In this document: one piece after another, positions 1 through 60,729 of the stretch | How the letters are laid out: every line of letters starts with the position of its first letter | Position numbering within the stretch: position 1 is the stretch's first letter | Virus record (IMG/VR): IMGVR_UViG_3300036760_000452 | Span: 1-60,729 of that record | DNA length: 60,729 nucleotides | Strand: one strand, 5' to 3' | Origin: a virus | Position numbers and translations under genes: made by a program | Notes under the pieces: model-generated | Databases searched by the model: none | Told to the model about the DNA's origin: nothing | Seen by the model: only the letters and a program-made list of their open reading frames with translations

Positions 1-119
1 CCCGTCCCGCCACACCCGCTCGTGTAGAACGCGTACGACACCAGCACGGCACCGAGGACGATCCCCGCCGCCATGCGCCACCTGTCCTGCTTGCGCCTCC
101 CGATCGTTCGTCTCGTCAT
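1..119 (-). CDS. Partial duplicate of the N-terminus of the Cys-rich exported protein
   Basis: This is the beginning of the gene fully present at 59471..60721, repeated because the contig ends overlap. Its ATG (117..119) overlaps the TGA of the upstream gene at 116..628 as an ATGA quartet, so on the circle the two genes are translationally coupled. It should not be counted as a separate gene. Confidence 0.9.
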   Translation of the reverse strand, partial: MTRRTIGRRKQDRWRMAAGIVLGAVLVSYAFYTSGCGGT

Positions 120-127
120 GCTACCCC
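1..127. repeat. Terminal direct repeat (circular junction), left copy
   Basis: These 127 bases are identical to 60603..60729. An exact 127-base end overlap is typical of an assembler closing a circular or terminally redundant molecule, so it is more likely an assembly signature than a true phage terminal repeat. Unique genome length is therefore 60,602 bp. The repeat contains the start codon and first codons of the exported-protein gene at 59471..60721 and the stop codon of the gene at 116..628. Confidence 0.95.
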
Positions 128-628
128 TCTGGCCTTTTCGGCCTCTTCGCGCTCGCGTAGTTTCGCGAGATGCTCTATTGCCCTCGCAGAGAGCCTCTGC
201 ACGTAGGCGAGAAGATCCTCGCCCGGCTTGCGTGGGTGCGTCTCGACCGTCTCCTCGTACACGAGCCGTTCCGTCACGTCGGCGAACCTGTCGTCGCGCG
301 CCGGCATCAGCCCACGACCCTCGATACTGTCGAGGTACTCACGGAGCGAAACGTCCGGTTTCACGCCCCTGATGAACGCCTCGCCGATCTGGTTTCGGTT
401 CCGAAGCGTCTCGCGACTCAAGCGCAGGAGCAGCGATGGCGGAGGGAAGAGCGCCTCGTGCTCGAGCACGTACTCGCACGCCCACACGAAGCTAGCGTCG
501 TCGACGTGCCTCGCTAGGATCTTGTGGTAGGTCGAGATCATGTCCGTCGTGACCTTGCGCCGGAACACGGCGGCCAGGCCGTGAAGTTGGACGGAGACGG
601 TCTCGATCAGCATCGCCACCGATTTCAC
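116..628 (-). CDS. Putative replication accessory / helicase-loader-like protein
   Basis: The product has 170 residues. The N-terminal half is helical with the pattern ISTYHKILARHVDDASF, then LFPPPSLLLRLSRE. That resembles N-terminal segments of phage helicase loaders and replication accessory proteins, in which a helical repeat precedes an FP.P motif. The C-terminal 40 residues are charged and probably coiled coil. The gene follows the initiator at 625..1680 with a 4-base overlap, which supports a replication role. An operator-bearing promoter (647..675) lies just upstream inside the previous gene. The function is inferred from position and weak pattern similarity only. Confidence 0.4.
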   Translation of the reverse strand: MKSVAMLIETVSVQLHGLAAVFRRKVTTDMISTYHKILARHVDDASFVWACEYVLEHEALFPPPSLLLRLSRETLRNRNQIGEAFIRGVKPDVSLREYLDSIEGRGLMPARDDRFADVTERLVYEETVETHPRKPGEDLLAYVQRLSARAIEHLAKLREREEAEKARGVA

Positions 629-1680
629 TCCTTGAGCCGCGGAAGTACCATAGCAAAGCCCACGTCAGCTTTCAAGTGCTTTTCTTCGACCGGGGTTTCA
701 TCCGGGTGTTCCTCGTAGTACCGGCGCACGGCCTCTTCGCCGGCGCGCTTGTTCTTGGCCTCGAGCTCGTCGCGCGGCGCCCCGGCGGCGCCCACGGGCG
801 GCCCGTCCTCGGAGAGCGCAGCGCGCTGGAGCTTCTCGATCCGATCCCGCCCCTTGTGGACGAACAGGTTCTCGAACCCGAGGTACGCAGTGCCCTTCTC
901 CGAGCCGTTGAACAGCGGGTCGCGCAGCGCGCCCTCGACCGCCAAGCACAGCCCGCGGACCTTGGACGCCATGTCTCCTGGCTCTTCCCGGAGTCTGGTT
1001 ATGAGACGCCTTCGGCGCTCCTCCGTCCACTGCGCCCGGACCTGGTTCGTCTTCAGGCGCCAGAAGTCGAAAACGAGGTGCGCACCCTGAGACTCGTTCA
1101 GGCTCCTTGCGGAAGCCGGTACGTCGGTCGCTCTGACGATCGCAGGCTGAACGACCGCTACCCCCGTCCCGACGTCAGTCGGGACAGATCCGTTGTTCGT
1201 TGTTTCCGTTGTTGTAGTAGGAGTAGAAGAAGGAGACGGAGAAGAAGGGGACCTACGGCCGTAGGTCCTTCGAGCGCTATCGATGGTATCCTTGCTACCG
1301 TCCTTGTCTTGAGCCTTTTTGCGAGGAACATTAGGGTTTCTCGCACTCATGGCTCCAAAAGCTCCGCGCTTTTCCCTCAAGGTTTCATCACGAACCTGAC
1401 GCCTGCTGAAGATAATTCCTTCGGAATTTTTTGAAAAAACGTTGTGATTTTCCAGCTCTGCCAGTAGCCTCCCGACGATCGTTTTGGAGCTTCCGACCAT
1501 CTTCGCTAGCTCCTCCGTGGAGATGCCGTGGCCATTCGTGGCGAGGTGCCCGTAGGGATCGCCCTGGTGTGTGAAGCACAGGATGTCGGCCCACAGACCG
1601 CGGGCGGCGAGGGACGACGCGCGCAGGCCGATGTCCTCGAGCCAGTCCCCGGGGTAAAACTGGAAGGACGGGCGCTTCAC
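625..1680 (-). CDS. Replication initiation protein (winged-helix, DnaD-like)
   Basis: The product has 351 residues. The N-terminus (SFQFYPGDWLEDIGLRASSL, residues 5-24) is the hallmark of phage replication initiators with a winged-helix domain (DUF1376-like proteins), ending in a recognition-helix-like SSKTIVGRLLAELENHNVF. Residues about 140-180 are a Ser/Thr/Pro-rich linker. The C-terminal part (VFDFWRLKTNQVRAQWTEER onward) is helical and DnaD-like. Such proteins bind the phage origin and recruit the host helicase. It starts with a GTG overlapping the stop of the preceding winged-helix gene (1677..1979), so the two are probably co-translated. Confidence 0.65.
   Translation of the reverse strand: MKRPSFQFYPGDWLEDIGLRASSLAARGLWADILCFTHQGDPYGHLATNGHGISTEELAKMVGSSKTIVGRLLAELENHNVFSKNSEGIIFSRRQVRDETLREKRGAFGAMSARNPNVPRKKAQDKDGSKDTIDSARRTYGRRSPSSPSPSSTPTTTTETTNNGSVPTDVGTGVAVVQPAIVRATDVPASARSLNESQGAHLVFDFWRLKTNQVRAQWTEERRRRLITRLREEPGDMASKVRGLCLAVEGALRDPLFNGSEKGTAYLGFENLFVHKGRDRIEKLQRAALSEDGPPVGAAGAPRDELEAKNKRAGEEAVRRYYEEHPDETPVEEKHLKADVGFAMVLPRLKE
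647..675 (-). promoter_or_regulatory. Sigma70-like promoter with internal operator (AGC-N8-GCT)
   Basis: On the minus strand TTGAAA (670..675) and TATGGT (647..652) are separated by 17 bases. The spacer contains the shared element, which reads AGCCCACGTCAGCT on the plus strand at 657..670. The promoter lies inside the 3' end of the initiator gene and would fire into the gene at 116..628 and then across the circle junction into the exported-protein gene. Six other promoters carry the same element in the same place. Confidence 0.65.
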
Positions 1681-1979
1681 TCGGCCACCTTCGCGAGCCC
1701 AGCGCGCTCGAGAGATGCCAGTGCGGCTGGTAGGGCGTCATCGCGCAGCGTGAGCGCCCAGGCGAGTTCTTTGGGCCCAGACGCCTTTACGACGCCGTCT
1801 CCGCCCTCCGTCGCGTTGTCCGTGGCGAGCAGCAGCAGGCCGACGTAGGCCATGCGCGCCTCGAGCGGCAGGTCTCGGAAGTGAAAGTCCTGGATCAGGC
1901 TCCGCGGCAGCTTCACCCACGGTGGCCGACGGTCTCCGTAGTGCTGGAACCTTTCGAACCCTTGCAGGAGGATCTTCAT
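1677..1979 (-). CDS. Small winged-helix replication protein
   Basis: The product has 100 residues. Its N-terminus contains FQHYGDRRPPWVKLPRSLIQ, a motif frequent at the start of phage replication-initiation proteins, followed by helices consistent with a winged helix (DALPAALASLERAGLAKVAE at the end). It may be the DNA-binding half of a split initiator with the next gene. The ATG has no recognisable Shine-Dalgarno sequence. Instead a perfect 7-bp hairpin ends 3 bases upstream (1983..1999) and a larger structured region lies beyond it, suggesting that translation is controlled by RNA structure. Confidence 0.55.
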   Translation of the reverse strand: MKILLQGFERFQHYGDRRPPWVKLPRSLIQDFHFRDLPLEARMAYVGLLLLATDNATEGGDGVVKASGPKELAWALTLRDDALPAALASLERAGLAKVAE

Positions 1980-1982
1980 GGT

Positions 1983-2104
1983 GCTAGCTCTCAGCTAGCG
2001 TCCCCAGAGAAGGCCCGACGAGGCGGCAGCCGGTGGTGAGCCGGCGTTTCCTCGGGCGTGGACCGAGGGGAGGCACCTCCCCGCCGGGCCATCTCTGGGG
2101 ACGC
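1983..2104 (-). other. Highly structured non-coding segment (RNA element or origin candidate)
   Basis: Two arms at 1998..2017 and 2085..2104 are complementary over 20 positions with one mismatch (at 2011/2091). The enclosed 67 bases can form three more hairpins on the minus strand: GGGGAG/CTCCCC with a 4-base loop, CTCGG/CCGAG, and GCCGG/CCGGC. Together they form a closed multibranch. A further perfect hairpin, GCTAGCT-3-AGCTAGC (1983..1999), abuts the start codon of the winged-helix gene. No gene of its own is convincing here. It could be a cis-regulatory RNA, a processed ncRNA, or a double-strand or single-strand origin next to the initiator genes. Confidence 0.6.
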
Positions 2105-2110
2105 CGGCTC

Positions 2111-3175
2111 CTACGCTCCTGGCTCCGCCCCAGGCCAGTTGCACGCCGGACAGGTCCCGAACACGTCGAAATCCTCTCCTCCGCACCGCGGGCACTTCGT
2201 CGGCTTCTCTGCCGGTGGTGTCTCCTTGCGCTTCTCGATGAGCGCACCGGTGAGGTTTGGATGCGCAGGCCTTGCGGTCCTGCGCTCTTTCTGCGGCTCC
2301 GAACCTTGCGCAACGGTGGGTGGCGAGGTCGCCTCCGGCGTCCCGTTGGGCGCCTCGGCACCCCCCTCGTCTTTGGGTTTCTGTGGCTGTGGCTCCACGA
2401 CCACAGCGGCGGTCTCGATGACCTCGGATTTGGCTGGAACGCCCAGGTTGCCCAGGATCGGGTCAGAGACGGCAGGGCCGGGTCCTACGAAGCGCTGCCC
2501 CCGTAGAGGCCCCGTGGCGGCCTGCGTCTCGGCGGAGGGGCCATCCTGCGGGCCAACGCCTCCCGCCAGGACGTCCTCGGCGATCGGCACGCCGCCGAGA
2601 GGCTCCGGAAAGTGGAACCTGGCCATGTCGCCGACCGCGCGCCACTCGAGCATGTTCGTCGGCCGGGTCTGCCACGGCCCGTCCTTCTTCCACAGCCCAG
2701 CCTTCTTCGCGTCGTCGATCGAGAACGTGCGGACGAAGCTCTGCGCGTAACCCTTGCGCTGGGCGACGCACACCCCGCGCGCAGTTCCTTCGTCGACGCT
2801 GCCCTCGCAGTAGCTCTTGAAGGTCCCCGGCACAACGAGGCCGCTGTTCTGGATGAAGCCGATCGCTGCCCAGCCGCGCCACGAGAGCACGCCGTTCACC
2901 ACGACGCAGGCCTGCAGGCCGCCCATGAGCCCCATCCCGCGCTCGAGCCCTGCCTGGATGGCGAGCGCCGCCTGCCCTTCGTTCATCCCGCGCGGCGCCA
3001 CGTTGTTCTTGACCGCGGTGCGCGCGAAGTTCATGAGGTCCTGGAGGTTCTCGAGCTCGATCCCGCGCCTACCGAGCGCGACCGACTGCGCGCGCGTGGC
3101 GACCGCCTTCACCTCGGACGGGCTCTGGACCACGATCTCCTGCGGCGTCTCTGTCTGCGGCTGTTCTTCCGACAT
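2111..3175 (-). CDS. recT: RecT-family single-strand annealing recombinase
   Basis: The product has 354 residues. Residues about 40-200 match the RecT fold: the N-terminal MNFARTAVKNNVAPRGMNEG, the central VLSWRGWAAIGFIQNSG, and the typical SIDDAKKAGL..GPW..RPTNMLEWRAVGDMARFHFPE segment. RecT proteins coat and anneal single-stranded DNA made by a partner exonuclease. The C-terminal 150 residues are a Pro-rich tail ending in a CPRC/CPAC zinc ribbon, an unusual addition that may bind a partner or SSB. It directly follows the RecE-like nuclease and overlaps its stop region, forming an exonuclease/annealase pair. Confidence 0.85.
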   Translation of the reverse strand: MSEEQPQTETPQEIVVQSPSEVKAVATRAQSVALGRRGIELENLQDLMNFARTAVKNNVAPRGMNEGQAALAIQAGLERGMGLMGGLQACVVVNGVLSWRGWAAIGFIQNSGLVVPGTFKSYCEGSVDEGTARGVCVAQRKGYAQSFVRTFSIDDAKKAGLWKKDGPWQTRPTNMLEWRAVGDMARFHFPEPLGGVPIAEDVLAGGVGPQDGPSAETQAATGPLRGQRFVGPGPAVSDPILGNLGVPAKSEVIETAAVVVEPQPQKPKDEGGAEAPNGTPEATSPPTVAQGSEPQKERRTARPAHPNLTGALIEKRKETPPAEKPTKCPRCGGEDFDVFGTCPACNWPGAEPGA

Positions 3176-3176
3176 T

Positions 3177-4064
3177 TCACCCCTCCTCTACGAACGTCCG
3201 CGTCACCCATCCCGGCAGGCCGAGGAGCTCTATCCCATCGCCCCACCCCGGCCATGAACCTGTCCGCTGCGCTTCCGCCCACGTCCGCATCGCCTTGCGG
3301 TACTGGATCCGACCCCACTCGAGCGGCTCGGAATCCGCCTCGAACACGCGGACGCAGTGCGGCGGGCTGACCTCGGCCACGATCCACACGAAGCGCCGGA
3401 ACGCCTCCCCGACCGTCGGGGCGACTGCGTCCAGGCCGTCCGAGTAGAACGCCGCCTGCAGCCAGTATCCGAGCTGGTGCGCCTGCCGCTCGAACGCGAA
3501 GCGCGTCGCGACGTTTCCGAACGACTTCAGGTCGGCGACGATCGGCCAGCTCTCCATGTGCGTGTAGCGGTCAGCGCGCCCCTTGCAGCGCACCTTGAAC
3601 TCCGGGTCGTCCCAGACGAACGTCATCTCGTTGACGCCCCTGTTCGTGAGCAGCTCGTTCACGGTCGCGTTGGCGCGCGCTGAGGCGCGGATCGCGTCGA
3701 TCGCCTCCATCTGCTCCTCGTCGAGGATCATCCTGCCCTTCGCGAGCTCCTCGTACTGCGCCCACGCCTTCTTGCCTTCCTTGAAGCGGCGGTCGACTTT
3801 CGGTGCCACGACCGTCTCCGCGTCGAGACGGTGCGGCTCGAAGATCGCCAGGTGGAGCGCGAGACCGAAGCTCTTCGCGTCGGATTCCTTCTCGTGCGTG
3901 AGCGCGTAGCGCGCGTGCGCCGGCGTCGCGCCGCCGTGAAAGTGCTTCAGCTTCGAGTAGTTGAGAAACGGCAGCATGGCGTACTCGGGGAACGGCACGC
4001 CCGAGTAGACGCCAGGCGGAATCTCAGCGGGGGGTATCCCCTTGATGCTCGCCCACGTTTGCAT
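3177..4064 (-). CDS. RecE-like PD-(D/E)XK exonuclease
   Basis: The product has 295 residues. It shows the nuclease signature of exodeoxyribonuclease VIII/RecE-type proteins: FLNYSKLKHF near the start, GLALHLAIFEP (residues 67-77), CKGRADRY (160-167), and catalytic VADLKSFGN with D178 and K180, followed by QAHQLGYWLQAAFYSDGL. It should resect double-stranded ends 5' to 3' to supply the RecT next door with single strands. The ATG is preceded by a good GGAGGTGGTGA site. The pair is probably central to phage recombination or concatemer processing. Confidence 0.75.
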   Translation of the reverse strand: MQTWASIKGIPPAEIPPGVYSGVPFPEYAMLPFLNYSKLKHFHGGATPAHARYALTHEKESDAKSFGLALHLAIFEPHRLDAETVVAPKVDRRFKEGKKAWAQYEELAKGRMILDEEQMEAIDAIRASARANATVNELLTNRGVNEMTFVWDDPEFKVRCKGRADRYTHMESWPIVADLKSFGNVATRFAFERQAHQLGYWLQAAFYSDGLDAVAPTVGEAFRRFVWIVAEVSPPHCVRVFEADSEPLEWGRIQYRKAMRTWAEAQRTGSWPGWGDGIELLGLPGWVTRTFVEEG

Positions 4065-4191
4065 TCACCACCTCCTGATCCGGCCAGTTCCACGGCTCTT
4101 CCGCCTCTGTCTTGCGCCGCTCTCCGCGCCCGATCGCCTTCATGTTGAGAGCCTCGTCCTCGGGCAGGAAAAGGTTCGGCAGCAGCCGCAC
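4024..4191 (-). CDS. Small hypothetical protein, 55 residues
   Basis: This short frame begins at a GTG that shares a base with the TAG stop of the previous zinc-motif gene and runs 41 bases into the exonuclease gene. The product starts VRLLPNLFLPEDEALNMKAI and ends in a polar tail. The coupled start supports it; the long overlap with the next gene weakens it. No function is recognisable. Confidence 0.35.
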   Translation of the reverse strand: MRLLPNLFLPEDEALNMKAIGRGERRKTEAEEPWNWPDQEVVNANVGEHQGDTPR

Positions 4192-4427
4192 TAGACCTTC
4201 GTCTCGTCGAGCTTGTGGTCGCCACACCAGTCGTTTTCGAACACGGCCGGATAGCCGCTCATCGTCGGCGCGTGGCGGCGACATCGTCCGAGGTTCAGCC
4301 CGGTCCGGTTCGGTGGGGCTCCAGTAGTCGGCGCCGCGCCCGGGACCTTCACCACGAACCACATGCACGAGGCGCAGCGCATCCCTACGGAGCGGTGCGC
4401 CCACGGATCAGCAGCCATCTCAGGCAT
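4191..4427 (-). CDS. Small zinc-binding phage protein
   Basis: The product has 78 residues with CASCMWF, GRCRRHAPT and DWCGDHK, a C..C - C...P - WCG arrangement common in uncharacterised small phage proteins that bind zinc. The ATG overlaps the end of the upstream gene (4420..4659) by a few bases. It lies in the recombination operon, so it may be an accessory of nucleic-acid metabolism, but this is inference. Confidence 0.6.
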   Translation of the reverse strand: MPEMAADPWAHRSVGMRCASCMWFVVKVPGAAPTTGAPPNRTGLNLGRCRRHAPTMSGYPAVFENDWCGDHKLDETKV

Positions 4428-4659
4428 TCGGTCCTCCAATGGCGCGGTTCGCGAGCCGTACCTGGCCGCGCCGCGCGATGAGTTCGGTCGCCTCACGCAG
4501 CGGCACGAAGAAGCGCCGGCGCCCGTGCCACTTCCGGACCTCGACCCCGTGCTTGTCGAGCCGGATCCAGCAGAGGAAGCGCGCGCCGTCACCGCCGCCC
4601 AGGTCCACGCCTCTCACGAGGATCGTCTTGCCCGTGCCCTGCTTCTCGGGAGTAGCCAC
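4420..4659 (-). CDS. Hypothetical basic protein, 79 residues
   Basis: The product is rich in Arg and Lys (CWIRLDKHGVEVRKWHGRRR) with predicted beta strands at its centre and no known domain. It starts with GTG immediately after the stop of the NlpC/P60 gene and overlaps the next gene. The basic surface suggests nucleic-acid binding, but the sequence does not settle it. Confidence 0.55.
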   Translation of the reverse strand: MATPEKQGTGKTILVRGVDLGGGDGARFLCWIRLDKHGVEVRKWHGRRRFFVPLREATELIARRGQVRLANRAIGGPNA

Positions 4660-4660
4660 C

Positions 4661-5188
4661 TCAGTCCTCGAGCCCGACGTATCGAGCGATGCGCGTGTAG
4701 GGCACGCGCCGGAAGACCTCGTTGTCGGTCTCCCATATCGCGCGTCCGTGCTCCTTCACGTTGCCCGACGAGCAGTGGATCACCGACTTGTCGCCGGTGA
4801 CGATTCCGACGTGGCCGATCGTCGGCCCCCGCTTGTCGCCTCGCTCCGCGAGCCCTGTGCGCTGAGCGTAGTTGTACGACGGGTAGACGATCAGGTCGCC
4901 CGGCCGCGCAGCTTCGACTGGGGGAAAAAACAGGCCGGCCGGATGGCGGGTGTCGGCCACGATCGCGTCGGTGTTCATCCAGCGGTGGCCGATGGCCGCC
5001 TGCAGAAAGGCCAGCGTCGGCTGGTAGCGAACGATGCCGAGCGCCCAGCACACGAACCCGGAGCAGTCGCACGCGCCGCTCAGGTCGTACGGGCTGAGCG
5101 CATCGTGCGGGGCGCCGGCCCCGAGGCGGTACGTGCCGATCAGCGGCTTCGCGGAACGGGCGCGTGCGAGGAGCTCAGCGCGCAGCAC
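4661..5188 (-). CDS. NlpC/P60-type cysteine peptidase (endolysin candidate)
   Basis: The product has 175 residues with the papain-like NlpC/P60 signature: DCSGFVCWALG with catalytic C42, then GDLIVYP, GHVGIVTG with H126, and a third polar residue around VIHCSSG (H138). These enzymes cut peptide bonds in peptidoglycan. There is no signal peptide, so a holin or similar would be needed for access to the wall. It sits in the DNA-metabolism operon, about 10 kb on the circle from the holin candidate at 55205..55576, so lysis genes are dispersed. A virion-assembly or host-remodelling role is also possible. Confidence 0.7.
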   Translation of the reverse strand: MLRAELLARARSAKPLIGTYRLGAGAPHDALSPYDLSGACDCSGFVCWALGIVRYQPTLAFLQAAIGHRWMNTDAIVADTRHPAGLFFPPVEAARPGDLIVYPSYNYAQRTGLAERGDKRGPTIGHVGIVTGDKSVIHCSSGNVKEHGRAIWETDNEVFRRVPYTRIARYVGLED

Positions 5189-5375
5189 GGGAGCCTTTTC
5201 CAGCCAGGCGCCGCTTCATTTCCTTCTTCCGCTCTGCCACGGTCAGGTGCTCCCACGGGCTCGACGCGGCGTGCGACGCGGCTTGGCTCCGCTCTTCTGG
5301 CGTCATCTTCGCGTAGCGCTTTCCGACCAGGATCGACGCCGCCTTGCTCGCCTGGGCGTTCGTTGTTTTCTTCAA
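5175..5375 (-). CDS. Small helical basic protein, 66 residues
   Basis: The start is taken as TTG at 5375 because GGAGGAGAG lies directly before it. The product (KKTTNAQASKAASILVGKRY, then MTPEERSQAASHAA) is helical and basic, with a pattern similar to small DNA-binding or histone-like phage proteins, but no named family is certain. It is the first gene behind the promoter at 5499..5528 and overlaps the peptidase gene by 14 bases. Confidence 0.55.
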   Translation of the reverse strand: MKKTTNAQASKAASILVGKRYAKMTPEERSQAASHAASSPWEHLTVAERKKEMKRRLAGKGSRAAR

Positions 5376-5498
5376 CTCTCCTCCGAGGTCAGTAGGTCCC
5401 CGAGCACCAGCCCCGGTCAAGCCTCGGGAGCGCCAGGGGGACAGTGCCGGACGGCCCCTTCTCAAAACCGCCGGCTCCGGGCGCCCGGGGACGAGACG

Positions 5499-5528
5499 AA
5501 GATACTAATGCTCGCGTAGGCTTGTCAA
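5499..5528 (-). promoter_or_regulatory. Sigma70-like promoter with internal operator
   Basis: On the minus strand TTGACA (5523..5528) and TATCTT (5499..5504) are spaced by 18 bases. The spacer starts with AGCCTACGCGAGCA (5509..5522), a variant of the shared AGC-N8-GCW element. It lies in the gap of about 155 bases between the genes at 5175..5375 and 5532..6143 and should drive the peptidase-recombination segment. The remainder of the gap (5376..5498) shows no gene. Confidence 0.7.
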
Positions 5529-5531
5529 GGA

Positions 5532-6143
5532 CTACTCGTCGCCCGGCTCTCTCCCCTCCGCCGCGGCGATCTCCTCTGCCGCGCTCGCCGGGGTGCGCTT
5601 CTTGCGCACGACGACGGGCTTCCCGGTGGCCGGGTCCTTCTCGATCACGTCTCGGCCCTCGGAGTCGGTCTCGCCGGGGGCCCCAGCCACGAGAGCGATC
5701 GTGGCGGCGCGCGCCAGCGATTTGTCGGTGATTGGCTCTTGGGCCTCCTCTGGGAGCACCCGATCCTCGAGCGGGAGCTCACGCTGCAGCTCGTCCTTCG
5801 TCCCCGGGCGCTCGGCGATGATCTGCTCCGTGTCGATGCGCGTCGTGCTCACGGTGCTCGCGTGGATCGTGTCGACGACCACGACCTCGCGCTGCTCGTG
5901 TCCGTCGTTGACCGTGTTCGCGATCCGCAGCAGCTTCCCGCCCGCGGCCATGATCTCGGCCTCGTAGAGCTTCTTCTCGTCCTTGCGCGCGGCGTTCCAG
6001 GCCTCGAGCTTCAGCTCCAGGTCGGCCTTGTTCCGCGTCCACTCGACGAGCTCGCTCTGGAGCTTGTCGATCTCCTCTACCGTCAGGTTGCACTTCAGCA
6101 TCATCGAACGGCGGCCGATCTCGTCTCCGGCTGGTAGCGACAT
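5532..6143 (-). CDS. Hypothetical coiled-coil protein, 203 residues
   Basis: Residues about 18-75 form a charged coiled coil (LTVEEIDKLQSELVEWTRNK), followed by a short beta-rich part (EQREVVVVDTIHASTV) and an acidic, low-complexity tail ending in PGDE. No enzyme motif is visible. It follows the gene at 6155..6538 at 11 bases and precedes the operator-bearing promoter. It could be an accessory of recombination or a scaffold-like protein; no function is assigned. Confidence 0.6.
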   Translation of the reverse strand: MSLPAGDEIGRRSMMLKCNLTVEEIDKLQSELVEWTRNKADLELKLEAWNAARKDEKKLYEAEIMAAGGKLLRIANTVNDGHEQREVVVVDTIHASTVSTTRIDTEQIIAERPGTKDELQRELPLEDRVLPEEAQEPITDKSLARAATIALVAGAPGETDSEGRDVIEKDPATGKPVVVRKKRTPASAAEEIAAAEGREPGDE

Positions 6144-6154
6144 CTAGACCTCCT

Positions 6155-6538
6155 TCAGTTTGAATCGCCGAGCTTCACGTCGATCTTGAGGTTCCACTTA
6201 GCAGTGGCGGTATCAGCGACCGAAGCGACGAGGCGCGTGGCGATGTCTCGTGTCTGTTTCGTGAGCTGGCGTGCCACCTCACGCTGGAGCACGTCTTTCT
6301 TGGTCGCGACCCACTCGCGTACTGACGCTTCAATGACCGCCTGGAGCTCGTTTCGGCAGACGAACTCCAAGAACGGGTAGTCCTTGTAGGACTTCGAGTC
6401 GCGGACCTTCTGCGTCAGCAGAAACTCGACCATCTCGCGGATCAAGCGCTCCTGACCCTGGAGCGCTGCCACGACCTGCGCCTGGATGATCGGCTTCAGC
6501 ACGCCCTCCGGAAGCGACACTTGCATCTCGTCTGCCAT
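6155..6538 (-). CDS. Hypothetical helical phage protein, 127 residues
   Basis: The product is mainly helical (LKPIIQAQVVAALQGQERLI, then DVLQREVARQLTKQTRDI) with a polar end (KIDVKLGDSN). Similar short helical proteins occur in phage early operons, but I cannot name the family. It is on the same strand and closely spaced with its neighbours, so it is expressed with the recombination genes. Confidence 0.6.
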   Translation of the reverse strand: MADEMQVSLPEGVLKPIIQAQVVAALQGQERLIREMVEFLLTQKVRDSKSYKDYPFLEFVCRNELQAVIEASVREWVATKKDVLQREVARQLTKQTRDIATRLVASVADTATAKWNLKIDVKLGDSN

Positions 6539-6554
6539 CTCAATCCCCCGATCT

Positions 6555-6812
6555 TTAGGAAACGTCTCCGCTTCCGCGCTTTTTCGAGAAGTCGCTCGCC
6601 TTAGGGCACGTCTGAAAGTGGCTCGTGTAGCGCGGGCCCGTGTAGGCCGGGTCGGTCACGCGGTAGGTCGTCGGGTTCGACGTGTCTTCGTTCTCGAGCA
6701 CGTACGTCCCGGCAGACGACGGTTCCGAGTCGAGCGGGATCTTCGCGCCGCGCCCGGTGCGGGCGAACACCATCGGGGCCCCGCAGCCGCGGCACTCGAC
6801 GGTGCGGCTCAC
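6555..6812 (-). CDS. Small zinc-ribbon phage protein, 85 residues
   Basis: It starts with GTG overlapping the TGA of the gene at 6809..6943. The product carries ECRGCGAPMVFARTG near its start and SHFQTCPKASDF near its end, the typical layout of a widespread small phage zinc protein (C..C, a conserved PLD, then HF..CP). The function of that family is unknown. Confidence 0.65.
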   Translation of the reverse strand: MSRTVECRGCGAPMVFARTGRGAKIPLDSEPSSAGTYVLENEDTSNPTTYRVTDPAYTGPRYTSHFQTCPKASDFSKKRGSGDVS

Positions 6813-6943
6813 GGACGATACCCGCAGTCGAAGCACTCGACCCCGTTCCAGCCGTAGTACCCGCACGTCGGGCAGCGCGAGAAACGCGCGTGCACGAGCT
6901 TGCCCCTGCAGTAGACGAGGACGGCCATCACGCGCTTCGCCAC
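6809..6943 (-). CDS. Tiny zinc-knuckle protein, 44 residues
   Basis: A 44-codon GTG-started frame (VAKRVMAVLVYCRGK) containing SRCPTCGYYGWNG and ECFDCGYRP, two C..C pairs that should form one zinc knuckle. It begins 1 base after the stop of the DHH gene and ends in a GTGA overlap with the next gene, so it is embedded in the coupled operon. Function unknown. Confidence 0.6.
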   Translation of the reverse strand: MAKRVMAVLVYCRGKLVHARFSRCPTCGYYGWNGVECFDCGYRP

Positions 6944-6944
6944 G

Positions 6945-7781
6945 CTACACCTCCCACGGGAGACGGTTCACGTCGAAGCCAGCCGCCTGCGCGTGGCCGC
7001 CACCGCCGTACCACTGCGCGACTGCGGATACGTCGAAGGGCGCCTTTGAACGCAGCGAGAACTGCCAGCGTCCGTCACCGCGGCGGAAGTAGCCGGCGGC
7101 GAAGGCCGCGTCGGGGTGCTCCTTCAGCAGCTCGCCGACGTGCTCGCTGCAGTTCATGTACGGCAGGTTGATGCACGGGACCTTGTACCCGCCGACCGTC
7201 TCGAACGTGACCTCGGCACGCGCTTTCCTACCGTACTGCTCGATGTAGGCGAGCACCGCGGCGCCCTTCTGGGCAGCGATCCCGCACGCGATTTCCTCGG
7301 CGAGTAGGTCCCAGCTCTCGAAGTCCATCCTGACGGCCGACATCCAGGCCGCGACCTCGTGCGTCTTCGGGAGCGCCTGCGTCCAGAGGTCACGGTCCTG
7401 GACGTAGTCGACGATCGGGGGGCGCGGCTCGCCGCCAGTGAGCACGTCCCACGCGATCGCGGCGCCCGAGCGCTTCATGTCGAAGAGCGCGTAGTCGAGG
7501 CCCTCGAGCTCAGCCTCAGCCGTCTTGTGATGGTCGAGGACGATGAACGACTCCGCCGCGGCAGCCATCGCCTCGACGACGGCGCGCGGGTAGGAGAAGT
7601 CGACCATGAGCACGTGACGCCCGCGGATGTCCGAGATCAGCGGCGCCGGCTTCCCGTAGGTCGCGAAGAAGTGCTCTGGGCGCGCGTCGTGGCCGCCTGG
7701 ACGCCAGTGCTTGTCCGCGATCCACGACGCGGTGAAGCCATCGAAGCAACCCGCATGTGACACGACGAGAGGTTTACTCAC
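6945..7781 (-). CDS. DHH-family phosphoesterase (nanoRNase/oligonuclease-like)
   Basis: The product has 278 residues. It shows the DHH superfamily motifs in order: VVSHAGCFDGFTA (residues about 6-18), MVDFSYP, FIVLDHHKT, and the C-terminal DHHA1-type GGGGHAQAAGF. These metal-dependent enzymes hydrolyse phosphodiester bonds in short oligonucleotides or cyclic dinucleotides. In a phage the likely roles are nucleotide recycling or degradation of a signalling nucleotide; the sequence does not separate these. The start is a GTG overlapping the stop of the upstream LAGLIDADG gene. Confidence 0.75.
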   Translation of the reverse strand: MSKPLVVSHAGCFDGFTASWIADKHWRPGGHDARPEHFFATYGKPAPLISDIRGRHVLMVDFSYPRAVVEAMAAAAESFIVLDHHKTAEAELEGLDYALFDMKRSGAAIAWDVLTGGEPRPPIVDYVQDRDLWTQALPKTHEVAAWMSAVRMDFESWDLLAEEIACGIAAQKGAAVLAYIEQYGRKARAEVTFETVGGYKVPCINLPYMNCSEHVGELLKEHPDAAFAAGYFRRGDGRWQFSLRSKAPFDVSAVAQWYGGGGHAQAAGFDVNRLPWEV

Positions 7782-8206
7782 GGATTCACCTTTGTCCTTT
7801 TCCAGAGGCGCTGGCGCTCGCGCCACTCGTAGTCCGTTAGGCCGTTCCTGCCCGGATAGCGCATTAGCGCCTGAAACTCGATGCAAGCTCTTGCTGGACG
7901 CGCCTTCACAATCAGGTAGGGTGCGAGCTGCTTCAGCAGTGTCGCGGCTTGGCGACTCCACACGGTCCATACCCACGCAGGTTTGCGCAGATAACCCACC
8001 TTCCTCGAGTTGACCTGTCCAAGGCCAGAGACGCGTCGCGCGTAGTCCAGCGGAGAGCGATCAGTCATGGAGACCACGATCATGACTCGGTAGCAGACGC
8101 CACGTTTGCACTGTTTCGCGTTCGAGTTAGAAATGGCCCGCGTGACGCCAACGTATGCTTCCCCGTCGATCAGTCCGGCCAGATAGGCTCGTTCTGTAGG
8201 TTTCAT
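7778..8206 (-). CDS. Free-standing LAGLIDADG homing endonuclease
   Basis: The product has 142 residues and one LAGLIDGEAYVGV motif (residues 9-21), so it should act as a homodimer. SISNS-like and WTVWSRQAATLLKQL segments and the C-terminal WRERQRLWKRTK agree with small single-motif members. It is not inside an intron or intein. It is precisely inserted in the operon: its ATG overlaps the stop of the small exported gene (ATGA) and its TGA overlaps the start of the DHH gene (GTGA). Confidence 0.8.
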   Translation of the reverse strand: MKPTERAYLAGLIDGEAYVGVTRAISNSNAKQCKRGVCYRVMIVVSMTDRSPLDYARRVSGLGQVNSRKVGYLRKPAWVWTVWSRQAATLLKQLAPYLIVKARPARACIEFQALMRYPGRNGLTDYEWRERQRLWKRTKVNP

Positions 8207-8412
8207 TCCTCCCCGCACGTGATCGCGTTCGTCGCGCGGTTCACGACGAGGTCGTCGCACAGCACGTCGCCCTCGTACGTGAAGACCCAGCCCCGCAGCG
8301 TCCCCGAGCCGTTGATCTCCGCGATCGGCACGCCAGGGCGCCCCGCGTCGTACGCCACGACCGACCCGCCCGCGAGCGCGAGCACCACCACCACCAGTAC
8401 CAGTTTTCTCAC
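8203..8412 (-). CDS. Small exported or membrane-anchored protein, 69 residues
   Basis: The start is taken as the GTG at 8412, which follows GGAGG by 6 bases. The N-terminus VVRKLVLVVVVLALAGGSVV is one hydrophobic helix (signal peptide or anchor), followed by about 45 polar residues with two cysteines. It is the first gene behind the promoter at 8433..8462 and is coupled to the homing endonuclease. Function unknown; exposure to the periplasm or outside is inferred. Confidence 0.6.
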   Translation of the reverse strand: MRKLVLVVVVLALAGGSVVAYDAGRPGVPIAEINGSGTLRGWVFTYEGDVLCDDLVVNRATNAITCGEE

Positions 8413-8432
8413 CACCGTCCTCCAGTGTCCTG

Positions 8433-8462
8433 AACATAAGCCCACGATGGCTAGGATGTCAA
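8433..8462 (-). promoter_or_regulatory. Sigma70-like promoter with palindromic operator
   Basis: On the minus strand TTGACA (8457..8462) and TATGTT (8433..8438) are 18 bases apart. Between them lies AGCCCACGATGGCT (8439..8452, plus strand), a quasi-palindrome with AGCC/GGCT arms. This is one of the best matches to consensus among the promoters of the shared family. It would drive the exported protein, the homing endonuclease and the DHH gene. Confidence 0.75.
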
Positions 8463-8657
8463 CCCCCGAGCTCGGCGCTGCTCGCTACGCCTCTTCACGG
8501 CCTCGAGGCGGCGCTTCAGCGGAACGAATGCGACCGCGGCGAAGCGCCTGCACGCGGCGAGCACCAGAGACTCCGGCACCTCGGCGCCGCGCAGGTAGAG
8601 AGCCGCATCGTTGGGGACGTGGAGCGCCTGCAGCTCAGCGAGGTCGAACGGTTCCAT
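8451..8657 (-). CDS. Hypothetical protein, 68 residues
   Basis: A short protein with acidic N-terminus (MEPFDLAELQALHVPNDAAL) and a strongly basic helical C-terminus (PLKRRLEAVKRRSEQRRARG). Its ATG lies within the end of the upstream gene and its last codons overlap the operator promoter. No family recognised; the basic tail suggests nucleic-acid contact. Confidence 0.5.
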   Translation of the reverse strand: MEPFDLAELQALHVPNDAALYLRGAEVPESLVLAACRRFAAVAFVPLKRRLEAVKRRSEQRRARGLTS

Positions 8658-8907
8658 CGGTTCTCCTTCGCAGCGGCATCCCGTACCCGAGCAGCTTCAC
8701 CGTGGCGCGGTCCTCCTGGAAGGACACGAGCCTCGCGTGGCGCGCGCAGGCATCGACGGTGGTGTAGTCGAACTGCGCGCCTGGCGGATAGTCGCCGTAC
8801 GATGTTGAGCCAACCCTCAAACGGCCGTTCGAGATGGTGCACGTCGCTGTCTGGCGGCAAGGCCGCGTCTTCCCGTCCTGCAGCAGCGCGATGAACTGGC
8901 AGCGCAC
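8635..8907 (-). CDS. Hypothetical Cys-containing protein, 90 residues
   Basis: It starts with GTG at 8907 behind a strong GGAGGGG site. The product (VRCQFIALLQDGKTRPC, RQTATCTISNGRLRV) has four cysteines in its first half, probably forming a zinc site on a small beta domain, and ends in a basic tail. It follows the zinc-ribbon gene by 1 base. Function unknown. Confidence 0.55.
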   Translation of the reverse strand: MRCQFIALLQDGKTRPCRQTATCTISNGRLRVGSTSYGDYPPGAQFDYTTVDACARHARLVSFQEDRATVKLLGYGMPLRRRTDGTVRPR

Positions 8908-8908
8908 G

Positions 8909-9121
8909 TCACCCCTCCTGTCCAAAGAGCTTCTCCCAGCACTCCGGGCAGATCCCGGTGAGCAGACGCTCGCGCTCGTCGTGAGTGAGTCCGCTGAGCG
9001 CGCGCTGGATGTACTCCCCGCGCTGCCAGCGGTCGTACCCGTCGCGGGGGACGGTGAGCGTGTGGTCACGCCCGCAACTGTGGCAGCGCGTGGGGACGTC
9101 AACGGTCGGCTCGACGCTCAC
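8909..9121 (-). CDS. Conserved phage zinc-ribbon protein, 70 residues
   Basis: The product has RCHSCGRDHTLTV and, at the end, LLTGICPECWEKLFG, separated by a helical WQRGEYIQRALSGLTHDERE. This arrangement is familiar from a small zinc protein encoded by many phages of high-GC bacteria. Its role is not established. The GTG start overlaps the stop of the preceding gene. Confidence 0.7.
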   Translation of the reverse strand: MSVEPTVDVPTRCHSCGRDHTLTVPRDGYDRWQRGEYIQRALSGLTHDERERLLTGICPECWEKLFGQEG

Positions 9122-9411
9122 GGCTCGAGCGCCTTTCTCATCGCGCTGGCGTGGAACGCGCGCCAGCGAAGCATGGACTCGAAGCGCGCACGCTCTGCGG
9201 CGTGCGAGTTCGCAAGCTCGACTGCATCGCGAGCCGGGTCACAGAAGTCGGGGAGTGGCTGCAGCGACGGGACCACCCGGTTCCCGTCGATCGCCAGCCA
9301 CCAGCGAGGCGGGTCGTCGGGGCATGGCGCCGCGGCGAGGAGCTGCTGCAGCTCCTCGAGCTTGTCCCCGATCCGCAGGAGTTCGACCTCGACGCCGCCG
9401 GCAGCCCTCAT
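9118..9411 (-). CDS. Hypothetical protein, 97 residues
   Basis: The N-terminal third is a coiled coil (VELLRIGDKLEELQQLLAAA), followed by a short PPRWWLAIDGNRVVPSLQPL segment and a helical, basic C-terminus. It starts immediately after the stop of the gene at 9413..9667 and is coupled to the zinc-ribbon gene downstream. No function is recognised. Confidence 0.6.
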   Translation of the reverse strand: MRAAGGVEVELLRIGDKLEELQQLLAAAPCPDDPPRWWLAIDGNRVVPSLQPLPDFCDPARDAVELANSHAAERARFESMLRWRAFHASAMRKALEP

Positions 9412-9412
9412 C

Positions 9413-9667
9413 CTAGGCCTCCTTGGCCTTCTTCCAGGTTCGCTTCTGCTCGAGAGTGCGCTCCTCGCAGAAGAGAGCGAGGTCCGTCAGGCACTCCGCA
9501 TCGAAAGACGCCCCGCCTTCCGGGAAGAAGCAGTACCTCCGCCACCACGGGAGCCACCGGATAGTGCCGAGCGGTGCCTCCGCCAGCGTCTCCACCCGCC
9601 AGGGCCGGGTCTTCATCCGCGGCGGCGCCGGCAAGGGAATGATTCGGATCCATCGCGTCTCGATCAC
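9413..9667 (-). CDS. Hypothetical protein, 84 residues
   Basis: The start is the GTG at 9667 overlapping the TGA of the upstream gene, giving VIETRWIRIIPLPAPPRMKT at the N-terminus. The middle (GTIRWLPWWRRYCFFPEGGA) is aromatic and basic and the end is a charged helix with EERTLEQKRTWKK. Its composition resembles small DNA-binding phage proteins, but I do not recognise a family. Confidence 0.55.
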   Translation of the reverse strand: MIETRWIRIIPLPAPPRMKTRPWRVETLAEAPLGTIRWLPWWRRYCFFPEGGASFDAECLTDLALFCEERTLEQKRTWKKAKEA

Positions 9668-9990
9668 TGCGCCACTTCGACTACGTCGATCCGCAGGTAC
9701 TTCTCGTCCACCTCGAGCTCGCGACCGCGAACCTGCGCCTCGTACTCGTCCTCGAAGTCGCCGATCACGACCTCCGCGGCGCTCGGAATCGCCAGCGTCA
9801 GACGGTGGCGCTTCACCATTTCCGGTGGCGCCGGGATCGAAATCTCGAGCGCCGTGTACACCGACCCGCTGTCGATCACCACCCCGTCGATCACGACGCG
9901 GTTGACCCCGTTCTGGCGCGACTCGATCGTCCACCCACGCGCGACCGCCTCACGCTCGATTCCCTTGACGTCCAGCCTGATCAACCTCAT
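9664..9990 (-). CDS. Hypothetical beta-rich protein, 108 residues
   Basis: The start is the ATG at 9990, preceded by AGGAGG; longer upstream frames are not supported. The product alternates strands and charged turns (VNRVVIDGVVIDSGSVYTAL, then YEAQVRGRELEVDEKYLRID). No catalytic motif is visible. The gap 9991..10060 upstream contains no gene. Confidence 0.55.
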   Translation of the reverse strand: MRLIRLDVKGIEREAVARGWTIESRQNGVNRVVIDGVVIDSGSVYTALEISIPAPPEMVKRHRLTLAIPSAAEVVIGDFEDEYEAQVRGRELEVDEKYLRIDVVEVAQ

Positions 9991-10060
9991 GCCAGCCTCC
10001 TTGCTGAAACTCCGCCTTTCACCGACCCCCACTCCCGCACCGGGGGCCCCTTCTGGCGGG

Positions 10061-10522
10061 TCAGGCCCGATGCCTCCGGTACGTCCTATCCCGGTGGCAA
10101 TTCGCGCACACCAGGTCGCACTTCGCGATCTCGGCCTCAACCGCCTCTAGCGTCGGCCCAATCTGCCTCGCGTGCGATAGCGCGAAGAGCTTGGCCCCGC
10201 GCCCCGGCACGTGGTCGAACTCCATAACGTGGGTCGGAAACTCGCCGCCGCAGTCCAAGCACGGTCGGCCAGCTTTCGCTGCCGCAACCGCTGCCCCCGC
10301 AACCGCCCTGGCGTCCAGCATCCCCGGCGTCGGGCGCTTCCTTGCCACCGCCACCCTAGCCACCTTCGGCCTTGCTGGCTCCACCAGCAAAGCCACGAGC
10401 TCGGCGCACTCCTGTCGGATCTTGGACATCACCCCACGAAGCCGGCGTTGGTCCTCTCGCTCCTTCTCGTCTTCTAGCCCAGCTAACTCGAACTCCAGCA
10501 ACGTCGGGCGCCTATCCTTCAT
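10061..10522 (-). CDS. HNH endonuclease
   Basis: The product has 153 residues from the ATG at 10522; a TTG at 10582 would add 20. The C-terminal half is a classic HNH domain: CLDCGG, VMEFDHVPGRGAK, then CDLVCANCHRDRTYRR, with two zinc-binding C..C pairs around the catalytic His-Asn-His. The N-terminal half is a charged helix. It may be a homing-type nuclease or a packaging helper; many phages carry the latter near terminase, but here it stands at the head of the early operon. Confidence 0.8.
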   Translation of the reverse strand: MKDRRPTLLEFELAGLEDEKEREDQRRLRGVMSKIRQECAELVALLVEPARPKVARVAVARKRPTPGMLDARAVAGAAVAAAKAGRPCLDCGGEFPTHVMEFDHVPGRGAKLFALSHARQIGPTLEAVEAEIAKCDLVCANCHRDRTYRRHRA

Positions 10523-10595
10523 GGCTGGACTCTGGCCCAGGCGCGAATCCGCCGCACCCAAGAGCCTAAAACCTGATCGCAAATCGCCACAAACC

Positions 10596-10859
10596 TCACC
10601 CGCGGGGCGCCCGAGCGCGAAGAGGATCGTCCGCCAGCCTCAACCGCTTCGTCTCCCGATCAAACGACGCCCTGCACGCGTCCTCCCACCGAACAGCCTC
10701 CCACTGCTCTCGCGCCCGTCGACGACCCTCCACAGCAGGATCGCTCGGTGGCCCATCCGCCACCCGCGGAAACACAGGGCCCCTGGCCACCCACCCAGTC
10801 ACCACCCCAACCAGCAGCAGCAACAGCCCCCGCACAGCGTCCCACCCACCCAAGTCCAT
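10596..10859 (-). CDS. Small membrane protein, 87 residues, first gene of the leftward operon
   Basis: The ATG at 10859 gives an N-terminal hydrophobic helix (VRGLLLLLVGVVTGWVARGP) and a charged cytoplasmic-type tail. The promoter at 10867..10895 would start RNA at about 10860, so the message could be leaderless; an internal start is also possible. Early phage genes with one membrane helix are often inhibitors or exclusion proteins, but nothing specific identifies this one. Confidence 0.5.
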   Translation of the reverse strand: MDLGGWDAVRGLLLLLVGVVTGWVARGPVFPRVADGPPSDPAVEGRRRAREQWEAVRWEDACRASFDRETKRLRLADDPLRARAPRG

Positions 10860-10866
10860 GACCCGC

Positions 10867-10895
10867 AATATACGCCACCTTGCCCACGATGGCAA
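10867..10895 (-). promoter_or_regulatory. Leftward promoter with palindromic operator
   Basis: On the minus strand TTGCCA (10890..10895) and TATATT (10867..10872) are 17 bases apart. The spacer and -35 hold TTGCCCACGATGGCAA (10880..10895, plus strand), whose arms TTGCC/GGCAA are a perfect inverted repeat around CACGAT. It is the operator variant with TGC/GCA ends. It would start the whole leftward early operon. Confidence 0.7.
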
Positions 10896-11078
10896 GGCCG
10901 AAAAGTGGCAGCGGGCAGAGAGGGGGGGGCCCCCGGTAGGTGGATGGGGGGCCGGCCTCCAGGAACCGATAGGGTGCCCGCCTGGCGCTCGAGGCGCGCA
11001 GCCGAATGGGCTGACCGATAACGCCGCGGATAACCTAACTCCTTTAGAATCAATGACAGTAACAAGGGGACATAAGTT

Positions 11079-11106
11079 TCATTATCGGAAGCTGCTGACA
11101 GGTCAA
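11079..11106 (-). promoter_or_regulatory. Second leftward promoter candidate without operator
   Basis: On the minus strand TTGACC (11101..11106) and TAATGA (11079..11084) are 16 bases apart, in the AT-richer part of the control region. The shared AGC-N8-GCW element is absent, so this promoter may escape the control that acts at 10867..10895. It would give a leader of roughly 200 bases before the first leftward gene. Confidence 0.35.
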
Positions 11107-11266
11107 TGACTTACAACCCTCAGATGTGACTCGAGTACGGCAGCAGCCCCCCTGCTCTCCTCTCATCCAGGCCGCCGGCAGCGCATTCGGGAGGCCACGG
11201 GCGCCGAGCTGCCGCCGGCGAATCGCGGTCGATTGCGCCCTGGGCCGCATCTTTCGCGCTCTACCT

Positions 11267-11301
11267 GTTACCTTTGGTAACGAAGTGCACCATTTGGTGC
11301 A
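11267..11301. promoter_or_regulatory. Tandem palindromic operators
   Basis: GTTACCTTTGGTAAC (11267..11281) has perfect 6-base arms. TGCACCATTTGGTGCA (11286..11301) has perfect 7-base arms. They share an ACC..TTTGGT core and are 4 bases apart, with centres about one and a half to two helical turns apart, as for cooperatively bound dimers. A related GTTAC-N5-GTAAC site occurs at 48190..48204 before the scaffold gene. Confidence 0.55.
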
Positions 11302-11440
11302 GTCGATGTTTTCGGCTGCCTCGGCGAACGGACGGCGGCCGTGGGGTTTGCGGTCTCTCCCTGTTCCCATGAGGACTGGTCTCTTGGGGTTGTCTCGCTT
11401 CCGGCTGGCGTTGGCGAAGTGGGGGGTGCAGATTGGAGGC

Positions 11441-11794
11441 ATGATCGAACGAGCAGAGCCGACGCGGCCCGGGTGTCCTGCCATCCCGGCAGGCTACGGG
11501 ACGAACCCGCAGGATTGCGCGTGCGGCGCGTGCGAGACGGTCTACAGCGACGAACGGCAAGCGGCCGAGGCCGAGGCCTCACTGCGGCGGGTGAGCACGG
11601 CGACGGCCTACGACTACGAGGCGCAGTGCTGGGTCAGGGGCCCGGCGGCCGAGCGGCTCATCCGGCAACAGGCGAGGGACACGCTCGCCGTCATCGACCG
11701 GCCGAGCTACCGTCGCATGATGGGCTACACCGACGCCGAGGCCGTTCGGATCAAAACGCGGGCCCTAGAGCTCGCAGGGGAGAACAAGTCATGA
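11441..11794 (+). CDS. Hypothetical protein, first gene of the rightward arm
   Basis: The start is the ATG at 11441 behind GGAGGC; upstream in-frame sequence is part of the control region. The product has 117 residues, with CACGACETVYSDERQAAEAE (a short cysteine pair) and a helical C-terminus (YRRMMGYTDAEAVRIKTRAL). No family is recognised. Its stop overlaps the ATG of the next gene. Confidence 0.55.
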   Translation: MIERAEPTRPGCPAIPAGYGTNPQDCACGACETVYSDERQAAEAEASLRRVSTATAYDYEAQCWVRGPAAERLIRQQARDTLAVIDRPSYRRMMGYTDAEAVRIKTRALELAGENKS

Positions 11795-12123
11795 GCAGCA
11801 GTCCGGTTACGTCCGTTCGAGACGCATCGGTCAGCGTCGTCTTCGTCTACCGCCCGAACAGCCCCAGGAGGCTGGTGTGCGAGGCCGAGGTCGTCTTCTC
11901 GGACGGCCCGCTGGGGGGCATGAAGCTGGTCGGCTTCTCGCTGTGGCGCTCGCCCGAGGGCGAGGTCTACGTCACCTTCCCGTCCCGTGCGGTCGGGGCC
12001 TCGACCGATCGGCGCTTCTTCGACTACCTCCGATCGGTCGAGGGGAACGGAGCGGACGCGAAGCGGGTCAAGGCGTGGATCGTCGACGCCTACAGGCGCG
12101 AGCGCGAGCCCGAGCAGGCGTAG
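11791..12123 (+). CDS. SpoVG-like protein (weak)
   Basis: The product has 110 residues. The order of strands and motifs (VVFVYRPNSPRRLVCEAEVV, GMKLVGFSLWRSPEGEVYVT, FPSRAV, then a final VKAWIVDAYRRE helix) resembles SpoVG-family proteins, which are small DNA/RNA-binding regulators with a swapped beta sheet and a basic C-terminal helix. It is the second gene of the rightward operon, where a regulator would be expected. The resemblance is by pattern only. Confidence 0.45.
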   Translation: MSSSPVTSVRDASVSVVFVYRPNSPRRLVCEAEVVFSDGPLGGMKLVGFSLWRSPEGEVYVTFPSRAVGASTDRRFFDYLRSVEGNGADAKRVKAWIVDAYRREREPEQA

Positions 12124-12243
12124 GCGAGCCTCGCGGCCCGGGCTTCGGCCTGGACCGCGAGACGCGCACACGCTGGGGTTGTTGCTCCCGGGTTTCGTGG
12201 CGTTCCGGACGGCGACGGCCGACCTTGTGAGTGGAGGCGAGAC

Positions 12244-12501
12244 ATGAGGGCATTCTTGAGCACGCCAGACGACGGGCCGGCCTTCCTCGACGGGCTGTAC
12301 CCGGGGGAGCTGGACGGGCCCACGATCGGCATGATGGGCGAGTGGGCCGTGAAAGAGGCACTCATGGTGCTGCGCGTGGCCGAGCCGGGGCCGATTGAGC
12401 TGGCGCGACACGTGGCCATCGGTGCCGCGGTCTACCAGTTCGAGATCGAGATTCAGGCGGCGCTCGCGGGGCGCCTCGCGGCTTTCGTGGGTGGTGCGTG
12501 A
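12244..12501 (+). CDS. Hypothetical helical protein, 85 residues
   Basis: It is preceded by GGAGGCGAG and 120 bases (12124..12243) in which I see no gene. The product is mostly helical (TIGMMGEWAVKEALMVLRVA, HVAIGAAVYQFEIEIQAALA) with no catalytic motif. Its TGA overlaps the ATG of the next gene. Confidence 0.55.
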   Translation: MRAFLSTPDDGPAFLDGLYPGELDGPTIGMMGEWAVKEALMVLRVAEPGPIELARHVAIGAAVYQFEIEIQAALAGRLAAFVGGA

Positions 12502-12716
12502 TGCTGAGAACCGAGACGAACACGCCCGCGATGGACAAGCGCATCCGGCGAGCTGCGCGCGAGAGGTTCCGCACCCGCTTGATACAGACGGACTTCGAAC
12601 ACGGGCAGTGGTGGGTCACGCTGCGCAACGGCTCTCAGTGGTCCGTGTGCGACGCCGAGGGCTACGGCTCATTTTCGGGTTTCTCGTTCGAGCAAGTCAC
12701 GGGGGGCGACGAATGA
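12501..12716 (+). CDS. Hypothetical protein, 71 residues
   Basis: The product starts MLRTETNTPAMDKRIRRAAR (basic) and continues as a small beta domain (GQWWVTLRNGSQWSVCDAEG). Its ATG overlaps the preceding stop. Function unknown. Confidence 0.5.
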   Translation: MLRTETNTPAMDKRIRRAARERFRTRLIQTDFEHGQWWVTLRNGSQWSVCDAEGYGSFSGFSFEQVTGGDE

Positions 12717-12934
12717 CGCGCAAGCCTATCAGCGTGAGACAGCATGCGGCGCTTTTGGACGCGCTAGACGACCTGCGGGCGGTCCGTGGCCGGCTTCGGT
12801 TCGCGGGGGCCACACGCGCGGCAGACTACGTGGCGCGCGCGCTCAAGAGCGTCGAGGGGGCCGCGAGGCACGCCGAGAATCGCCCGAAGCGTGAGCCGTG
12901 GGGCGCCGATGCGGGCACGGAGTTGCCGCGATGA
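12713..12934 (+). CDS. Hypothetical basic helical protein, 73 residues
   Basis: The ATG overlaps the preceding stop. The product is helical and basic (SVRQHAALLDALDDLRAVRG, AADYVARALKSVEGAARHAE). It may bind nucleic acid or a partner; no family recognised. Confidence 0.5.
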   Translation: MTRKPISVRQHAALLDALDDLRAVRGRLRFAGATRAADYVARALKSVEGAARHAENRPKREPWGADAGTELPR

Positions 12935-13269
12935 CGCGCGACCGGGCGGACGATTTCGGAGTGGCCGGCGTGTGTGGCGTCGAGGCACGACCAACGCGCG
13001 ACCGGAAGGGCCAAGTGTTCGTGCCTGGCTTCCTGAGCGCGGCCGCGGGCACGCCGATCATGACAGCCGGCGAACTGCCGGGCGGGGGCGCCTTGTTCTC
13101 GCAGCGCGCGCGGGCGGTCGAGCGCGAGCAGCTCTCGCTCATGGCGCTCGAATCGCTTCTGACGCCGATTGTGAACCGGTGCGGGCGGTGCGGGATGGCC
13201 GAGGCCGCGGGCGCGGCTGGCCTGTGCTCGGCGTGCAACGAGCTCGCGGACGAGCGAGGCGAGGCGTGA
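12931..13269 (+). CDS. Hypothetical protein with C-terminal zinc knuckle, 112 residues
   Basis: The start ATG at 12931 overlaps the preceding stop. The central part (ERAVEREQLSLM-like helix) leads into a zinc knuckle, NRCGRCGMAEAAGAAGLCSAC. The same C..C - C..C pattern recurs in many genes of this arm. Function unknown. Confidence 0.55.
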   Translation: MTRDRADDFGVAGVCGVEARPTRDRKGQVFVPGFLSAAAGTPIMTAGELPGGGALFSQRARAVEREQLSLMALESLLTPIVNRCGRCGMAEAAGAAGLCSACNELADERGEA

Positions 13270-13403
13270 GGCGCGCGCGGCTCACCCGGCTGTGCCCGTG
13301 CGGTCTACGCCCGCCGCGGCGCCCAGGGCAAGCTCACTGCGCGGCCTGCCACGTTCGGAACCTGCAGCGCCGAAGGGCGCGCAATCGGAGGGAAAGAGCA
13401 TGA
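13266..13403 (+). CDS. Tiny basic zinc-knuckle protein, 45 residues
   Basis: A GTG-started frame overlapping the previous stop. It has LCPCGL and HCAACHVRNLQ separated by a basic loop, and a very basic end (RRRARNRRERA). The combination of a zinc knuckle and an arginine tail suggests RNA or DNA binding. It was not separable by length alone; the coupled start supports it. Confidence 0.5.
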   Translation: MRRARLTRLCPCGLRPPRRPGQAHCAACHVRNLQRRRARNRRERA

Positions 13404-13888
13404 ATCGCTGGTACGTGCGGTGCGTCGACTGCCTGGCTGTGGGGGCCGTCGGCCTGGAAGACAGGAACGAGCGCGGCTTTCTGGCCGAGCCCGAGCGCGG
13501 CACCTGCCCGTGCGGGGGCCGAACGGAGAACATGGGGCGCGTGCGCAAGGCGCGGCTGGTCAAGGACGAGCTGCAGAGTCCCTGTGCCGCAGCCTGCACG
13601 AACGCCCGCGGGCCGGAGTGCGACTGCCCCTGTTCAGGGGCCAACCACGGCTCCCGGGCCCTCGTGGTGGTCACCCGGGACGTGGGGGCGGTGCCGAGGT
13701 ACGAACTCAAGGCGTCGCTCGCGCGGGCGGCCGAGTACCGCGAGGCATTCGCAGCCGCAGAGGCGCGACTCCGGGCCGGCGGCTCGGCGTCGTGGAAGCT
13801 GCGCAAGGCGCAGCGCGCGCGCACGCACAAGGGGCGCCTGACGATCCTGGCCGGCATCCTGCCGGCTCCTGCCGTGGTCGTCCAGTGA
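13400..13888 (+). CDS. Multi-cysteine zinc-binding protein, 162 residues
   Basis: It starts at the ATG at 13400, overlapping the previous stop. Cysteine clusters are RCVDCLAVGAVG, TCPCGGRTEN, and CAAACTNARGPECDCPCSGA followed by NHG. The last block (C.C.C.G.NHG) is a motif found in uncharacterised proteins of phages from high-GC hosts. The C-terminal part is a charged helix. Function unknown. Confidence 0.6.
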   Translation: MNRWYVRCVDCLAVGAVGLEDRNERGFLAEPERGTCPCGGRTENMGRVRKARLVKDELQSPCAAACTNARGPECDCPCSGANHGSRALVVVTRDVGAVPRYELKASLARAAEYREAFAAAEARLRAGGSASWKLRKAQRARTHKGRLTILAGILPAPAVVVQ

Positions 13889-14085
13889 GCGGCAACCTGA
13901 CGGCTCGAGAGCGGCGCCTACTGGCTGCTCTTCGGTTCATCGAGGCGTGCCCAGCGATTTACGCCCGGCGCGGCCCCGACTACGTGGTGGGCGCGATGGC
14001 CGAAGTAGCCCGGGAGACGGTGCAGCGCGAGACGCGCGACGCCTCGCCCCTGCGCGCGGTTGACAGCGAGCCCACGAGAGCATAG
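13885..14085 (+). CDS. Hypothetical helical protein, 66 residues
   Basis: GTG start overlapping the preceding stop. The product (TARERRLLAALRFIEACPAI, then VGAMAEVARETVQRE) is two helices with no further motif. The promoter at 14060..14088 begins within its 3' end. Confidence 0.5.
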   Translation: MSGNLTARERRLLAALRFIEACPAIYARRGPDYVVGAMAEVARETVQRETRDASPLRAVDSEPTRA

Positions 14086-14088
14086 CTT
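14060..14088 (+). promoter_or_regulatory. Rightward promoter with internal operator
   Basis: TTGACA (14060..14065) and TAGCTT (14083..14088) are 17 bases apart, with AGCCCACGAGAGCA (14069..14082) between them. The -35 is perfect. The element and its position match the leftward promoters, so both arms should answer to the same regulator. It would re-start transcription inside the rightward operon. Confidence 0.7.
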
Positions 14089-14111
14089 AGATGCTGAGGC
14101 GAGAGGTGATT

Positions 14112-14345
14112 GTGGGAAAACCGAGAGCGACGAAAGCCGAGATCGCGGCGGCGATGATGGCGCGGGCCGAGCGCTACGCCAAGGTGCGCGCGGTCGTGGC
14201 CACCGGGGTATGCCCGCTGTGCGGGGGCAAGCTCAAGCGGAACCTGTCCTTGACCGGCTGGTGGCAGTGCGAGCAGCTCGGCTCGCCAGTCTTCCGCAAG
14301 GACCCGGACAAGGCGTCGTGCACATGGCAGGGGTTCACTGAATGA
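14112..14345 (+). CDS. Zinc-ribbon phage protein, 77 residues
   Basis: The GTG at 14112 is chosen because an AGAGGTGAT site precedes it and because the promoter start point (about 14095) excludes the ATG at 14091. The product contains VCPLCGGKLKR, WWQCEQLG, FRKDPDKASCTWQGF, a conserved C..C-C-C pattern in small phage proteins. Function unknown. Confidence 0.6.
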   Translation: MGKPRATKAEIAAAMMARAERYAKVRAVVATGVCPLCGGKLKRNLSLTGWWQCEQLGSPVFRKDPDKASCTWQGFTE

Positions 14346-14542
14346 CCACGAACGAGCAGGCGAGGTCGGACGCGATGGCGGATGCAGAGACGCTATTCCG
14401 GTTTGCCTTTCAGGCGACCGAAGGTCGACGCTGGTTAGAGCCGTCTGCATCGAAGGTCAGAACGGCCTACCGCGCGGCGGTGAGTGATCCGGCGACAGTT
14501 GCCCATGCCGCGTTTCGCGCCGTCCCTGGACTGAGAGGCTGA
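14342..14542 (+). CDS. Hypothetical helical protein, 66 residues
   Basis: The ATG overlaps the preceding TGA. The product (ARSDAMADAETLFRFAFQAT, SKVRTAYRAAVSDPATV) is helical. No family recognised. Confidence 0.5.
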   Translation: MTTNEQARSDAMADAETLFRFAFQATEGRRWLEPSASKVRTAYRAAVSDPATVAHAAFRAVPGLRG

Positions 14543-14546
14543 GCCG

Positions 14547-14885
14547 ATGAAACGAGCGATCGTCGTTGCTGGCGTGCTGGTGGCGCTCTCGAGCCCGGTT
14601 CGCGCGGACGTGTTCGACGCCTTGGCGATCGGCGCGGCCACGGGCGACGTGGTGACGACTGAGATCGCGTTGCGCCGTGGGTTCGTAGAGCAGAACCTCG
14701 GCAACCGCGGCGCCCGCGTGGGTGCTAACGTGCTGCTGACCGGCGGGACACTCCTCGCGGCCCGCGAGCTCAAGAAGGCGGGGCATCCGGGCTGGGCCAA
14801 GGTCGTCAAGATCGCCACGGCCGCCGGCTGGGGGTACATCGCGGCCCGGAACGTGCGGACCATGAGGGGAGGGCTCGCGAGGTGA
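14547..14885 (+). CDS. Exported protein with Sec-type signal, 112 residues
   Basis: The N-terminus MKRAIVVAGVLVALSSPVRA is a standard signal peptide with a cleavage site after RA. The mature part has two hydrophobic stretches (RVGANVLLTGGTLLAARELK; KVVKIATAAGWGYIAARNVR), so it may sit in or at the membrane. Similar short exported proteins occur in many phages without known role. The stop overlaps the next start. Confidence 0.6.
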   Translation: MKRAIVVAGVLVALSSPVRADVFDALAIGAATGDVVTTEIALRRGFVEQNLGNRGARVGANVLLTGGTLLAARELKKAGHPGWAKVVKIATAAGWGYIAARNVRTMRGGLAR

Positions 14886-15238
14886 CCGGTGCCCAGGCGC
14901 TCGCCTACTTCACGCTGGAAGTGGCCCGAGCATCAGGCCAGCTCGGCCTCGAACACCCTCCGAAGGTGCAGCCGGTGACGGTCGCGGAGCGCGACCCGCG
15001 CGCGACGGTCAACGCGGTCGCCTACGTGACACCGGACCGGGGCGAGGTGCACATCCTGTGGTGGGCTCTCTGGAAATACGAGAAACGGACCCTGCGCTGT
15101 GTGGCACGACACGAGGCGATCCACCTTGCATTAGCCCACGAGGCGCCGAAGGATCCAGCTCGCGCCGAGCGCCAGCACCAGGATGTAGACGAAGTGCTGC
15201 GGATCAGGTGGCACGAGCCCGCCAGGTGTGGCCTGTGA
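14882..15238 (+). CDS. HExxH zinc metalloprotease-like protein
   Basis: GTG start. The product has 118 residues with a zincin motif, CVARHEAIHLALAHE: H-E-A-I-H plus a further HE in phase, which suits a small metallopeptidase with the third ligand downstream (RQHQDVDE). There is no signal peptide. It could be an anti-restriction or host-takeover protease, or a degenerate zincin used for binding only. An operator-like AGCCCACGAG lies inside the motif region, probably by chance. Confidence 0.55.
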   Translation: MTGAQALAYFTLEVARASGQLGLEHPPKVQPVTVAERDPRATVNAVAYVTPDRGEVHILWWALWKYEKRTLRCVARHEAIHLALAHEAPKDPARAERQHQDVDEVLRIRWHEPARCGL

Positions 15239-15498
15239 GCGCCCCGCGCGTCGTGTCGGTCGGGGCGCTTGAGGCCAACTACGCGCGGCGTGGGGTGCAG
15301 ACGAGACTTCGCCACGCGCTGATGCTAGACGGCCAGGGCCGGAAGTTGCTGTTGCTCTGCGGCAAGATCAAGCTGGACAACCTGGCGGACGACTACGACG
15401 CCAAGCCGGTCGACTGCCCGCGGTGCCTGTGTGGCATGCGAGGGTTACGAAAGGTAGCAGAACTCGCTAGCGGACCGCTGGCTGGTGGACAGCCATGA
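15235..15498 (+). CDS. Hypothetical zinc-binding protein, 87 residues
   Basis: GTG start overlapping the previous stop. The product has LLLLCGKIKLDNLADDY followed by DCPRCLCGMRG, so four cysteines in two groups. The remainder is basic. It is coupled to the large gene downstream (its TGA overlaps that ATG). Function unknown. Confidence 0.5.
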   Translation: MSAPRVVSVGALEANYARRGVQTRLRHALMLDGQGRKLLLLCGKIKLDNLADDYDAKPVDCPRCLCGMRGLRKVAELASGPLAGGQP

Positions 15499-17300
15499 AG
15501 ATGACAGGAACTTACTCCCCGGAAGACAACAAGCTCAGGCTCTACGCCTCAACGCGCCTGGACGCAGAGACTTACGCTCGCGTGAAGGCCGCCGGGTTCG
15601 GCTGGGCTCCGAAGCAAGACCTCTTCGTCGCGCCGGCATGGACGCCGCAGCGCGAGGACCTATTGCTGGAGCTCTGCGGGGAGATCGGCGACGAGGATAT
15701 GAGCCTTGCCGAGCGCGCCGAGGAGCGCGCCGAGCGCTTCGACGACTACAGCGAAGCCCGGGCCGACGACGCTACAGCGGCACAGTCGGCCGTGGCCAGG
15801 ATCGCTGACGGCATCCCCCTCGGGCAGCCGATCCTTGTTGGCCACCACTCCGAGCGCCACGCGCGGAAGGACGCCGCGCGCATCGAGAACGGCATGCGGC
15901 GCGCGGTCCGGATGTGGGACACCTCGAAATACTGGCAAGCGCGCGCCGCTGGAGCGATCCGAAACGCCAAGTACAAGGAGCTTCCGAGCGTGCGAGCCAG
16001 GCGGATCAAGGGGCTCGAGGCCGAAGAGCGGAAGTGCCTGCGCTCGAAGGCTCACGCCGAGAGCGACATCCGCGCTTGGAAAGCGATCGACGACCCGGCG
16101 CAGTTCAAGCGCAAGGACGGCCAGCCGACGACCCTTCACGAGCGCGCGCGCTTCGTGGCGAACGTCTGCCACGTGTCGCGCTGCTTCCCTCTCGCCGACT
16201 TCCCGCGCGTGGCCCCTGCGTGCCAGTACGAGGGCAGCATGGGCCTCTGGAGCGCACTCGGGGACACCTCGGCAGAGGCCATCATCACGCCCGAGCAGGC
16301 GCAGGCGTTCGCCGTCGAGGCCAACGAGCGCAGCGTGGCGTGGGCTCAGCGGTGGCTCGACCACCTGGCCAACCGGCTGGAGTACGAACGCACGATGCTC
16401 GCCGGCCAGGGCGGCACGGTAGCGGACAAGACCGGGCCCGCAGTCGGGGGCGCCGTGCGCTGTTGGGCGTCGCATCGCGGGGGCTGGTCGTACGTGCGCA
16501 AGGTCAACAAGGTGTCAGTGACGGTCGAGGACAACTGGGGAAACGGCGGGCGGAACTTCACGCGGACCGTACCCTTCGACAAGCTGGCCGCCGTCATGAG
16601 CCCCGATGCCGTCACCGCCGCGCGCGAGTCCGGGCAGCTCGTCGAGATCGAGGACAAGACGGGGTTTCTGCTGCGCAGCGCCCCAGTGCCGCCCCCGCTA
16701 CCACCGAAGGCTCCAGAGCCGGAGGCCGCGCCATTCGAGGCGATGCGTGAGCAGCTCCGGGCCGGCGTCCAGGTGATTGCGGCGCCGCAGCTCTTTCCGA
16801 CCCCGGTGGAGCTCGCGCGGCGGATGATTGAGGCCGCGCGCCTGAAGCCCGGGCATAGGATCCTCGAGCCGAGCGCTGGCACCGGGCGCCTGATCGACGC
16901 CGCGGCGCTGTCGGCATGGGAATGGTCCGGAGAACTCGTCGCCGTGGAGCACTCCGCAGCGCTGGCGGCCGGCCTGCGTGCGAAGTACCGACCCGAGCAC
17001 GTTCGGGTCGTCGAGGGAGACTTCATGGCCTGCAACGGAGAGCTGGGCACGTTCGACCGGATCCTGATGAACCCGCCATTCGCCAAGGCGGCCGACGTCG
17101 AGCACATCACCCACGCGCTCAAGTTCCTGAAGCCGGGGGGTCGGCTCGTGGCGATCTGCTCCGGGGGCCCGCGGCAGCAGGCGATGCTCGGCCAGCTCGT
17201 GCGGAAGCGCGGCGGCACCTGGAAAGAGCTCCCCTCGGGGACCTTCGAAGGGACCGGCGTGCGCTCCGTGCTCCTCTCCATCCAGGCGGTGGAGTCCTGA
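15495..17300 (+). CDS. DUF3560 domain fused to an N6-adenine-type DNA methyltransferase
   Basis: The product has 601 residues. The N-terminal half is a DUF3560-type domain (YASTRLDAETYARVKAAGFG, then GIPLGQPILVGHHSERHARK), a family found on plasmids and phages next to antirestriction genes. The C-terminal third is a class I methyltransferase: ILEPSAGTGRLIDAA (motif I), LVAVEH, VVEGDFM, and the catalytic ILMNPPFA. It probably modifies adenine in phage DNA to avoid restriction. It is by far the largest gene of the rightward arm. Confidence 0.75.
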   Translation: MKMTGTYSPEDNKLRLYASTRLDAETYARVKAAGFGWAPKQDLFVAPAWTPQREDLLLELCGEIGDEDMSLAERAEERAERFDDYSEARADDATAAQSAVARIADGIPLGQPILVGHHSERHARKDAARIENGMRRAVRMWDTSKYWQARAAGAIRNAKYKELPSVRARRIKGLEAEERKCLRSKAHAESDIRAWKAIDDPAQFKRKDGQPTTLHERARFVANVCHVSRCFPLADFPRVAPACQYEGSMGLWSALGDTSAEAIITPEQAQAFAVEANERSVAWAQRWLDHLANRLEYERTMLAGQGGTVADKTGPAVGGAVRCWASHRGGWSYVRKVNKVSVTVEDNWGNGGRNFTRTVPFDKLAAVMSPDAVTAARESGQLVEIEDKTGFLLRSAPVPPPLPPKAPEPEAAPFEAMREQLRAGVQVIAAPQLFPTPVELARRMIEAARLKPGHRILEPSAGTGRLIDAAALSAWEWSGELVAVEHSAALAAGLRAKYRPEHVRVVEGDFMACNGELGTFDRILMNPPFAKAADVEHITHALKFLKPGGRLVAICSGGPRQQAMLGQLVRKRGGTWKELPSGTFEGTGVRSVLLSIQAVES

Positions 17301-17470
17301 GCGTCAAGTTCGTCGAGGGGTCGGAGCACCGGAGGGACGCGATCGAGTATCGCGTACGCGTCGAGGTCGTGGCCGAGATCGTGGACCGGCGCACGGGGGA
17401 GGTGGTCGTGGCAGGGAGCGAGGCCGAGGTGAAAGACCTGTATCGGACCCTGAAGCGGCGGGCTGCATGA
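17297..17470 (+). CDS. Hypothetical protein, 57 residues
   Basis: The frame can only begin at a CTG (17297) overlapping the stop of the methyltransferase, or at an internal GTG. The product (DAIEYRVRVEVVAEIVDRRT) is a short beta-hairpin protein with a helical end. The reading frame is well kept to the overlap with the next gene, which supports it; the start is uncertain. Confidence 0.4.
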   Translation: MSVKFVEGSEHRRDAIEYRVRVEVVAEIVDRRTGEVVVAGSEAEVKDLYRTLKRRAA

Positions 17471-17658
17471 CGCGCGCGGCTAAGGCTCTTGCTGAGCACG
17501 TGCGCGCGATCGACGTGCGGCAGGAGATGGATAAGGAGCCGGTGGAGCGGCGCGAGCCGTGGCCTGGCCTGCTACGCGACGAGCCGTCGGCGCCGGCGGT
17601 CGTTCGGCTCGAGGACCTGGCTGAGCAGCGTCGCTTTTATTGGAGGGTCGACGCATGA
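17467..17658 (+). CDS. Hypothetical protein, 63 residues
   Basis: The ATG overlaps the preceding stop and the TGA overlaps the next ATG. The product (MTRAAKALAEHVRAIDVRQE, then RLEDLAEQRRFYWRVDA) is charged and helical with no recognised family. Confidence 0.5.
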   Translation: MTRAAKALAEHVRAIDVRQEMDKEPVERREPWPGLLRDEPSAPAVVRLEDLAEQRRFYWRVDA

Positions 17659-17813
17659 TCCCGCCCGACACCGGCCTCTACCGAACGGACGTGGTCTGGC
17701 ATCTCGTGATCTCCGGACACCACGCCTGCTGGCTCGTGGGCTTGGCAATCGGGTGCTTCGTCGCCTGGCACCTAGCGCGGATCCTGAACGAGCCGAAGCG
17801 GCTTGACGATTAG
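17655..17813 (+). CDS. Small membrane protein, 52 residues
   Basis: A 53-codon frame overlapping the preceding stop as ATGA. The product has one hydrophobic segment (ACWLVGLAIGCFVAWHLA) after a polar N-terminus and ends in a short basic tail. The -35 of the promoter at 17803..17831 lies in its last codons. Function unknown. Confidence 0.55.
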   Translation: MIPPDTGLYRTDVVWHLVISGHHACWLVGLAIGCFVAWHLARILNEPKRLDD

Positions 17814-17831
17814 CCCACGATAGCTTATATT
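17803..17831 (+). promoter_or_regulatory. Rightward promoter with internal operator (best consensus)
   Basis: TTGACG (17803..17808) and TATATT (17826..17831) are 17 bases apart, with AGCCCACGATAGCT (17812..17825) filling the spacer and touching the -10. Transcription would start near 17838, 12 bases before the ATG at 17850. This is the clearest member of the shared promoter family because the gap contains nothing else. Confidence 0.8.
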
Positions 17832-17849
17832 GACCGAGGGGGTGGTGAG

Positions 17850-18275
17850 ATGGCGCAGCGGAGGTTGATGCTCGGCGAGGTCTACCGCGTCGTACGCGTG
17901 ACGGATGACGGAGCGTTGCTCAAGCAGCAGCTACCGGGCGCGGCCAGCGCCCCCGACTTCTGGGCGTTCCAGGGCGGAGCCGAGGTCTCCGTCTCCCCGC
18001 CTCTGTGCGAGAGCCAGGAGGTCGCCACCTTCAACCTGTCGCAACTCGTGCGCGAGATCAATCCCGAGGGCTTGGGCGTCGTCCCCGTCATCGCTCGCCA
18101 GCTCGGCCTCCCCGAGCCGCTCGTGGTCTTCATCCGCGACGATGGCTGGAGCGTCGGTGCTGCGGGGGACAGAGCAGAGCGAGTCGCGCTCGAGTACTGG
18201 GGCCATCGCTACGTGACGTTCGCTCGACGCGGGGAGGGCTGGAAGCTGCGGCCCATCATGGAGTATCACAAGTGA
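17850..18275 (+). CDS. Hypothetical protein, 141 residues
   Basis: First gene behind the promoter at 17803..17831, with GGGGGTGG before the ATG. The product appears alpha/beta (LMLGEVYRVVRVTDDGALLK, VPVIARQLGLPEPLVVFIRD, RYVTFARRGEGWKL) without catalytic residues I can name. Position right behind a controlled promoter makes it a good candidate for the regulator itself or for an anti-host factor, but no DNA-binding motif is evident. Confidence 0.5.
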   Translation: MAQRRLMLGEVYRVVRVTDDGALLKQQLPGAASAPDFWAFQGGAEVSVSPPLCESQEVATFNLSQLVREINPEGLGVVPVIARQLGLPEPLVVFIRDDGWSVGAAGDRAERVALEYWGHRYVTFARRGEGWKLRPIMEYHK

Positions 18276-18442
18276 GGCGCTTCTTCGCCGACCGCATCCT
18301 CACTGCGAGTGGACTGCACTGGGCCTGCTTCGACGGCGGCCGCGTCGAGCGGATCTTCGTCGGAGACGACGCGGAGCAGCGGGCCAAGGACTACACGGAG
18401 ATGACGGAGAGATCAGATGTCACAGCCCACGCTGCGGAGTGA
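18272..18442 (+). CDS. Hypothetical protein, 56 residues
   Basis: GTG start overlapping the previous stop. The product (ILTASGLHWACFDGGRVERI) is a short beta protein with an acidic helical end. The last 26 bases overlap the next gene. Function unknown. Confidence 0.45.
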   Translation: MRRFFADRILTASGLHWACFDGGRVERIFVGDDAEQRAKDYTEMTERSDVTAHAAE

Positions 18443-18659
18443 TCGCCGCGAGCGCTGCCCGCACTGTGGCGCGGTCATGCACACGATCAAAGGCGTGGCC
18501 CGGCACTACGGAGCTGAGGGCGCGTGTCTCCGGATCCGCGAGCTCGAGGCGGCGCTCACCGACCTGTGCGTGGCTTTTGAGACGGGCATCTTCATGAAGC
18601 GTCGAATCGTGGAGCTGCGCCTCTTGCTGGCAAAAGGAGTCTCCCATGCCGGATCCTGA
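18417..18659 (+). CDS. Zinc-finger-like protein, 80 residues
   Basis: The N-terminal part has RCPHCGAVMHTIKGVARHYG, a C..C - H....H spacing like a classical C2H2 finger, followed by a helical part with two more cysteines. It may bind DNA or RNA; a candidate regulator. It overlaps neighbours at both ends. Confidence 0.5.
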   Translation: MSQPTLRSDRRERCPHCGAVMHTIKGVARHYGAEGACLRIRELEAALTDLCVAFETGIFMKRRIVELRLLLAKGVSHAGS

Positions 18660-18939
18660 CCTGACGCTCCCTGTCATGTTTGGCGACCCTCAGTTTGAGC
18701 GCTTCATCGAGTCGAGGCTCGACGAAGAGTTTGGCGAGCAGGCCGACGCGCGGATACACTCCTGCCTCGAAGGCTGTCGTTACGTCTTGGAGCACGGCAG
18801 GAAGGGGCACCCAGGCGCAGAGGAACTCGCCTTCAACCTGGCTAAAGCCGCAGCGCACTGGCGCCGCCTCTCCGAGGACCGCAGGACAGGCCAAGAGCTC
18901 GTGCTCGTCGATGACGTCGAGCTGGTGGAGGCGCCATGA
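18646..18939 (+). CDS. Hypothetical acidic protein, 97 residues
   Basis: The product (FGDPQFERFIESRLDEEFGE, then SCLEGCRYVLEHG) is helical with a C...C pair and an acidic C-terminus (LVLVDDVELVEAP). No family recognised. Its stop overlaps the next start. Confidence 0.5.
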   Translation: MPDPDLTLPVMFGDPQFERFIESRLDEEFGEQADARIHSCLEGCRYVLEHGRKGHPGAEELAFNLAKAAAHWRRLSEDRRTGQELVLVDDVELVEAP

Positions 18940-19190
18940 CGGAGCAGCCCACGAAGACGCTTCCGACGTTCCGACTGACGGAGCAGCAGCGCGCGATGGC
19001 GGCCCGGCACGGGGCGAAGTTCTGCAGCGTGTGCGGGAGGCCCTTCTGGTCCAAGACCGGGCCCGACTGTGACGAGCATGTGCACTGGGCTGCGACGCTG
19101 CTGGCTCCCAAGGCGACTCACGTACCGGGCGAGACGGCCGCGCAGCGAGCCGCCAGAACAGAACCGCTCGACAAGGCCTCGGGAGCATAA
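18936..19190 (+). CDS. Zinc-knuckle protein, 84 residues
   Basis: The product has FCSVCGRPFWSKTGPDCDEHV, a C..C - C..H site, between an N-terminal helix and a C-terminal acidic/basic tail. The ATG overlaps the preceding stop. Function unknown. Confidence 0.55.
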   Translation: MTEQPTKTLPTFRLTEQQRAMAARHGAKFCSVCGRPFWSKTGPDCDEHVHWAATLLAPKATHVPGETAAQRAARTEPLDKASGA

Positions 19191-19460
19191 GTGGGCCGGC
19201 GCCGCATCCTGAAACCGATACGGCCGTGGCGCCCAGGCCTCTGCTCCGTCTGCCACCGTGCTCCGCGGCCGACGAGGAAGGAGGAGGAGCGAGGCGTCAG
19301 CCCAGGGCTGCGGAAGGGTATGTGCCTCGCCTGCTACCAGCTCTTGCGGCGCCGCCGCATCCGCGAGAAGAACGCGCCGCCCAAGGTGCTGACATTCACC
19401 CCTCCTCCGGCTCCGAAGCCTGCAGGCCCTCCGCTCAAGCCGTGGGATCGGTTCCGATGA
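19191..19460 (+). CDS. Basic zinc-knuckle protein, 89 residues
   Basis: GTG start directly after the preceding TAA. The product has LCSVCHRAPRPTRK and MCLACYQLLRRRRIREKN, then a Pro-rich tail. The strong basic patch next to the second C..C suggests nucleic-acid binding. Its TGA overlaps the ATG of the HNH gene. Confidence 0.5.
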   Translation: MGRRRILKPIRPWRPGLCSVCHRAPRPTRKEEERGVSPGLRKGMCLACYQLLRRRRIREKNAPPKVLTFTPPPAPKPAGPPLKPWDRFR

Positions 19461-19786
19461 TTCTAGCGAAGCCGTCGAAGCGAGAGCCGCGTCAGAAGCG
19501 GAGCATCCGGAGGCGCACAACGCCGGCGATGAAGCGGCACCAGGCGAAGGCCGCCGGCTGGGTGGACCCTGACTCGTGGGCCGAGGTCATTCGATTCTAC
19601 GGTGGGCGATGCGCGTACGACTGCCTCCGACCATGGCAGCAGCAGGACCACTGCAAGCCGCTGAGCCGCGGCGGAGAGCACACCATCGGAAATGTGGTCC
19701 CATCGTGCTCTCGGCACAACATGGAGAAGGGAACCCGTACGCTGTTTCCAAGGAGGCGCCATCCGTTCATGCGCGGTGCGAATTGA
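19457..19786 (+). CDS. HNH endonuclease
   Basis: The product has 109 residues. A very basic N-terminus (KREPRQKRSIRRRTTPAMKR) precedes the HNH core: CAYDCLRPWQQQDHCKPLSR, GNVVPSCSRHNMEKGTR. The spacing of D-H, N and H fits the HNH fold; only part of the usual zinc cysteines are present. It may be a homing-type enzyme in the accessory arm. A 31-base gap follows. Confidence 0.75.
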   Translation: MILAKPSKREPRQKRSIRRRTTPAMKRHQAKAAGWVDPDSWAEVIRFYGGRCAYDCLRPWQQQDHCKPLSRGGEHTIGNVVPSCSRHNMEKGTRTLFPRRRHPFMRGAN

Positions 19787-19817
19787 GCCGGCCGTGTCAG
19801 AGGAGACTGGGGGGACA

Positions 19818-20384
19818 ATGAGACGAAGCGAAGAGATCGCTGAGATGGCCGCCCTCCGCGCCCAGGTCGAGGAGCTGGAACGCACGACCCATCTACTCAG
19901 CGTGTGCCTAGAGCCAACGTTCAGGGCCGAGCGCGATCAGGCGCGGCGCGACCGGGACCGGCTCGACCACGAGAAGGCGCAACTCAAGGCAGAGGTCGAG
20001 GAGCTGACGCGGGATCTGGACCAAGTACAGCGCTGGGCCGATGGACTCGTGACGGAGACGCAGCGACTACAGGGGATCGAGCAGGCCGGTCAATTGGCAG
20101 AGGAGAAGCTCGCGGAGGCGCAGGCCGGGATTGAGCACTGGCGCGCTTTCTACGAGGAGACACGAGCGAAGCTCACCGAGGCCGAGGCCGATGTGCAGAG
20201 CATCTCGGCTGACTTCAGGAATGAGCACGCGAAGGTTCTCGACCTTCAGGCCAAGCTCGCGGCGGTGGTGGAGGCTGGAAACGCGCTGCGAGAGGCTCTG
20301 AGATTGATTCCGACATCGTGGGGTGGGGCGCATGAGATCGCCTTGTGGGTGCGGCGCATCGTCTTCGGAGAGGCCGATGCCTGA
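19818..20384 (+). CDS. Coiled-coil protein, 188 residues
   Basis: Long coiled coil (AALRAQVEELERTTHLLSVC, KAQLKAEVEELTRDLDQVQR). The C-terminal part has a segment (SISADFRNEHAKVLDLQAKL) nearly identical to one in the next gene, with a 50-base identical DNA stretch. The two genes are paralogues or share a recombined module. Function unknown. Confidence 0.55.
   Translation: MRRSEEIAEMAALRAQVEELERTTHLLSVCLEPTFRAERDQARRDRDRLDHEKAQLKAEVEELTRDLDQVQRWADGLVTETQRLQGIEQAGQLAEEKLAEAQAGIEHWRAFYEETRAKLTEAEADVQSISADFRNEHAKVLDLQAKLAAVVEAGNALREALRLIPTSWGGAHEIALWVRRIVFGEADA
20221..20270 (+). repeat. 50-bp direct repeat, copy 1
   Basis: Identical to 20933..20982. It encodes the same peptide part in two neighbouring coiled-coil genes. 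Flanking sequence is also similar but not identical, so the shared core may be kept by recombination or be a recent duplication. Confidence 0.9.
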
Positions 20385-21246
20385 GCCGAAGACGCTAGAC
20401 GAAATCGCTGACAGGCTGCGAGCACAGCTTCGACGTGGAGACTACCTACTAGACCGTGGTCAATCCACCTTCGCCATTCGTATCCCTGACGCCCTCCGGC
20501 AAGCCTACGACCTGGGGCGGGCCGAGGGCTACGAAGCCGCCGCTCGCGACGTGCAGGATCTGTACTCCGGGGACTATGCACGAGGGCGGGCCGAGGAGCG
20601 AGTGGCCGTCTGCCTACGCGTGAACGAGGACATGACCAAGGAGCTGGAGCAGGCCGAGGCTCGGCTCGCGGAGGCAACCATCAAACTCCGTCCCCTGCCC
20701 AGCGAGGCAGCATGGCAGGAGGGGGCGAGGATGCTGCACGAGGCGGATCAAGCGCGGCGCAAGGCCGAGGCCAAGCTCGCGGAGTCAGAGCAAATCTTCA
20801 ACGCGGAACTACTTCGCGCTGAACAGGGCTTGCGTGCATCGTGGGATCTAACGTGCCAAGAGCGGGATCAACTCAGGGCCAAGCTCGCGGCTGTACAGAT
20901 CGACGTGCAGAACATCTCTGCTGACTTCGGATATGAGCACGCGAAGGTTCTCGACCTTCAGGCCAAGCTCGCGGCGGTGGTGAAGGCGCTAGCGGGGCTC
21001 ATCAAAGTCAACGACGAGTGGAACGAGAGTGTGCAGCAGATCATCGGGCGCGTGCCGGGATGGTCCGGCCAGTACCTCGACGAAGCCCGCGCCGCGCTCG
21101 CAGCCGCCCGCGAGCAGCCGACGCAGGAGGAGCGGCCGCTCGGGCACAAGTATCAATACACCGTTGCGAACGACTGTCGCAAGTGCGGCCAACCCGAGAG
21201 CGCCCACCAGCCGACGCAGGACAAGGGGGAGAAGGCCGATGACTGA
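20377..21246 (+). CDS. Coiled-coil protein with C-terminal zinc site, 289 residues
   Basis: Starts MPEPKTLDEIADRLRAQLRR. The central 200 residues are coiled coil with repeats of AEAKLAESE-type heptads, then the shared SADFGYEHAKVLDLQAKLAA block, and a C-terminal NDCRKCGQPESAH site. The N-terminal MxEPK..LDEIA matches the gene at 21595. Its junction with the neighbours uses the recurrent GCCGATG.CTGAGC cassette. Confidence 0.55.
   Translation: MPEPKTLDEIADRLRAQLRRGDYLLDRGQSTFAIRIPDALRQAYDLGRAEGYEAAARDVQDLYSGDYARGRAEERVAVCLRVNEDMTKELEQAEARLAEATIKLRPLPSEAAWQEGARMLHEADQARRKAEAKLAESEQIFNAELLRAEQGLRASWDLTCQERDQLRAKLAAVQIDVQNISADFGYEHAKVLDLQAKLAAVVKALAGLIKVNDEWNESVQQIIGRVPGWSGQYLDEARAALAAAREQPTQEERPLGHKYQYTVANDCRKCGQPESAHQPTQDKGEKADD
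20933..20982 (+). repeat. 50-bp direct repeat, copy 2
   Basis: Identical to 20221..20270; see that entry. A recombination event between the copies would remove about 712 bp and fuse the two coiled-coil genes in frame or nearly so. Confidence 0.9.
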
Positions 21247-21475
21247 GCGCAAGCCGGAAGCCCTGTAAGACGCGATCACGGCAGGGCTTGACTGTCCGTG
21301 CTGCGGTGAGGACGTGCTGCTGCGGGTTGAGCCGATCTGGTACGAAGACGAGTTTGAGGTCTGCTCCGACTGTGGCTGTACGGTTGGCGTGCGAGTGGAC
21401 GACGGAGAGGACCCGCCGACTGCCTACACCAAGATCGTCAAGGGCTGCACCGACTACGGAGACGCCGATGACTGA
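21239..21475 (+). pseudogene. Zinc-ribbon gene interrupted by in-frame TAA
   Basis: The frame from the ATG at 21239 reads MTERKPEAL, then TAA (21266..21268), then continues open for 68 codons: DAITAGLDCPCCGEDVLLRV, EVCSDCGCTVGVRVDD. Joined, it matches the N-terminal plan of the neighbours (MTEPKPDPLDEIA). Possible explanations are a recent nonsense mutation, stop readthrough, or use of an internal start such as the GTG in EDVLLR. The downstream part is complete with two C..C pairs. Confidence 0.5.
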
Positions 21476-21602
21476 GCCCTGCCGTTGCATCCACTACGAG
21501 TCGGAAGACGGGCAGCCGTACTCGCCATGTGTGTGTGGGCATGCCCCCGAGGACCACGCCGAGAAGTGGCCTGCATGCTCTGGAGAGGTGGCCGATGACT
21601 GA
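21468..21602 (+). CDS. Tiny Cys-rich protein, 44 residues
   Basis: Starts MTEPCRCIHYESEDGQPYSP and continues CVCGHAPEDHAEKWPACSGE, with several Cys and His residues for one zinc site. It begins at the second GCCGATGACTGAGC junction. The gene's own end provides the same junction for the next one. Confidence 0.5.
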   Translation: MTEPCRCIHYESEDGQPYSPCVCGHAPEDHAEKWPACSGEVADD

Positions 21603-21885
21603 GCCCAAGCCGGACCCGCTGGACGAAATCGCGGCCCGAGCATTTCCCGAGGCCGACCATCGCGCCGCCCGATGCCGCGCCGCCCTCCAGCAAGCCCGCG
21701 ACCCGGGGCGGGCCGAGAGGGACAAGAAGATCAACGCCCTTGAAGCGGTGGTGCTTGGACTGGAGGGCCTGCTCGCAGCGTATCGTCTAGGAAGCTCATC
21801 TCGTGCAGATGCCGCGCTGACGAAGCTGGAGAAAGCGCGTGCTGCCCTCGCCGCCCTCGCCGCCAGGGAGAAGGAGAGTCGATGA
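21595..21885 (+). CDS. Hypothetical protein, 96 residues (paralogue of the N-terminus at 20377)
   Basis: Starts MTEPKPDPLDEIAARAFPEA, similar to the start of the coiled-coil gene at 20377, and ends in a coiled coil (INALEAVVLGLEGLLAAYRL). It belongs to the tandem set with the recurrent junction sequence. Function unknown. Confidence 0.5.
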   Translation: MTEPKPDPLDEIAARAFPEADHRAARCRAALQQARDPGRAERDKKINALEAVVLGLEGLLAAYRLGSSSRADAALTKLEKARAALAALAAREKESR

Positions 21886-21950
21886 AGAAAGCAAAGAAGC
21901 GTTGGGCCGGCCAGAGCGCATGGTGGCGCTGGATGGTGAGGTTGGGATGA
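21882..21950 (+). CDS. Micro-ORF, 22 residues, Trp-rich and basic
   Basis: ATG overlaps the previous TGA and its own TGA overlaps the next ATG (both ATGA), so it is linked into the chain of coupled genes. The peptide (MKKAKKRWAGQSAWWRWMVR plus two residues) is basic with four Trp, resembling a membrane-active peptide. It may be only a translational coupler. Confidence 0.4.
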   Translation: MKKAKKRWAGQSAWWRWMVRLG

Positions 21951-22201
21951 CCCTCAACGTGCCGGAAGCGGAGAAGAAGGCTCGCGTTGCGCTCGCAACA
22001 GTCGAGTTCCGCGCGGACGCGATGCTGGAGGACTTCCTCGCCCTCGCCGCGTTGGCGCGGAAGCTCGCCAAGCACGCAGACGAGAACACAGGACATGAGC
22101 CGTCCGTGTCGCTGCTCGCGCGGACGCTGGACGAGGCCCGAGCCGCCGGTCTGCTCCCCGCCCGCGAGACCGCCCCCGCAGAGCCGAAGGAGGAAGCATG
22201 A
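21947..22201 (+). CDS. Hypothetical helical protein, 84 residues
   Basis: ATG overlapping the micro-ORF stop. The product (VPEAEKKARVALATVEFRAD, LEDFLALAALARKLAKHADE) is helical with an acidic tail. No family recognised. Confidence 0.5.
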   Translation: MTLNVPEAEKKARVALATVEFRADAMLEDFLALAALARKLAKHADENTGHEPSVSLLARTLDEARAAGLLPARETAPAEPKEEA

Positions 22202-22335
22202 GGCGCTGGCTCGTTGGAATTATCGTTGAAGCTCTGACGCAGTTCTACGAACGGACGATCCGCCCGGACGTGAGGCTATGTGGGCACGGCTACATCGGAG
22301 CAACGTGCGAACTCTGCATGGGGCGTGGCCGATGA
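22198..22335 (+). CDS. Tiny membrane-associated zinc protein, 45 residues
   Basis: A 46-codon frame coupled at both ends (ATGA overlaps). It starts MRRWLVGIIVEALTQFYERT (amphipathic or short hydrophobic helix) and ends with CGHGYIGATCELCMGRG, a C..H/C..C zinc site. Function unknown. Confidence 0.45.
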   Translation: MRRWLVGIIVEALTQFYERTIRPDVRLCGHGYIGATCELCMGRGR

Positions 22336-22520
22336 AACGCCACTCGCGCTACGTGGTGACGCTCACCTATCTCGTGGTGCTGCCAGAGCCAGAGACGCAG
22401 GACGCACGTGATGCCACGGACTACGCACTGAAGCATTTTGCGAAGGAGCCTCCGGCTGCATACCACGTGCGGCCAGCAGCGAAGCGCGACTTCTTGAAAT
22501 GGCCAGAGGACCCCCGATGA
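22332..22520 (+). CDS. Hypothetical protein, 62 residues
   Basis: The product (RYVVTLTYLVVLPEPETQDA, then ATDYALKHFAKEPPAA) looks like a small alpha/beta domain. ATG overlaps the preceding stop. Function unknown. Confidence 0.45.
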   Translation: MKRHSRYVVTLTYLVVLPEPETQDARDATDYALKHFAKEPPAAYHVRPAAKRDFLKWPEDPR

Positions 22521-22548
22521 CCCGCCCCGCCCCCGAGAGGAGTGAGCC

Positions 22549-22908
22549 ATGCACAGCCGAGTGATGTACTCCTGCGGGCTGCACGTCGAAATGCAGTGCC
22601 TCTGCCTTGGGCACGACAAGGAAACGATTTTTGGAAAGCGTGCGTGTCCTCAGTGCGTCAGCGTGCCTGCTCCCGAGAGCGACGTGGAGCAGGCGGCCGC
22701 AAAAGCCATGAACATCACCGGGGCTCGTCGAATTGTCAGCTTGGACCTGATTGGCCGCCGCGCACTTGAGCGCACAGCAATGGAAATCCTGCTCTCCTCG
22801 CACGAGCGCCTGACCCGTGAGGTCGAGCTGCTGACGAAGGCTGGGATCAAGGTGCGCTGCTGCTTCGCTGGTGTGGCTCAAGCCTGTCCTATACACGAGT
22901 CCGCTTGA
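22549..22908 (+). CDS. Last gene of the rightward arm, Cys-rich N-terminus, 119 residues
   Basis: GAGAGGAGTGAG precedes the ATG; a 15-codon frame at 22517..22564 may couple it to the preceding gene. The product has CGLHVEMQCLCLGHDKE and RACPQCVSVPAP (zinc site), a helical middle (ERTAMEILLSSHERLTREVE) and three Cys near the end. Function unknown. Forty-two bases separate it from the convergent late operon; I see no clear terminator there. Confidence 0.5.
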   Translation: MHSRVMYSCGLHVEMQCLCLGHDKETIFGKRACPQCVSVPAPESDVEQAAAKAMNITGARRIVSLDLIGRRALERTAMEILLSSHERLTREVELLTKAGIKVRCCFAGVAQACPIHESA

Positions 22909-22950
22909 GCGACCGCCCCATCCCGCCGGAGGTGCTGCGCGAGTTGAGCC

Positions 22951-23349
22951 CTACGGTTGCTGTAGCTGTGGCGCCGCGGCTGGTGGAGCTTCTATGCCAA
23001 GCCGCGTCTCGAGGCGCGTGAGCCGGCGCTCGAGATAGCGCTCTGAGTCGCGCGTATCGCGCTCGATCTGGGCGTGGTCTGCGTCGGCCCGTGCTCGGCT
23101 CTCCCGCTGGCGCTCGTAGTAGCTCGTGCGGAACTTCTCGAAGTCGGCCTTGACCTGCGCGAGCTCCGTCTTCGCTGCAGCAAGCTGCGCGACGTCTTGC
23201 GCATCGCTCACCTGGCGTGTCGCCATCGAGGCCCCGCCGCCGACGACTGCCACGGCCAGCCAGGTGACGAGTTTCTCAAGCAGCCCGCTCTTGACGATCT
23301 TCCGGATGATGAGCGACGTCGAAGGGTCCAGCGGCTCCGGCTCAGGCAT
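22951..23349 (-). CDS. Membrane-anchored coiled-coil protein (i-spanin-like), last late gene
   Basis: The product has 132 residues: polar N-terminus, one membrane segment (LVTWLAVAVVGGGASMA, residues about 27-43), then a long charged coiled coil (LAQVKADFEKFRTSYYERQR). This is the plan of inner-membrane spanins of phages of Gram-negative hosts, but no lipoprotein partner gene is nested in it. The start overlaps the end of the next upstream gene, with which it may work as a pair. Confidence 0.45.
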   Translation of the reverse strand: MPEPEPLDPSTSLIIRKIVKSGLLEKLVTWLAVAVVGGGASMATRQVSDAQDVAQLAAAKTELAQVKADFEKFRTSYYERQRESRARADADHAQIERDTRDSERYLERRLTRLETRLGIEAPPAAAPQLQQP

Positions 23350-23617
23350 TGTCTACCTCACCACGTCCAAGGCTGCGACGGTCGGTCTTTCGCGTGCGCC
23401 GGGTCGGATCGCGCTTGAGAGCGTCGAGAATCCGGCGCTCCTCACCGGCGATGTGCGTTTCGATCGAGGTCTTCAGTTCGTCGACCGTGGTGCTGAGCCC
23501 GTTCTCCATGAGCGTCTTCAGCCGCACGAGCTCCTTCCCGTTCGAGACGGTCTCGCGCAGGTTCCACGCGATGAGCCCGGTCCAGCCGATCTTGACGAGT
23601 GCGTCGAGGTCGATCAT
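23342..23617 (-). CDS. Small protein with N-terminal hydrophobic helix and coiled coil, 91 residues
   Basis: Starts MIDLDALVKIGWTGLIAWNL (moderately hydrophobic), then a coiled coil (LKTLMENGLSTTVDELKTSI) and a basic tail. It overlaps the next gene by 8 bases. Possibly part of a lysis or membrane module together with it. Confidence 0.4.
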   Translation of the reverse strand: MIDLDALVKIGWTGLIAWNLRETVSNGKELVRLKTLMENGLSTTVDELKTSIETHIAGEERRILDALKRDPTRRTRKTDRRSLGRGEVDNA

Positions 23618-23635
23618 GGCTCGGTCCGGCCTCCC

Positions 23636-23938
23636 TCAGGCTTCCGTCACGAAAACGATCACGCCCTGTGCGCCGCCGCCGATCGAAACGAGGCTCAGCG
23701 CGTCGCCCACGGCAGACTCCGCGTAGGGTAGAGCACTCGTCGGCCAGGTGATCGCGTCGTCTTTGAGCCCGCGGATGTCCCCGGTCAGGTTGGCTGCGCC
23801 CGTGAGGCGGAAGCTCCCCGTCGCGGCCAGCGACAACGAGAGACCGAGGACCTTGTGCTTCTGCCCCACGATAGCGGCGGCCACGACTACCGTTCCGGCG
23901 GCGCCCTGGGCGACGGGAAAATACTTGAGGAGTGCCAT
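23636..23938 (-). CDS. Putative virion-associated protein, 100 residues
   Basis: The product (TVVVAAAIVGQKHKVLGLSL, LTGAANLTGDIRGLKDDAIT) is beta-rich, Gly/Ala-rich and without charge clusters, like small decoration or tip proteins that occur at the ends of podovirus structural operons. Its gene follows two other such genes. Assigned by context. Confidence 0.45.
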   Translation of the reverse strand: MALLKYFPVAQGAAGTVVVAAAIVGQKHKVLGLSLSLAATGSFRLTGAANLTGDIRGLKDDAITWPTSALPYAESAVGDALSLVSIGGGAQGVIVFVTEA

Positions 23939-23945
23939 CAGCGGG

Positions 23946-25226
23946 CTACCTGGATTCTTTCCACGACATCGCCCCGGCAGCGTTCGCCGTGCCGCTCATC
24001 GACGTGATGACGAGGCTGAAGGCCCGCGGATTTGCTCCGGCCATGTCGAGGGTCGCTCTCAGCTTGTTCAAGAGCGATACCTGCGCGATGGCTCCTGCAG
24101 CCACGCCCACACCAGCGACAGCGTAGCCGCTATTCAGCTTGAGACCTCCGGTGATCGCGCCGGCGGCAGCATCACCGTGAACACTGTACTCGACGGCGGT
24201 GTGGGTCCCCGGGTCGATCCAGACAGGGGTGCCAGTGAAGGTCGGAGCGAAGACAATCTCCCACTTCGCATTGTTCGTAGAGACGAGCAGACCGAAGGTC
24301 TGCACCTCGATCGGGACGCGGTTGACCTTCGAGGCCGGCCCGAAGACCGCCTTCGGTCGGATGCTGAGGATCGCTCGCCGTGTCGTCACCGCGATCGTGG
24401 TCGTATCGTTGTCGGCCGACCAGAAGAGCCCAAACTCATCCTGGTCGCCGTCCTCGGTTATGACCGAGGAGCAGCCCTGGCGCAGCGTGTGCGAGACGCC
24501 TTGCGCGGCGAGGTTCGTAATCTCGAAGCGGATCGGCAGGCTCGCGGTCTCCATGTACGGCACGTCGATCACGTTCGCCGCGTTGAACTCGTGGACGTAG
24601 ACGATCGTGGCTCCGATCTTGAAGCCGATTCGCACGCGGCCCTCGCTGAGCCACTGCAGGTCGGTCACGAGGATCTGAGCCTTCGTCAGGTCGAGAGTGA
24701 GTCTGCTCGGGTTCGGGGCCGTCGCCGAGAGCGTGTCCAGGTTCCAGTTCGCTTGCGTCGCCCGCGTGTCGACGGCCACCCCAGTCACGAAGCTCCGGCG
24801 CACGACGGCGACGTCGGTCGTCCCGTTCTGCTCGAGGAAGATGCCGTTGTTCGCGTCGAAGTAGCCGCCGCGGCGACGTAGATCCGCGACCGCGGCACCT
24901 AACGTGAACGTGAGCGGGATGAGATGGCTCTTCCATGGTCGGTAATGGTGGTAATCGCGTGTTTGCCGGATCACGCTGTCCGTGGCGCCCGTGCCGGCGG
25001 TGAGCGTCACGCTCGAGCGATTGGCGTTGTAGGCCACCGAGCTGCCGCCGCCGACGATCGTCTCGTTCCAGAAGAGTTCCGCGAGATCCCACTCGAACGT
25101 CTGGTCGAAGAGCGTGAGCGGGAGGCTCACGCGCCAGCGCCCGGAGGCGTCGACGCTTGGCGAATCGGAAGCCAGGATCGAAAGGGGATCCGGCGGGTAG
25201 TAGGGCCCGCCCGGGACGTGGATCAT
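23946..25226 (-). CDS. Virion structural protein, 426 residues
   Basis: Beta-rich protein with the segment SVIRQTRDYHHYRPWKSHLI (residues about 84-103), which resembles the RQ..+Y.PGKSQL block of a broad family of phage virion proteins of unknown fold. Further strands alternate with turns through to the end (SLVITSMSGTANAAGAMSW). No enzyme motif. It lies between other small virion genes; tail-tip or fibre-base role is inferred. Confidence 0.6.
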   Translation of the reverse strand: MIHVPGGPYYPPDPLSILASDSPSVDASGRWRVSLPLTLFDQTFEWDLAELFWNETIVGGGSSVAYNANRSSVTLTAGTGATDSVIRQTRDYHHYRPWKSHLIPLTFTLGAAVADLRRRGGYFDANNGIFLEQNGTTDVAVVRRSFVTGVAVDTRATQANWNLDTLSATAPNPSRLTLDLTKAQILVTDLQWLSEGRVRIGFKIGATIVYVHEFNAANVIDVPYMETASLPIRFEITNLAAQGVSHTLRQGCSSVITEDGDQDEFGLFWSADNDTTTIAVTTRRAILSIRPKAVFGPASKVNRVPIEVQTFGLLVSTNNAKWEIVFAPTFTGTPVWIDPGTHTAVEYSVHGDAAAGAITGGLKLNSGYAVAGVGVAAGAIAQVSLLNKLRATLDMAGANPRAFSLVITSMSGTANAAGAMSWKESR

Positions 25227-25232
25227 CGCCGC

Positions 25233-25586
25233 TTACTCGATCCTGTTCACGAAGCCGCTGAGGTTGAGCGCGCTCGCGACGTCGGAGAAGGCGCGCACCA
25301 CGACGCTGCCGTTGAGCGGGAGCCCCGTCACTACCGGGAACGGCGGGCTGTTCGGCGGGATGCTGTACTGCTTCGTCATGTGGTCGGTCGGATCGCCTAC
25401 GCCGCCCCATTCGAGCGTCAGGCGCGCCGCCGCCGCCGTGACGTTAGACACGAAGAGATACACCTCGTCGAAGCCGAGGGTGGCAGCGATCGCCGTGTGG
25501 ACGAGCGTGCCGGGTGTAGCCGTTGCGACAACGGGGATCATCCGGCCGTTTGCGCTGCCCGACAACAGTCGTTTCGTCACGGCCAT
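25233..25586 (-). CDS. Small virion protein, 117 residues
   Basis: Starts MAVTKRLLSGSANGRMIPVV, then ATATPGTLVHTAIAATLGFD and EVYLFVSNVTAAAARLTLEW. This beginning is familiar from short structural proteins adjacent to the larger virion protein in several podovirus and siphovirus genomes. Exact location in the particle is unknown. Confidence 0.55.
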   Translation of the reverse strand: MAVTKRLLSGSANGRMIPVVATATPGTLVHTAIAATLGFDEVYLFVSNVTAAAARLTLEWGGVGDPTDHMTKQYSIPPNSPPFPVVTGLPLNGSVVVRAFSDVASALNLSGFVNRIE

Positions 25587-25595
25587 GAAGACCTC

Positions 25596-26006
25596 CTACG
25601 GGCCAAATATCTGGCCTGCGAGAATGACGTGCACGTCACCGAGCAGGCCGACTACCTGGTCGCTGCGGGTCGGGCTGCTACGGGCAAACGTCTGGCCAGA
25701 GAGGATCACTCCCCCGTCTCCTGGCAACCCCAGGACATCGGCTGGCTTGTGCGTGTGCGGCGTCGGCATGCGTGGCGACAGCGCGTCCTCCGTGGCCGTG
25801 ATCGTATCCTCGATCTCCGTCAGTGTCTCTTGCGTGATGTCGGTCGAGTCACGGAGCGACTCGAGATAACGCTGCAGCTCGAACATCGCGTCGTCCCACG
25901 CCTTGCGGATCGCCTCGCCATGTTCAGGCGAGAGGCCTGGGATGTCCTGGAGCCGCAGTCGGCCGACGAGGCGCGGAACGGCGAGGACGTGGCTGCGCGC
26001 AGGCAT
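25596..26006 (-). CDS. Hypothetical virion-operon protein, 136 residues
   Basis: An N-terminal basic part, a helical acidic middle (TDITQETLTEIEDTITATED) and a C-terminal part with repeats (GDGGVILSGQTFARSSP; GDVHVILAGQIFG). The two G(D)..VILxGQxF units at the end look like a short beta repeat, as in fibre tips. It starts at the stop of the giant gene. Function unknown. Confidence 0.45.
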   Translation of the reverse strand: MPARSHVLAVPRLVGRLRLQDIPGLSPEHGEAIRKAWDDAMFELQRYLESLRDSTDITQETLTEIEDTITATEDALSPRMPTPHTHKPADVLGLPGDGGVILSGQTFARSSPTRSDQVVGLLGDVHVILAGQIFGP

Positions 26007-29000
26007 CAGCTACGCTCCATCGCACGGCGCGCCACGACGGGGGCGACGCGCTCGCTCGCTGCGTCGCGAGCGTCGCGGTAGAGGTCCTTCAGCATCTTCT
26101 CCTGGCGTAGCGGGTCGAGTCGCTTGAAGCGCGGGTCGGAAGCGAGCCGGCGCGCGCGCTCCGTGGCGACCCTCATGAACCTGGCGTAGACCTCGCGCTC
26201 CTTCTGGTGGAGCTCGCCTTTGCGCCCGCCGGATCCGGGGATGGTGATCGTCTTCGGGGGCCGCGCCGGGAAGTACCCGACGTCGAGCATGAGCCGCTCG
26301 AGGTCTGCCTCCTTCCCGGCTTCGTGCCGGTAGCGCACCGGCGAGACGAAGCGCGAGAGCGCAGACTCCTCGCGCTTGAGCGGCTCGCCCGTCCCCTCGA
26401 GCTTCGCTGGCAGCAGCCGGGACACGCCGGGGATCCTGCTCGCGATCGTCGGCAGGATCAGGCGCGCGGCGCCAGGCATGTCCTCGTCGCCGCCCGTCTC
26501 CCGCACGTACGGGTCGGTGGCGCGCGCCGCCGCGGCGACGAGGTTCGGCACGGCGAGTGCGCCGGCGAACTTCTTCACGTACGTGCTGCCGAAGCGCTCC
26601 GGATCGTGGACCGCCTCGATCATGCCTGAGATCCCTTCGAGGTAGCTCTTCGACATGATGTTGTTCGTGGCGGTGGCCACGAGCTTGTCCGCGACGTCGC
26701 CAGCCTTCTTCGCGTTCTTCGTCTCGGAGAGGTCGGCCGCGAGACCCAGCACCGTGGCGAGCGGCTCGAGGCGCGCCATCGACACCCACGTGTCTCCGAT
26801 GCGCACGGAGTACGGCTCCTTGCCCGTCTTCTTCCAGGCCGCGAGTTCCTTCGGGTCGGTGGGCCCGGAGCCGGTGAGCACGCCCGCCTCGGCCATGCCG
26901 TAGAGCCCGGCCGAGATCATGGTCCCCCAGATCCCCTTCGCGAGCTCGTCGGCAGACCGGCCGCCCTTGATCTCTCCCTTCGCCGTCCGGCTGATCGCTC
27001 GCGCCAGGCCGAACGGGGTGCGCGCGAGCGCCTGCGACAGGATGCGGCTCGGAGTTGAGATGAACGGCACGAAGAGCGTGAGCCACGGGTGCGTCCCGCG
27101 CAGGCGCAGCGCGGCCTGCGTGAAGGCGCCGGGGAGATCCTGGAACGTCGACTCGCGCGCTGCGTCCTCGGCAGCCTTGCCGATGCGGTTGAGGCGGGCG
27201 TTGTAGTACGTCGCCTTCTGCGCATCGGAGAGTGCCTTCTCCCCGTTGATGCTGCGCAGCACGTCGACCTCGCGCCAGGTCTGCAGGTCCTTCAGGAGCG
27301 CGGCCGTGTGCTGCTCCATGTGGCCCTTGAGCTCGGGCCCTTCGAATCCTTTGGCCCGGCCGGTGTTGAAGGCCTCGCGGTAGACCTCGCCGGCGATCTG
27401 GGCCTCGTAGGCGCTCGAACGCGCGGCCATGTCGAGCGAGCGAAGCAGGCGGCTCGGCGTGCGCCACACCTTGCCCAGCGTCCCGCCGAGCGCGGCCGGC
27501 CGGAACTCGCCCTTGAGGCCTGCGCCCTCCGGGTCCCACGGATCCTCGTGCAGCGTGCGGCGGACGATCTCCTTGACCGAGCCCTTCGTGAAGCCGAGGC
27601 CGTGCTTCCAGTTCGCCTTGAACGCCTCGAACGCCTCCTCCGGCAGGCGCTCCGGAGCACGGCCCTCGCTGGCGGCGCGGCCCTTCTCGATGAGCCCGGC
27701 GATGTACCGCTCCGGCGTGCGCATCAGCAGCTCGTGGCCGGCGTTGCCGAGCACGTTCGCCGCCGGCGTCGGGATCGACGAGAGGATGTTGTTGATGAAG
27801 TACTCGTTCACCTTGTCGATGAGCGTCGGCTTCATGACCTGGCGGCCGAGCTCCGTCAGCTTCGCGTGGTCCTTCGCCAGGACCGCCTCGGCGAGCTTGT
27901 CCATGAGCGCTGGGTCGACGGCCTTCTTCATGTTGAACTTCACCGCCTGCTGGTAGAGCCGCTCCTCGGGGCTGAGGGTCTCCGAGAACTTCCGCAGGAT
28001 GGCGAGGGCGCGCGCGGTCTCGGCGCCGGCTGCGGTCGTGTGTGCGGTGATCGAGCCCCAGCGCGCGGCGGCGGCGAGCATCTCCTCTTCGGCCGCGGCC
28101 AACTCCTCCGGCTTCGCCGTCTCGGACTGCTTCAGAGCGTCTGCCACCTTGCGCTTCGAGACGAACGACTCCGCCGCCTGCTCTCGCAGAATACGGCCGC
28201 CTTCCATCTCCGCATCGGTGACGACCCCGCGCTCCTTGACCAAGCGCTCGAAGGTGGCCTTGTCGAGGCCGGCGGAGACGGCCTGCTTCCGAGCCTCTTC
28301 CCAACCGCGGTACTCGCGGTTCTTGTTCAGCGTGTCCTTCACCGCCTCGGTCATCCGGTGCTGCGCCTCGCGCATGTCGGCGTCGGTCGTCAGGCGCTCA
28401 ACGTTCACCGGGAAGTTGGTCGCCTTCGGCTTCTCGCCGGGGCGGAGCGGTCCCTCGAAGGCTGCCATGCGCGCGGCGTCCTCGGCGGTCGGAACTGTGA
28501 CTCGCTCCTGCATCCCGAGCGCTGGCTTGCGCGGGCGCGGAGCGGACGGCGCCACGGCGGCAGCGGGTGGTTCAACGCGCGGTGGGGGAGGTGCGGCCGG
28601 ACCGGCATCCGACCTCGGTCCCTCGGCGCTGACCCAGCCCCACAGGTTCCGAAGGCCCTTCCATCCGCTCCCGATCTGGCGACCCATCTCGCTCGCCCAG
28701 CGATCGAAGGTGGTGAACCCCTGGCGCAGCGCACGGGCGCCGAGCACGACGGCGTCGCGGACCACGTGATACGGCGCCAGCAGCAGGTCGAGTGACACGG
28801 CGCCGCGCTCACTGCCTCGCTTCAGAGATCGCCTCGTCGCCTCTGTGCGTGCCTCTGCCATGCGGATCTTGGCCCCGGCCTCGAACGCCTCGAGCTCCGG
28901 CCCGGCGGACGGGACGTCGGCGAGACCCATCTCCCTGGCCGCGGTCTCCCTGAGCGTTTGGATCGCCTCAGCAACTCCTGGATCGACCGGCTCCTTGCTC

Positions 29001-32000
29001 TGCCTGGCTGCCTCGGCCTTTCGCTCGAACGCGTCCCATGCACGGAATGCGTTGCCTTTGTAGGACTCGAGCGCCTGATCGAGCATGCTACGCCCGCGAC
29101 GGTAGCTTGCGTCCCGGTTCGCGATGTCCACCGCCTCGTGCACCTCGAGCTCAAGCGGATTGCCCTTGTCCTTCTTGAGCGCCGCGGCCATCTCCTTCGG
29201 CGAGGCGGCGATGTCCTCGAGCGGAGTGCCGCGCTTCGCCGAGTTGACCCCGTACCAGCCGGCCGCAGCACCGCCCTCGCGGGCCACGTCGAAGCCGACC
29301 TTCCCGGCCTCGTCCAAGATCGGGAACTGCCCGGTCGGCTGGGCACGCTCGGAAGCTGCCGCCTCGTCGACGACGCTCTTCGCCGCGGCGTGCGCCTCCG
29401 CCCGGCGCGCTGGTGTCCAGTCCTCCTGACCCGGCAGGATCGGGTTGCCCTCGGCGTCGCGCGGGGGCTCGGGGACCTTGTTCCACCGCACCCGCCCCTT
29501 GGCATCCTTCGCCGCCTCGATCGCCGCCTCGTGTGCTTCTACGGCCGCGCGCGGCTCAAGGAGTTGGGGCGCCTTCTTCCCCGTCTTGAGCGGCGAGACG
29601 ACGGCGAGCGGCAGGTTGCCGGGGCTCTCGATGGCGCCACGGTAGGCGACGGCCGGGAGCTTTCTGTCGATGAACCACGTGACCGGGCTCTTGCCGGCTG
29701 CACGGACCACGTGTCCGTAGTAGCGCGCGTCAATCGCGGCGTCCGGGACACCCTGCCCCACGAGCCAGACGTAGTCCTGTCCGCCGGCTGTCTCGACGCT
29801 CTGGACGGTGGCCTTCGTGGAGGCTTCCTTCGCCCGGGAAATGAAGCTCTCGAGCGCCTCGGGGCTGATGGGCTCGACGTTCGCTGCCTTCGGCGCCTTG
29901 CCGGCAACGAGCATGTTCCCGTCCGAGTACCACTCCGCCCCGCGCGCCTCGCCAGAGGCGATCTTGTTTCGGGTGCTCTGGAGCTGGCGTGCCGTCAGGC
30001 TCTTCGGCTTGAAACTCTCGATCGACCGCGCGGCCCGCTCGGCGGTAGGCTCCGGCGATGGACCTGCCGGCGCTGGAGCGGTCGGCGCTTCCGCTGGGGC
30101 CGCTACTCGCTCTCCTGCAGGTTCTCCAGAAACTCCGCGTGTATCGCGTCCGCGTACAGGTCCAGGTCCTTCTCCGGATCGGGAAGTGAGCGCGCCGCGG
30201 TAGACGGCTTCGGAGATCCGCCCTTCGGCGCGGGCGGCCTCGAGTTCGGTGCGGAGCTGGTCGGTGAGCTGTTCACGGGTCAAAGATACATCCTCGACCC
30301 CCCTTACGTCCATCGCCTTCGCTTCGCCTTTCGGCCCGCTGTTGTCGGTGACGCGGATCCTGATCCTCGGGTCGCCGGCGTACTCCTCGGCCAGGCGGCG
30401 GATCATCGGACGCGACTTCAGGTGCCCGTCGACGACATCGTCCATCGGAACGATCCGGCCGCGCTTCATGGCGCGCTGGAGCACAGACTTCCACGCCTCG
30501 AGCGGCTCGCGGTAGACGTACTCGACCACCACCTTCCGGCCCGCAGCGAGCGCTTCGTCGATCCGACCCTTGGCGCTCTCGTAGTTCGCAAGAGTCGAGT
30601 CGAGAACCACGTTCGCCTTGCTGAGCAGGCGGTCCATCCTCCGCGAACTCAGACCCGAGGTCTTGCCTGTACCGGATGCCCCGGCGGTGAAGACCACCAC
30701 CGCGCTCTCGCCCTCTGGCACCGGCTCCTTCAGGATCTTGGAGAACACCATCCTGGCGAGCGTCGAGGACGGCTCGTGGACAGCAGCCGAGAGCGCGGCG
30801 CGCGCCTCGTTCGACTTGGCGTAGTCGGGCGAGAGCTCCTTGTAGTCGTCGGCCGAGATGTTCTTCCCGAACCGGCGGCGGGCTTCGGCGATGGCGCGGC
30901 GTGGGCTCTCCTCGATCCAGGACGCGAAGCGCTCCTGGGCATCGCCCTCCAGGCCCTCGAGCGGGGAGCGCTCTACCGTGACTTCAGGCTCGGCGACAGC
31001 CTCGGCTCGCTTCCTGCCCTCGGGGGTAAGCTTGTAGTGCTCCCCCCTTCGACTGTACTGGACGAGGCCTCCCTCCTCCATGAGCCGCAGCGTCCGGATC
31101 GCCTTCTTCTTCTCGACACCACGCTCCCCGAGCATCGTGCTCGTGACGCGGCCTCCGGGCGAATCGTAGGCGGTGCGCAGCGCCTCGCTCTCGAAGTCCT
31201 CGAGTTCCCTCTCTCGGCTCGCGCCAGGAGCCACCTCCCGCTTTCTGGCGGCTCTGGGAATCCGGACGGGAGCCGGCGGAGCGAGCTCGACGAAAGCCGG
31301 TGCCGGCATGGGTACGGGGACCTCGGGCGCGAGCGGTGGCGGGGGAGGGCCTGTGACCGCAGCAGGAGGTATGTCGGCTCGCGCCGCGAGGTCCCTAGTC
31401 GGGCCCTCGACGACCACTGGAGGGGCGGGGCCACCGACGTCCTGGCCGGCCACCCGGTCTCTCGCCGCCTGGATGAGCGCGGCCGTCTTCTCCCCGACCG
31501 ACGCCCCGGGAGGCAGCTCGGGCGTCGCCCCTGCCGGCCCGATGCCGGCTCCGGCCATGGTCGCGGCGCTCTGGGCCACTTCGGCCTGTGGCGCCACGCC
31601 GGGGGCGGGGGGAGGAAGCGCTGGAGGTCCTGGAGCCATGGCGCCCGCAGGAGCCTCTGGAGCGATCGGCTGCGGCGGGATGGGCGGCGGGGGCGCCGCG
31701 GCGGCCTGTGGCGCGCCAGGCGGCAGCGCGGGCGGCATCGTAGGAGCCGGCAGGGACGGCATCGGGTTCTGCCGAAGCTGGGCGTCGAGCGAGCCGACCG
31801 CCGTCCTGAGCTTCGCCCGCTGCAGCGGGTTCTGCTCGTCGGCCAGCATCCGGACAAGGCCGGACCGGATTGCGAGCATGCGGGGGCGGTTCTGTGGCTG
31901 CTGTACCACATCAACCGACACGCCCGGTGTGGCGTACGGCTCGCGGAGCGATGCGGCCGCACCCGGCTGGGACTGCCAGGCGGCTTCCCGCACCCCCTCA

Positions 32001-33115
32001 CGAAGCTTGATGAGCTGGGCGGCAGTGTGGGTGTCGTTCTCGGCGATGGCCAGGCGCAAGCGGTTGTCGATCTCGCCGACGACGGAGGCGTGCGCCCGGA
32101 TGTTGAGTTCCTCCGGCACGCGGGCCACGTTCGCCGGCGACGGTCGGGCGGGTGCCGGGAGTGCTGGACCGGACCCGGGCGGCAGGCGAGGCATGGGCGG
32201 CCTGAGTAGGCGCGCCTCGATCGGCTGGGCCAGCTCGAGCGCACTCGGCTCAGGAGGCGGAGCCTCTGGAGGCACCATGCCGACAGGCCCGCGTCGTGCA
32301 ACCGCCGTCCCACCGCCACGGCCAGCGAACTCTGGGGCCATCTCGAAGCCGCGCTCGCGTGCCGCGCGCTCCGCCATGAGCTCGGGGTGGAGGTAGAATC
32401 CTGTCTCCTCGGGCGGCGCGGTCGCAGAGGGTTCGACAGGTCGTCCACCACCCGCCGTCACGCCCGGCCGTTCGGCCACCCGAACTGGTTCCACCGTGCG
32501 CCGCCCGATGGTCCGCGCGAGCAGCGGCCAGGTGAGCAGGCCTGCGTCAACGCCGACCTTGGCGAGTTCCTCGGCAACGGACGGGGTGAAGCCCTGCGCA
32601 CGGAACTTCTGGTACGCGCCCTTCCCTCCCTCGTACATCCCGTGGGTCATCATGGCCATGAAGCCCGCGTGCATCGCCTTGCCGGCGAGCCCTGGAACCT
32701 TCGCGGACATGAGCGTCATCGCGAGCGGGTCGGTGAGGATCCTGGTGGCGCCCTCGGTCAGGCCGCGGCCAATGGCGCGTGAGTACTTCTCTCCCGAGCT
32801 CATGCCATCCTCGGGTGGCCCGATGAGCCCCTCCTTGGCGAGCACCTCCGAGGGGACCGGGTCGGCCCCGGAGAGCACACGGTCGCGCAAGTACGGGTTC
32901 GAGTAGTAGTTCGTCGCGATGTCCACGCGCTCCTTCGCGGCGCCGAGGACGGAGCCGATCGCGCTGCCGGCTCGAGAGGGTAGCCCCGGCTCTGGCTCTT
33001 TCGGGGGCCGCGCCTTGGGGATCGTGAGCGGACGGCGCTTTCGCTTCGGCAGGAGCTCGGCCGGCTCGTCTGCCGCGATCAGCGCGTCCGCGTATTCCTG
33101 GAAGTTCACAGGCAC
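26006..33115 (-). CDS. Giant polyvalent internal virion protein with a zeta/P-loop kinase-like domain
   Basis: The product has 2,369 residues. In order: helical N-terminus with hydrophobic Gly-rich stretches (to about 210); long Pro/Ala-rich linker (210-640); winged-helix-like segment (about 640-705, TSTMLGERGVEKKKAIRTLR); P-loop kinase domain (about 780-940) with VVVFTAGASGTGKTSGLSSR (Walker A, residues about 806-825) and a downstream VEYVYREPLEAW and GRIVPMDDVVDGHLK, as in zeta-toxin-type kinases; mixed region; then a helical C-terminal 700 residues containing VNEYFINNILSSIPTPAANV (1769-1788), a motif of ejected phage proteins. It is probably injected with the DNA and may act on the host early. 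Confidence 0.65.
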   Translation of the reverse strand: MPVNFQEYADALIAADEPAELLPKRKRRPLTIPKARPPKEPEPGLPSRAGSAIGSVLGAAKERVDIATNYYSNPYLRDRVLSGADPVPSEVLAKEGLIGPPEDGMSSGEKYSRAIGRGLTEGATRILTDPLAMTLMSAKVPGLAGKAMHAGFMAMMTHGMYEGGKGAYQKFRAQGFTPSVAEELAKVGVDAGLLTWPLLARTIGRRTVEPVRVAERPGVTAGGGRPVEPSATAPPEETGFYLHPELMAERAARERGFEMAPEFAGRGGGTAVARRGPVGMVPPEAPPPEPSALELAQPIEARLLRPPMPRLPPGSGPALPAPARPSPANVARVPEELNIRAHASVVGEIDNRLRLAIAENDTHTAAQLIKLREGVREAAWQSQPGAAASLREPYATPGVSVDVVQQPQNRPRMLAIRSGLVRMLADEQNPLQRAKLRTAVGSLDAQLRQNPMPSLPAPTMPPALPPGAPQAAAAPPPPIPPQPIAPEAPAGAMAPGPPALPPPAPGVAPQAEVAQSAATMAGAGIGPAGATPELPPGASVGEKTAALIQAARDRVAGQDVGGPAPPVVVEGPTRDLAARADIPPAAVTGPPPPPLAPEVPVPMPAPAFVELAPPAPVRIPRAARKREVAPGASRERELEDFESEALRTAYDSPGGRVTSTMLGERGVEKKKAIRTLRLMEEGGLVQYSRRGEHYKLTPEGRKRAEAVAEPEVTVERSPLEGLEGDAQERFASWIEESPRRAIAEARRRFGKNISADDYKELSPDYAKSNEARAALSAAVHEPSSTLARMVFSKILKEPVPEGESAVVVFTAGASGTGKTSGLSSRRMDRLLSKANVVLDSTLANYESAKGRIDEALAAGRKVVVEYVYREPLEAWKSVLQRAMKRGRIVPMDDVVDGHLKSRPMIRRLAEEYAGDPRIRIRVTDNSGPKGEAKAMDVRGVEDVSLTREQLTDQLRTELEAARAEGRISEAVYRGALTSRSGEGPGPVRGRDTRGVSGEPAGERVAAPAEAPTAPAPAGPSPEPTAERAARSIESFKPKSLTARQLQSTRNKIASGEARGAEWYSDGNMLVAGKAPKAANVEPISPEALESFISRAKEASTKATVQSVETAGGQDYVWLVGQGVPDAAIDARYYGHVVRAAGKSPVTWFIDRKLPAVAYRGAIESPGNLPLAVVSPLKTGKKAPQLLEPRAAVEAHEAAIEAAKDAKGRVRWNKVPEPPRDAEGNPILPGQEDWTPARRAEAHAAAKSVVDEAAASERAQPTGQFPILDEAGKVGFDVAREGGAAAGWYGVNSAKRGTPLEDIAASPKEMAAALKKDKGNPLELEVHEAVDIANRDASYRRGRSMLDQALESYKGNAFRAWDAFERKAEAARQSKEPVDPGVAEAIQTLRETAAREMGLADVPSAGPELEAFEAGAKIRMAEARTEATRRSLKRGSERGAVSLDLLLAPYHVVRDAVVLGARALRQGFTTFDRWASEMGRQIGSGWKGLRNLWGWVSAEGPRSDAGPAAPPPPRVEPPAAAVAPSAPRPRKPALGMQERVTVPTAEDAARMAAFEGPLRPGEKPKATNFPVNVERLTTDADMREAQHRMTEAVKDTLNKNREYRGWEEARKQAVSAGLDKATFERLVKERGVVTDAEMEGGRILREQAAESFVSKRKVADALKQSETAKPEELAAAEEEMLAAAARWGSITAHTTAAGAETARALAILRKFSETLSPEERLYQQAVKFNMKKAVDPALMDKLAEAVLAKDHAKLTELGRQVMKPTLIDKVNEYFINNILSSIPTPAANVLGNAGHELLMRTPERYIAGLIEKGRAASEGRAPERLPEEAFEAFKANWKHGLGFTKGSVKEIVRRTLHEDPWDPEGAGLKGEFRPAALGGTLGKVWRTPSRLLRSLDMAARSSAYEAQIAGEVYREAFNTGRAKGFEGPELKGHMEQHTAALLKDLQTWREVDVLRSINGEKALSDAQKATYYNARLNRIGKAAEDAARESTFQDLPGAFTQAALRLRGTHPWLTLFVPFISTPSRILSQALARTPFGLARAISRTAKGEIKGGRSADELAKGIWGTMISAGLYGMAEAGVLTGSGPTDPKELAAWKKTGKEPYSVRIGDTWVSMARLEPLATVLGLAADLSETKNAKKAGDVADKLVATATNNIMSKSYLEGISGMIEAVHDPERFGSTYVKKFAGALAVPNLVAAAARATDPYVRETGGDEDMPGAARLILPTIASRIPGVSRLLPAKLEGTGEPLKREESALSRFVSPVRYRHEAGKEADLERLMLDVGYFPARPPKTITIPGSGGRKGELHQKEREVYARFMRVATERARRLASDPRFKRLDPLRQEKMLKDLYRDARDAASERVAPVVARRAMERS

Positions 33116-33145
33116 TTGCTTAGCCCACGTATGCTGTGCTAGGAT
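33116..33145 (+). promoter_or_regulatory. Rightward promoter with internal operator inside the late region
   Basis: TTGCTT (33116..33121) and TAGGAT (33140..33145) are 18 bases apart, with AGCCCACGTATGCT (33122..33135) between. It begins 1 base after the start codon of the giant gene on the other strand and drives only the plus-strand gene at 33164. It is the sole member of the shared promoter family that points against its surroundings. Confidence 0.75.
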
Positions 33146-33163
33146 GCTGCCCGGAGGTGGTCA

Positions 33164-33598
33164 TTGGCACAACAGCCTACAGCAGTTCGAGAGGTTTCCT
33201 TCCTGCGTCAGGGAGATCAGGTCGTCTGGATCACGACGGAGAACGGGAAGACGACGGTCAGGGCGGAGACGAGCCCGCTTCAGGCTCCACAGCACAGGAG
33301 TAGCGACTTCTTGGCCTACACCAGAGAGCTCATGGACGATCCTGCCCACGAGATGCGCCTCGCAATCCCACGCCGGAAACCGCTCGCTCTGCAGCAGGCC
33401 CCCGTGGTCGAAGCGACGCCGCTCCCCCCGCGCACTACGGTCGTCACTCACGAGGCGCTGCGGCCAGGGAAGGTTCAGAAGATAGTCCAGAGCGGGCCGC
33501 CCTTCGGCTTCGAGGAGCTCGTCGCGTTCCTGCTCGTGGCGGCGTTCGTCATCGGGGGACTGACCGCCTTTCTCCGGCGCACTACTCGGCCGGCGTAG
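33164..33598 (+). CDS. Moron-like tail-anchored membrane protein
   Basis: The product has 144 residues and starts with TTG, 6 bases after GGAGG. A polar N-terminal part (EVSFLRQGDQVVWITTENGK) is followed by a membrane segment near the C-terminus (ELVAFLLVAAFVIGGLTAFL, residues about 118-137) and a basic end, so the bulk should be cytoplasmic. It is the only plus-strand gene in 38 kb of minus-strand late genes, has its own operator-controlled promoter, and converges with the next gene by 17 bases. Such genes often serve in exclusion or host control. Confidence 0.75.
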   Translation: MAQQPTAVREVSFLRQGDQVVWITTENGKTTVRAETSPLQAPQHRSSDFLAYTRELMDDPAHEMRLAIPRRKPLALQQAPVVEATPLPPRTTVVTHEALRPGKVQKIVQSGPPFGFEELVAFLLVAAFVIGGLTAFLRRTTRPA

Positions 33599-34577
33599 CA
33601 GCTTCCTCCGGAGGCAGCGCAAACGGGTCGGCCTTCGGCAGACGGAACCCGGGGACGAACGCGAGCAGGCCGTTGTGGTAGCGGCGCTCCGCTTCGTCGC
33701 GCATCTTTGACGCCGTCGGCGTGTCGATCTTCCCACCCTTCTCGAGCTGGTCGACTTCGTCGACGTCCCCGAGGTAGTCCTGGAGCAGCGTGGCTGCAGC
33801 CATCTGACGGCTCTGGACCGGCGCGGCCTTCGCGCGCTCAGACGTCACGCGGCCAGCGACCGCCGCCTGCTCCGGAGCGAATGGCTGCTTTTCGAGTTCT
33901 CTCGACCGCGCGATGCTCGCGGCTGCTGCGGCAGCCTCGGCGTCGAGCCGCGCGATGTCGGCGCCCTCGGCGGCCTGGCGAGCTTTCGTCTCGCGGCTGT
34001 AGCGAGCGGCGTCGTACCGCTGCTCCTGCGAGCTCGGCGTGCGCAGCGTCCAGGCGTGACCACCCCCTACTGTCCGGGGGCCATATTGGGTGCTCGCCTC
34101 CGTCTCGCCCATCGGCCGCCGGAACGCGAACCCGCCCGGACGAGTGGCTGGATCCGGGGCAGTGGAGAGAACCGAGACCTGGCCGAACTTCCCGAAGGCA
34201 GGCTCACGCGTGCCATCGTCGCCTTGGCCTGGCGGGGCCGCGGAAGGGTTCTTCCGCTGATCGTAGGTTTCCAACGCCTTGGCTGCTGCTACGGCATCGG
34301 CATCAGCTCGCAGCTTGCCCGCTGACGGCGGCGCGGGAGGCGCGGTCGGAGTGGGAGGCGCCATCGGCTGACGAGGCGCCGCGAGTGACGGGTCGTACTC
34401 CTCGCGCTTGAAACCGCCCTGTGGCGGAGAGGGCAGGATTGCCTCGAGCCCACGCCTCATCCCACCGAGCACGTCGATCTCCGGCTGGTCGGCGTCGGCT
34501 CCGGCGATGCCGGGAATCCCGCGCTTGTCGCGGAGGTACTGACTTCCTACGGCCTGACGCGGAGGAACGAGGGCCAT
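33582..34577 (-). CDS. Putative internal virion protein, 331 residues
   Basis: Low-complexity, Ala/Pro-rich protein with a helical centre (AARYSRETKARQAAEGADIA, LDAEAAAAAASIARSRELEK) and an acidic C-terminus. Its position just before the giant protein and its composition fit a core or ejection protein. No known domain. Confidence 0.5.
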   Translation of the reverse strand: MALVPPRQAVGSQYLRDKRGIPGIAGADADQPEIDVLGGMRRGLEAILPSPPQGGFKREEYDPSLAAPRQPMAPPTPTAPPAPPSAGKLRADADAVAAAKALETYDQRKNPSAAPPGQGDDGTREPAFGKFGQVSVLSTAPDPATRPGGFAFRRPMGETEASTQYGPRTVGGGHAWTLRTPSSQEQRYDAARYSRETKARQAAEGADIARLDAEAAAAAASIARSRELEKQPFAPEQAAVAGRVTSERAKAAPVQSRQMAAATLLQDYLGDVDEVDQLEKGGKIDTPTASKMRDEAERRYHNGLLAFVPGFRLPKADPFALPPEEAATPAE

Positions 34578-34778
34578 CTACGTCTCCTTCCTGGGTGTGC
34601 GCGTGAGCGCCTCGAACGCGTCTTTCGCCTTCGCACGGATCGTGTGCTTCTTGCGTCGGGGCGAGACGCCGTCGATGTAGGTAGCCTTGATCTCCGCGCC
34701 GTACGGCTCCGACCGGAGAAACGTGTCCATCGGCTCGAAGGGCCGATGAAAGTTCTTCCAGTTGGAGATGCTGCTCAC
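34578..34778 (-). CDS. Small basic protein, 66 residues
   Basis: The product starts MSSISNWKNFHRPFEPMDTF and ends in a very basic helix (PRRKKHTIRAKAKDAFEALT). Its stop abuts the start of the next gene. It may be a small virion or DNA-associated protein; unassigned. Confidence 0.5.
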   Translation of the reverse strand: MSSISNWKNFHRPFEPMDTFLRSEPYGAEIKATYIDGVSPRRKKHTIRAKAKDAFEALTRTPRKET

Positions 34779-34787
34779 CGGGGTCCC

Positions 34788-35354
34788 TCAGTAGCCGGCA
34801 CGCTGGCGCGCGCGGTCCTGCTCCATCTGCGCCTGGAACAGCGCGTCTGAGCGCGAACGGTTGATATCGCTCGGAGCGAGCCCGCCCTCCATCGTGTTCC
34901 CGCCAGGGAGGAAGCGCGCTCGCTGCGCACCCGTCATCTTCAGCGGGTCGGGCGTCGCGAACGTCTGCATGCCTATGGTGGACATGCGCGTCGGCACGCG
35001 CCCGGTCGCGGCCTGCGTCTCGGCCACGTCTCGGGCGAGGGCGTTTTCCTTCATCCTCTTGGTGAACGGGTCCTCTGTGGCATAGGGGCTAACCCTGGCT
35101 CCCCGCGACTTTTTCTTCTTCTCGGCCAAGTCGAATTTCGCGTTCTCACGCGCGAGCCGCGACATCGCGAGCTTCTCCTCCGCCGCACCCTGCGCGAGCG
35201 GAAAGAGCGCTGCGAACATCGCGTTCGGATCAGCGGCGAACCCCCCGCCACCTGCGCCCGCCGCGGTGCCCCCGCCGCCCATCGTTCCGTCCGCGTCGAC
35301 AGACGCCACGTGAGCCCCGCTCGGCCCCCAGCCGCTACGCCCCATGATCGCCAT
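34788..35354 (-). CDS. Putative internal virion protein, 188 residues
   Basis: Gly/Ala-rich N-terminus (GTMGGGGTAAGAGGGGFAAD), helical middle (EEKLAMSRLARENAKFDLAE), Met/Gln-rich basic end. Together with its two neighbours it forms a group of low-complexity helical proteins likely to be ejected with DNA. Confidence 0.5.
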   Translation of the reverse strand: MAIMGRSGWGPSGAHVASVDADGTMGGGGTAAGAGGGGFAADPNAMFAALFPLAQGAAEEKLAMSRLARENAKFDLAEKKKKSRGARVSPYATEDPFTKRMKENALARDVAETQAATGRVPTRMSTIGMQTFATPDPLKMTGAQRARFLPGGNTMEGGLAPSDINRSRSDALFQAQMEQDRARQRAGY

Positions 35355-35364
35355 TGCGCCCTCC

Positions 35365-36186
35365 TCAGAACCCGACGTTGACGTTGAGCATGTTCGAGAG
35401 CATGCCCATCCAGGCGTTCTGCGCCGCCTGGTTCGCAGCCATCCGGCTGGTCTCCGCTCCGTAGCTGCCGAGCCAGTAGTTCATGAGCTGGCCTTCCTCG
35501 TTGGAACTCTGCGCACGCTGCGCGAGAGCGGTCTGGCTTGGCGCCTGCACGATCCCAGTCCCCGACGTGTACGCCCCGGCTCGAGCGCCGAGCGTCTCGT
35601 CGATCTTGCCCTCAGCGAACTTCTTGCCCTCGGCGCGTCCGCCGGCCTCGATCTTGGCGATTTCACGCATCGCGGCCGCTTCGTCGAACGGCACGCCTGC
35701 CTCGCGAGCGCGTTGACGTGCCTCTTGGAGCCTGGCCGTGGTGGACTCGCGCGCCTGGCGCTGCTCCTCCTCCATGAACTGCCCGCCCTTGGTCTTCAGG
35801 TCGGACAGACGCTCGTCGTACCCGCCAAGCACCTTGGCCTGGTAGTCGGCCGAGTACTTTGTGAGCTCGGGCGGCGGCTCTGCTGTGGTCCTGCTCGCGG
35901 TCACGACCGGGAGGCCGGACGCTCCGGACGCGCCACCGGCTGCTCCGGCGCCACCTCCGGCGGGGGCGCCGATCGGCGGTCGAAGCGCCGCTGTACCGCC
36001 ACCGACGGCCGCTGTGCCACCGCTGTAGCCCACCCCGCTTGAACCTCCAACACCACCACCGCCGATGCTGCCAGGCCTCGAGAGCTTGCCTGACGCGTTC
36101 GTGGAAAGTGCGGTGCCGCCAGACAGACGGGACCTCTCGGCCTGGGGCAGCGCGTTCCACTCTTCCTGTCGGACTCCGTAAGGCAT
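35365..36186 (-). CDS. Putative internal virion protein, 273 residues
   Basis: The first 100 residues are Gly/Ser-rich, followed by a helical region with heptads (ARESTTARLQEARQRAREAG, EIAKIEAGGRAEGKK) and a Gln/Asn-rich helical end (AANQAAQNAWMGMLSNMLNV). The final segment resembles ejection proteins that oligomerise through helical bundles. Assigned from composition and position. Confidence 0.5.
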   Translation of the reverse strand: MPYGVRQEEWNALPQAERSRLSGGTALSTNASGKLSRPGSIGGGGVGGSSGVGYSGGTAAVGGGTAALRPPIGAPAGGGAGAAGGASGASGLPVVTASRTTAEPPPELTKYSADYQAKVLGGYDERLSDLKTKGGQFMEEEQRQARESTTARLQEARQRAREAGVPFDEAAAMREIAKIEAGGRAEGKKFAEGKIDETLGARAGAYTSGTGIVQAPSQTALAQRAQSSNEEGQLMNYWLGSYGAETSRMAANQAAQNAWMGMLSNMLNVNVGF

Positions 36187-36218
36187 CCGCAGCCCCCTTC
36201 TCCTGGGAGATTCTACTC

Positions 36219-38309
36219 CTACACGACCTCAACCGTGCTGGTGCCGGAACCACGCAGTTCGTTCGTGCCGATCGCGTAGCCGTTGACGGTGTGATCGCCA
36301 ACCTCCGCGAAGGTGAACGTGAGCGCTTGGGTGAGGTTTGGGGCAGCGTCGCTCCACGCTTCGAGTCTCACGTTCTGCCTCACCACCGCCCCGCTGGGCG
36401 CGACAACTTCGACGGTGACGTAGACCGGTGCCACGACTCCGGCATTCACGATACTCAAGCGCAGGTCGCGCGAGCCGCCTACGAACACGAACGGCAGCGC
36501 TGCCCAGACACCGGCACCTACAGCCGACTGCTCGATCGTGACGGCGATGTCTCCAGACGGAACCGACGCCATGAGCTCCTGCGGCCTCGACGTCGGCCCG
36601 GGGCCGTACATCCCTCCGTATCCGCGAATCTTCATCCCGACGGCGCTGTCAGCGTCGAAGCGAGTGGTGAGGCCACGACCGGCGACCCTCGAGCTCTGGA
36701 TGAAGTGAACCGAGCGCGCAATCGCTTTCGCCATGTACGTTGTCCCGTCCACTACGAGCGGGCCCCACGACTGGCTCGCCGCGACGGTCTTCTTGAACCA
36801 GAACAGGCTGTTGTCAGGGAGCTTCTGTTGCCCCGCGGCCTCGTCTCCGCCGAGGTAGGACACGACCCAGTCGTTGAGCTCGGCTTCCACGTAGGCCCAG
36901 AGCGGAGAAAACTCGTGCGCGCTCTCTGAGTCGTCGCCCTCGTCGAGGAAGCACTGGTGTGGCGAAACCGCCGTCAGGTGCTTGAGCAGTGCGTCGTCGT
37001 CGTCGTCAGCGTCGCTCGCGTCCTCAATCCTGATCTCTCCATCGGTCCACGCGATGAGAACCTCGGAGAGCGACGAGTAGTAGGCGGCCGAGGCAACGCG
37101 GTCGTAGATGTCGATGCTCCAGTCCGGCTGAGCGTTCTGCCCGCCGATGCTCTGCTCGGAGTTGAGGTAATTGCCCACGTAGGCCACCGTCCCGGGGGCC
37201 GAGCCCTGGAAGGTCGGCTTCAGTGGGCGCGGCGTGAAAAGCACGTACTGCTTCGCCTCGCGGTGATCGATCGCGAAGCTGTCGAGGAACGGCTGCCGGT
37301 CGGCCTGGTAGTCTGCGCGCCAGAAGTTCCGGATGTCGCTGCCGATGAACCGGAAGCCACCGTCATAGATCCATGGCCCGTCCTCGAATGGGAAGTAGAC
37401 CTTGTTGTGGATGATCCTGATCCCGTGGTGTGAGGAGCACCCCACGGCCGAGTCGAGCTTCTGGAGCAGGAAGTCGAACTGCCCCTCCCCGGTCTTGCGC
37501 AGCAGGTAGGCCGACTGGGCGCAGAAGATGATGAACGCCTCGCGCGTGGCAGCGAGACCAGTGATCGCCTCGCGGTCGTCCGTGTCCAAGAAGTTCGTGG
37601 GCGGCACGTTCTGTGGCTCTCCGGGAAGTGAGCCCCAGAGGCGGAACGGGTGCTCGCTAGTGCGTGCGTACCACATGCGTGCCAGCGCCTTCTCCCCGAA
37701 CGAAGTGCCGAACGGTGGAAGGTTGTGGCCGTCGGGCGCTTCGACCGTGCGCAGGTTCGTCTTCACGTTCTCTGTGACACTCGCTGTTCCGTAAGGCACC
37801 TCGAAGACCTGACGGAACGCATCCCCGTTCATCGAGCGGTAGCCGCGGACCTTGTTGACTCTGGCCTCAGCGCCGGCGGTCTGCAACGTCCACACGTAGC
37901 CCGCGCCCGTTTGGCCGGGCAGGACTACCGTGCTCGACGGGTTGCTCTCGGCGAGGAGGAGGTCGCCTTGCTTGTGGCCAAACGTGATGATGCAAATGGC
38001 CTCGCCGGGAGAGCCGCCGGAGCCAGCTCCGGCCACAACAGCGAGTGGAGAATCCGGCGCCCGGATCCCGGACGGCAGCCACCGTGCATCGACGCGGTGC
38101 CGAACGAGTGGGCGCGAGTAGCCCCCGATGTTGTAGAGGTCCCCGCGGAACCAGACGAAGCACGGCCGCTTTCCTGTAGTGACCAGCCCGAAGTTCGTCG
38201 CGGCGGGATAGCCCAGGCTCACGGTCGCTGGCTTGCGCCAGAGCACCGCGTTCGGAGATCCAGCCGTCTCGGCCGACTGGTAGATGATTTGGGATTCCTG
38301 GTTTGCCAC
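36219..38309 (-). CDS. Large tail nozzle-like protein A, 696 residues
   Basis: The product has propeller-like repeats with FVWFRGDLYNIGGYSRPLVR, AFIIFCAQSAYLLRKTGEGQ and HNKVYFPFEDGPWIYDGGFR; such segments are typical of the long beta-propeller tail (nozzle) proteins of podoviruses. The C-terminal 150 residues form a separate beta domain. Its start overlaps the next protein's stop (ATG at 38309 against the stop at 38310). It should extend the tail below the adaptor. Confidence 0.65.
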   Translation of the reverse strand: MANQESQIIYQSAETAGSPNAVLWRKPATVSLGYPAATNFGLVTTGKRPCFVWFRGDLYNIGGYSRPLVRHRVDARWLPSGIRAPDSPLAVVAGAGSGGSPGEAICIITFGHKQGDLLLAESNPSSTVVLPGQTGAGYVWTLQTAGAEARVNKVRGYRSMNGDAFRQVFEVPYGTASVTENVKTNLRTVEAPDGHNLPPFGTSFGEKALARMWYARTSEHPFRLWGSLPGEPQNVPPTNFLDTDDREAITGLAATREAFIIFCAQSAYLLRKTGEGQFDFLLQKLDSAVGCSSHHGIRIIHNKVYFPFEDGPWIYDGGFRFIGSDIRNFWRADYQADRQPFLDSFAIDHREAKQYVLFTPRPLKPTFQGSAPGTVAYVGNYLNSEQSIGGQNAQPDWSIDIYDRVASAAYYSSLSEVLIAWTDGEIRIEDASDADDDDDALLKHLTAVSPHQCFLDEGDDSESAHEFSPLWAYVEAELNDWVVSYLGGDEAAGQQKLPDNSLFWFKKTVAASQSWGPLVVDGTTYMAKAIARSVHFIQSSRVAGRGLTTRFDADSAVGMKIRGYGGMYGPGPTSRPQELMASVPSGDIAVTIEQSAVGAGVWAALPFVFVGGSRDLRLSIVNAGVVAPVYVTVEVVAPSGAVVRQNVRLEAWSDAAPNLTQALTFTFAEVGDHTVNGYAIGTNELRGSGTSTVEVV

Positions 38310-40238
38310 TTACGGCCCCACGAACGCCATCTCGCCGGACCTTAGAATACTGCCGAATCTGGTGATGAGCGTCGCGGTCGTCCCGTCGATTCGGAAGACG
38401 AGAAATGGGCCGTCGCACGCGTACACGGCACCTCCGGCGGCAACCAGATCACGCGGGCCATTCACTGATGGGGTGTCCGGGAAGAGAATGGCGTCGTCGT
38501 CGAAGGTGACGCCGTCGTAGGTTCCAACGTAGTGGCTGACGCCGTCAAACCAATGAGTCAGGTAATAGAGAAGCGAGCCGTTCGTCGCAAGCGAGAGCTG
38601 CACGAACGGGTTCCCGCCGATACCGTCGAACCCAAGGTCCTCCGGAGCGTTGAGGTTGTTGTCGGCTTGCTGAGCAAAAGCGTCTCCCGTACGAACGATG
38701 GTGATGGTCAGGGTCGCGGCGTTAAACCGACCGATCACTAGGCGGCCTGGTCGCTCGCTGTTGTAGCCGAACGTCACTCCGGAGCCGAAGGACCGTCCTC
38801 GGTCAATCCCGATCAGGAAGATGTCGCCCTGGAAGACGCACCTGGAATGCCAGAAGTAACCGGTTATCTCAGGCTCGAACAGATTCGGAGCCGATGGGGG
38901 TACGGTCGGCACTGGAGAGTAGGTCACGGGCTGCCACGCTGCGTTTTTCTCGACCTTGTATGCCGCCGTCGTCGCGCCGGCCGCCAGGACTCCGCCGCTC
39001 GGAGTAGAGGAGACGACGCACGCCTGACCTGCGTTGGTGAGCTCGAGCCGCCGGGTCGTCCCGTCCCAGGAGTAGACCTCCCCCTTCGTGGGATCGTTGA
39101 AGCCGCGGTTTCCACCACCGTAGGCTGCGCCGACAGCGACGCTCTTCACGTCCCCCCCGGCCGTCCCGATATAGAGCCGATCGCGGGTGTCGATGTCGGC
39201 CGTGAACGGATCGTCGTCCCTCTCCTTCACGACGACCATCGAACGCACCCACTTCGGAGATGGGAAATGCGCGGGATCTACAGCAGAGCCGGGCACGAGG
39301 TACTCGACTTGCTGCGCGCCTCGTTTGTACCCAGGTGACGGGAGCCTGAAGACCTCGGTCACGCCGCCAGCGAACGCTCGCACTATATCGCCAGGCACGA
39401 AGCCCGGGTCTGTCGCGTATCCGAGGCTCGCGAGCCGGTCGATCGGAGACTGCGTCGTGAAGTTGACTTCGACGATCTGCTGCCCGCCAGCCACAGCCGA
39501 GCCGACGGCCGGCTCGTTCGTCGGTCCAGGGAGCTGATAGAACGACGGCTCGAAGTCGCCGACCGGTGGCCACAGGCTCCCGCGGTAGTGGCCGGCCGCA
39601 AGCCAACGTCCGTTGAACAGCACCAGCGGGTCCATGCACACCGGCGTCTGGTAGAAGCAGAAGAAGTCCGTCCCGGCCAGGGCGAGTGGAGCCCATCCGT
39701 CCTGCATCTCGATCTCGGCGTCGGGGGGCAAGAAGTATGGCGACGATCCGCACGGCGAGAGTGGGCCCGCCTGGTAGAACTCTTTGAGATCCGCGTCCGG
39801 AAACTTCACCGCCATGATGAACGCGGCGGAACCGAGACCGAGCGCGTTAGCGTCTGAGGCGTCCGGGTCGAGCGCATCGAAGGACGGTGGCACTCGAGAC
39901 AGGTCTACCCGACAGTACCCCATGATCTGTGAAGCCGCCAGGACCGGGTTGTAGGCCTCATCGACGAATCTTGGGTATGGTCCGAAGAGGAGCGTCGCGG
40001 ACTGTACCTCGTCCGGGATCTCTGCAAACCCGAGCACGGTGGCCGCTGGGTTGTCGTAGGGGGCCAGCCCTGGGCGACTCGTGATCCCGTCCTGCCCGAG
40101 ACGCACGTTCTGCAGGTAGCGCCAGAAATTCGGAGGCGTGTTGACCGCGTCGGCCACGGTCCGCATGCCGCGGAACTGTTGGAAGCCGACGCCCACGCGG
40201 ACGTCGAATGGCTGCTTTCCTTCTGCTGTCTTCTTCAT
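38310..40238 (-). CDS. Large tail nozzle-like protein B, 642 residues
   Basis: The start is the ATG at 40238, overlapping the adaptor's stop as ATGA. The N-terminus (VGVGFQQFRGMRTVADAVNT, then NFWRYLQNVRLGQDGITSRP) and later strands (GEVYSWDGTTRRLEL, YYLTHWFDGVSHYVGTYDGV) fit a propeller-type tail protein. The following gene encodes a similar protein, so two nozzle-like proteins are made from adjacent genes, as in some P22-like and related podoviruses. Confidence 0.6.
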   Translation of the reverse strand: MKKTAEGKQPFDVRVGVGFQQFRGMRTVADAVNTPPNFWRYLQNVRLGQDGITSRPGLAPYDNPAATVLGFAEIPDEVQSATLLFGPYPRFVDEAYNPVLAASQIMGYCRVDLSRVPPSFDALDPDASDANALGLGSAAFIMAVKFPDADLKEFYQAGPLSPCGSSPYFLPPDAEIEMQDGWAPLALAGTDFFCFYQTPVCMDPLVLFNGRWLAAGHYRGSLWPPVGDFEPSFYQLPGPTNEPAVGSAVAGGQQIVEVNFTTQSPIDRLASLGYATDPGFVPGDIVRAFAGGVTEVFRLPSPGYKRGAQQVEYLVPGSAVDPAHFPSPKWVRSMVVVKERDDDPFTADIDTRDRLYIGTAGGDVKSVAVGAAYGGGNRGFNDPTKGEVYSWDGTTRRLELTNAGQACVVSSTPSGGVLAAGATTAAYKVEKNAAWQPVTYSPVPTVPPSAPNLFEPEITGYFWHSRCVFQGDIFLIGIDRGRSFGSGVTFGYNSERPGRLVIGRFNAATLTITIVRTGDAFAQQADNNLNAPEDLGFDGIGGNPFVQLSLATNGSLLYYLTHWFDGVSHYVGTYDGVTFDDDAILFPDTPSVNGPRDLVAAGGAVYACDGPFLVFRIDGTTATLITRFGSILRSGEMAFVGP

Positions 40239-40915
40239 CGCCCGAAGAATCCGGGGAGTTGCCAGATCGTCCCCTGACGCCGCCGGAACTTCCCACGCAT
40301 CCTCTTCAGGCCGGCCAAGTAGGCAGCCTGGTGGTTCTGCCAGCGCGCGTCGCCCTTCGACTCGAGCGACTTCGCACGAATCCCGGGGAGTAGAACGCGC
40401 TGGTGCCACTCCTCGGGAATCAGCTTGATGTTGTTCACGTTCGCAACGGTCTCGTCGATGTCCGGAACCTTGAGCAGGTAGTCGACCGCGACGTTGTAGG
40501 CGCCAGTGTTCAGCGGGAAGTTGAGGCGCTTAGCGAACGTGATCGGATCCTCTCCGAAGATCGAGAACATCCCGGGCGTGTCGGTGCGGACGCCGCTCAT
40601 CTGGGCCTGCCGGATCTCGTGCTCGGGCACGTGCTCGAGCGGATCCCCACTCTGCTGCGAGAGCAAGTACACGCCGCCGTAGTCGCCGAGCTGGCCGAAC
40701 GTGACCGGGAGGTTCACGTAGCCCGTGCCGGCAGCGACGGTGAGCGGGGTGGCCACCTTGCGCAGCCACGTCCACTCGCCGTCGGTGATGACGTCCGCCG
40801 CCACCTCGCGAAGGAGGTAGAGGATTCGAACGCGCCGGTCCGCGTAGTCGCTGTCGGTCGGGTTGATGTTGTCCGTGTACGCGAGCTCTTGGCTGACGAT
40901 CTCCGTCGCGTTCAT
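40235..40915 (-). CDS. Head-tail adaptor (tail tubular A-like), 226 residues
   Basis: Helical N-terminus (DSDYADRRVRILYLLREVAA) with VITDGEWTWLRK, then a beta part (LTVAAGTGYVNLPVTFGQLG) and a C-terminal basic tail with FRRRQGTIWQLPGF. This matches the plan of podovirus adaptor proteins (gp4/gp11 class) that sit under the portal. It precedes the two nozzle genes, as expected. Confidence 0.6.
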   Translation of the reverse strand: MNATEIVSQELAYTDNINPTDSDYADRRVRILYLLREVAADVITDGEWTWLRKVATPLTVAAGTGYVNLPVTFGQLGDYGGVYLLSQQSGDPLEHVPEHEIRQAQMSGVRTDTPGMFSIFGEDPITFAKRLNFPLNTGAYNVAVDYLLKVPDIDETVANVNNIKLIPEEWHQRVLLPGIRAKSLESKGDARWQNHQAAYLAGLKRMRGKFRRRQGTIWQLPGFFGR

Positions 40916-40937
40916 CCCCCACCTCCCTGGGTGTGGG

Positions 40938-41744
40938 TTAGGCCGGTGTCGGGACGCCTTCCTGCTTCGCCGCGATCTGCTTCAGCAGATGGTCGCGGTA
41001 CTCGAGGTCGTTCCGTAGGAGCTTGCCCATCTCGGCCTTCGTGAGCGTGATCCCCGCGGACTCGGCCAGATCGAAGAGCTCGCCGGGCGCGCGCTCGGCG
41101 TCGTTCACCTCGGGCGCAGCGTCGGAGTCGGAGGCCGCGATCTGCGCGCCGACCTTCGGACGCTCCACGACCGTCCCGCCTCCGAGCACACGCCGGATCG
41201 CATCGTCGCTCATCGCGGGCGCCTGCTTCGCTCGGTTCTCGAGGTGCTGCGCCGCCCAGAGGACCTTGTGCTCCGAGGACGACTGCGGAGCCGGGATTCC
41301 CTTCTGGTCCCACTTCTTCCGACGCTCGAGCTCCTGCTGCAGGATCGTGCGTGCGTAGTCGTCTTGCGAGCGCTCGTACTTCGGCCGGCCGACCGCCATG
41401 GCCTGAGCAACCTCGTCCGTGCTGTCGACGATCCCGAGGCCCTGGTTGATGAGGTCCTCGCGATTGGACTCGAGCCAGTCGCAGAACTCGACCACGTCGA
41501 AGAGCTTCACGCGACCTCCGGTCGGCGTGTCCTGGATCCGGTCCTTGACGACCATCGTGCCCGGGATCTTCCTGCCTGTGGCTGGATCGTGCACGCTCTC
41601 GTAGCGGTACGGCATGCCGGGGCCAACCTCGGCCACTTGGTCGTGGGGCGGCATGACGAACAACTCGCCGTCGTACATGACCGGCTTGGCCTCGTCGCCC
41701 GGCCAGACGAGGATGAACTCTTGAAGGCGGTGGAACTTTTTCAC
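40938..41744 (-). CDS. Hypothetical virion-operon protein, 268 residues
   Basis: GTG start at 41744 behind AGGAGAGGA. The N-terminus is beta-rich (KKFHRLQEFILVWPGDEAKP), the middle helical (RSQDDYARTILQQELERRKK), the end acidic and helical. No named family. Position between tail-fibre-like and adaptor genes suggests a structural or assembly role. Confidence 0.5.
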   Translation of the reverse strand: MKKFHRLQEFILVWPGDEAKPVMYDGELFVMPPHDQVAEVGPGMPYRYESVHDPATGRKIPGTMVVKDRIQDTPTGGRVKLFDVVEFCDWLESNREDLINQGLGIVDSTDEVAQAMAVGRPKYERSQDDYARTILQQELERRKKWDQKGIPAPQSSSEHKVLWAAQHLENRAKQAPAMSDDAIRRVLGGGTVVERPKVGAQIAASDSDAAPEVNDAERAPGELFDLAESAGITLTKAEMGKLLRNDLEYRDHLLKQIAAKQEGVPTPA

Positions 41745-41775
41745 GGTCCTCTCCTTGCTGGGTGCGGCCCAGCGT

Positions 41776-42471
41776 TTATACAGTGACGCCTCGTCCTCGT
41801 GCCGGGGCCCATGCCCCACTCCTGCGCGCTCGCTTGGCGCCGTAAGCCATGAGGCGCTGGTACTCGGCCCAGTCCCCGTCGCTCACGGACTCCTCGATCT
41901 TACGCAGGATCCACGGTTCGATCCACCTCTTCACGTACTCGATCTGCGCCTGATGGTCGGCGCGCATCTTCTCCTCGCGCTTCTTCCGGAGCTCGATGTT
42001 CCGGTTGAATCGCGCGACGGTGAGCCGCTCGCGCTCCCACTTCCGTCGGCAGAAGCCGTACACGCCCCAGTCCCACGGCAGCACTTCGCCTGGACCGTTC
42101 GGCGCGAGCGGGTCGCCCTCGAAGAACTTGTCGAGGTAGTTCGGTGCGGGATGCTTCGCGCCCTGCGGCATCTCGACGTAGAAGCCGGCGCGCGAGTAGC
42201 GAGGGTCCGGGTAGTGCCGGCCGATGCCGACGTGGGCGACGAGGCGCACGCCGGAGTGGCCCGGTACCCTCCACGCCTGCACGCGCCACATGACGATCGC
42301 CCCGGCGTCGAACTCGTGCAGCGCCGCGGTGACGGCCGGGTCAGCAGCGAAGTTCGGCGGCGCGACGCACGTGTAGTGATCCTCGCCGACCTGCTCCCAG
42401 GCCTGCGGGAGCGACTCGGAAACCGCTGCGCGGCGCTCGTCGACGACCTTCAGCCAGTCGCGGTAGCTCAT
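41776..42471 (-). CDS. Hypothetical conserved phage protein, 231 residues
   Basis: The start is the ATG at 42471 (MSYRDWLKVVDERRAAVSES). It has a central Trp/Tyr-rich region (NYLDKFFEGDPLAPNGPGEV, GVYGFCRRKWERERLTVARF) and a long charged helix. I have no function; similar proteins of unknown role occur in podovirus structural operons. It overlaps the end of the fibre-like gene by 4 bases. Confidence 0.5.
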   Translation of the reverse strand: MSYRDWLKVVDERRAAVSESLPQAWEQVGEDHYTCVAPPNFAADPAVTAALHEFDAGAIVMWRVQAWRVPGHSGVRLVAHVGIGRHYPDPRYSRAGFYVEMPQGAKHPAPNYLDKFFEGDPLAPNGPGEVLPWDWGVYGFCRRKWERERLTVARFNRNIELRKKREEKMRADHQAQIEYVKRWIEPWILRKIEESVSDGDWAEYQRLMAYGAKRARRSGAWAPARGRGVTV

Positions 42472-44393
42472 GGTGTGCAAACCGGCGTGCCGGCAAACGC
42501 AGTCGTGATCCACACCGCGCCACTGCCGCCCGTGGCCGCCACTACGGTCACGCTGTCCCCGATGCCTGTGGCTACCCCGCCAATCACGAACGAAGTCCCA
42601 CAGGTGGTGTTTCCGAACATGATCGACTCCCCAGCGGCAGGAGCCAGCGTGATGTCCTGAGCGACGGTCGCTACGACGAGATACTGCGTCCCAATAGTGG
42701 GGTCGTTCGGCAGGTTGATGATCGAGCCGTCCGCATCGCCGGTGTTCGTATACAGCTCGCCGCTTTCCGTGATCGCTGGAGCCTTCGTAGTGGTGTTCGC
42801 TTCGACTGCCTGCCCAGGCAAAAAATAGCCCAGTCCGGCACCACCATTAGACACGCGAAGCTGTCCCAGCGCGTTTCGCACGAGGCCTACGTCGGCTCCT
42901 GTCGTACTCGGATCTCCAGAGGACCAGTTCACCTGAGCGTCGCTCTTCATCCGCTGAGCTGCGGTGTCCAAGTTCCACACTGCCGAGTTGGCTACGGACG
43001 CTGCGAGGTTCGAGGCACCGTTCAGCCACAAGCCCGTGTCGGGATCCGCCACAAAGCTATAGCTCGGGTCACCAACCGTGCCGCTCGCAACGCGGATACT
43101 TCCATTGCCGGATCCGCCGTCTGTCACCTTCACGATCCCCGCGGAAACGCGCGCGAGGCCGGTGTCCATGGTGCCAGCGTCCGCCGTCGAGGCGCTCGTC
43201 CAGCCCCACTGCCCAGTGTTGAACGTATACGCGGCGTAGGCCGAAGCATTCAAGCCGATGACGAATCGCACTAAGCCGCCGGTCTTGACGCGAAGCCCCT
43301 GGTTGGACCCTTCGATCGTATTCACATCGAAGTTGACACCACCAGTCGTGACGCTGTTCGCTACCAGCGCCCCAGTGCCAGCACCCCCATCCGTCACCTT
43401 CACAATGCCTGCGGCGGAGCGGGCGAGGCCGGCGTCTGAAGCCGCCCCAACCGCCCCCGAAGAGAAGGCGTACTGCTGTGCCGACGCGATCTGCGTTCCC
43501 AGGACCCCGAGGATCTGCGGCGACGACGTCAGCGCCGTCGCACTCCACGTCCCGACCGAGGCACCGGCCACGGCGAACCCGATGCCGGGCGCGGCCGAGT
43601 ACAGGCCGGTCGTGGTGGCCCCGGTGAAGCCGACGCTCGGAGCAGCGGCCGTGCCAGCGGGGACGATGAACGGCACCGTCGAGGTGAGGAGCGAATCGGT
43701 AAGCGTTAGGTCTACCTCGGCAGCGGCCCCCACGTCGAACTCCGTCTTGTCCTTCGAGAGCACGACACGATTCGAGGAAGTCGCCGCGTCGATCACCTCG
43801 AAGTCGATGACGGGGCTGCCGAGCGTGAAGGAGTTGGCCCTGACTCTGGTTGAGGTTGTTCCGTTCTGCCCCCACAGGATTGACAGCGTCGGCTGCACGT
43901 TGACGTAGGACGAACCGCCGCCCTGCAGGAAAGAGCTTGTGGCGTTGATCGTGGCTACGTTCGTTCCGCCGGAAGAGATGCCCAGGCTGTTCTCGCCGAT
44001 ACGGTAGAGGCCGGTATCGTTGCTCGTGTCGGTGCTGAACGTGAAGCTCGGCGCACCGACGGTTCCCGATGGCCCCAGGACCGGCAGGGTCGACGTGATC
44101 GCGGTCGTGGAGATGCTAAGCCGGTTCGCTCCAGACGTCCTGACGACCACGACCGCCGTCGCCGAAGAGCAGACCCCACTGGTCGCGTCCCCGGTGAAGC
44201 TGTACGGAGGCGCAAGGCAGTTGTCTGCGGCAGGCCCCAAAATCGGCGCCGTGATCGCCCCGCCCGTGAAGCTCGTCCCGCCTCCTGAGCCAGGGCCCGG
44301 TGGGTAGGCGGAGCCCTGCGCCAGCACCGTCACTGGAGTCGCCGTGAACGCGACCATCAGCCACAGCAGCAATCGCTTCCGGTCGAACCGCAT
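42468..44393 (-). CDS. Fibre-like repeat protein with Sec-type signal peptide, 641 residues
   Basis: The start is the ATG at 44393 after GGAGGTCGCG. The N-terminus RLLLWLMVAFTATPVTVLAQ is a signal peptide with LA-Q cleavage. The body has two repeat types: GTxGxPSxxFxxDTxTGLY units (near residues 105, 200, 485) and units of DxGLxRxxxGxxxVxDGGxGxG form. Both are frequent in phage tail fibres. A fibre made for export is odd; alternatives are a host-surface or secreted adhesin-like protein. Confidence 0.6.
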   Translation of the reverse strand: MRFDRKRLLLWLMVAFTATPVTVLAQGSAYPPGPGSGGGTSFTGGAITAPILGPAADNCLAPPYSFTGDATSGVCSSATAVVVVRTSGANRLSISTTAITSTLPVLGPSGTVGAPSFTFSTDTSNDTGLYRIGENSLGISSGGTNVATINATSSFLQGGGSSYVNVQPTLSILWGQNGTTSTRVRANSFTLGSPVIDFEVIDAATSSNRVVLSKDKTEFDVGAAAEVDLTLTDSLLTSTVPFIVPAGTAAAPSVGFTGATTTGLYSAAPGIGFAVAGASVGTWSATALTSSPQILGVLGTQIASAQQYAFSSGAVGAASDAGLARSAAGIVKVTDGGAGTGALVANSVTTGGVNFDVNTIEGSNQGLRVKTGGLVRFVIGLNASAYAAYTFNTGQWGWTSASTADAGTMDTGLARVSAGIVKVTDGGSGNGSIRVASGTVGDPSYSFVADPDTGLWLNGASNLAASVANSAVWNLDTAAQRMKSDAQVNWSSGDPSTTGADVGLVRNALGQLRVSNGGAGLGYFLPGQAVEANTTTKAPAITESGELYTNTGDADGSIINLPNDPTIGTQYLVVATVAQDITLAPAAGESIMFGNTTCGTSFVIGGVATGIGDSVTVVAATGGSGAVWITTAFAGTPVCTP

Positions 44394-44408
44394 CGCGACC
44401 TCCTCGAG

Positions 44409-44456
44409 AAGAGAAACACTCGCGGGGCGCCGGTCTGGATGGCGGCACCCCGCGAG
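44409..44456 (-). terminator. Intrinsic terminator
   Basis: On the minus strand CTCGCGGGG (44448..44456) pairs perfectly with CCCCGCGAG (44419..44427), with a 20-base loop that can extend the stem, followed by TGTTTCTCTT. This is a good Rho-independent terminator between the 111-residue virion gene and the fibre-like gene, so the head genes upstream would be read more than the tail genes downstream. Confidence 0.7.
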
Positions 44457-44464
44457 CAACGATA

Positions 44465-44800
44465 CTACGTCTGCAGCGGGATGCGGCGACCGTGCGCCGT
44501 GATCGCGTTGACGTAGCACACCTGGCTCGCGGCCGAGCCCACGATGTAGAGCGCCGCCAGATCCATCTGGAAGCTGCCCTGGTGATAGGGCCCGAAGCGC
44601 TTCGAAGCCCCCGCGTTGAGCTGCATCGTCGCGGCGACACCGTTGAGGTCCACCGTGACGGGCCCCAGGTAGACCTTCCCGCTGTTGTCCGGATCGGCGA
44701 CGAACTCGATCTCGAAGAGGTCCTGGCGGGTGTAGCTGATGACCGTGCTCACCTTCGCCCTCGTCGTCCCGCCGTTGAACTGCCCTGCCTTCAGAGCCAT
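44465..44800 (-). CDS. Small virion protein, 111 residues
   Basis: Beta-rich product (SYTRQDLFEIEFVADPDNSG, KVYLGPVTVDLNGVAATMQL) located after the capsid and a secreted protein. Its composition fits a decoration or head-completion protein. No signal peptide. Assigned from context. Confidence 0.5.
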   Translation of the reverse strand: MALKAGQFNGGTTRAKVSTVISYTRQDLFEIEFVADPDNSGKVYLGPVTVDLNGVAATMQLNAGASKRFGPYHQGSFQMDLAALYIVGSAASQVCYVNAITAHGRRIPLQT

Positions 44801-44857
44801 GTGGCCCTCCTTTTGCCCCCGGTCGTCTCTTCACGCCGGAGGACTTGGCGCGCGTTG

Positions 44858-45586
44858 TCAGTCTACGGGAGCTCCAGAGAAAAGCTGAATGTACCTCACC
44901 TGGCCCCCGACCAAAATCTTGAGGTAGCCATCGGGGGTTGTGGGCTCTGTCCCTGGCGTTGCGTTCCAGACGCCGGGCTGAGTGCTGGTGAGGTTCATGA
45001 GCGCGGTCCAGCTCTTGCTGTTCGTCTGGACCTCGGACTTCTCGATCTTGAACGGCACGAAGTTGCCGGTCACCGTACCGGAGAACGCCGTGCGGAAGCG
45101 CAGCCCGACAACGTCGCCGGAAACGGTGCGGGTCCCGGCGTCGTCGGTGACGAGCTCGATCTGCTGGCCGCGGACGTCCCCGGCGATGTTGCCGGTCGTG
45201 CCCTTCAGAAAGGCGTCGACGTGCGCGCCGATGAGCGATCCCGTCCCGGTCAGGGCGAACGTGTCGTTGACCCTCGGGCTCACCTCGAACCCGATCACGT
45301 TGTTCGCCATGCTCGCGCCCTGGGCCGGCTTCGACTGGAAGCCGATCCAGGAGTTGGCCGTCCCGGTGTTCGTGATGCTGTTGATCCGGACGGTTTCCCC
45401 GGCCTGGTCGGTGTTGGTAGGCCCGGCGTTGAGCTGCAAGTGCGTGCCAACGGTCGGGGTGATCGGACCCGTGAACGACGTCGGCGGAGCGGTGTAGCCG
45501 GACGACTGCCCGTACTGCGCCATCGCGACCGACGCGAGCATGAGCAGGGCCAGCAGCGCCATCCCGTACTTCTCGTACTTCCTCAT
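44858..45586 (-). CDS. Exported beta-rich protein after the capsid gene, 242 residues
   Basis: N-terminus (K)YEKYGMALLALLMLASVAM is a clear signal peptide with cleavage at AMA-Q. The body is beta-rich with Gly-Thr turns (GTANSWIGFQSKPAQGASMA, GLRFRTAFSGTVTGNFVPFK), related in style to the fibre-like protein downstream. Placing an exported protein directly after the capsid gene is unusual. Its gene is preceded by an operator-like site and a hairpin. Confidence 0.6.
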   Translation of the reverse strand: MRKYEKYGMALLALLMLASVAMAQYGQSSGYTAPPTSFTGPITPTVGTHLQLNAGPTNTDQAGETVRINSITNTGTANSWIGFQSKPAQGASMANNVIGFEVSPRVNDTFALTGTGSLIGAHVDAFLKGTTGNIAGDVRGQQIELVTDDAGTRTVSGDVVGLRFRTAFSGTVTGNFVPFKIEKSEVQTNSKSWTALMNLTSTQPGVWNATPGTEPTTPDGYLKILVGGQVRYIQLFSGAPVD

Positions 45587-45626
45587 TTTCGGTCTCCCTT
45601 CGTGGTCTGCTGTCTCAAGGCCGGAT

Positions 45627-45666
45627 GCTGTCCGGGATGGACACCTTCTAGCCCACCCCGGACAGC
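45627..45666 (-). other. Hairpin between capsid and exported-protein genes
   Basis: GCTGTCCGGG and CCCGGACAGC pair perfectly (10 bp) around a 20-base loop in the 108-base gap after the capsid gene. There is no T-tract, so it may slow or protect the RNA rather than end it. Such structures often raise capsid mRNA stability. Confidence 0.45.
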
Positions 45667-45681
45667 TTTGCTAGGCTCCTA

Positions 45682-45695
45682 AGCCCACGCGGGCT
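45682..45695. promoter_or_regulatory. Operator-like element after the capsid gene
   Basis: AGCCCACGCGGGCT matches the shared AGC-N8-GCT element, with perfect AGCCC/GGGCT arms around ACGC. It overlaps the capsid stop codon. A -10-like TAGGAG follows on the minus strand but no good -35 is present, so promoter activity is doubtful. It may also work as a hairpin in RNA. Confidence 0.4.
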
Positions 45696-46960
45696 CAGTC
45701 CCCGAGCACGGGATCGTTGAGGTCCTCGAGACGCGAATTGGACCTCGGCATAACGTTGATCTGGTTCTCGACGGAACCGACGTACGACAGGAAGCCGGCC
45801 TTGTGACCGTCCGCGTCGGAGCGGGGGATCATCTTCAGCAGGCTGTCGTCGTCGATCCAATCCAGAGGAAGGGCCTCGTACAGCCCGAAGGTCTCCCAGC
45901 ACAGGAAGAAGATCGCCCTCGGCTGGATGTCGAAGTCGACCTCGAGACGGACGTTGACGCCGGGCGCGAGGATCTGGAGGGACTCCTCGTCGTAGCCGAC
46001 GGTGTACGTCGGAGCGGATCCGGTGGGGCCGGGGTAGCGGCGCTCGGCCTGGATCATCTCGACGTACTTCCGCGCCTGGCCGTCGTTCGAGATGGCGCGG
46101 GTGATGCGCTTGCCGGTCTCCCGGCGGGGCTTGGAGATCGCGTCCAGGATGAGCTGCTCCGTGACGTCACGGAGTCCGCCGGAGCCGCGGAGCACGAACG
46201 CCTTGAGCTCCGGGTTGGTGCTGCGCGACTGGCCGAAGATCGTGACCACGTCGGTCCCGTCGTCGACGATGGCCGGCAGCGTCCAGTGGTTGCGGCCGTA
46301 GCTGCCGGTGATGAACACGCTGTCGCCGGGGGCGATCGTTGCGTCGTCGGCGCCGGCGTACGTGTAGCTGAAGGTGTCGCGGTTGAGGACCGTGATCTCG
46401 CGGTTCACCGCGACGCGGGCTGCGCCGCCCGTGAGGGCGGAGAAGTGGTCGATCCGCATGCGTCGGTTCAGCAGCTCCGTGCGCAGCGGGTCGGCCGTGG
46501 TGATGTTGGACGCGCCGTTGTTCGTCAGGACCACGGCCAGCCGGCCGAACAGCGAGCCGGCGTAGACCTTGTTGATGTACTTCCCGAGGTCCGACACGGT
46601 CCCCTCGACGCGGTCGGACAGGATGCCGCCCGAGGAGAAGGTCCCGATGTTGTTCTTCGCCGTCACCTTCGTCTTGAGGCCGATCTGGAAGGATCCGACG
46701 AACAGCTCCGGTGTGACCTCGCCCTGCACGCGCACGGGGTCGACCGGGGTGGGCATGTTGCCGACGTCGGCGATGGACGTGACGTTCCATGCGCTCGAGA
46801 TGCCGAGCGGGAACCTGGCGATGCCGTCGTGCATCTTCAGGTTCACGCGCTGGAGGCTCTTGCGGTACGGCGCCTCCTTGTTGACCGGGTCCTGGAAGGC
46901 GCCCGGGGGGTACGCGTTCTTCAGCTCCGTGGTGATGTCTTCGAATGCGCCTGTCGCCAT
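45695..46960 (-). CDS. Major capsid protein
   Basis: The product has 421 residues from the ATG at 46960. It is a two-domain alpha/beta protein with an extended N-arm (KNAYPPGAFQDPVNKEAPYR), a central beta-rich part (DSVFITGSYGRNHWTLPAIV) and a C-terminal part with typical capsid spacing (LPLDWIDDDSLLKMIPRSDA). Position right after the scaffold and before decoration-like genes supports the assignment. Fold type (HK97) is expected but not shown by a signature. Confidence 0.7.
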   Translation of the reverse strand: MATGAFEDITTELKNAYPPGAFQDPVNKEAPYRKSLQRVNLKMHDGIARFPLGISSAWNVTSIADVGNMPTPVDPVRVQGEVTPELFVGSFQIGLKTKVTAKNNIGTFSSGGILSDRVEGTVSDLGKYINKVYAGSLFGRLAVVLTNNGASNITTADPLRTELLNRRMRIDHFSALTGGAARVAVNREITVLNRDTFSYTYAGADDATIAPGDSVFITGSYGRNHWTLPAIVDDGTDVVTIFGQSRSTNPELKAFVLRGSGGLRDVTEQLILDAISKPRRETGKRITRAISNDGQARKYVEMIQAERRYPGPTGSAPTYTVGYDEESLQILAPGVNVRLEVDFDIQPRAIFFLCWETFGLYEALPLDWIDDDSLLKMIPRSDADGHKAGFLSYVGSVENQINVMPRSNSRLEDLNDPVLGD

Positions 46961-46985
46961 TTGGCGACTCCTCTCAACGCAGAGA

Positions 46986-48140
46986 TCACAGCCCCTTTGC
47001 CGCGAGCTTTTCGCGAGCTCGAAGCATCGAGGGGGCAATGTCCTGCAAGCCAAGAGCGGTGATGTTCTTCGGCGTGGCCGACGGCGTCGGGGGCCCAGGC
47101 CTACGTGGGGCCGCCGGAGCTGCAGGCTTCGCCGGAGCCGGGCTCGCACCCGGGGCTTGAAGTCTTCGCGTGGACTCGTCTCGGAAAGCGGCTCGCTTGG
47201 CCAGGTCACGCGACTTCGCGTAACGCCCGACCTCGGTTGCGATCAGGGCCTTTACGTCGACGTCTCCGATGTCGTCGCTCTGGCCCAACTTCCAGAACTT
47301 CATGGTCAGGCGAGGAATCACGGTGTCCTTGAGGTCCTGGAGGATCGCCTTGTCCTTGATCTGGAATGCCGAGGCGGCCTCGTCGATACCGGCCACCACT
47401 TCCTTCGGAAAGTCCTGCTCGAACTCCAGCCTTTCCCGCTCGGTTACTTCTTGACGTTGACCCTGCTTCGTGACGAGGTCCTCGGTCCAGGCCTTCTCGG
47501 ATGTGAGCCGATCGGCCTCGAACTTCAGACCGTCGCGCCGGTCGTTCAGGTCGTCGAACTTCTCGTGGAGCTCGGTCTTGCGACCTTCGAGATCCTCGAG
47601 ACGTTGCTCGAGCTGGGCGCGCGCGGATTCGTCGGCGTCGGTCAGCAAATGCTTCGCGACGGCGATCTTTCCGTTGACCTCCCCGATGGCCACCAAGCAC
47701 TTCTGCTGGCTACCGTAGAGCCTCTCGTCCGTCTGGGTCAGGGTCGTGATGCGGGCGTCGATCTGCACGACGTCCGGATGTGGCTTGGCGGGGTCGGTCT
47801 TCGGTGCGCGTTCGGCGCGCAGCCGCTCGTTCTCCGCCTCGAGCTTCTCGTTTTCCTGACGGACCTGGGAAGCGAAACGCGTCTTCTCCAGGAACGTCCG
47901 GCCGATCGCTGCTTTTCGCTCCTTCTCGTCCGTGATGGTCTTGAAGCGATCGGCGAGGAACTTCCACTCGTCCGGGTCGTCGTCGGCGCCTTCCGTCCGC
48001 GCCGCGGGGGCTGCTCCGTCGGCGGGCGGGTCGGTGGCTTCCCCCGGTTCGGCCGGAGGTGTGTCGAGGGGTGCGTCCCCCGGTTCGTCTACCTGGACAG
48101 GTTCGTCGAGGACGTCGCTGCCAGGGAGGTCGTCGGGCAT
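46986..48140 (-). CDS. Scaffolding protein
   Basis: The product has 384 residues: acidic, Pro-rich N-terminus; a long coiled coil (ENEKLEAENERLRAERAPKT, RAQLEQRLEDLEGRKTELHE); a basic, Pro/Ala-rich C-terminus. This is the usual plan of a capsid scaffold, and the gene precedes the capsid gene. The GTTAC-N5-GTAAC site lies 50 bases upstream of its start. Confidence 0.65.
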   Translation of the reverse strand: MPDDLPGSDVLDEPVQVDEPGDAPLDTPPAEPGEATDPPADGAAPAARTEGADDDPDEWKFLADRFKTITDEKERKAAIGRTFLEKTRFASQVRQENEKLEAENERLRAERAPKTDPAKPHPDVVQIDARITTLTQTDERLYGSQQKCLVAIGEVNGKIAVAKHLLTDADESARAQLEQRLEDLEGRKTELHEKFDDLNDRRDGLKFEADRLTSEKAWTEDLVTKQGQRQEVTERERLEFEQDFPKEVVAGIDEAASAFQIKDKAILQDLKDTVIPRLTMKFWKLGQSDDIGDVDVKALIATEVGRYAKSRDLAKRAAFRDESTRRLQAPGASPAPAKPAAPAAPRRPGPPTPSATPKNITALGLQDIAPSMLRAREKLAAKGL

Positions 48141-48189
48141 CTCTTGCTCCTCTGCGAGGTGCGGCCTCGCCTATTGGAGCGAAGGATGC

Positions 48190-48204
48190 GTTACTTTCGG
48201 TAAC
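48190..48204. promoter_or_regulatory. Palindromic site GTTAC-N5-GTAAC before the scaffold gene
   Basis: GTTACTTTCGGTAAC has perfect 5-base arms and differs from the control-region palindrome at 11267..11281 only in its centre. It lies in the 67-base gap between the GroES and scaffold genes. The shared form of the two sites suggests that one regulator sees both the early control region and the start of the capsid genes. Confidence 0.5.
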
Positions 48205-48207
48205 AGG

Positions 48208-48531
48208 TCAAGCGGCTTGTGGCTCTACAGCCACAGCCTGGTCCTGCTTCGACACCATGAGGACTTCATCCTCGCGGAGCAGCACCAGCAGCGGATCGAG
48301 CTCGGGAAGCTCCACGCCGCTGAAGTGGCCGAACATGACCTCGTCGCCGACTCCCACAGTGAGAGAGACGAGGCTGCCCGTCTCGAGGCACAGGCGCCCG
48401 GGTCCGGCTGCGACCACGACGCCGATGCGCTGCGGCTTCTCGGAGCCTTCGGGGATTGCGATGCCGCCCCTTTCCTTCTCCGGGTCGCGCCTGCGAACGA
48501 GAAGCTTGTCGAACATCGGTTGCCAGTTCAT
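48208..48531 (-). CDS. groES: GroES-like co-chaperonin
   Basis: The product has 107 residues with the Cpn10 plan: FDKLLVRRRDPEKERGGIAI (mobile loop GGI), PEGSEKPQRIGVVVAAGPGR, VGDEVMFGHFSG, and the final strand REDEVLMV. Phage GroES relatives (as gp31 of T4) let the host GroEL fold the capsid protein. It sits directly upstream of the scaffold and capsid genes. The C-terminal tail (QDQAVAVEPQAA) is an extra. Confidence 0.85.
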   Translation of the reverse strand: MNWQPMFDKLLVRRRDPEKERGGIAIPEGSEKPQRIGVVVAAGPGRLCLETGSLVSLTVGVGDEVMFGHFSGVELPELDPLLVLLREDEVLMVSKQDQAVAVEPQAA

Positions 48532-48534
48532 GCC

Positions 48535-48831
48535 TTACTTCTTCTCCTCGGAGCTCTTCGCGAGCGCGTCGCCGGCGTCCTTGGCCGTGATCCCTTCCCG
48601 CTTCTTCTTGCGCATCGCCCTGTACGCCTCGAGCCCGGACTTGTACTCGGGCTTCGCGCGCTTGCCGGCGCCGGCGATGCCGGTGGCGCCCTGCTCCTTC
48701 GCGTAGTCCTGCTCGTCGGCTTCGGCCATGAGCTGCTCGTTGCTCTTGTAGTTCGTCGCGTTGGGCGCGTACTTTCCTTGCTTGAGGCGTCGGTCCTCGG
48801 CGTCGGTCGACTGCCGAAACTCCTGCGGCAT
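48535..48831 (-). CDS. Small virion-operon protein 1 with AKDAGDALA motif, 98 residues
   Basis: Basic helical protein; the C-terminus is KREGITAKDAGDALAKSSEE. The two following small genes end in or contain the same motif (SAKAAGDALAKSY; FSAKDAGDALASF). The three genes lie in a row between portal and GroES. The shared tail may be a docking peptide for a capsid or portal component. Confidence 0.5.
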   Translation of the reverse strand: MPQEFRQSTDAEDRRLKQGKYAPNATNYKSNEQLMAEADEQDYAKEQGATGIAGAGKRAKPEYKSGLEAYRAMRKKKREGITAKDAGDALAKSSEEKK

Positions 48832-48840
48832 GGCTCCTCC

Positions 48841-49014
48841 TTAGTAGCTCTTCGCGAGCGCGTCGCCTGCGGCCTTGGCGGAATGGCCGCGCTCTCGCTT
48901 CGGCTTCCAGCCCTTCTTCCGCATGGTGCCGTAGACGTACGCCCCAGCACGCTCCTTCGAGTACCCGCGCTTCCGGGCGGTGGCCTTCAGATCGCGCTCC
49001 ATCGCTTCCGGCAT
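48841..49014 (-). CDS. Small virion-operon protein 2 with AKAAGDALA motif, 57 residues
   Basis: A 58-codon frame starting MPEAMERDLKATARKRGYSK and ending GHSAKAAGDALAKSY. The middle (RAGAYVYGTMRKKGWKPKRE) is basic. The motif it shares with both neighbours and the tight spacing (3 bases to the upstream gene) support it. Function unknown. Confidence 0.55.
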   Translation of the reverse strand: MPEAMERDLKATARKRGYSKERAGAYVYGTMRKKGWKPKRERGHSAKAAGDALAKSY

Positions 49015-49017
49015 GGT

Positions 49018-49236
49018 TCAGTACCCGGCACCCTTGCCGGCGCTCGTGAAGGATGCGAGCGCGTCGCCAGCGTCCTTCGCGGAGAAGTACCCGCCCTTCT
49101 TGCGCTTCTTGTCGACGTGAGCCTCGCACGCCTTGATGCCTCGGCGCGCGACAGGGCCGGGCTTCATGATGTCGCTCGGCACGTCGTCCATGTTCCCGTC
49201 CTGGAGCCGAAGTGCGCTGCCCTTGCCGTCTTCCAT
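49018..49236 (-). CDS. Small virion-operon protein 3 with AKDAGDALA motif, 72 residues
   Basis: Starts MEDGKGSALRLQDGNMDDVP, middle RRGIKACEAHVDKKRKKGGY, end FSAKDAGDALASFTSAGKGA. First of the three related genes behind the portal gene. The motif sits about 20 residues before the end, so the shared part is an insertion-like module rather than only a tail. Confidence 0.5.
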   Translation of the reverse strand: MEDGKGSALRLQDGNMDDVPSDIMKPGPVARRGIKACEAHVDKKRKKGGYFSAKDAGDALASFTSAGKGAGY

Positions 49237-49240
49237 TCGA

Positions 49241-51928
49241 CTACCCTCCCGCCGGAGTTGGTGCCGCGGCTGGGGCCGGGGCCGCGGCCGGCGCCGCGGC
49301 GGCTTGCATGCGCTGCTCGGCGAGCATCTTGGCCGCCTCGATCACGGCCCGCATCTGAAGCAGCAGGTCCACCGTCTTCGCGTCCTCCAGGCCTGGCGTC
49401 TCGATGTCGGCTTCTGCTGCGGCCTTCGTGAGCGCCTCGACCGCCTGCAGCGCCGGAAGCATCCTCTTCCAGACCGTGTAGATTCTACGCGGAAGCGACT
49501 TCGGCAGGAAGCCGTCGACCGGCGGCGGCTGCGTGGCTGGCTCCTGCGGTGCGGGCTGGCCTGCGGACTGCATGGCTTCCGCTGTGGCCGTCCACGCCGC
49601 CTTGTCGACCGCTGCAGTCTGCTCGTAGATTTGTGGCCACTGCTCGGGCGGGAAGGCCTCGTAGAGCATCCTCTGCTGCTGGTCCTGCAGGTCCATCGTC
49701 TGCATGACCTGCTGCCAGCCGACTAGGCGCTCGAGGATCTGAGGGAAGCCCACCGACTCCGTGAGCATGGCTGTCTCGTCCTGCATCCACCGCTTCGAGA
49801 GCACCCCGAACCAGATGTCTGGGGCGAAGAGCGACTCGTCGTAGACGACGATCTTCCGGTCCTTCCGGAACTCGCTCCACGCAGACTCGGCGCGCTTGAC
49901 CTGGTTGTTCTGGTCCTCGTTCAGGTCCGAGGGCAGGCGCATGATCTCCATGAGCCTTTCCTTGACGACGGGGTCGCCCACGTTCACGAGCCCGAGCTGC
50001 ATCGCCTCGCCGGCGGCTTCCTTGTTGTAGAGCATGTTGTCGTACCCTGCGCGAGCGTCGATCTTCACGCGGATGCTGCCGAGCAAGTCCTCGCCACGGT
50101 AGCTCTTGAGCTGGTAGACGCTCTCGGCTGCGAGAACCTCGATCTCCCCCTTGTTTCGCTGGAGCGCCCACGTCATGTCGAGGTGCTGCTGCCAGAGCGT
50201 CTCGTACATGCCCGCGAGACCACGCTCGCGCGGGCCGCGCTTTTGCGCCGCCTCCTCGCTCAAGAGCATGAGGCCGGATGTCGTCTTCACCCCGCCACTG
50301 CCGCGGCCCATCTCGATGTCCTGCGCGGAGCCGACCATCTGGGCGTCGGTGAAGCAGTTTGCTCGCTCCTGCGAGTACTCCTGTCCCGAGAGGGGCATGC
50401 CCGGGAACATCCCGTCCCTGGGGTTCCACGTCGGGTCTGGGCCTTCGACGTACACCACCACCATGCTGCCCTGTGACTCTGCCTTCGTGCGGAATTCCGT
50501 CTCGGGTGGGGCGAAGATCGTAGGCTTCCCCCGCTCGCGCAGGTCAACCCACTGCGCGTCGATCTCGTTCAGGCGGCGGTTGATCGGGACGAGGTCGTCG
50601 ACGAACGTGCGGCCGTAGAAGTAGCCGGGCACGCGCTTGAAGCGGGCGAAGGCGTACTTCACGCGCGCGACCTTCCTTGGCCCGTCCTGAGAATCTACCG
50701 AGACCCTGAGCGGCTGCGCAAGGATCTGGTCGTTGACCTGGACGATCCAGCCGCCGTCCTCGAGCCCCTTGATCCCCGGCATGGGGTCGACGACGACCTC
50801 TCGCACGCGTACGTGCCGATCGTAGGTCTCGATCGAAGACGAGTAGTCGTCGCTCTGTCCGGCGCCGGCGAGCTGTCCGAAGACCGGCTCGCTGAACAGT
50901 GGATTGAGGCGTAGCAGCGTCGACGGCTCCTCCGGGAAAATCTTGTCGGCGATGTCGGGGAATCGGCTCGCGACGTTCTCGAGCGTCTCCACCGTCATCT
51001 GATGGTGGATCTGGCACTCGTGCGGCTCGATCCCGATGCCGGTGTTCTGCGGGTAGTACTCGTGCGTCTGGAGTACCTGGATGTTCGGCTGGCCCTTGTT
51101 GGTCGCGACGCCGAGCGAGCGGTTGAAGAGATCGGCCCCGGTTTTCGCCTCCTCCTCCGAAACCATGTAGGGCTCGAGGCGCTGCGGGTCCGTGCACATC
51201 GGGCAGTGCTGCATGCGCACGCGCTCGATCCCGTCCGGATGCATCGCCGACGCCTCTCCCTCCTCCTGGAACGGAGCGAGGCTGTCCTTGTGCATCATCT
51301 CGCGCGGCTCGTTCTGAACTGGCATCGCGAGCGTGGCAAACGACCGCGGTACGACCGGGCTCGAGAAGATGGCCCTGCAGGAAGGACACTGCACCGCGTC
51401 GAGCGCGGCGTTGAAGACGACGTCGTACTGGTTCTCGTGCCAGTAGGAGCGTGCAATCGCGGTGCCCTCGAGCGTCAGGTTCATCGCGATCTGCTCGCGC
51501 TTGTCGCCCCAGAGGACCTTTCCGAGCTCCCACTTCAGAATCTCTCGCGCGAGTTTCGCGGCTTCGATCCAGTCCGGTTCGCTACGGCCAGCTCGCGTGT
51601 CCGGCACGAGCTCCTTCCGCGTGAGACGCGCGACCTCGTTGTCGACGGCCGCTCCAATGATGTTCGTCACCGGCCGCGGGAAGGTGCCCTTGCTGTCCCT
51701 GAAGAGCTCGCGGAAGTGGAAGGTGCCGGCGCCGGGAACGAGCTCGCCTACCGGCTCGATCCACTGCCTCCCGAGGTACATCCAGGTGTTGAGCGCCGCG
51801 CGCTGCGTGTTCCAGCGGCGACGAGGGGACCACGGGTTCAGGTGCCGGGCGATGTAGTCCTTGAGGCTCTGCGGGCTATGGTCGGGGATTGGAAGGCGCT
51901 CGAGCCATTGGCTGTTGAGCTCCTTCAC
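49241..51928 (-). CDS. Portal protein, large podovirus type, with zinc-like insertion
   Basis: The product has 895 residues. A conserved portal-type N-terminus (WNTQRAALNTWMYLGRQWIE, RPVTNIIGAAVDNEVARLTR) is followed by QIHHQMTVETLENVASRFPD, a central helical crown (PGYFYGRTFVDDLVPINRRL) and a C-terminal Ala/Pro-rich helix (barrel). Residues about 181-245 hold CPSC and CPMC, suggesting a zinc-bound insertion in the wing. The GTG start overlaps the stop of the preceding small gene. Confidence 0.75.
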   Translation of the reverse strand: MKELNSQWLERLPIPDHSPQSLKDYIARHLNPWSPRRRWNTQRAALNTWMYLGRQWIEPVGELVPGAGTFHFRELFRDSKGTFPRPVTNIIGAAVDNEVARLTRKELVPDTRAGRSEPDWIEAAKLAREILKWELGKVLWGDKREQIAMNLTLEGTAIARSYWHENQYDVVFNAALDAVQCPSCRAIFSSPVVPRSFATLAMPVQNEPREMMHKDSLAPFQEEGEASAMHPDGIERVRMQHCPMCTDPQRLEPYMVSEEEAKTGADLFNRSLGVATNKGQPNIQVLQTHEYYPQNTGIGIEPHECQIHHQMTVETLENVASRFPDIADKIFPEEPSTLLRLNPLFSEPVFGQLAGAGQSDDYSSSIETYDRHVRVREVVVDPMPGIKGLEDGGWIVQVNDQILAQPLRVSVDSQDGPRKVARVKYAFARFKRVPGYFYGRTFVDDLVPINRRLNEIDAQWVDLRERGKPTIFAPPETEFRTKAESQGSMVVVYVEGPDPTWNPRDGMFPGMPLSGQEYSQERANCFTDAQMVGSAQDIEMGRGSGGVKTTSGLMLLSEEAAQKRGPRERGLAGMYETLWQQHLDMTWALQRNKGEIEVLAAESVYQLKSYRGEDLLGSIRVKIDARAGYDNMLYNKEAAGEAMQLGLVNVGDPVVKERLMEIMRLPSDLNEDQNNQVKRAESAWSEFRKDRKIVVYDESLFAPDIWFGVLSKRWMQDETAMLTESVGFPQILERLVGWQQVMQTMDLQDQQQRMLYEAFPPEQWPQIYEQTAAVDKAAWTATAEAMQSAGQPAPQEPATQPPPVDGFLPKSLPRRIYTVWKRMLPALQAVEALTKAAAEADIETPGLEDAKTVDLLLQMRAVIEAAKMLAEQRMQAAAAPAAAPAPAAAPTPAGG

Positions 51929-52179
51929 GTTACGTCCACCTCTTCACGCGGAGGGAGGGGCTCGTAGCCGGGGAACGTCAGTGGCACCGCACGGGCGGCT
52001 GAGGCATCCTTGCGCGGGAGGGGAGCGCTGTGCGGCTGCGGCGTCTCCACGCGACGGAGCACGCCAGGCTTGCGCTCCTCGGCGATGAGGCTCGTGAGTC
52101 TCTCGTTCTGTGCTCTGAGCCACGCGATCTCCTGCTCGTGAGCGACGCAGCCCGGGCACGGCTTGCTGCCGAACATCAC
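51925..52179 (-). CDS. Small Cys/coiled-coil protein, 84 residues
   Basis: Starts MMFGSKPCPGCVAHEQEIAW, then a short coiled coil (LRAQNERLTSLIAEERK) and a Pro-rich tail. CPGC may form a zinc site with the following His. It lies between the terminase and portal genes and may be a packaging accessory. No family recognised. Confidence 0.5.
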   Translation of the reverse strand: MMFGSKPCPGCVAHEQEIAWLRAQNERLTSLIAEERKPGVLRRVETPQPHSAPLPRKDASAARAVPLTFPGYEPLPPREEVDVT

Positions 52180-52598
52180 GACTCTCCAGTGGGCGTGAGA
52201 CCGCCCCGACGCATGATCGTTCGAACCTCGTCGCTCAGCTCCAGGAGGTCCTGCTTCGCAGCCTTGCGCGGAACTCCGTGGTACTTCGAGGCGTGGCGGA
52301 TCAGCCTAGCACGAACGTGGCGCGACAGGATGCACTCGCTGATGATCGTTGCGAGCTGGACTTCGGTGAGCCCCTGCGGCGTCTGCTCACCCTGGAATGC
52401 CATCGTGGCCTTGACGCGGTGGGCGAGCTGGATCACGGAACCGGCGTTCATGATCCCGGAGGAGACGATCGTCTCGATCACGTCGGTGTTCCCGGGCCGA
52501 ACGGCGCAGCCGCCGGCCCAGTCCTTCAGGAGCTCAAGCATCGAAATGTGACGGTACGTCTTCCCGGTGGTCGCGTCGTAGAGCTCGGCTCCGAGCAT
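52176..52598 (-). CDS. Hypothetical protein next to terminase, 140 residues
   Basis: Helical product (YRHISMLELLKDWAGGCAVR, IISECILSRHVRARLIRHAS). The C-terminal half (LIRHASKYHGVPRKAAKQDL) has a turn that might be a DNA-binding motif. It follows the large terminase in the same operon, overlapping the next gene by 4 bases. Function unknown. Confidence 0.5.
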   Translation of the reverse strand: MLGAELYDATTGKTYRHISMLELLKDWAGGCAVRPGNTDVIETIVSSGIMNAGSVIQLAHRVKATMAFQGEQTPQGLTEVQLATIISECILSRHVRARLIRHASKYHGVPRKAAKQDLLELSDEVRTIMRRGGLTPTGES

Positions 52599-52628
52599 CT
52601 CAGGCTCCGGAGAGGGAGGATAGCACCA

Positions 52629-54125
52629 CTACCGCGCTCCTGGCCAGACGTGCTGTGGGCTGACCTTCTCGCGCTCCTTCATCTTCGCCTTGATCTTCTT
52701 GTGCATGAGGCGGCTCTCGAGTTCGAGCTGGCTCTTCGGTGGAACCTCGGCTTGGGCCTCGCGTGCCTCGTAGCTCCACCCGCGCGGCTGCAGGTAGTTG
52801 AGGCCCTGCGTCGTCATGTCGACGTAGTCGTCGTTCGGCGCGAGCGGGAAGTCGCGGAACTCCTGCACGAGCTCCTTCGAGTAGCGCGCGGCGCGCGGGA
52901 GGTAGACGCGCTTGTCCTCGATGAGCCCGGCCACGGAGTTGACCTGCCAGTGGAGCCGCACCGTTTTGCTGCCGTGCGCCGGCATCGGCAGAATGTGCTT
53001 CAGCTCGTGGTGCAGGAGTTGGATGATCGCTGCGCCGTTGGCCGTCTCCTCAATCAGGATCTTCCTGGCCTGGCGCCACCGCGCGTTCATCGCGCGGATC
53101 TCCTTGATCGTAGCGGAGATCCCCATTCTCCGGTGAACGCAGTCGAGCAGGTAGTACTTGTTGCCCTTCCGGCCCCAGGCGCCGCCGCACACGAAGTCGG
53201 CCGTGGCCACGTCCTTGAACGTCGTGTCCCACGTGAGGATCACGTCGTCGAGCTCGTCGGGGACCTCGTCGTACCACTGCCACCACTCGGGGTTGATGGC
53301 GAAGCCCTCGATCGGAGTCGGCCGCTGCTGGATGAGCGCGTTCCCGGCAGCCGTGCCAAGCCGGCGGATCTCTCCAGAGAGAAAGTCCTCGTCGAACTTG
53401 CCCGGCCAGAGCGCCTCTCCGGGCGCGCGGCCCAGAGGATCGTCCTCCTCCGCTAGTCCTGGCAGTCGGAGCACGCGCCATTCGTTCGCGGTTTCGCTCG
53501 CGAGAATCGCGCCCGCCAGATCGTCGGTCGCCCAGCGCGTCATGATGAGCACGCAGATCGTGTCCGGGCTGTCGCGCCGGGTCATGAGCGTGGTGTTGAG
53601 CCACTCGTAGATGGCCTTCTTGATCGTCGGAGAGGCTGCCTCCTCGGCGTTCTTGATCGGGTCGTCGACGATCAGCACGTCCGCGCGGCGGCCCATGATC
53701 GGGCCCCCGACGCCGGCCGTGACCATGCCTCCGTGTTCCTTCGTCTCCCAGCGGTTGCCCGCCCGGCTGTCCTCCATGAGGCTCACGCCGATCGTCGGGA
53801 AGTGCTCCTCCACCGTGCGGCGCGCGTCGGTGCCCCACTTCTTCGCGAAGTCGGCTTCGTAGCTCGTCTCGATGATCCGCGTCGCCGGCTCGAGGGAGAG
53901 GTTCCAGACCGGGAACCAGTGCGAGCAGGTCTCGCTCTTGGCGTGGCCAGGAGGCATGAACACCATCAGGTTTCTTGGCCAGTCCTTCTCGCGCTTCCAG
54001 AGCTGCACAAGTTCGTCGTTGAGTAGCCGGAGGTGGGGAGGGGCGGAGTACGGCTTCGGCGTAGTCGCAGTCAGCGCGACGGCGAGGTGTAGCGGGCCGA
54101 GTAGGTGTTCATGCGCGCTCTGCAT
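52629..54125 (-). CDS. terL: Large terminase subunit
   Basis: The product has 498 residues. ATPase: a deviant Walker A MPPGHAKSE (residues 57-65), Walker B DVLIVDDP (149-156), coupling motif around LIMTRWATDD (193-202). Nuclease: LTWDTTFKD (D300), then a second acidic site (DDYVDM, about 432-437). It cuts and drives DNA into the procapsid through the portal. It overlaps the small terminase by 17 bases. Confidence 0.85.
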   Translation of the reverse strand: MQSAHEHLLGPLHLAVALTATTPKPYSAPPHLRLLNDELVQLWKREKDWPRNLMVFMPPGHAKSETCSHWFPVWNLSLEPATRIIETSYEADFAKKWGTDARRTVEEHFPTIGVSLMEDSRAGNRWETKEHGGMVTAGVGGPIMGRRADVLIVDDPIKNAEEAASPTIKKAIYEWLNTTLMTRRDSPDTICVLIMTRWATDDLAGAILASETANEWRVLRLPGLAEEDDPLGRAPGEALWPGKFDEDFLSGEIRRLGTAAGNALIQQRPTPIEGFAINPEWWQWYDEVPDELDDVILTWDTTFKDVATADFVCGGAWGRKGNKYYLLDCVHRRMGISATIKEIRAMNARWRQARKILIEETANGAAIIQLLHHELKHILPMPAHGSKTVRLHWQVNSVAGLIEDKRVYLPRAARYSKELVQEFRDFPLAPNDDYVDMTTQGLNYLQPRGWSYEAREAQAEVPPKSQLELESRLMHKKIKAKMKEREKVSPQHVWPGAR

Positions 54126-54549
54126 CTATCGTGACCATATCCCCCTCGTCGTCGCCGGCGACGAGCTGACGCTGTGGCGACGACCTAGGGAGCGTGTGCC
54201 GGAGCCTCAGCCCCTTGAGCGCCTTCAGTGCGGCCTCGCGCACTTCGAGGGTCCGCTTGTCAGCCGCTACGGTGTCTCGGCTCTCGTGCGGCTTGCCGTA
54301 GGCGAAGAGCCACAGCAGGTTCTCGATCGGGCCCGCGTCGCCACTGCGCAGCCGCGCCATGAGGTTCTTCCGGTACGCGGGGTCAGCGATGATCTTGAGC
54401 GCGGTCGCGCGGCCGTCGCGCTTCTCCGCATTCGTCATGCGGTTCTTCGAACCCTTCGGCCGGCCCGCGCCCCTCTTCAGGTTGTCTGGATTCCCGGTCG
54501 CGTTCGGGTTGGTGACGGTGCCCGGTCCCGTCCCGGGATAGACCGACAC
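54109..54549 (-). CDS. Small terminase subunit (putative)
   Basis: The product has 146 residues with KRGAGRPKGSKNRMTNAEKR near the start, a motif shared with small terminase and related DUF5681-type proteins of many phages, then helices (RKNLMARLRSGDAGPIENLL, EVREAALKALKGLRL). It lies immediately upstream of terL. It should recognise the packaging site. Confidence 0.65.
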   Translation of the reverse strand: MSVYPGTGPGTVTNPNATGNPDNLKRGAGRPKGSKNRMTNAEKRDGRATALKIIADPAYRKNLMARLRSGDAGPIENLLWLFAYGKPHESRDTVAADKRTLEVREAALKALKGLRLRHTLPRSSPQRQLVAGDDEGDMVTIDAERA

Positions 54550-54552
54550 GAA

Positions 54553-54837
54553 TCAGACCTCGGTCTCGCCCGCGACCTCGCGAACCTGGTAGGTCTGGCC
54601 GTCCATGCCGAACGCCGTGATCGCCTGCCGCCACTTCCCGGGCTCGCAGAGGAACACGATGCGCTCTGACGGCTGCCTGCGCCACGCCGGCTGCCAACCC
54701 GCTTCTCTAATCGCCTTCGAGAGCCCCAGCATGTCGGAGTCCGACAGCAGCTTCGCGCCGTAGGCTTCGGCGTTGTTCGGCAGCTCTCGGACTTCCGCTC
54801 CCCAGCCGTACGTCCGATCGCCGACCTTGACCAGCAT
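54553..54837 (-). CDS. Hypothetical protein, 94 residues
   Basis: Product (LVKVGDRTYGWGAEVRELPN, KLLSDSDMLGLSKAIREAGW, VFLCEPGKWRQAITAFGMDG) alpha/beta without named family. It lies between a 114-residue protein and the small terminase gene. Function unknown. Confidence 0.5.
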   Translation of the reverse strand: MLVKVGDRTYGWGAEVRELPNNAEAYGAKLLSDSDMLGLSKAIREAGWQPAWRRQPSERIVFLCEPGKWRQAITAFGMDGQTYQVREVAGETEV

Positions 54838-54863
54838 GGCTCCCCTCCTGCCCGAGTATAGCG

Positions 54864-55208
54864 CTAGAGCCGGATGACGGCCCCGACTTCCTTGCGCGTG
54901 TTGCCTGTGCCGAGGTCGTGCGTCAGCACGCCTACGAACGTGAAGTCAATCTTCCGCCTGAAGAGCGTGCCGACGTCCTTGCGCACCATCACGGCGCCGC
55001 GGATCGAGCCCTTGCTCCCGTCTCCGGGGTCCTGGTACGTCACAACGACCGCAGCGTTTTGGTCGACCTTCAGGTTCGCCGACGCGATGGCCGCGTCGAT
55101 GTTCCTCGCTACCTGGTCGTCTCCGAACTTCCGGATCTCGGAGCCGTCACGGGCGGTGCCGACGACCTTGTAGCTGTAGGGACTAGCGATCTGGGCAGGC
55201 GTGCTCAT
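54864..55208 (-). CDS. Hypothetical beta-rich protein, 114 residues
   Basis: The ATG at 55208 overlaps the holin candidate's stop. The product has alternating strands (YSYKVVGTARDGSEIRKFGD, VVVTYQDPGDGSKGSIRGAV) and no motif. It might be a small virion or assembly protein. Start chosen from the overlap. Confidence 0.5.
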   Translation of the reverse strand: MSTPAQIASPYSYKVVGTARDGSEIRKFGDDQVARNIDAAIASANLKVDQNAAVVVTYQDPGDGSKGSIRGAVMVRKDVGTLFRRKIDFTFVGVLTHDLGTGNTRKEVGAVIRL

Positions 55209-55576
55209 CCGTTGAGGCCGTGCTGGTCGAAGGTGCTCTTCGCCTCGCGAAGAGCGATGGCCACGAGGCCAAGTGCGAAGCCCTTCCAGCCGCCGGGGGC
55301 TGCGCTGCCACCGTACGTGCCGAGCCAGCCGAGCAACGACCCCAACAGCGGCGGGATGGCCCACACCGCCATCCTGGGCAGGCCAGGAGCGAAGTGGCGG
55401 ATTGCCTGAGTCATGAACGGAAGGCCGGCGGCGAAGAGGGCGGCGACGAGCGCCTGCGGGTCGAGAAACGAGGCTGCCGCAGGGACGGCGTCTTGGGCCC
55501 AGACGAGAACCGGGCTAAGGACTGCACTGAAAAGCACGAGCGCCAGGAACGCCCAGTTCCGGAGAATGGTCTTCAT
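55205..55576 (-). CDS. Holin candidate, 123 residues
   Basis: The ATG at 55576 follows a purine-rich site. The N-terminus (NWAFLALVLFSAVLSPVLVW) is a membrane segment or signal with AQ after it; two or three further hydrophobic stretches follow (ALVAALFAAGLPFMTQAIRH; VWAIPPLLGSLLGWLGTYGG; GFALGLVAIAL), and the end is polar. Size and topology suit a holin. The position upstream of terminase, not next to an endolysin, makes this uncertain. Confidence 0.45.
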   Translation of the reverse strand: MKTILRNWAFLALVLFSAVLSPVLVWAQDAVPAAASFLDPQALVAALFAAGLPFMTQAIRHFAPGLPRMAVWAIPPLLGSLLGWLGTYGGSAAPGGWKGFALGLVAIALREAKSTFDQHGLNG

Positions 55577-55578
55577 CT

Positions 55579-57294
55579 CTACCTCTCGATCTTCAGCGGT
55601 TGCTGCCCGCCCGCGAGACACAGGTTGTCCCCGTTGCTCGAGGGAGTCGTGCACGTGACGACGCCGGAGCCCGAGCCGATCACGCGAAACTGGAAGACGT
55701 TCTCCGTTGTCACCAGCTCCAGCGCGCTGCCCGGCTGTTGCGTCAGAAGGTACGCCGGCGGCGCCCCACCGCACGCCATGATCTCGCACGCGAGACGTTC
55801 GCTATCGCCCTCTGGCCTGATCGGCTGGCCGTGCGCCTTCGGCGTGCAGTCCCAGAGGCCCTGGCCGGCCTGGTGGAGCTTGCAGACGATCTCGTCGACC
55901 GTTGGAACGTCACCTACACAGATGCTCGGAGTCGGATTCGTTCCTTGGTAGGTCCAGGTGTTTTTCGGGAGCGCAAGCGGATCCTGAGCCCAGCACCCGG
56001 TCGCGAACGAGACCGCGTGGTACTCCTCCCACTTCCCGGCCGGCGTGAGGATCCCGAGAGCATCGGCCCAGGGCCCGCTCGCGCAGTAACCCTGCTTCCG
56101 TAGCTCGGCGGCCAGTAGCCCCAGGGTAGCGAGTGATCCCTGGTGATCCGTCCCGCAGTGCTCACCCACGATCGTCTCCGCAGCAGCTACGACGCCCCGC
56201 ATCGCGCCGCCGCCTGCAACTGGAGGGGTTACCCAGAGCGGGTCCTCGGCTTCGGGAGCGAAGCAGCCGACGGGGATCGCGTCCTCACCCCGGAAGAGCT
56301 TGAGCGTCTGCTCCATCTGCTCGTCCGTCTGCTCCGCACGCCAGTACCAGTAATTGAGCCCGGCGTCGCGGGCCCGCCGGAAGTTGGAGAACTCCTGCTC
56401 CACTGAGAACTGCGGGTTGCGCTCGTTGTTCTCGGTGTGCTTCCCGGAGATCGCCGCCGTCAGCGACTCGCGCGCGTGCGTCGCGCAGTAGTCGAACGGC
56501 CCGTCGCAGAAGTCGGTGTTGTTCGTCCCCACCAAATGGATCACGGGGCCGCATGGGAGCTTCTGCTCTTCGTCGCGGATGACGCTCAGGTTCCACTCGT
56601 ACCACGCGCGCTTCGTGCCACGGATCTCTCCACCCTCGTTGTCGGTCAGCCAGATGACGTTCTGGTAGCAACCCAGCTCGGAGACGACCTTCCTGATGAA
56701 GCGTTCCTGCTCCGGGCTCGCGGAGATCCCGCAGGCGTCGATGTCGCTCTGCGGCCACGGCATCTTCTGGTCTCCCCAGTTCGACGCAGCGTGCTTGCAG
56801 TACCAGGTGTCGATGTCCACCACTTCGACTACTGCCTTCGCCTTGCCTGCGTGTTCGACCAGCTCGACGACCTTCTTCCAGAAGGCCGGATTGAAGTCCG
56901 GGCCGTCCCCGAGGTAGGGTCCACCAACGTCGTCCCACTCGTCTTCATCTTCCACGCCAGCTCTCGCGTAGAAGGGGCCCATTCGGAAATGGAAGAGATC
57001 GGCCTTCGTGTAGTCCATCCACGACTCGCTCGCGAGCGGCCAGCGCGAGTTGCCGACCTGCGGCGGGGCTGGCATGCAGCACTGCACCGCGCCGAACGGC
57101 TCCCAGGCCACGCCCCCGCGGGTTAGATGCGGCGGGCTCGGCTGGCGGACGAGTAGCTCGGGAAAGTAGTTGACAACGGGCGGCGGCGGGGGCGGCTGGG
57201 GTGGGGTGGGCGGCTGGGGTCTCGGATTGCCGCTGCAGGAGGTGACGCCGGCGAGCGCCAGCGCGACGGCTGTGCGGCGAATCATGTCGATCAT
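55579..57294 (-). CDS. Lipoprotein with glycosidase-like barrel domain, 571 residues
   Basis: MIDMIRRTAVALALAGVTSC followed by SGNP is a signal with lipobox VTSC, then a Pro-rich stalk. The main part (about 60-480) looks like a TIM barrel: KAKAVVEVVDIDTWYC, YQNVIWLTDNEGGEIRGTKR, WYWRAEQTDEQMEQTLKLFR; N-E-G as in retaining glycosidases is visible but the family is not fixed. The C-terminal 90 residues are a separate beta domain. It may act on a surface polysaccharide. Confidence 0.55.
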   Translation of the reverse strand: MIDMIRRTAVALALAGVTSCSGNPRPQPPTPPQPPPPPPVVNYFPELLVRQPSPPHLTRGGVAWEPFGAVQCCMPAPPQVGNSRWPLASESWMDYTKADLFHFRMGPFYARAGVEDEDEWDDVGGPYLGDGPDFNPAFWKKVVELVEHAGKAKAVVEVVDIDTWYCKHAASNWGDQKMPWPQSDIDACGISASPEQERFIRKVVSELGCYQNVIWLTDNEGGEIRGTKRAWYEWNLSVIRDEEQKLPCGPVIHLVGTNNTDFCDGPFDYCATHARESLTAAISGKHTENNERNPQFSVEQEFSNFRRARDAGLNYWYWRAEQTDEQMEQTLKLFRGEDAIPVGCFAPEAEDPLWVTPPVAGGGAMRGVVAAAETIVGEHCGTDHQGSLATLGLLAAELRKQGYCASGPWADALGILTPAGKWEEYHAVSFATGCWAQDPLALPKNTWTYQGTNPTPSICVGDVPTVDEIVCKLHQAGQGLWDCTPKAHGQPIRPEGDSERLACEIMACGGAPPAYLLTQQPGSALELVTTENVFQFRVIGSGSGVVTCTTPSSNGDNLCLAGGQQPLKIER

Positions 57295-57295
57295 G

Positions 57296-58090
57296 CTACC
57301 TCACGTAGGTTACGCCGACGGTCACGCGCTCGCGGTTTGCGCCGGCGTCGCTCGCGTCGGCGCCGGCCGTTCCGACCTTCAGCCCAACTCTGCAGGACGC
57401 GAATCCGCTCTGTGGCGAGAGCTGGTAGATGAAGCGCGAGTTGACTCCGGCGGTCGCGAAGCGGCAGATGTCCGTCGAGAGCGTGCCGAAGCCACATGTC
57501 GCTCCGGGGCCAGGGTAGACCACCGTCGGCGCGGCGCCGAGGAAGTTGCCCTTGCACTGGATCTGCGCGTCGAGACCGACCGTGAGGTCGCCCTGGTCGT
57601 ACTGGACCCAGAAGAGCACGCTCCCATCGGGAGACGGTACGAGCGGGACCCAGCCGTCGTTGACGGTGGTGCCGCTCGAGAACTTCTTCCAGCCGAAGGT
57701 GACCCCGGTCGTTGGCAACGTCCAGACCGTGTCGACGGAGACCTGCACGGAGCTCGTGAAGACGTCGATCACGCGCTCGGGTCGCGTGCCGTCCGCCATG
57801 TTCGCGATGAGCACGTCGCCGACCGCGAGGCCAGCGAACGGCGTCCCGCTCACGGCGGTCGTCACCACGGTTGAGAGGCCGGCAGTCGTGATCGACGCGC
57901 TGCCGAGCATCGGGCCGCCGAAGACGCTGTTGTTGAGCCCGGTGAGCTTCGTGTAGGTCTGGGTCAGCGAGTCGACGTCGAAGGCGAAGGCAAGGTTGCC
58001 TGTCCCCGTGTCGGTCTGCTGTGCCTGCGTGGGAAGCGCGAGAAGCCCGATCACGAGCGCGGCAAGGAGCAGCGCGGAGCGGCGGAGCAT
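57296..58090 (-). CDS. Exported protein, 264 residues
   Basis: Start ATG at 58090 after AGGAGGG. Signal peptide MLRRSALLLAALVIGLLALP followed by TQAQQ. The mature part is beta-rich (TPFAGLAVGDVLIANMADGT, GSVLFWVQYDQGDLTVGLDA) with four Cys in the last third (CKGNF, CGFG, CRFA, CRVG) that could pair. Function unknown. It lies between RusA and the lipoprotein and is co-transcribed with them. Confidence 0.55.
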   Translation of the reverse strand: MLRRSALLLAALVIGLLALPTQAQQTDTGTGNLAFAFDVDSLTQTYTKLTGLNNSVFGGPMLGSASITTAGLSTVVTTAVSGTPFAGLAVGDVLIANMADGTRPERVIDVFTSSVQVSVDTVWTLPTTGVTFGWKKFSSGTTVNDGWVPLVPSPDGSVLFWVQYDQGDLTVGLDAQIQCKGNFLGAAPTVVYPGPGATCGFGTLSTDICRFATAGVNSRFIYQLSPQSGFASCRVGLKVGTAGADASDAGANRERVTVGVTYVR

Positions 58091-58145
58091 GTACCCTCCT
58101 GGTTCTCTGCGAGTTTGCTCCCGTTGGCTCGAGAGTGTCAAGCCG

Positions 58146-58595
58146 CTAGAGCTTTGCAATCTCGATCCAGACGCGCGGGACACCACGGTGAACGGGGTGC
58201 GTATCGTAGATCCCGTCGGGGTGACGCCCGCCGGCGTACATCTTCACCGTGCGGCCGTCGACGACCTGGCCATCGTCCTTCCAGATGCCAGAATTCGTAA
58301 GCGCGTCCATCACCGCACGCTCAAGTTTGTCGCGGTCCGGCCTCCCGGCCGGGTACTCGACGCTCTTCTTCGCGCTCTTCGGACGCGGCATGAAGAACGT
58401 CAGATTCACGCGCACGGGGCCCTCAATCGGAGACGCCATCCCGCGCGCCTGGATAGCCGCGGCGTACACGAGGTACTTCCACGGCCGCGTCTTCGGGTTG
58501 TCGGACGTGACTACGGGGTGCTGTCGTCCCTTCACGTTGAAGGCTCTCATTGAGCCTTGCGGCGCAGCGACTCCGCAGACTACGAAGGAGATCAT
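58146..58595 (-). CDS. rusA: RusA-family Holliday junction resolvase
   Basis: The product has 149 residues with the RusA pattern: an N-terminal strand with GVAAPQGSMRAFNVK, then GRPDRDKLERAVMDALTNSG and IWKDDGQVVDG, including the conserved Asp residues (D..K..D, then DD.Q). These dimers resolve four-way junctions. It should assist in concatemer processing made by RecE/RecT recombination. Its ATG overlaps the preceding stop. Confidence 0.85.
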   Translation of the reverse strand: MISFVVCGVAAPQGSMRAFNVKGRQHPVVTSDNPKTRPWKYLVYAAAIQARGMASPIEGPVRVNLTFFMPRPKSAKKSVEYPAGRPDRDKLERAVMDALTNSGIWKDDGQVVDGRTVKMYAGGRHPDGIYDTHPVHRGVPRVWIEIAKL

Positions 58596-58933
58596 ACGAG
58601 CCCCGAGTTCTCTTCAGCTGCCTCCGGCACCTTGCCCGTCTTGCCTGACGCGATGTCGCAGAAGAGGCAACGCTCGCCGACTTCGTGCACGCGCAGGAGC
58701 CGCTGCCGCGTCTCGAAGACCTGCGTCTCTTCGGTGTGCGAGCGGTTCATCGCCTCGTTCCACACGGCCTTCGTATCGTTCGCCGGCAGCGCCGACTCGT
58801 AGCTCATGGCCCAGCCGACGAACGTGAAGCCGTGCGCCACGAGGCGCCTCGGCTCTTGTTGTCCGGCGTCGTTCCAGCACGCCGGATCGGAGCAGGGCGG
58901 GCCGCCGTGATTGCCGTCGCACACCTCATGCAT
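58592..58933 (-). CDS. Zinc-binding hypothetical protein, 113 residues
   Basis: ATG at 58933 preceded by AGGAGGCGAAG. The N-terminus has MHEVCDGNHGGPPCSDPACW, and the C-terminal part VGERCLFCDIASGKTG: three to four Cys plus His, probably one zinc. The middle is helical. Coupled to rusA. Function unknown. Confidence 0.55.
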   Translation of the reverse strand: MHEVCDGNHGGPPCSDPACWNDAGQQEPRRLVAHGFTFVGWAMSYESALPANDTKAVWNEAMNRSHTEETQVFETRQRLLRVHEVGERCLFCDIASGKTGKVPEAAEENSGLV

Positions 58934-59405
58934 TCTTCGCCTCCTGCGCAAGCTGCACCTTCGCCATGATCTGCTCCGCGTGCTCGATCTTCTCCGAGAC
59001 CGCGTGGTAGCGCGCCTGCAGGTCCTCGACCGTGCTCGCGAGCATCTCGGACTCTTGGCCGAGCTTCGTGAGCTCGGAACTGGACTCGAACAGAATCACA
59101 CTCGCCTCGTCGATCAGGTTGCCGAGGTCGACGAGCTTCGCTTCGGGCGTCTCGTACGGCTCATCTCCGGAGGGGTCGTACGTCAGCGTGAAGATGTCCG
59201 GCTTGCATGGGTAGAACTCGCCCTTCACGCCGCGGATCACCCAGTCTCCTGGAGTCACCTCCATCGCGCCTTCGGACGTCTGGATCCGCGGCGTGTCGCC
59301 GAAGAAGCTCACCGGCTGCCCTGTGAACTCCACGATCGGCTGCACGTCCCCGCCGGTCCACTGCACGGCCTCGATCACTACCGGCTTCTTCCTGAATTTC
59401 GGCAT
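58926..59405 (-). CDS. Conserved phage protein, N-terminal PGDW-type beta domain, 159 residues
   Basis: Starts MPKFRKKPVVIEAVQWTGGD and has TPGDWVIRGVKGEFYPCKPD, the typical sequence of a small beta domain found in very many phages, with no known role. The C-terminal half is a coiled coil (STVEDLQARYHAVSEKIEHA) not present in most relatives. Confidence 0.7.
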   Translation of the reverse strand: MPKFRKKPVVIEAVQWTGGDVQPIVEFTGQPVSFFGDTPRIQTSEGAMEVTPGDWVIRGVKGEFYPCKPDIFTLTYDPSGDEPYETPEAKLVDLGNLIDEASVILFESSSELTKLGQESEMLASTVEDLQARYHAVSEKIEHAEQIMAKVQLAQEAKNA

Positions 59406-59420
59406 GTCGCGCCTCCTAGG

Positions 59421-59446
59421 GAGCCGGCGGGAGGGACCGCCAGCTC
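59421..59446 (-). other. Stable hairpin after the Cys-rich exported gene
   Basis: GAGCTGGCGG (minus strand) pairs with CCGCCGGCTC over 10 positions, counting a T.G wobble, around a 6-base loop. It lies between the exported gene (stop at 59471) and the start of the next gene. No T-tract follows, so it is a weak terminator or RNA-stabilising element. Confidence 0.4.
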
Positions 59447-59470
59447 GAACGAGGTACGAGTCTGGTTGGC

Positions 59471-60721
59471 TTAGTTGACGGCGCAGTAGAAGCGATACCG
59501 CGTCTGCTGACCCTGCTGATATCCCTGGATTCCGAGGATCTCGGCGAAGGCCGTCGCGTTGTTGCAGACTTGCCCGTTGATCGCCCAGAAGTCCTGCGGG
59601 CACTGGCCGTTGTTGGGCAGTCCATTCTGATCGGATGGCGTGAGGTGGTTGTTGTGGCCTGGGTTGCCCTCTGGGTAGAGGTAGTTGAACGTCGTCGTCT
59701 GGATCGAGATGGCCCCGAAGTCGTTCGCAGTGTCGGGAGTCCCGTTGGCCGCGACGTGGCAGAACGTGAGCTCGCAGCGATCGTACCCGGTGGTCGTCAC
59801 CGTGTCCGTCAGCTCCTCGGCCTCGGTGCACGAGTTCTGCGTGTAAGTCTTGACCGTCTTCGTCCTGGACTTCTGGCTGATGCCGTTCACGATCGCACAC
59901 GCCCCGTAGTCAGAGTAGGTCGTCGTCGTGCGAGTTGTGAACGTCGGCTCGCACGGTGGCGGCGTCGGACACGCCACGTTCCGGCAGAGATCGACCACGC
60001 GCTCACCGTCAGCCTGACAGGTGTAGTCGATCGCCCACTTCTGCGTGCCGGTCTGGTGGCAGTTCAGCGCCGGAGCGATGGCATCGATGACAACCGGCAG
60101 CACTTCCTGCTCACACTGGCCATCGAGGGTTTCGTAGTTCCACGAGTAGGCCCCGGGCGTCGTCGGTGTCTCACGCGGCTCGACGCACGGCCTCGCGTTG
60201 CAGGCCGTGCGGATCTCGTCGTTGATCCGCGAAACCCTCTTCCCGTTCTGGTCGTAGTATGCAGCCGCGATCGGCAGGCCTCCGGGCCCATACTGCGTGA
60301 TGTCGAGCTGCAAGCAGCCCCGGTCGAACGTGTCGATGAAGTGGTCACCGTTCTGGATGATCGCGTGTTTCACGTCGCGCGCCAGATCTTGGTTGTCGAA
60401 GTCGGTCCAATAGGCCCAGAACTCCGAAGTGAAACCGTTGTTGTTCGCGACGTCCCATGAGGCGTTGTTTCCGAACGTGACCGTGACGCCACCGCCCTCC
60501 CCTGGAGGCTGCACGACTGTCGGCGTCGACGGCACGGGCGTTGCGACGCTCGCGACCGGCGCTGGAGCCCCGGTCGTTGGATTCGTCGGTCCCGAGACCG
60601 TACCCGTCCCGCCACACCCGCTCGTGTAGAACGCGTACGACACCAGCACGGCACCGAGGACGATCCCCGCCGCCATGCGCCACCTGTCCTGCTTGCGCCT
60701 CCCGATCGTTCGTCTCGTCAT
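59471..60721 (-). CDS. Cys-rich exported (lipoprotein-like) protein, 416 residues
   Basis: An N-terminal basic stretch, then MAAGIVLGAVLVSYAFYTSG followed by C, an imperfect lipobox (TSGC), then a Ser/Thr/Pro linker. The mature part has over 15 Cys (CLQLD, CNARPCVEP, CQADGERVVDLCRNVACP) and a Thr-rich repeat-like stretch (FTTRTTTTYSDYGAC). It appears extracellular with disulphides. It is the first gene after the replication operon on the circle and overlaps it by ATGA. Confidence 0.55.
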   Translation of the reverse strand: MTRRTIGRRKQDRWRMAAGIVLGAVLVSYAFYTSGCGGTGTVSGPTNPTTGAPAPVASVATPVPSTPTVVQPPGEGGGVTVTFGNNASWDVANNNGFTSEFWAYWTDFDNQDLARDVKHAIIQNGDHFIDTFDRGCLQLDITQYGPGGLPIAAAYYDQNGKRVSRINDEIRTACNARPCVEPRETPTTPGAYSWNYETLDGQCEQEVLPVVIDAIAPALNCHQTGTQKWAIDYTCQADGERVVDLCRNVACPTPPPCEPTFTTRTTTTYSDYGACAIVNGISQKSRTKTVKTYTQNSCTEAEELTDTVTTTGYDRCELTFCHVAANGTPDTANDFGAISIQTTTFNYLYPEGNPGHNNHLTPSDQNGLPNNGQCPQDFWAINGQVCNNATAFAEILGIQGYQQGQQTRYRFYCAVN

Positions 60722-60729
60722 GCTACCCC
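60603..60729. repeat. Terminal direct repeat (circular junction), right copy
   Basis: Identical to 1..127; see that entry. It contains the start codon of the Cys-rich exported gene. Confidence 0.95.

What the first reader, a model, noticed from the sequence alone, without database searches (positions are those of the whole stretch)
647..45695. One operator element inside the -35/-10 spacer of seven promoters on both strands
Seen directly: AGC-N8-GCW with core CCACG occurs at 657, 5509, 8439, 10881, 14069, 17812 and 33122, each time between a TTGNNN and a TANNNT hexamer 17-18 bases apart. Hexamer pairs, in this order, are TTGAAA/TATGGT, TTGACA/TATCTT, TTGACA/TATGTT, TTGCCA/TATATT, TTGACA/TAGCTT, TTGACG/TATATT and TTGCTT/TAGGAT. 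An eighth copy at 45682 lacks a good -35. Four promoters point left and three right. Known: repressors that bind in the spacer block RNA polymerase (lambda-type and stoperator systems). Inference: one phage regulator controls both arms and the moron. No obvious repressor gene is visible, so the regulator may be of a new type or host-made.
Basis: partly seen in the sequence, partly recalled or inferred. Interest (0 to 1): 0.9.

Follow-up and report, generated by a model that had tools for sequence, protein, structure and literature searches.

The report
Shared operator in phage promoter spacers
An uncultivated bacterial virus carries the same 14-letter protein-binding site inside practically every strong promoter it has, and a distant cousin does too, which points to one master switch, probably a repressor, whose gene has not been found.

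Summary
Ranked by -35/-10 hexamers alone, the seven best promoters of this 60,602-bp phage all contain the element AGCCCACGNNRGCW. So do the eight best of a diverged relative, G004 (terminase 61% identical), when scored with a matrix made only from the window's sites. Lower-ranked promoters are at chance, with one marginal case in G004. Strong hits number 8 and 8, against about 0.6 and 0.5 expected; nine other compared phages have 0 or 1 each. A ninth window site lies at 58116.

The element starts 1 to 12 bases after the -35 start, in both orientations relative to transcription, and is normally not transcribed. That fits a simple blocking operator. It fits poorly with a sigma-factor element, an RNA signal, or an activator or Q-type site needing fixed geometry.

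Best reading: operators of one repressor controlling the early promoters, including the replication and recombination genes. The repressor was not found. About 40 window proteins, including most early ones, gave no convincing repressor or integrase, so whether it is phage-made or host-made is open.

A second palindrome, GTTACCNNNGGTAAC, marks the head-operon promoter in four of the phages.

New member of a known kind, of moderate interest.

The parts
647..675 (-). promoter TTGAAA-17-TATGGT; operator AGCTGACGTGGGCT at 657-670; -35 start 56 bp upstream of gene 116-619
5499..5528 (-). promoter TTGACA-18-TATCTT; operator AGCCTACGCGAGCA at 5509-5522; upstream of 5175-5375 (small basic protein), then the exonuclease/RecT genes
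   Evidence: orthologous gene in G004 has the same arrangement
8433..8462 (-). promoter TTGACA-18-TATGTT; operator at 8439-8452; upstream of 8203-8412
10867..10895 (-). promoter TTGCCA-17-TATATT; operator TGCCCACGATGGCA at 10881-10894, overlapping the -35; an ATG lies about 7 bp after the -10 (probably leaderless)
14060..14088 (+). promoter TTGACA-17-TAGCTT; operator AGCCCACGAGAGCA at 14069-14082; upstream of 14106-14345
17803..17831 (+). best-ranked promoter, TTGACG-17-TATATT; best-scoring operator AGCCCACGATAGCT at 17812-17825; upstream of 17850-18275
33116..33145 (+). promoter TTGCTT-18-TAGGAT (weak -35); operator AGCCCACGTATGCT at 33122-33135; followed by GGAGGTGG and a TTG-started ORF 33164-33598
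45682..45695 (.). operator-like AGCCCACGCGGGCT between the capsid gene (45695-46960, -) and the gene at 44858-45586; no promoter recognised
48183..48211 (-). head-operon promoter TTGACC-17-CATCCT with a different palindrome, GTTACCGAAAGTAAC (48190-48204), in its spacer
   Evidence: GTTACCNNNGGTAAC-like sites upstream of the homologous gene in G014, G007 and G011
11267..11281 (.). perfect copy of the second palindrome, GTTACCTTTGGTAAC, in the divergent non-coding region; followed by palindrome TGCACCATTTGGTGCA at 11286-11301

Best explanation
AGCCCACGNNRGCW is the operator of one sequence-specific DNA-binding protein that represses the phage's main sigma-70-type promoters by occupying the DNA between, or overlapping, the -35 and -10 hexamers, so that RNA polymerase cannot bind. 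The element forms an operator regulon over early genes on both strands: replication, recombination and small unknown genes, plus 33164-33598 and the operon starting at 58090. Shown by computation: the element's presence, its coincidence with promoters, and the same arrangement in a diverged relative. Inferred: that it binds a protein, that the effect is repression, and that the protein is phage-made (about 60:40 over host-made). The head operon carries a different palindrome and is probably controlled by a second factor.
For: Promoters ranked by hexamers only: the top 7 in the window and top 8 in G004 carry the element, scored with a matrix trained on the other phage (each p 0.009 or less); nearly all later ranks are at chance. 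Circular-shift test: 6 of 8 and 5 of 8 strong sites lie in the top promoters, against at most 1 and 2 for any shift over 30 bp. Hits at score 14 or more: 8 and 8, against 0.6 and 0.5 expected; nine other compared phages have 0-1 each. The promoters are credible: in 13 of the promoters measured, -35 to the called start codon is 44-56 bp. The element starts 1 to 12 bases from the -35 start and occurs in both orientations relative to transcription, as a blocking operator allows. The orthologous promoter of the exo/RecT operon carries it in both phages. Consensus from 20 sites has C3, C7, G8 and G12 invariant and a partial dyad AGCCCAC/GTGGGCT.
Against: No repressor gene was found. No binding, footprint or transcript data exist. 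The host is unknown. Single sites are no more palindromic than random 30-mers. All clear window sites point the same way on the genome, which an ordinary operator does not need (about 1 in 100 by chance), although G004 is mixed. Only two genomes carry it.
Confidence: 0.75

Rival explanations
1. The element is the site of a host transcription factor, such as a stress repressor, and the phage has placed its promoters under host control. The two phages share the site because they share a host.
For: No repressor recognised in the window. No integrase or related prophage found, so a lysogeny repressor is not obviously needed. Shared early genes are few and mostly 30-60% identical, yet the site is nearly identical.
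Against: Rare for a host factor to cover every strong promoter of a phage (general knowledge). The pattern scan of 84,980 genomes gave only two isolated hits, but that pattern matches none of the known sites, so this is very weak.
Confidence: 0.3
2. The element is a loading site for a Q-type antiterminator or an activator that acts on RNA polymerase at the promoter.
For: The lambdoid Q binding element also lies between -35 and -10 (PMC6606751).
Against: Position varies by 11 bp and orientation varies, whereas Q uses fixed direct repeats; most genes start 44-56 bp from the -35 start, leaving little room for a leader terminator; the hexamers are already near consensus.
Confidence: 0.08
3. It is part of the host promoter consensus itself (a spacer element read by sigma or polymerase), not an operator.
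For: Coincides with all the best promoters.
Against: Variable offset and both orientations relative to transcription; absent from the best promoters of related phages, including orthologous exo/RecT promoters.
Confidence: 0.05
4. Chance or composition artefact in a 67% GC genome.
For: Weaker matches (score 10-12) occur not far above chance.
Against: Cross-trained matrices, shift test and counts in two diverged phages.
Confidence: 0.01

Closest known systems
Cluster A mycobacteriophage (L5-type) operators and stoperators, and the related Rhodococcus cluster CA system
   Same: A short repeated site, scattered over the genome in gaps, bound by one phage regulator; site sequence differs between related phages (PMC9283540, PMC5721134).
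   Different: Those are 13-bp asymmetric sites, about 20 or more per genome, many away from promoters, aligned with transcription; here 9 sites, 8 of them in promoters, not aligned with transcription in the window. No repressor or integrase recognised.
Lambda cI, P1 C1 and phiC31 repressor operator regulons (from general knowledge)
   Same: One repressor with several operators overlapping -35/-10 regions of early promoters, scattered over the genome.
   Different: Here the repressor, immunity region and lysogeny genes have not been found, and the site sequence was not matched to any of these.
Lambdoid Q binding element (PMC6606751)
   Same: Protein-binding element between -35 and -10.
   Different: Q elements are direct repeats at fixed positions with a promoter-proximal pause, at one late promoter; here a partial dyad at variable positions in most promoters.
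Start-associated sequences of cluster K mycobacteriophages (PMC3203893)
   Same: 13-bp element repeated just upstream of many early genes, consensus with matching outer ends.
   Different: Start-associated sequences overlap the ribosome-binding site 3-7 bp from the start codon and are thought to act in translation; here the element lies upstream, in the promoter.

Membership tests
L5-type operator/stoperator system | Site orientation follows the direction of transcription | tested here: not met
   All clear window sites are on the + strand while promoters point both ways; G004 mixed
L5-type operator/stoperator system | Many sites away from promoters (stoperators) | tested here: not met
   Only 45682 lies outside a promoter among the strong window sites
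L5-type operator/stoperator system | Repressor with HTH plus stoperator domain | tested here: inconclusive
   About 40 window proteins scanned with Pfam and/or PHROGs; none found
Classical phage repressor operator regulon | Same site overlaps several promoters of the phage | tested here: met
Classical phage repressor operator regulon | Phage-encoded repressor that binds the site | tested here: inconclusive
   No candidate with convincing DNA-binding domain; only replication-initiator ORF 625-1680 has a winged-helix hit, E 0.0027
Classical phage repressor operator regulon | Site sits so as to block polymerase | tested here: met
   Offsets 1-12 from the -35 start, within the 29-30 bp promoter or running at most 2 bp into the -10
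Q binding element | Fixed direct repeats between -35 and -10 | tested here: not met
Q binding element | -10-like pause sequence just after the start site | tested here: inconclusive
   No consistent one seen by eye in the sequences
Start-associated sequence | Lies 3-7 bp upstream of the start codon over the RBS | tested here: not met

The most novel reading that the evidence does not exclude
A phage without recognisable lysogeny genes puts essentially all its strong promoters under one operator read by a protein of an undescribed DNA-binding family, or by a host protein that can silence an incoming phage as a whole.
Probability: 0.25. Interest if true: 0.7.

Novelty: new member of a known kind. 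Interest (0 to 1): 0.5.

Why it matters
It gives a defined operator sequence, with 18 promoter instances in two phages, that can be used as bait to find the master regulator of a phage group known only from metagenomes. If the regulator is host-made, it would be a case of a host factor gating a whole phage programme. The sites also give trustworthy promoter and gene-start positions in otherwise unannotated genomes.

Tried and rejected
Regulator search by shared genes: the window and G004 share few early genes. 11791-12123 (SpoVG-like to my eye) occurs in four phages, but G014, with the closest copy, lacks the operator; Pfam, PDB sequence and fold searches did not confirm SpoVG. The Cys-rich protein 19191-19460 is found only in the window and G004, but the gene after it in the window is an HNH nuclease and its G004 setting differs, so it was not favoured. 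17850-18275, behind the best operator, gave an unusable model (pLDDT 34).

Host search: capsid alignment against 84,980 genomes found nothing. The operator-promoter pattern gave two isolated hits, but the pattern was too strict to match any of our own sites. Viral scans with promoter patterns found one G004 promoter and isolated matches in contigs not followed up.

The 43263 and 54402 hits in G004 lie in coding sequence and were set aside.

The search pattern was mis-spaced by me and is to be ignored.

Full report
What the window is. The window is a phage record of 60,729 bases whose ends repeat 127 bp, so a circle or terminally repeated genome of 60,602 bp, 66.7% GC. It encodes a terminase, major capsid protein, internal virion proteins, RecT-like annealing protein, exonuclease VIII-like protein, RusA-like resolvase, a replication-initiator-like protein and a GroES-like protein. 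No near relative is in the phage collection. Twelve metagenomic viral contigs encode its capsid protein at 60-71% identity, and no such capsid was found in 84,980 bacterial and archaeal genomes.

The observation. All eight reported places hold the element. The exact form AGCCCACGNNNGCW occurs six times in the genome, all on the + strand, and its reversed control never. The copy at 5509 is degenerate, the copies at 10881 and 657 overlap the -35, the copy at 45682 has no promoter, and a ninth copy lies at 58116.

Is it more than chance? I ranked all promoter-like sequences by their hexamers and spacing alone, ignoring the spacer's letters. The seven best in the window all contain the element. 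The decisive test is independent: in G004, a 56-kb relative whose terminase is 61% identical, the eight best promoters all contain it when scored with a matrix made only from the window's sites, and the reverse test works too. Nearly all promoters ranked below these score at chance; G004 rank 9 is marginal (p 0.013), and window rank 20 is an overlapping alternative for the 33122 site. With a matrix from 20 sites, each phage has 8 hits at 14 or more, against 0.6 and 0.5 expected; nine other compared phages have 0 or 1 each, at or near chance. Shifting the strong sites along the genome by more than 30 bp never puts more than 1 (window) or 2 (G004) of them into the top promoters, against 6 of 8 and 5 of 8 observed.

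The promoters are real-looking. In 13 of the promoters measured, the -35 start is 44-56 bp upstream of the called start codon, often with a strong ribosome-binding site between. The promoter of the operon for a small basic protein followed by exonuclease and RecT is found at the same place in several relatives; in the window and G004 it carries the element, in G005 an 18-bp perfect palindrome of different sequence sits in its spacer.

How it most likely works. The element starts anywhere from 1 to 12 bases after the first base of the -35 and can face either way relative to transcription. A roadblock tolerates that; a sigma element, a MerR-type activator or a Q loading site would not be expected to. 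Being upstream of the start site, it is normally not transcribed from its own promoter, so it is not a nut-like or riboswitch element for that promoter. The hexamers are close to consensus, so the promoters need no activator. The simplest mechanism is repression by occlusion. The binding, its sign and the protein are inferred, not shown.

Who binds it? I did not find out. About 40 window proteins, including most early ones, were scanned against Pfam and/or PHROGs; several small early ones and many late ones were not. No convincing repressor or integrase appeared. Genes shared only by the window and G004 are few and none is a persuasive repressor. A host-made regulator stays possible.

A second element. 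GTTACCNNNGGTAAC, exact or with one or two mismatches, lies in the promoter spacer of the head operon in the window (48190) and G014, and upstream of the homologous gene in G007 and G011; a perfect copy lies at 11267 in the divergent region. This suggests separate control of head genes.

Comparison with the known. It works like a phage repressor operator regulon. It does not meet the orientation and placement features of L5-type stoperators (PMC9283540; PMC5721134), the geometry of Q elements (PMC6606751) or the position of start-associated sequences (PMC3203893). I file it as a new member of a known kind, with the regulator unknown.

Noticed in passing
48183-48211 and 11267-11281: Second palindrome GTTACCNNNGGTAAC in the head-operon promoter and in the divergent region; conserved upstream of the same gene in G014, G007 and G011, half-conserved in G010 and G013.
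   Followed up: partly
11286-11301: Near-perfect palindrome TGCACCATTTGGTGCA next to the 11267 copy, in a non-coding stretch between divergent genes; possible origin or control region.
   Followed up: no
48208-48531: Phage-encoded GroES-like protein (Pfam Cpn10, E 1.9e-15) just before the head genes.
   Followed up: no
L025 19297-19364 (G005): Back-to-back promoters of a relative each with a different palindrome in the spacer (TACGCTGGCGCCAGCGTA and CCACAATATGTTGTGG), suggesting that operator sequences differ between relatives while placement is kept.
   Followed up: partly
L048 near 6654 and L050 near 17624 (G015 6654 and 57624): Another phage has a repeated palindrome ATTAGACCGCTCTAAT (one copy with a mismatch) in GTGACA/CATACT promoter spacers.
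   Followed up: no
L024 9523-16023 (G004 49523-56023): The giant virion protein gene of G004 encodes a P-loop stretch (GAPGSGKTT) resembling zeta-toxin-like kinases near its N-terminal part (by eye).
   Followed up: no
10859-10895: Promoter 10867-10895 is followed within about 7 bases by an ATG, suggesting a leaderless mRNA for a small membrane protein.
   Followed up: no

What the first reader, a model, noticed from the sequence alone, without database searches (positions are those of the whole stretch)
1983..2104. Structured multibranch element before the replication initiators
A 20-base near-perfect inverted repeat (1998..2017 with 2085..2104) encloses three further hairpins and is followed by a perfect 7-bp hairpin 3 bases before the ATG of the winged-helix gene, which lacks a Shine-Dalgarno sequence. 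The region sits between recT and two initiator genes. It could be a cis-regulatory RNA that controls initiator synthesis, a stable ncRNA, or a replication origin. I do not recognise the structure as a known RNA family.
Basis: partly seen in the sequence, partly recalled or inferred. Interest (0 to 1): 0.75.

Follow-up and report, generated by a model that had tools for sequence, protein, structure and literature searches.

The report
Phage initiator leader: hairpin plus origin repeats
Just before the replication-initiator gene of an uncultured phage sits a large, evolutionarily maintained hairpin element joined directly to short DNA repeats (GCTAGC) that mark the replication origin in a wide group of phages, so this spot probably controls how the phage starts copying its DNA.

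Summary
The inverted repeat is real: the strongest one in the 60.7-kb record, with significant folding on both strands. All flanking genes are on the minus strand, so the relevant RNA is the minus-strand recT-to-initiator leader. A relative (IMG/VR 3300037310_000607; RecT 59% identical) keeps the element in the same gap with different letters. On a structure-blind alignment all 20 basal pairs persist, with 6 two-sided and 2 G-U changes; slid registers pair only 38-51%. Its T.T mismatch sits 11 nt from the first GCTAGC in both phages. The "7-bp hairpin" before the ATG is better read as two palindromic GCTAGC repeats 11 bp apart. GCTAGC is enriched 30-fold at genes of this initiator family: 36/36 "QHY" members carry two or more copies, against 1/34 "QHF" members. 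These are very likely origin iterons, usually inside the initiator gene as in phage lambda. Best reading: a compact origin/operator region whose leader RNA carries a long hairpin controlling initiator mRNA (processing, attenuation or shielding). The iteron part is strong; the hairpin's action is inferred. No Rfam family matches. Other family members carry a different three-way-junction RNA with a U-tract at the same place.

The parts
1997..2105 (-). Multibranch stem-loop: basal helix of about 26 pairs (lower 1997-2010 with 2092-2105; upper 2012-2023 with 2079-2090), apical part with two hairpins
   Evidence: folds; inverted repeat; covariation with the relative
2011..2091 (-). T.T (U.U) mismatch formed by positions 2011 and 2091, kept in the relative, 11 nt from the first GCTAGC in both
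1994..1999 (-). GCTAGC iteron 1, abutting the hairpin
   Evidence: same place in the relative (L016 6322)
1983..1988 (-).
1505..1510 (-). Single further GCTAGC inside the second initiator gene (role uncertain)
1370..1459 (.). AT-rich stretch (40% GC in a 67% GC record, tied lowest of the window), candidate unwinding element
   Evidence: function inferred
1677..1979 (-). 100-aa initiator DNA-binding domain, 'QHY' clade
   Evidence: phrog_26426; model pLDDT 93.7; closest solved folds are plasmid Rep/RepA initiators
625..1680 (-). O-like replication initiator gene
   Evidence: phrog_345, E 1.8e-5
2111..3175 (-). RecT-like annealing protein gene, upstream neighbour
   Evidence: phrog_561, E 2e-13; 59% identical homologue at the same place in the relative

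Best explanation
The recT-initiator gap is a compact replication-control region. (1) GCTAGC repeats next to the initiator start are iterons, bound by the winged-helix domain of the initiator. They mark the origin and, lying on the start of the initiator gene, probably also give autoregulation. (2) Directly joined to them, the leader of the initiator message carries a long hairpin (about 26 pairs with a fixed U.U mismatch, capped by a multibranch). Transcription from recT must pass through it, because under 20 nt separate hairpin and ATG and no promoter-like site is found. The hairpin acts in cis on this RNA, most likely as a double-strand processing, attenuation or shielding element that sets how much initiator is made relative to the recombination genes upstream. 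Shown: the structure, its covariation, its position, and the iteron association. Inferred: protein binding, origin activity, and the RNA-level function.
For: Hairpin: strongest inverted repeat of the record, z -5.6. The relative has it in the same gap, z -6.7. A structure-blind alignment shows 20/20 basal pairs kept in both, 6 two-sided and 2 G-U changes, while slid registers pair 38-51%; the register anchored on the mismatch gives 24 pairs, 10 two-sided, 0 broken. G.U but no A.C inside the shared helix in the minus-strand sense favours RNA. No frame over the element is conserved. Iterons: a scan of IMG/VR with only the phased GCTAGC pattern returned 80 loci, 15 of which (the relative included) hold this initiator domain over or beside the repeats. 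In 80 loci chosen by protein, GCTAGC density is 2.73/kb at the gene against 0.091/kb elsewhere; the main spacings are 11 and 21 bp, and AS and LA dipeptides are written as GCTAGC far more often than in other genes (p 1.6e-26 and 4e-38). QHY initiators 36/36 against QHF 1/34. The predicted domain is closest to plasmid Rep/RepA initiators, one solved with DNA (5kbj), Z 7.3-7.8.
Against: Only two sequences carry this hairpin, so covariation rests on one comparison; the apical hairpins do not align. Most family members lack any such hairpin, so it is not essential to the origin type. The window has only two or three GCTAGC copies, with flanks (CGCTAGCT, AGCTAGCA) off the family consensus YGCTAGCR, and the usual in-gene iterons are missing, so the working origin could instead lie in the O-like gene. 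No transcript data.
Confidence: 0.55

Rival explanations
1. The hairpin acts as DNA at the origin: extruded as a cruciform or exposed on a single strand, it serves as a primase/primosome (single-strand initiation) site or as a structure recognised by the initiator beside the iterons.
For: It abuts the iterons at a fixed 11-nt phase in both phages; it also folds as DNA, z -4.85.
Against: G.U in the minus-strand sense without A.C inside the shared helix suggests RNA pairing; 14 iteron-bearing family members lack it.
Confidence: 0.22
2. It is a transcription terminator or attenuator between recT and the initiators, of the kind without a U-tract, overcome by an antitermination system.
For: Other members of the initiator family have a three-way-junction hairpin with U8 10-20 nt before the start codon, an attenuator-like element at the same place.
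Against: No U-tract follows the hairpin in the window or the relative; the terminator scan finds none there; a covariance model of the U8 type does not hit the window or the relative.
Confidence: 0.15
3. The hairpin is passive: a remnant of a mobile palindromic element, or a palindrome kept perfect by template switching, and the two GCTAGC copies are decayed iterons.
For: Apical parts are unlike each other; window iteron flanks are off consensus.
Against: No other copy in the record or in phage DNA; the T.T mismatch is kept in both phages, which template-switch correction would erase; same gap, same register to the iteron.
Confidence: 0.08

Closest known systems
Phage lambda / Stx phage ori inside the O gene (PMC7466680)
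   Same: Iterons bound by the initiator plus an AT-rich tract, in or at the initiator gene.
   Different: The iteron is the 6-8 bp palindrome (Y)GCTAGC(R) at 11/21-bp phase, not the longer lambda iteron; in the window the clear pair lies before the start codon; a large hairpin adjoins it.
Plasmid Rep/RepA initiator domains (PDB 4pql, 4pt7, 4pta, 5kbj)
   Same: Winged-helix initiator domain that binds origin DNA; best solved-fold matches.
   Different: 16-17% identity and Z only 7-8; different iterons; phage, not plasmid.
RNase III processing sites of phage early operons (T7, lambda; from general knowledge)
   Same: Long (>22 bp) intergenic RNA helix with an internal mismatch in an early polycistronic message.
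   Different: Multibranch cap and fixed junction with iterons; cleavage never tested.
U8 three-way-junction leader RNA before QHF initiators (found here: L150, L142, L122 and copies)
   Same: Same position and same plan: helix, one mismatch, helix, multibranch with two hairpins.
   Different: Ends in U8, carries a CCGCCAAC-like motif, lacks GCTAGC iterons; its covariance model does not match the window.

Membership tests
Lambda-type phage origin | repeated initiator-binding sites in or beside the initiator gene | tested here: met
   GCTAGC repeats at 11 bp next to the gene; 30-fold family-wide enrichment and QHY/QHF split. Few copies in the window itself; binding not shown.
Lambda-type phage origin | AT-rich unwinding tract next to the iterons | tested here: inconclusive
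   The tied most AT-rich 90 bp of the record lies in the O-like gene, but about 520 bp from the iteron pair.
Lambda-type phage origin | initiator binds the iterons and replication starts there | not testable with these tools
   needs binding and replication assays
Any Rfam 15 family (C4 antisense RNA among them) | covariance-model score above the gathering cut-off | tested here: not met
   0 matches in the window and in 20 related loci; only sub-threshold chance hits
Intrinsic terminator | GC-rich hairpin followed by a U-tract | tested here: not met
   sequence after the hairpin is GCUAGCUGAGAGCUAGCACC; the scan finds none on the minus strand
U8 three-way-junction leader RNA (model R1) | match to the covariance model | tested here: not met
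   window scores about 5 bits for one hairpin only; no match in the relative
RNase III processing site | RNA helix of about two turns in a transcribed spacer | tested here: met
   about 26 pairs with one mismatch in both phages; transcription itself is inferred
RNase III processing site | staggered cleavage in the helix | not testable with these tools
   needs RNA work

The most novel reading that the evidence does not exclude
The hairpin and the iterons are one device: an RNA/DNA switch in which the nascent leader hairpin, held at a fixed helical phase to the iterons, couples transcription of the initiator gene to origin firing; and a whole phage initiator family carries lineage-specific structured leader RNAs in this slot.
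Probability: 0.15. Interest if true: 0.85.

Novelty: new variant of a known kind. Interest (0 to 1): 0.6.

Why it matters
It gives a testable rule for finding replication origins in uncultured phages: a QHY initiator predicts phased GCTAGC repeats at or in its gene (36/36 against 1/34). It also shows that DNA-level iterons leave a peptide trace (DASxxLA) in the initiator. The structured leader elements in the same slot, absent from Rfam, point to an RNA layer of control over phage replication initiators that is little described.

Tried and rejected
Close relatives by single-protein scans with initiator, RecT and exonuclease gave nothing; only the terminase led to the relative. DNA pattern of the stem in IMG/VR: none. 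RecT pair in GTDB genomes: none. RecT relatives at about 30% identity have other gene orders. RNAalifold on the pair was weak because MAFFT misplaces the inner arms, so only the outer 20 pairs were counted on that alignment. Stable ncRNA: no promoter-like site. Coding overlap: no conserved frame. The claim that structured leaders are generally enriched before this initiator is only modest against intergenic controls (12/78 with z < -3 against 12/189), so it is not used as proof. No solved-structure match by sequence beyond chance; no Pfam or NCBIfam family covers the initiator domain. Literature searches found no earlier report of GCTAGC phage iterons in the open library; subscription papers are unchecked. 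No host was assigned.

Full report
OBSERVATION. The inverted repeat 1998-2017 / 2085-2104 is there, with a single mismatch (2011/2091), and it is the strongest inverted repeat of the whole record (score 17; 1 of 40 shuffled records reaches it). RNA folding gives -89 kcal/mol, z -5.6, on the minus strand and z -4.0 on the plus strand; DNA parameters give z -4.85. The flanking genes are all on the minus strand: exonuclease VIII-like (4064-3177), RecT-like (3175-2111), a 100-aa replication-protein domain (1979-1677) and an O-like initiator (1680-625). The element fills the noncoding gap between the RecT stop and the initiator ATG. Rfam has no match, and there is no second copy in the record.

A RELATIVE. 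The terminase led to IMGVR_UViG_3300037310_000607 (61% identical terminase). Its RecT is 59% identical, its initiator N-domain about 41-43%, and the same gap holds a hairpin with z -6.7 but different letters (window CGTCCCCAGAGA/TCTCTGGGGACG; relative GTGCCCTCTGA/TCAGAGGGCAC). On the MAFFT alignment, made without structure, 20 of 20 basal pairs form in both, 6 with changes on both sides and 2 switching between G-C and G-U; sliding the 3' partner by 1-3 columns drops pairing to 38-51%. Anchored on the shared T.T mismatch, 24 pairs hold, 10 with two-sided changes and none broken. The mismatch is 11 nt from the first GCTAGC in both. In the minus-strand sense the helices hold G.U pairs in both phages and no A.C inside the shared helix, which favours RNA of the transcribed strand. 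This is one comparison: it shows that pairing is maintained, not what it does.

THE SMALL HAIRPIN IS AN ITERON PAIR. GCTAGCTgagAGCTAGC is two copies of the palindrome GCTAGC 11 bp apart. GCTAGC occurs 6 times in the record against 20.7 expected from base composition. The relative has three copies at 11-bp steps in the same place and four more at 10-11-bp steps inside its initiator gene. A scan of IMG/VR with the phased pattern alone returned 80 loci; 15 of them, the relative included, carry this initiator domain over or next to the repeats. In the reverse test, 80 loci chosen by the initiator protein have GCTAGC at 2.73 per kb around the gene against 0.091 per kb elsewhere. The main spacings are 11 and 21 bp, two reading phases occur about equally, and Ala-Ser and Leu-Ala codons are written as GCTAGC far more often than in other genes (69/174 against 13/370; 71/177 against 8/506), so the constraint is on DNA. 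The repeats leave a DASxxLA trace in the protein. Initiators with QHY in the motif FQH[YF]KDRxPPW have at least two copies in 36/36 cases, those with QHF in 1/34. The 96 copies listed give YGCTAGCR; the two window copies deviate in the flanks. The initiator domain (pLDDT 93.7) is closest to plasmid Rep/RepA initiator domains, one solved with DNA, though at modest Z 7.3-7.8 and TM about 0.54. The layout matches the lambda origin, whose iterons and AT-rich tract lie inside the O gene (PMC7466680). In the window a tied most AT-rich stretch of the record lies in the O-like gene at 1370-1459, a candidate unwinding element.

WHAT THE HAIRPIN DOES. Fewer than 20 nt lie between the hairpin and the ATG and no promoter-like site is found, so the initiators are most simply transcribed from upstream, through the hairpin. 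No U-tract follows, so it is not a standard intrinsic terminator. A long intergenic helix in an early operon fits an RNase III-type processing or message-shielding role, or an attenuator that needs a phage factor. Other members of the family support the idea that this slot is used for RNA control: L150/L158, L142/L138 and L122/L123/L128 carry an 83-nt three-way-junction RNA ending in U8, 10-20 nt before the initiator start, with 11 covarying pairs over three distinct sequence groups and no Rfam family. Its model does not match the window, so it is a parallel, not a homologue shown here. A Gemmatimonadaceae genome bin has yet another long hairpin there (L110, z -4.06). Against intergenic controls the general enrichment is modest (12/78 against 12/189), and 14 iteron-bearing members have no such hairpin.

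VERDICT. The GCTAGC-iteron reading is strong (about 0.8). The hairpin as a cis-acting RNA element of the initiator leader is favoured (about 0.55), with a DNA origin structure as the main rival (0.22).

Noticed in passing
L150 2405-2486, L158 2405-2486, L142 2403-2486, L138 147-230, L122/L123/L128 2412-2495: Conserved 83-nt three-way-junction RNA with U8 directly before QHF-type initiator genes, 11 covarying pairs, no Rfam family; looks like a new phage attenuator or small RNA.
   Followed up: partly
window 1249-1268: Perfect 20-bp palindrome GGACCTACGGCCGTAGGTCC inside the O-like initiator gene, next to a strand-asymmetric purine tract (1210-1250) and low-GC stretches: a possible alternative origin core.
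   Followed up: no
initiator genes in L112-L191, about +310 to +360: Most family members encode an ETETETE-like run, i.e. a purine-rich hexamer tract just after the iteron position; a candidate unwinding region shared by the QHY and QHF clades.
   Followed up: partly
L110 about 2878-2978: Long hairpin (z -4.06) immediately before an iteron-bearing initiator gene in a Gemmatimonadaceae genome bin.
   Followed up: partly
window 625-1979: The window's QHY domain is a stand-alone 100-aa protein followed by a second O-like initiator, whereas relatives have one longer protein with in-gene iterons; it may be a split or replaced initiator.
   Followed up: no
window 11999-12043 and 11036-11125: Second strongest inverted repeat of the record, about 1 kb from the other tied most AT-rich stretch, near where gene direction changes.
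   Followed up: no

What the first reader, a model, noticed from the sequence alone, without database searches (positions are those of the whole stretch)
42468..60721. A phage secretome: five Sec-signal or lipobox proteins in the late operon
Signal peptides or lipoboxes are visible at the N-termini of genes 42468..44393, 44858..45586, 55579..57294, 57296..58090 and 59471..60721. Two more exported small proteins lie at 8203..8412 and 14547..14885. Most phages export only a lysis lipoprotein or an exclusion factor. Here roughly 6.5 kb of late sequence encodes exported proteins, some placed directly beside the capsid gene. They may remodel the host surface, block superinfection, or be assembled on virions outside the cell.
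Basis: partly seen in the sequence, partly recalled or inferred. Interest (0 to 1): 0.7.

Follow-up and report, generated by a model that had tools for sequence, protein, structure and literature searches.

The report
Phage late operon encoding exported proteins
An uncultivated tailed phage and its relatives carry an unusually large set of late genes whose proteins bear convincing export signals, including fibre-like proteins beside the capsid gene and a lipoprotein that looks like a sugar-cleaving enzyme, so these phages probably rework the outside of the infected cell late in infection.

Summary
All five late N-termini are Sec signal peptides or lipoboxes behind plausible starts. My scorer of 31 late genes exported, against 0.4-1.3% background. 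Three independent signs agree. The residue after the predicted cut is Gln in 25 of 26 late type I proteins of the window and relatives. Exported proteins are Cys-rich (2.14 vs 0.48 per 100) with mostly even Cys counts. Signal peptides persist while their sequence drifts. The set recurs in related uncultivated phages; one has seven exported genes in a row beside an endolysin gene. The capsid-adjacent slot holds an exported fibre-like protein in five lineages and a non-exported protein in eight. The 44858..45586 C-terminal domain occurs in other phages without a signal peptide, so here an export signal is joined to an otherwise non-exported phage domain. The 55579..57294 lipoprotein is a probable clan GH-A glycosidase (barrel fold, both catalytic Glu conserved). 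Best reading: a late export module acting on the host envelope, with fibre-like proteins as receptor or surface decoys and lipoproteins aiding release. Export is well supported; function is inferred. Assembly on virions outside the cell is possible but unsupported.

The parts
59471..60721 (-). Lipoprotein (416 aa), lipobox TSG|C, 16 further Cys, Thr/Pro-rich linker, C-terminal Cys-rich repeat
   Evidence: Lipobox call (30); homologues L014 6139-7128 (32%; my scorer gives it a type I signal with Cys one residue past the cut, so its lipobox is not classical), G004 554-1573 (35% over 70 aa, clear lipobox), L026 5930-6817 (weak similarity, clear lipobox). Start 8 b from contig end; alternative ATG 60676 lies within the same N-terminus
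57296..58090 (-). Sec-exported protein (264 aa), signal peptide cut TQA|QQT, 4 Cys in the mature part
   Evidence: AGGAGG start; SP; family in G001, G002, G003, G004, G007, G009, members examined all with a signal peptide
55579..57294 (-). Lipoprotein (571 aa): lipobox VTS|C, Pro-rich linker, probable clan GH-A (GH5-like) barrel about 45-340 with Glu220 and Glu291, Cys-rich tail
   Evidence: lipobox; invariant Glu in L044, L045, L046; model; GH5/GH-A matches
55205..55576 (-).
   Evidence: homologues upstream of the small terminase gene in G002 (32-33%) and G004 (28-33%), both with SP; a similar gene in L012
44858..45586 (-). Sec-exported protein directly after the capsid gene: SP (AMA|QYG) + short linker + about 190-aa domain
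   Evidence: the domain is 59% identical to L025 11294-11938 at the same slot without SP and is found without SP in L033-L042 and virus Rctr197k
42468..44393 (-). Sec-exported fibre-like protein (641 aa), SP (VLA|QGS), repeats of the GAPSFTFSTDTSNDTGLY type, 4 Cys in the mature part
   Evidence: AGGAGG start; SP; PHROG 28766 tail fiber 9.5e-12; repeats
44465..44800 (-). Non-exported 111-aa protein between the two exported genes, 71-77% identical in L002, L007/L008 and L011 where the slot also holds an exported fibre; diverged copies (35-36%) in L022 and L019
45695..46960 (-). Major capsid protein (context)
   Evidence: PHROG 14242 major head protein 2.1e-20; relatives
14547..14885 (+). Early exported small protein (SP PVRA|DVF)
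8203..8412 (-). Small protein with N-terminal signal/anchor

Best explanation
The phage carries a late export module. Shown by sequence: six late proteins bear Sec (type I) or lipoprotein (type II) signals, and the same gene families bear them across a group of related uncultivated phages. Inferred: the host Sec system, signal peptidases and lipoprotein machinery move them to the periplasm and outer membrane while virions are being built in the cytoplasm. There the Pro-rich-linked lipoproteins, one of them a probable GH-A glycosidase, would cut or restructure envelope or surface polysaccharide. The exported fibre-like and (in relatives) lectin-like proteins would occupy surface glycans or receptors from the inside or on the surface. 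The most likely benefit is cleaner release and protection: opening the envelope at lysis and hiding receptors from sister virions and on debris, in the manner of T5 Llp but with fibre or lectin domains.
For: Signals in 6 of 31 late genes against 0.4-1.3% background. Gln at +1 in 25 of 26 late type I proteins, as in hosts that follow the Q-rule (PMC5837995). Cys enrichment, Fisher p 1e-11, and 13 of 14 type I proteins with an even Cys count. Between L007 and L011 the signal peptide is 8/22 identical while the first mature residues are 22/27 identical, typical of a real signal peptide. Conserved families and positions in relatives. GH-A barrel with Glu after strand 4 and Glu after strand 7 invariant. 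Exported genes next to endolysin and TM genes in G001, and next to TM genes upstream of the small terminase gene in several relatives. Laminin-G lectin domains on exported proteins in relatives.
Against: No SignalP, proteomics or host. No receptor or substrate known. The glycosidase model is low confidence overall (mean pLDDT 49.7) and matches are by fold, about 10% identity. The exported fibres share no detectable domain with a non-exported fibre of the same phage, so a receptor-decoy role is not shown. Gln at +1 was partly read by eye, although the scorer, which ignores +1, gave Gln for all four window proteins. The enzyme part is missing from the equivalent lipoproteins of L005, L010/L013 and L014, so not every phage of the group would have it.
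Confidence: 0.5

Rival explanations
1. Exported fibre-like proteins are virion parts that are secreted first and bind to capsids after lysis, as an extracellular decoration step.
For: They sit directly after the capsid gene in five lineages, in the slot that holds a non-exported protein in eight others. The 44858 domain is 59% identical to a non-exported protein in exactly that slot in L025.
Against: Exported and assembled pools would meet only after lysis. In G001 (L005) and G004 (L025) the slot has a non-exported protein and the exported fibre gene lies elsewhere. No precedent found in the papers searched.
Confidence: 0.13
2. The exported proteins mainly serve lysis: the Pro-rich lipoproteins act like outer-membrane spanin or envelope-cutting components, with the SP/TM protein as holin, and the fibre-like ones are passengers.
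For: Lipoprotein + TM-coiled-coil + two-TM genes lie together before the small terminase gene in L014/L004 and L005. Exported run beside an endolysin gene in G001. GH-A barrel.
Against: Lipoproteins of 330-570 aa are far larger than known o-spanins. The window has a separate spanin-like gene at 22951..23349 (phrog_739, E 0.002). GH5-type enzymes are known for glucans and mannans rather than peptidoglycan (general knowledge).
Confidence: 0.2
3. Host-modifying cargo unrelated to release (moron-like): secreted adhesins or enzymes that change the host's surface or feeding during a long or lysogenic infection.
For: GH5-like and laminin-G domains; variable gene content and position.
Against: No relative of the capsid protein in the 84,980-species genome collection, so no sign of a prophage; genes are inside the late structural operon. 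An integrase was not searched for systematically.
Confidence: 0.12
4. The N-terminal hydrophobic stretches are membrane anchors or virion-assembly segments, not cleaved export signals.
For: Cleavage is predicted, not shown; 55205..55576 could be a plain TM protein.
Against: Gln at +1 in 25 of 26, lipoboxes with Pro-rich linkers, Cys enrichment and parity, and conservation pattern.
Confidence: 0.05

Closest known systems
Porphyromonas gingivalis phages (Nixviridae) with five exported proteins obeying the Q-rule (PMC10367356)
   Same: Several phage genes with signal peptides whose cut exposes Gln; proposed to alter the host envelope
   Different: Functions unknown there and host known; here the set includes lipoproteins, a GH-A-like enzyme, fibre-like and laminin-G proteins, placed within or beside the late structural genes and recurring over a phage group
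T5 Llp superinfection-exclusion lipoprotein (PMC9586334)
   Same: Phage-encoded lipoprotein acting from the periplasmic side of the outer membrane
   Different: Llp is a small receptor-blocking protein; here large multi-domain lipoproteins with no known receptor. The likeness is of supposed role only, not of sequence
Phage o-spanins such as lambda Rz1
   Same: Lipobox followed by a Pro-rich stretch, near TM genes
   Different: These are 330-570 aa with globular and Cys-rich domains
Glycoside hydrolase family 5 / clan GH-A enzymes
   Same: Predicted barrel, Glu after strand 4 and after strand 7
   Different: About 10% identity, no Pfam match, no substrate known, carried on a phage lipoprotein
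Phage tail fibre proteins of PHROG 28766 with PSYSF-DTGLY-type repeats
   Same: Repeat region of 42468..44393
   Different: This one has a Sec signal peptide

Membership tests
Sec/SPase I exported proteins | Positive n-region, hydrophobic h-region, small residues at -3/-1 | tested here: met
   Window 42468, 44858, 55205, 57296
Sec/SPase I exported proteins | Cleavage and export shown by experiment | not testable with these tools
   No host or proteomics
Bacterial lipoproteins (SPase II) | Lipobox with invariant Cys after h-region | tested here: met
   55579 VTS|C and 59471 TSG|C; homologues L005, L014 (7181), L045, L046, G004
Clan GH-A glycoside hydrolases (GH5-like) | (beta/alpha)8 barrel | tested here: met
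   Model 45-340, Z 13.2 to GH5 3ziz; model confidence moderate in the barrel, low elsewhere
Clan GH-A glycoside hydrolases (GH5-like) | Acid/base Glu after strand 4 and nucleophile Glu after strand 7 | tested here: met
   E220 (TDNE) and E291 (NNERNP), invariant in four family members
Clan GH-A glycoside hydrolases (GH5-like) | Sequence match to a curated GH family | tested here: not met
   No Pfam hit at E 0.1; so described as GH-A-like, not filed as GH5
o-spanin | Short outer-membrane lipoprotein paired with an i-spanin | tested here: not met
   330-570 aa; the window's spanin-like gene lies at 22951..23349, about 32 kb away
Q-rule signal peptides | Gln at +1 after SPase I cut | tested here: met
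   25 of 26 late type I proteins, some cut sites set by eye
Phage tail fibre / virion protein | Present in the virion | not testable with these tools
   No virion proteomics
T5 Llp-type exclusion factor | Blocks a receptor or superinfection | not testable with these tools
   No host

The most novel reading that the evidence does not exclude
Tailed phages of this group secrete fibre proteins through the host Sec system so that they fold and form disulfides in the periplasm and join the virion only after lysis, a split-compartment route of virion maturation.
Probability: 0.12. Interest if true: 0.85.

Novelty: new variant of a known kind. Interest (0 to 1): 0.55.

Why it matters
Phage proteins are mostly thought to act in the cytoplasm or virion. 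A recurring set of six or more exported late proteins, including a run of seven consecutive exported genes in one relative and a probable lipoprotein glycosidase, suggests that some phages spend much late-operon space on the host's outside. It gives testable candidates for envelope breaching, receptor shielding and release, and asks why phage structural-type domains have been put behind secretion signals.

Tried and rejected
Nucleotide match to known phages: none. tblastn of the exported proteins in known phages: none except the 44858 domain in Rctr197k. Capsid-based and glycosidase-based scans of bacterial/archaeal genomes: no relative, so host unknown. The genome search 'relatives' does not work for a virus record. 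PDB sequence searches with 55579 and 42468: none. Anti-phage defence library: none. An early thought that the 111-aa gene 44465 occurs only with exported fibres was dropped: L019 has a diverged copy with a non-exported slot protein. A thought that exported fibres are decoys of the phage's own non-exported fibre found no shared domain. Paper searches for Sec-exported fibres or structural proteins of tailed phages found no precedent.

Full report
What the window is. It is a 60.7-kb IMG/VR virus record, 66% GC, of a tailed phage with no close nucleotide match among known phages. The late operon runs leftward from 60721 to about 23000 and holds terminase, portal, a GroES-like gene, scaffold, capsid (45695..46960, PHROG major head protein, E 2e-20), tail and internal virion genes (portal, GroES-like and scaffold are named from sequence and position).

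Check of the observation. I built a simple signal scorer (charge, hydrophobic core, AxA or lipobox). It called 19 of 19 known E. coli signals, 0.42% of internal segments and 1.26% of shuffled N-termini. Annotated genes of HMO-2011 and N4 gave 0 of 64 and 3 of 52. Starts have ribosome sites except 60721, which is 8 bases from the contig end.

Independent signs that the signals work. (a) The residue after the cut is Gln in all four type I proteins of the window's late operon, by a scorer that ignores that position, and in 25 of 26 late type I proteins of the window and relatives, some cuts set by eye. This is the Q-rule known from Bacteroidetes, with a continuum elsewhere (PMC5837995), and the same argument was used for Porphyromonas phages (PMC10367356). 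(b) Exported proteins hold 2.14 Cys per 100 residues against 0.48 for other late proteins (p = 1e-11), and 13 of 14 type I proteins have an even number. Homologues are not independent, so these counts are a guide. (c) Between L007 and L011 the signal peptide is 8 of 22 identical and the following 27 residues 22 of 27.

Relatives. Capsid searches gave a group of uncultivated phages, mostly 58-71% identical in the capsid protein. The 57296 family occurs in six of ten records, and the members examined carry a signal peptide. Lipoproteins with Pro-rich linkers lie upstream of the small terminase gene in L005, L010, L013, L014 and L012/L046, followed in several by TM-coiled-coil or two-TM genes. 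In G001 seven exported genes stand in a row (43445 to 35397), right after a TM gene and an endolysin gene (phrog_17001, E 2.6e-12); two of them carry laminin-G domains and one an SO2946-like domain. One of the seven (41189..42649) was missed by the scorer and is called by eye (MRTAIFLLAIALSAFVA|QDY).

The slot after the capsid gene. In the window, L002, L007/L008, L011 and L022 it holds an exported fibre-like protein, mostly beginning QY after the cut; in L004, L005/L006, L010/L013, L012, L019, L021, L023 and L025 it holds a non-exported protein. In L025 that protein is 59% identical to the mature part of 44858..45586, with no signal peptide and no upstream start in frame. The same domain is found without a signal peptide, behind varied N-termini, in L033-L042 and in virus Rctr197k. 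So the window joins an export signal to a domain that elsewhere is an ordinary non-exported phage protein. In G001 and G004, however, exported fibre-like genes lie away from the capsid gene, so the capsid slot is only one of their positions.

The 55579 lipoprotein. Four family members share invariant Glu220 and Glu291. The model is weak overall (mean pLDDT 49.7) but shows a beta/alpha barrel over about 45-340 with these residues after strands 4 and 7. Foldseek's best matches are GH5 enzymes (E 6e-4) and VIA-align gives Z 13.2 to a GH5 mannanase, with clan GH-A enzymes filling the list. No Pfam match. I call it a probable clan GH-A glycosidase, not a GH5 member. A more distant lipoprotein in G004 (23%) keeps the NE motif. 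In L005, L010/L013 and L014 the lipoprotein in this place has other, Cys-rich domains instead.

Mechanism. Shown: signals, families, positions, Cys pattern, probable glycosidase. Inferred: export through host Sec and lipoprotein machinery late in infection; action on the envelope; receptor or glycan occupation by fibre-like and lectin-like proteins; help at release. Late timing is read from gene position only. The extracellular virion-decoration reading is not excluded. No host, substrate or receptor is known.

Verdict. Real, wider than reported, and a new variant of a known kind (phage-encoded exported proteins).

Noticed in passing
window 48208..48531: GroES-like co-chaperonin gene between portal and scaffold, kept in most relatives (34-47% identity).
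   Followed up: partly
window 22951..23349 and 23342..23617: Probable spanin-like gene (phrog_739, E 0.002) and a small TM gene at the end of the late operon; the TM gene has a look-alike next to the exported 57296 homologue in G002 (45705..45965).
   Followed up: partly
window 14882..15238: Small early protein with an HEAIH zinc-metallopeptidase-like motif, overlapping the end of the exported gene 14547..14885.
   Followed up: no
window 26006..33109: Very large (2367 aa) internal virion protein gene without a single Cys (phrog_6651 match near its end).
   Followed up: no
window 23946..25226: Virion structural protein with its best relatives in cyanophages and HMO-2011 (phrog_1645, E 9e-90).
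   Followed up: no
L005/L006, L010/L013, L012, L004, L019, L021, L023 after the capsid gene: Non-exported proteins of about 270-340 aa with a lectin-like look fill the capsid-adjacent slot.
   Followed up: partly
L021 3438..3956: HNH-endonuclease-like gene inserted directly after the capsid gene.
   Followed up: no
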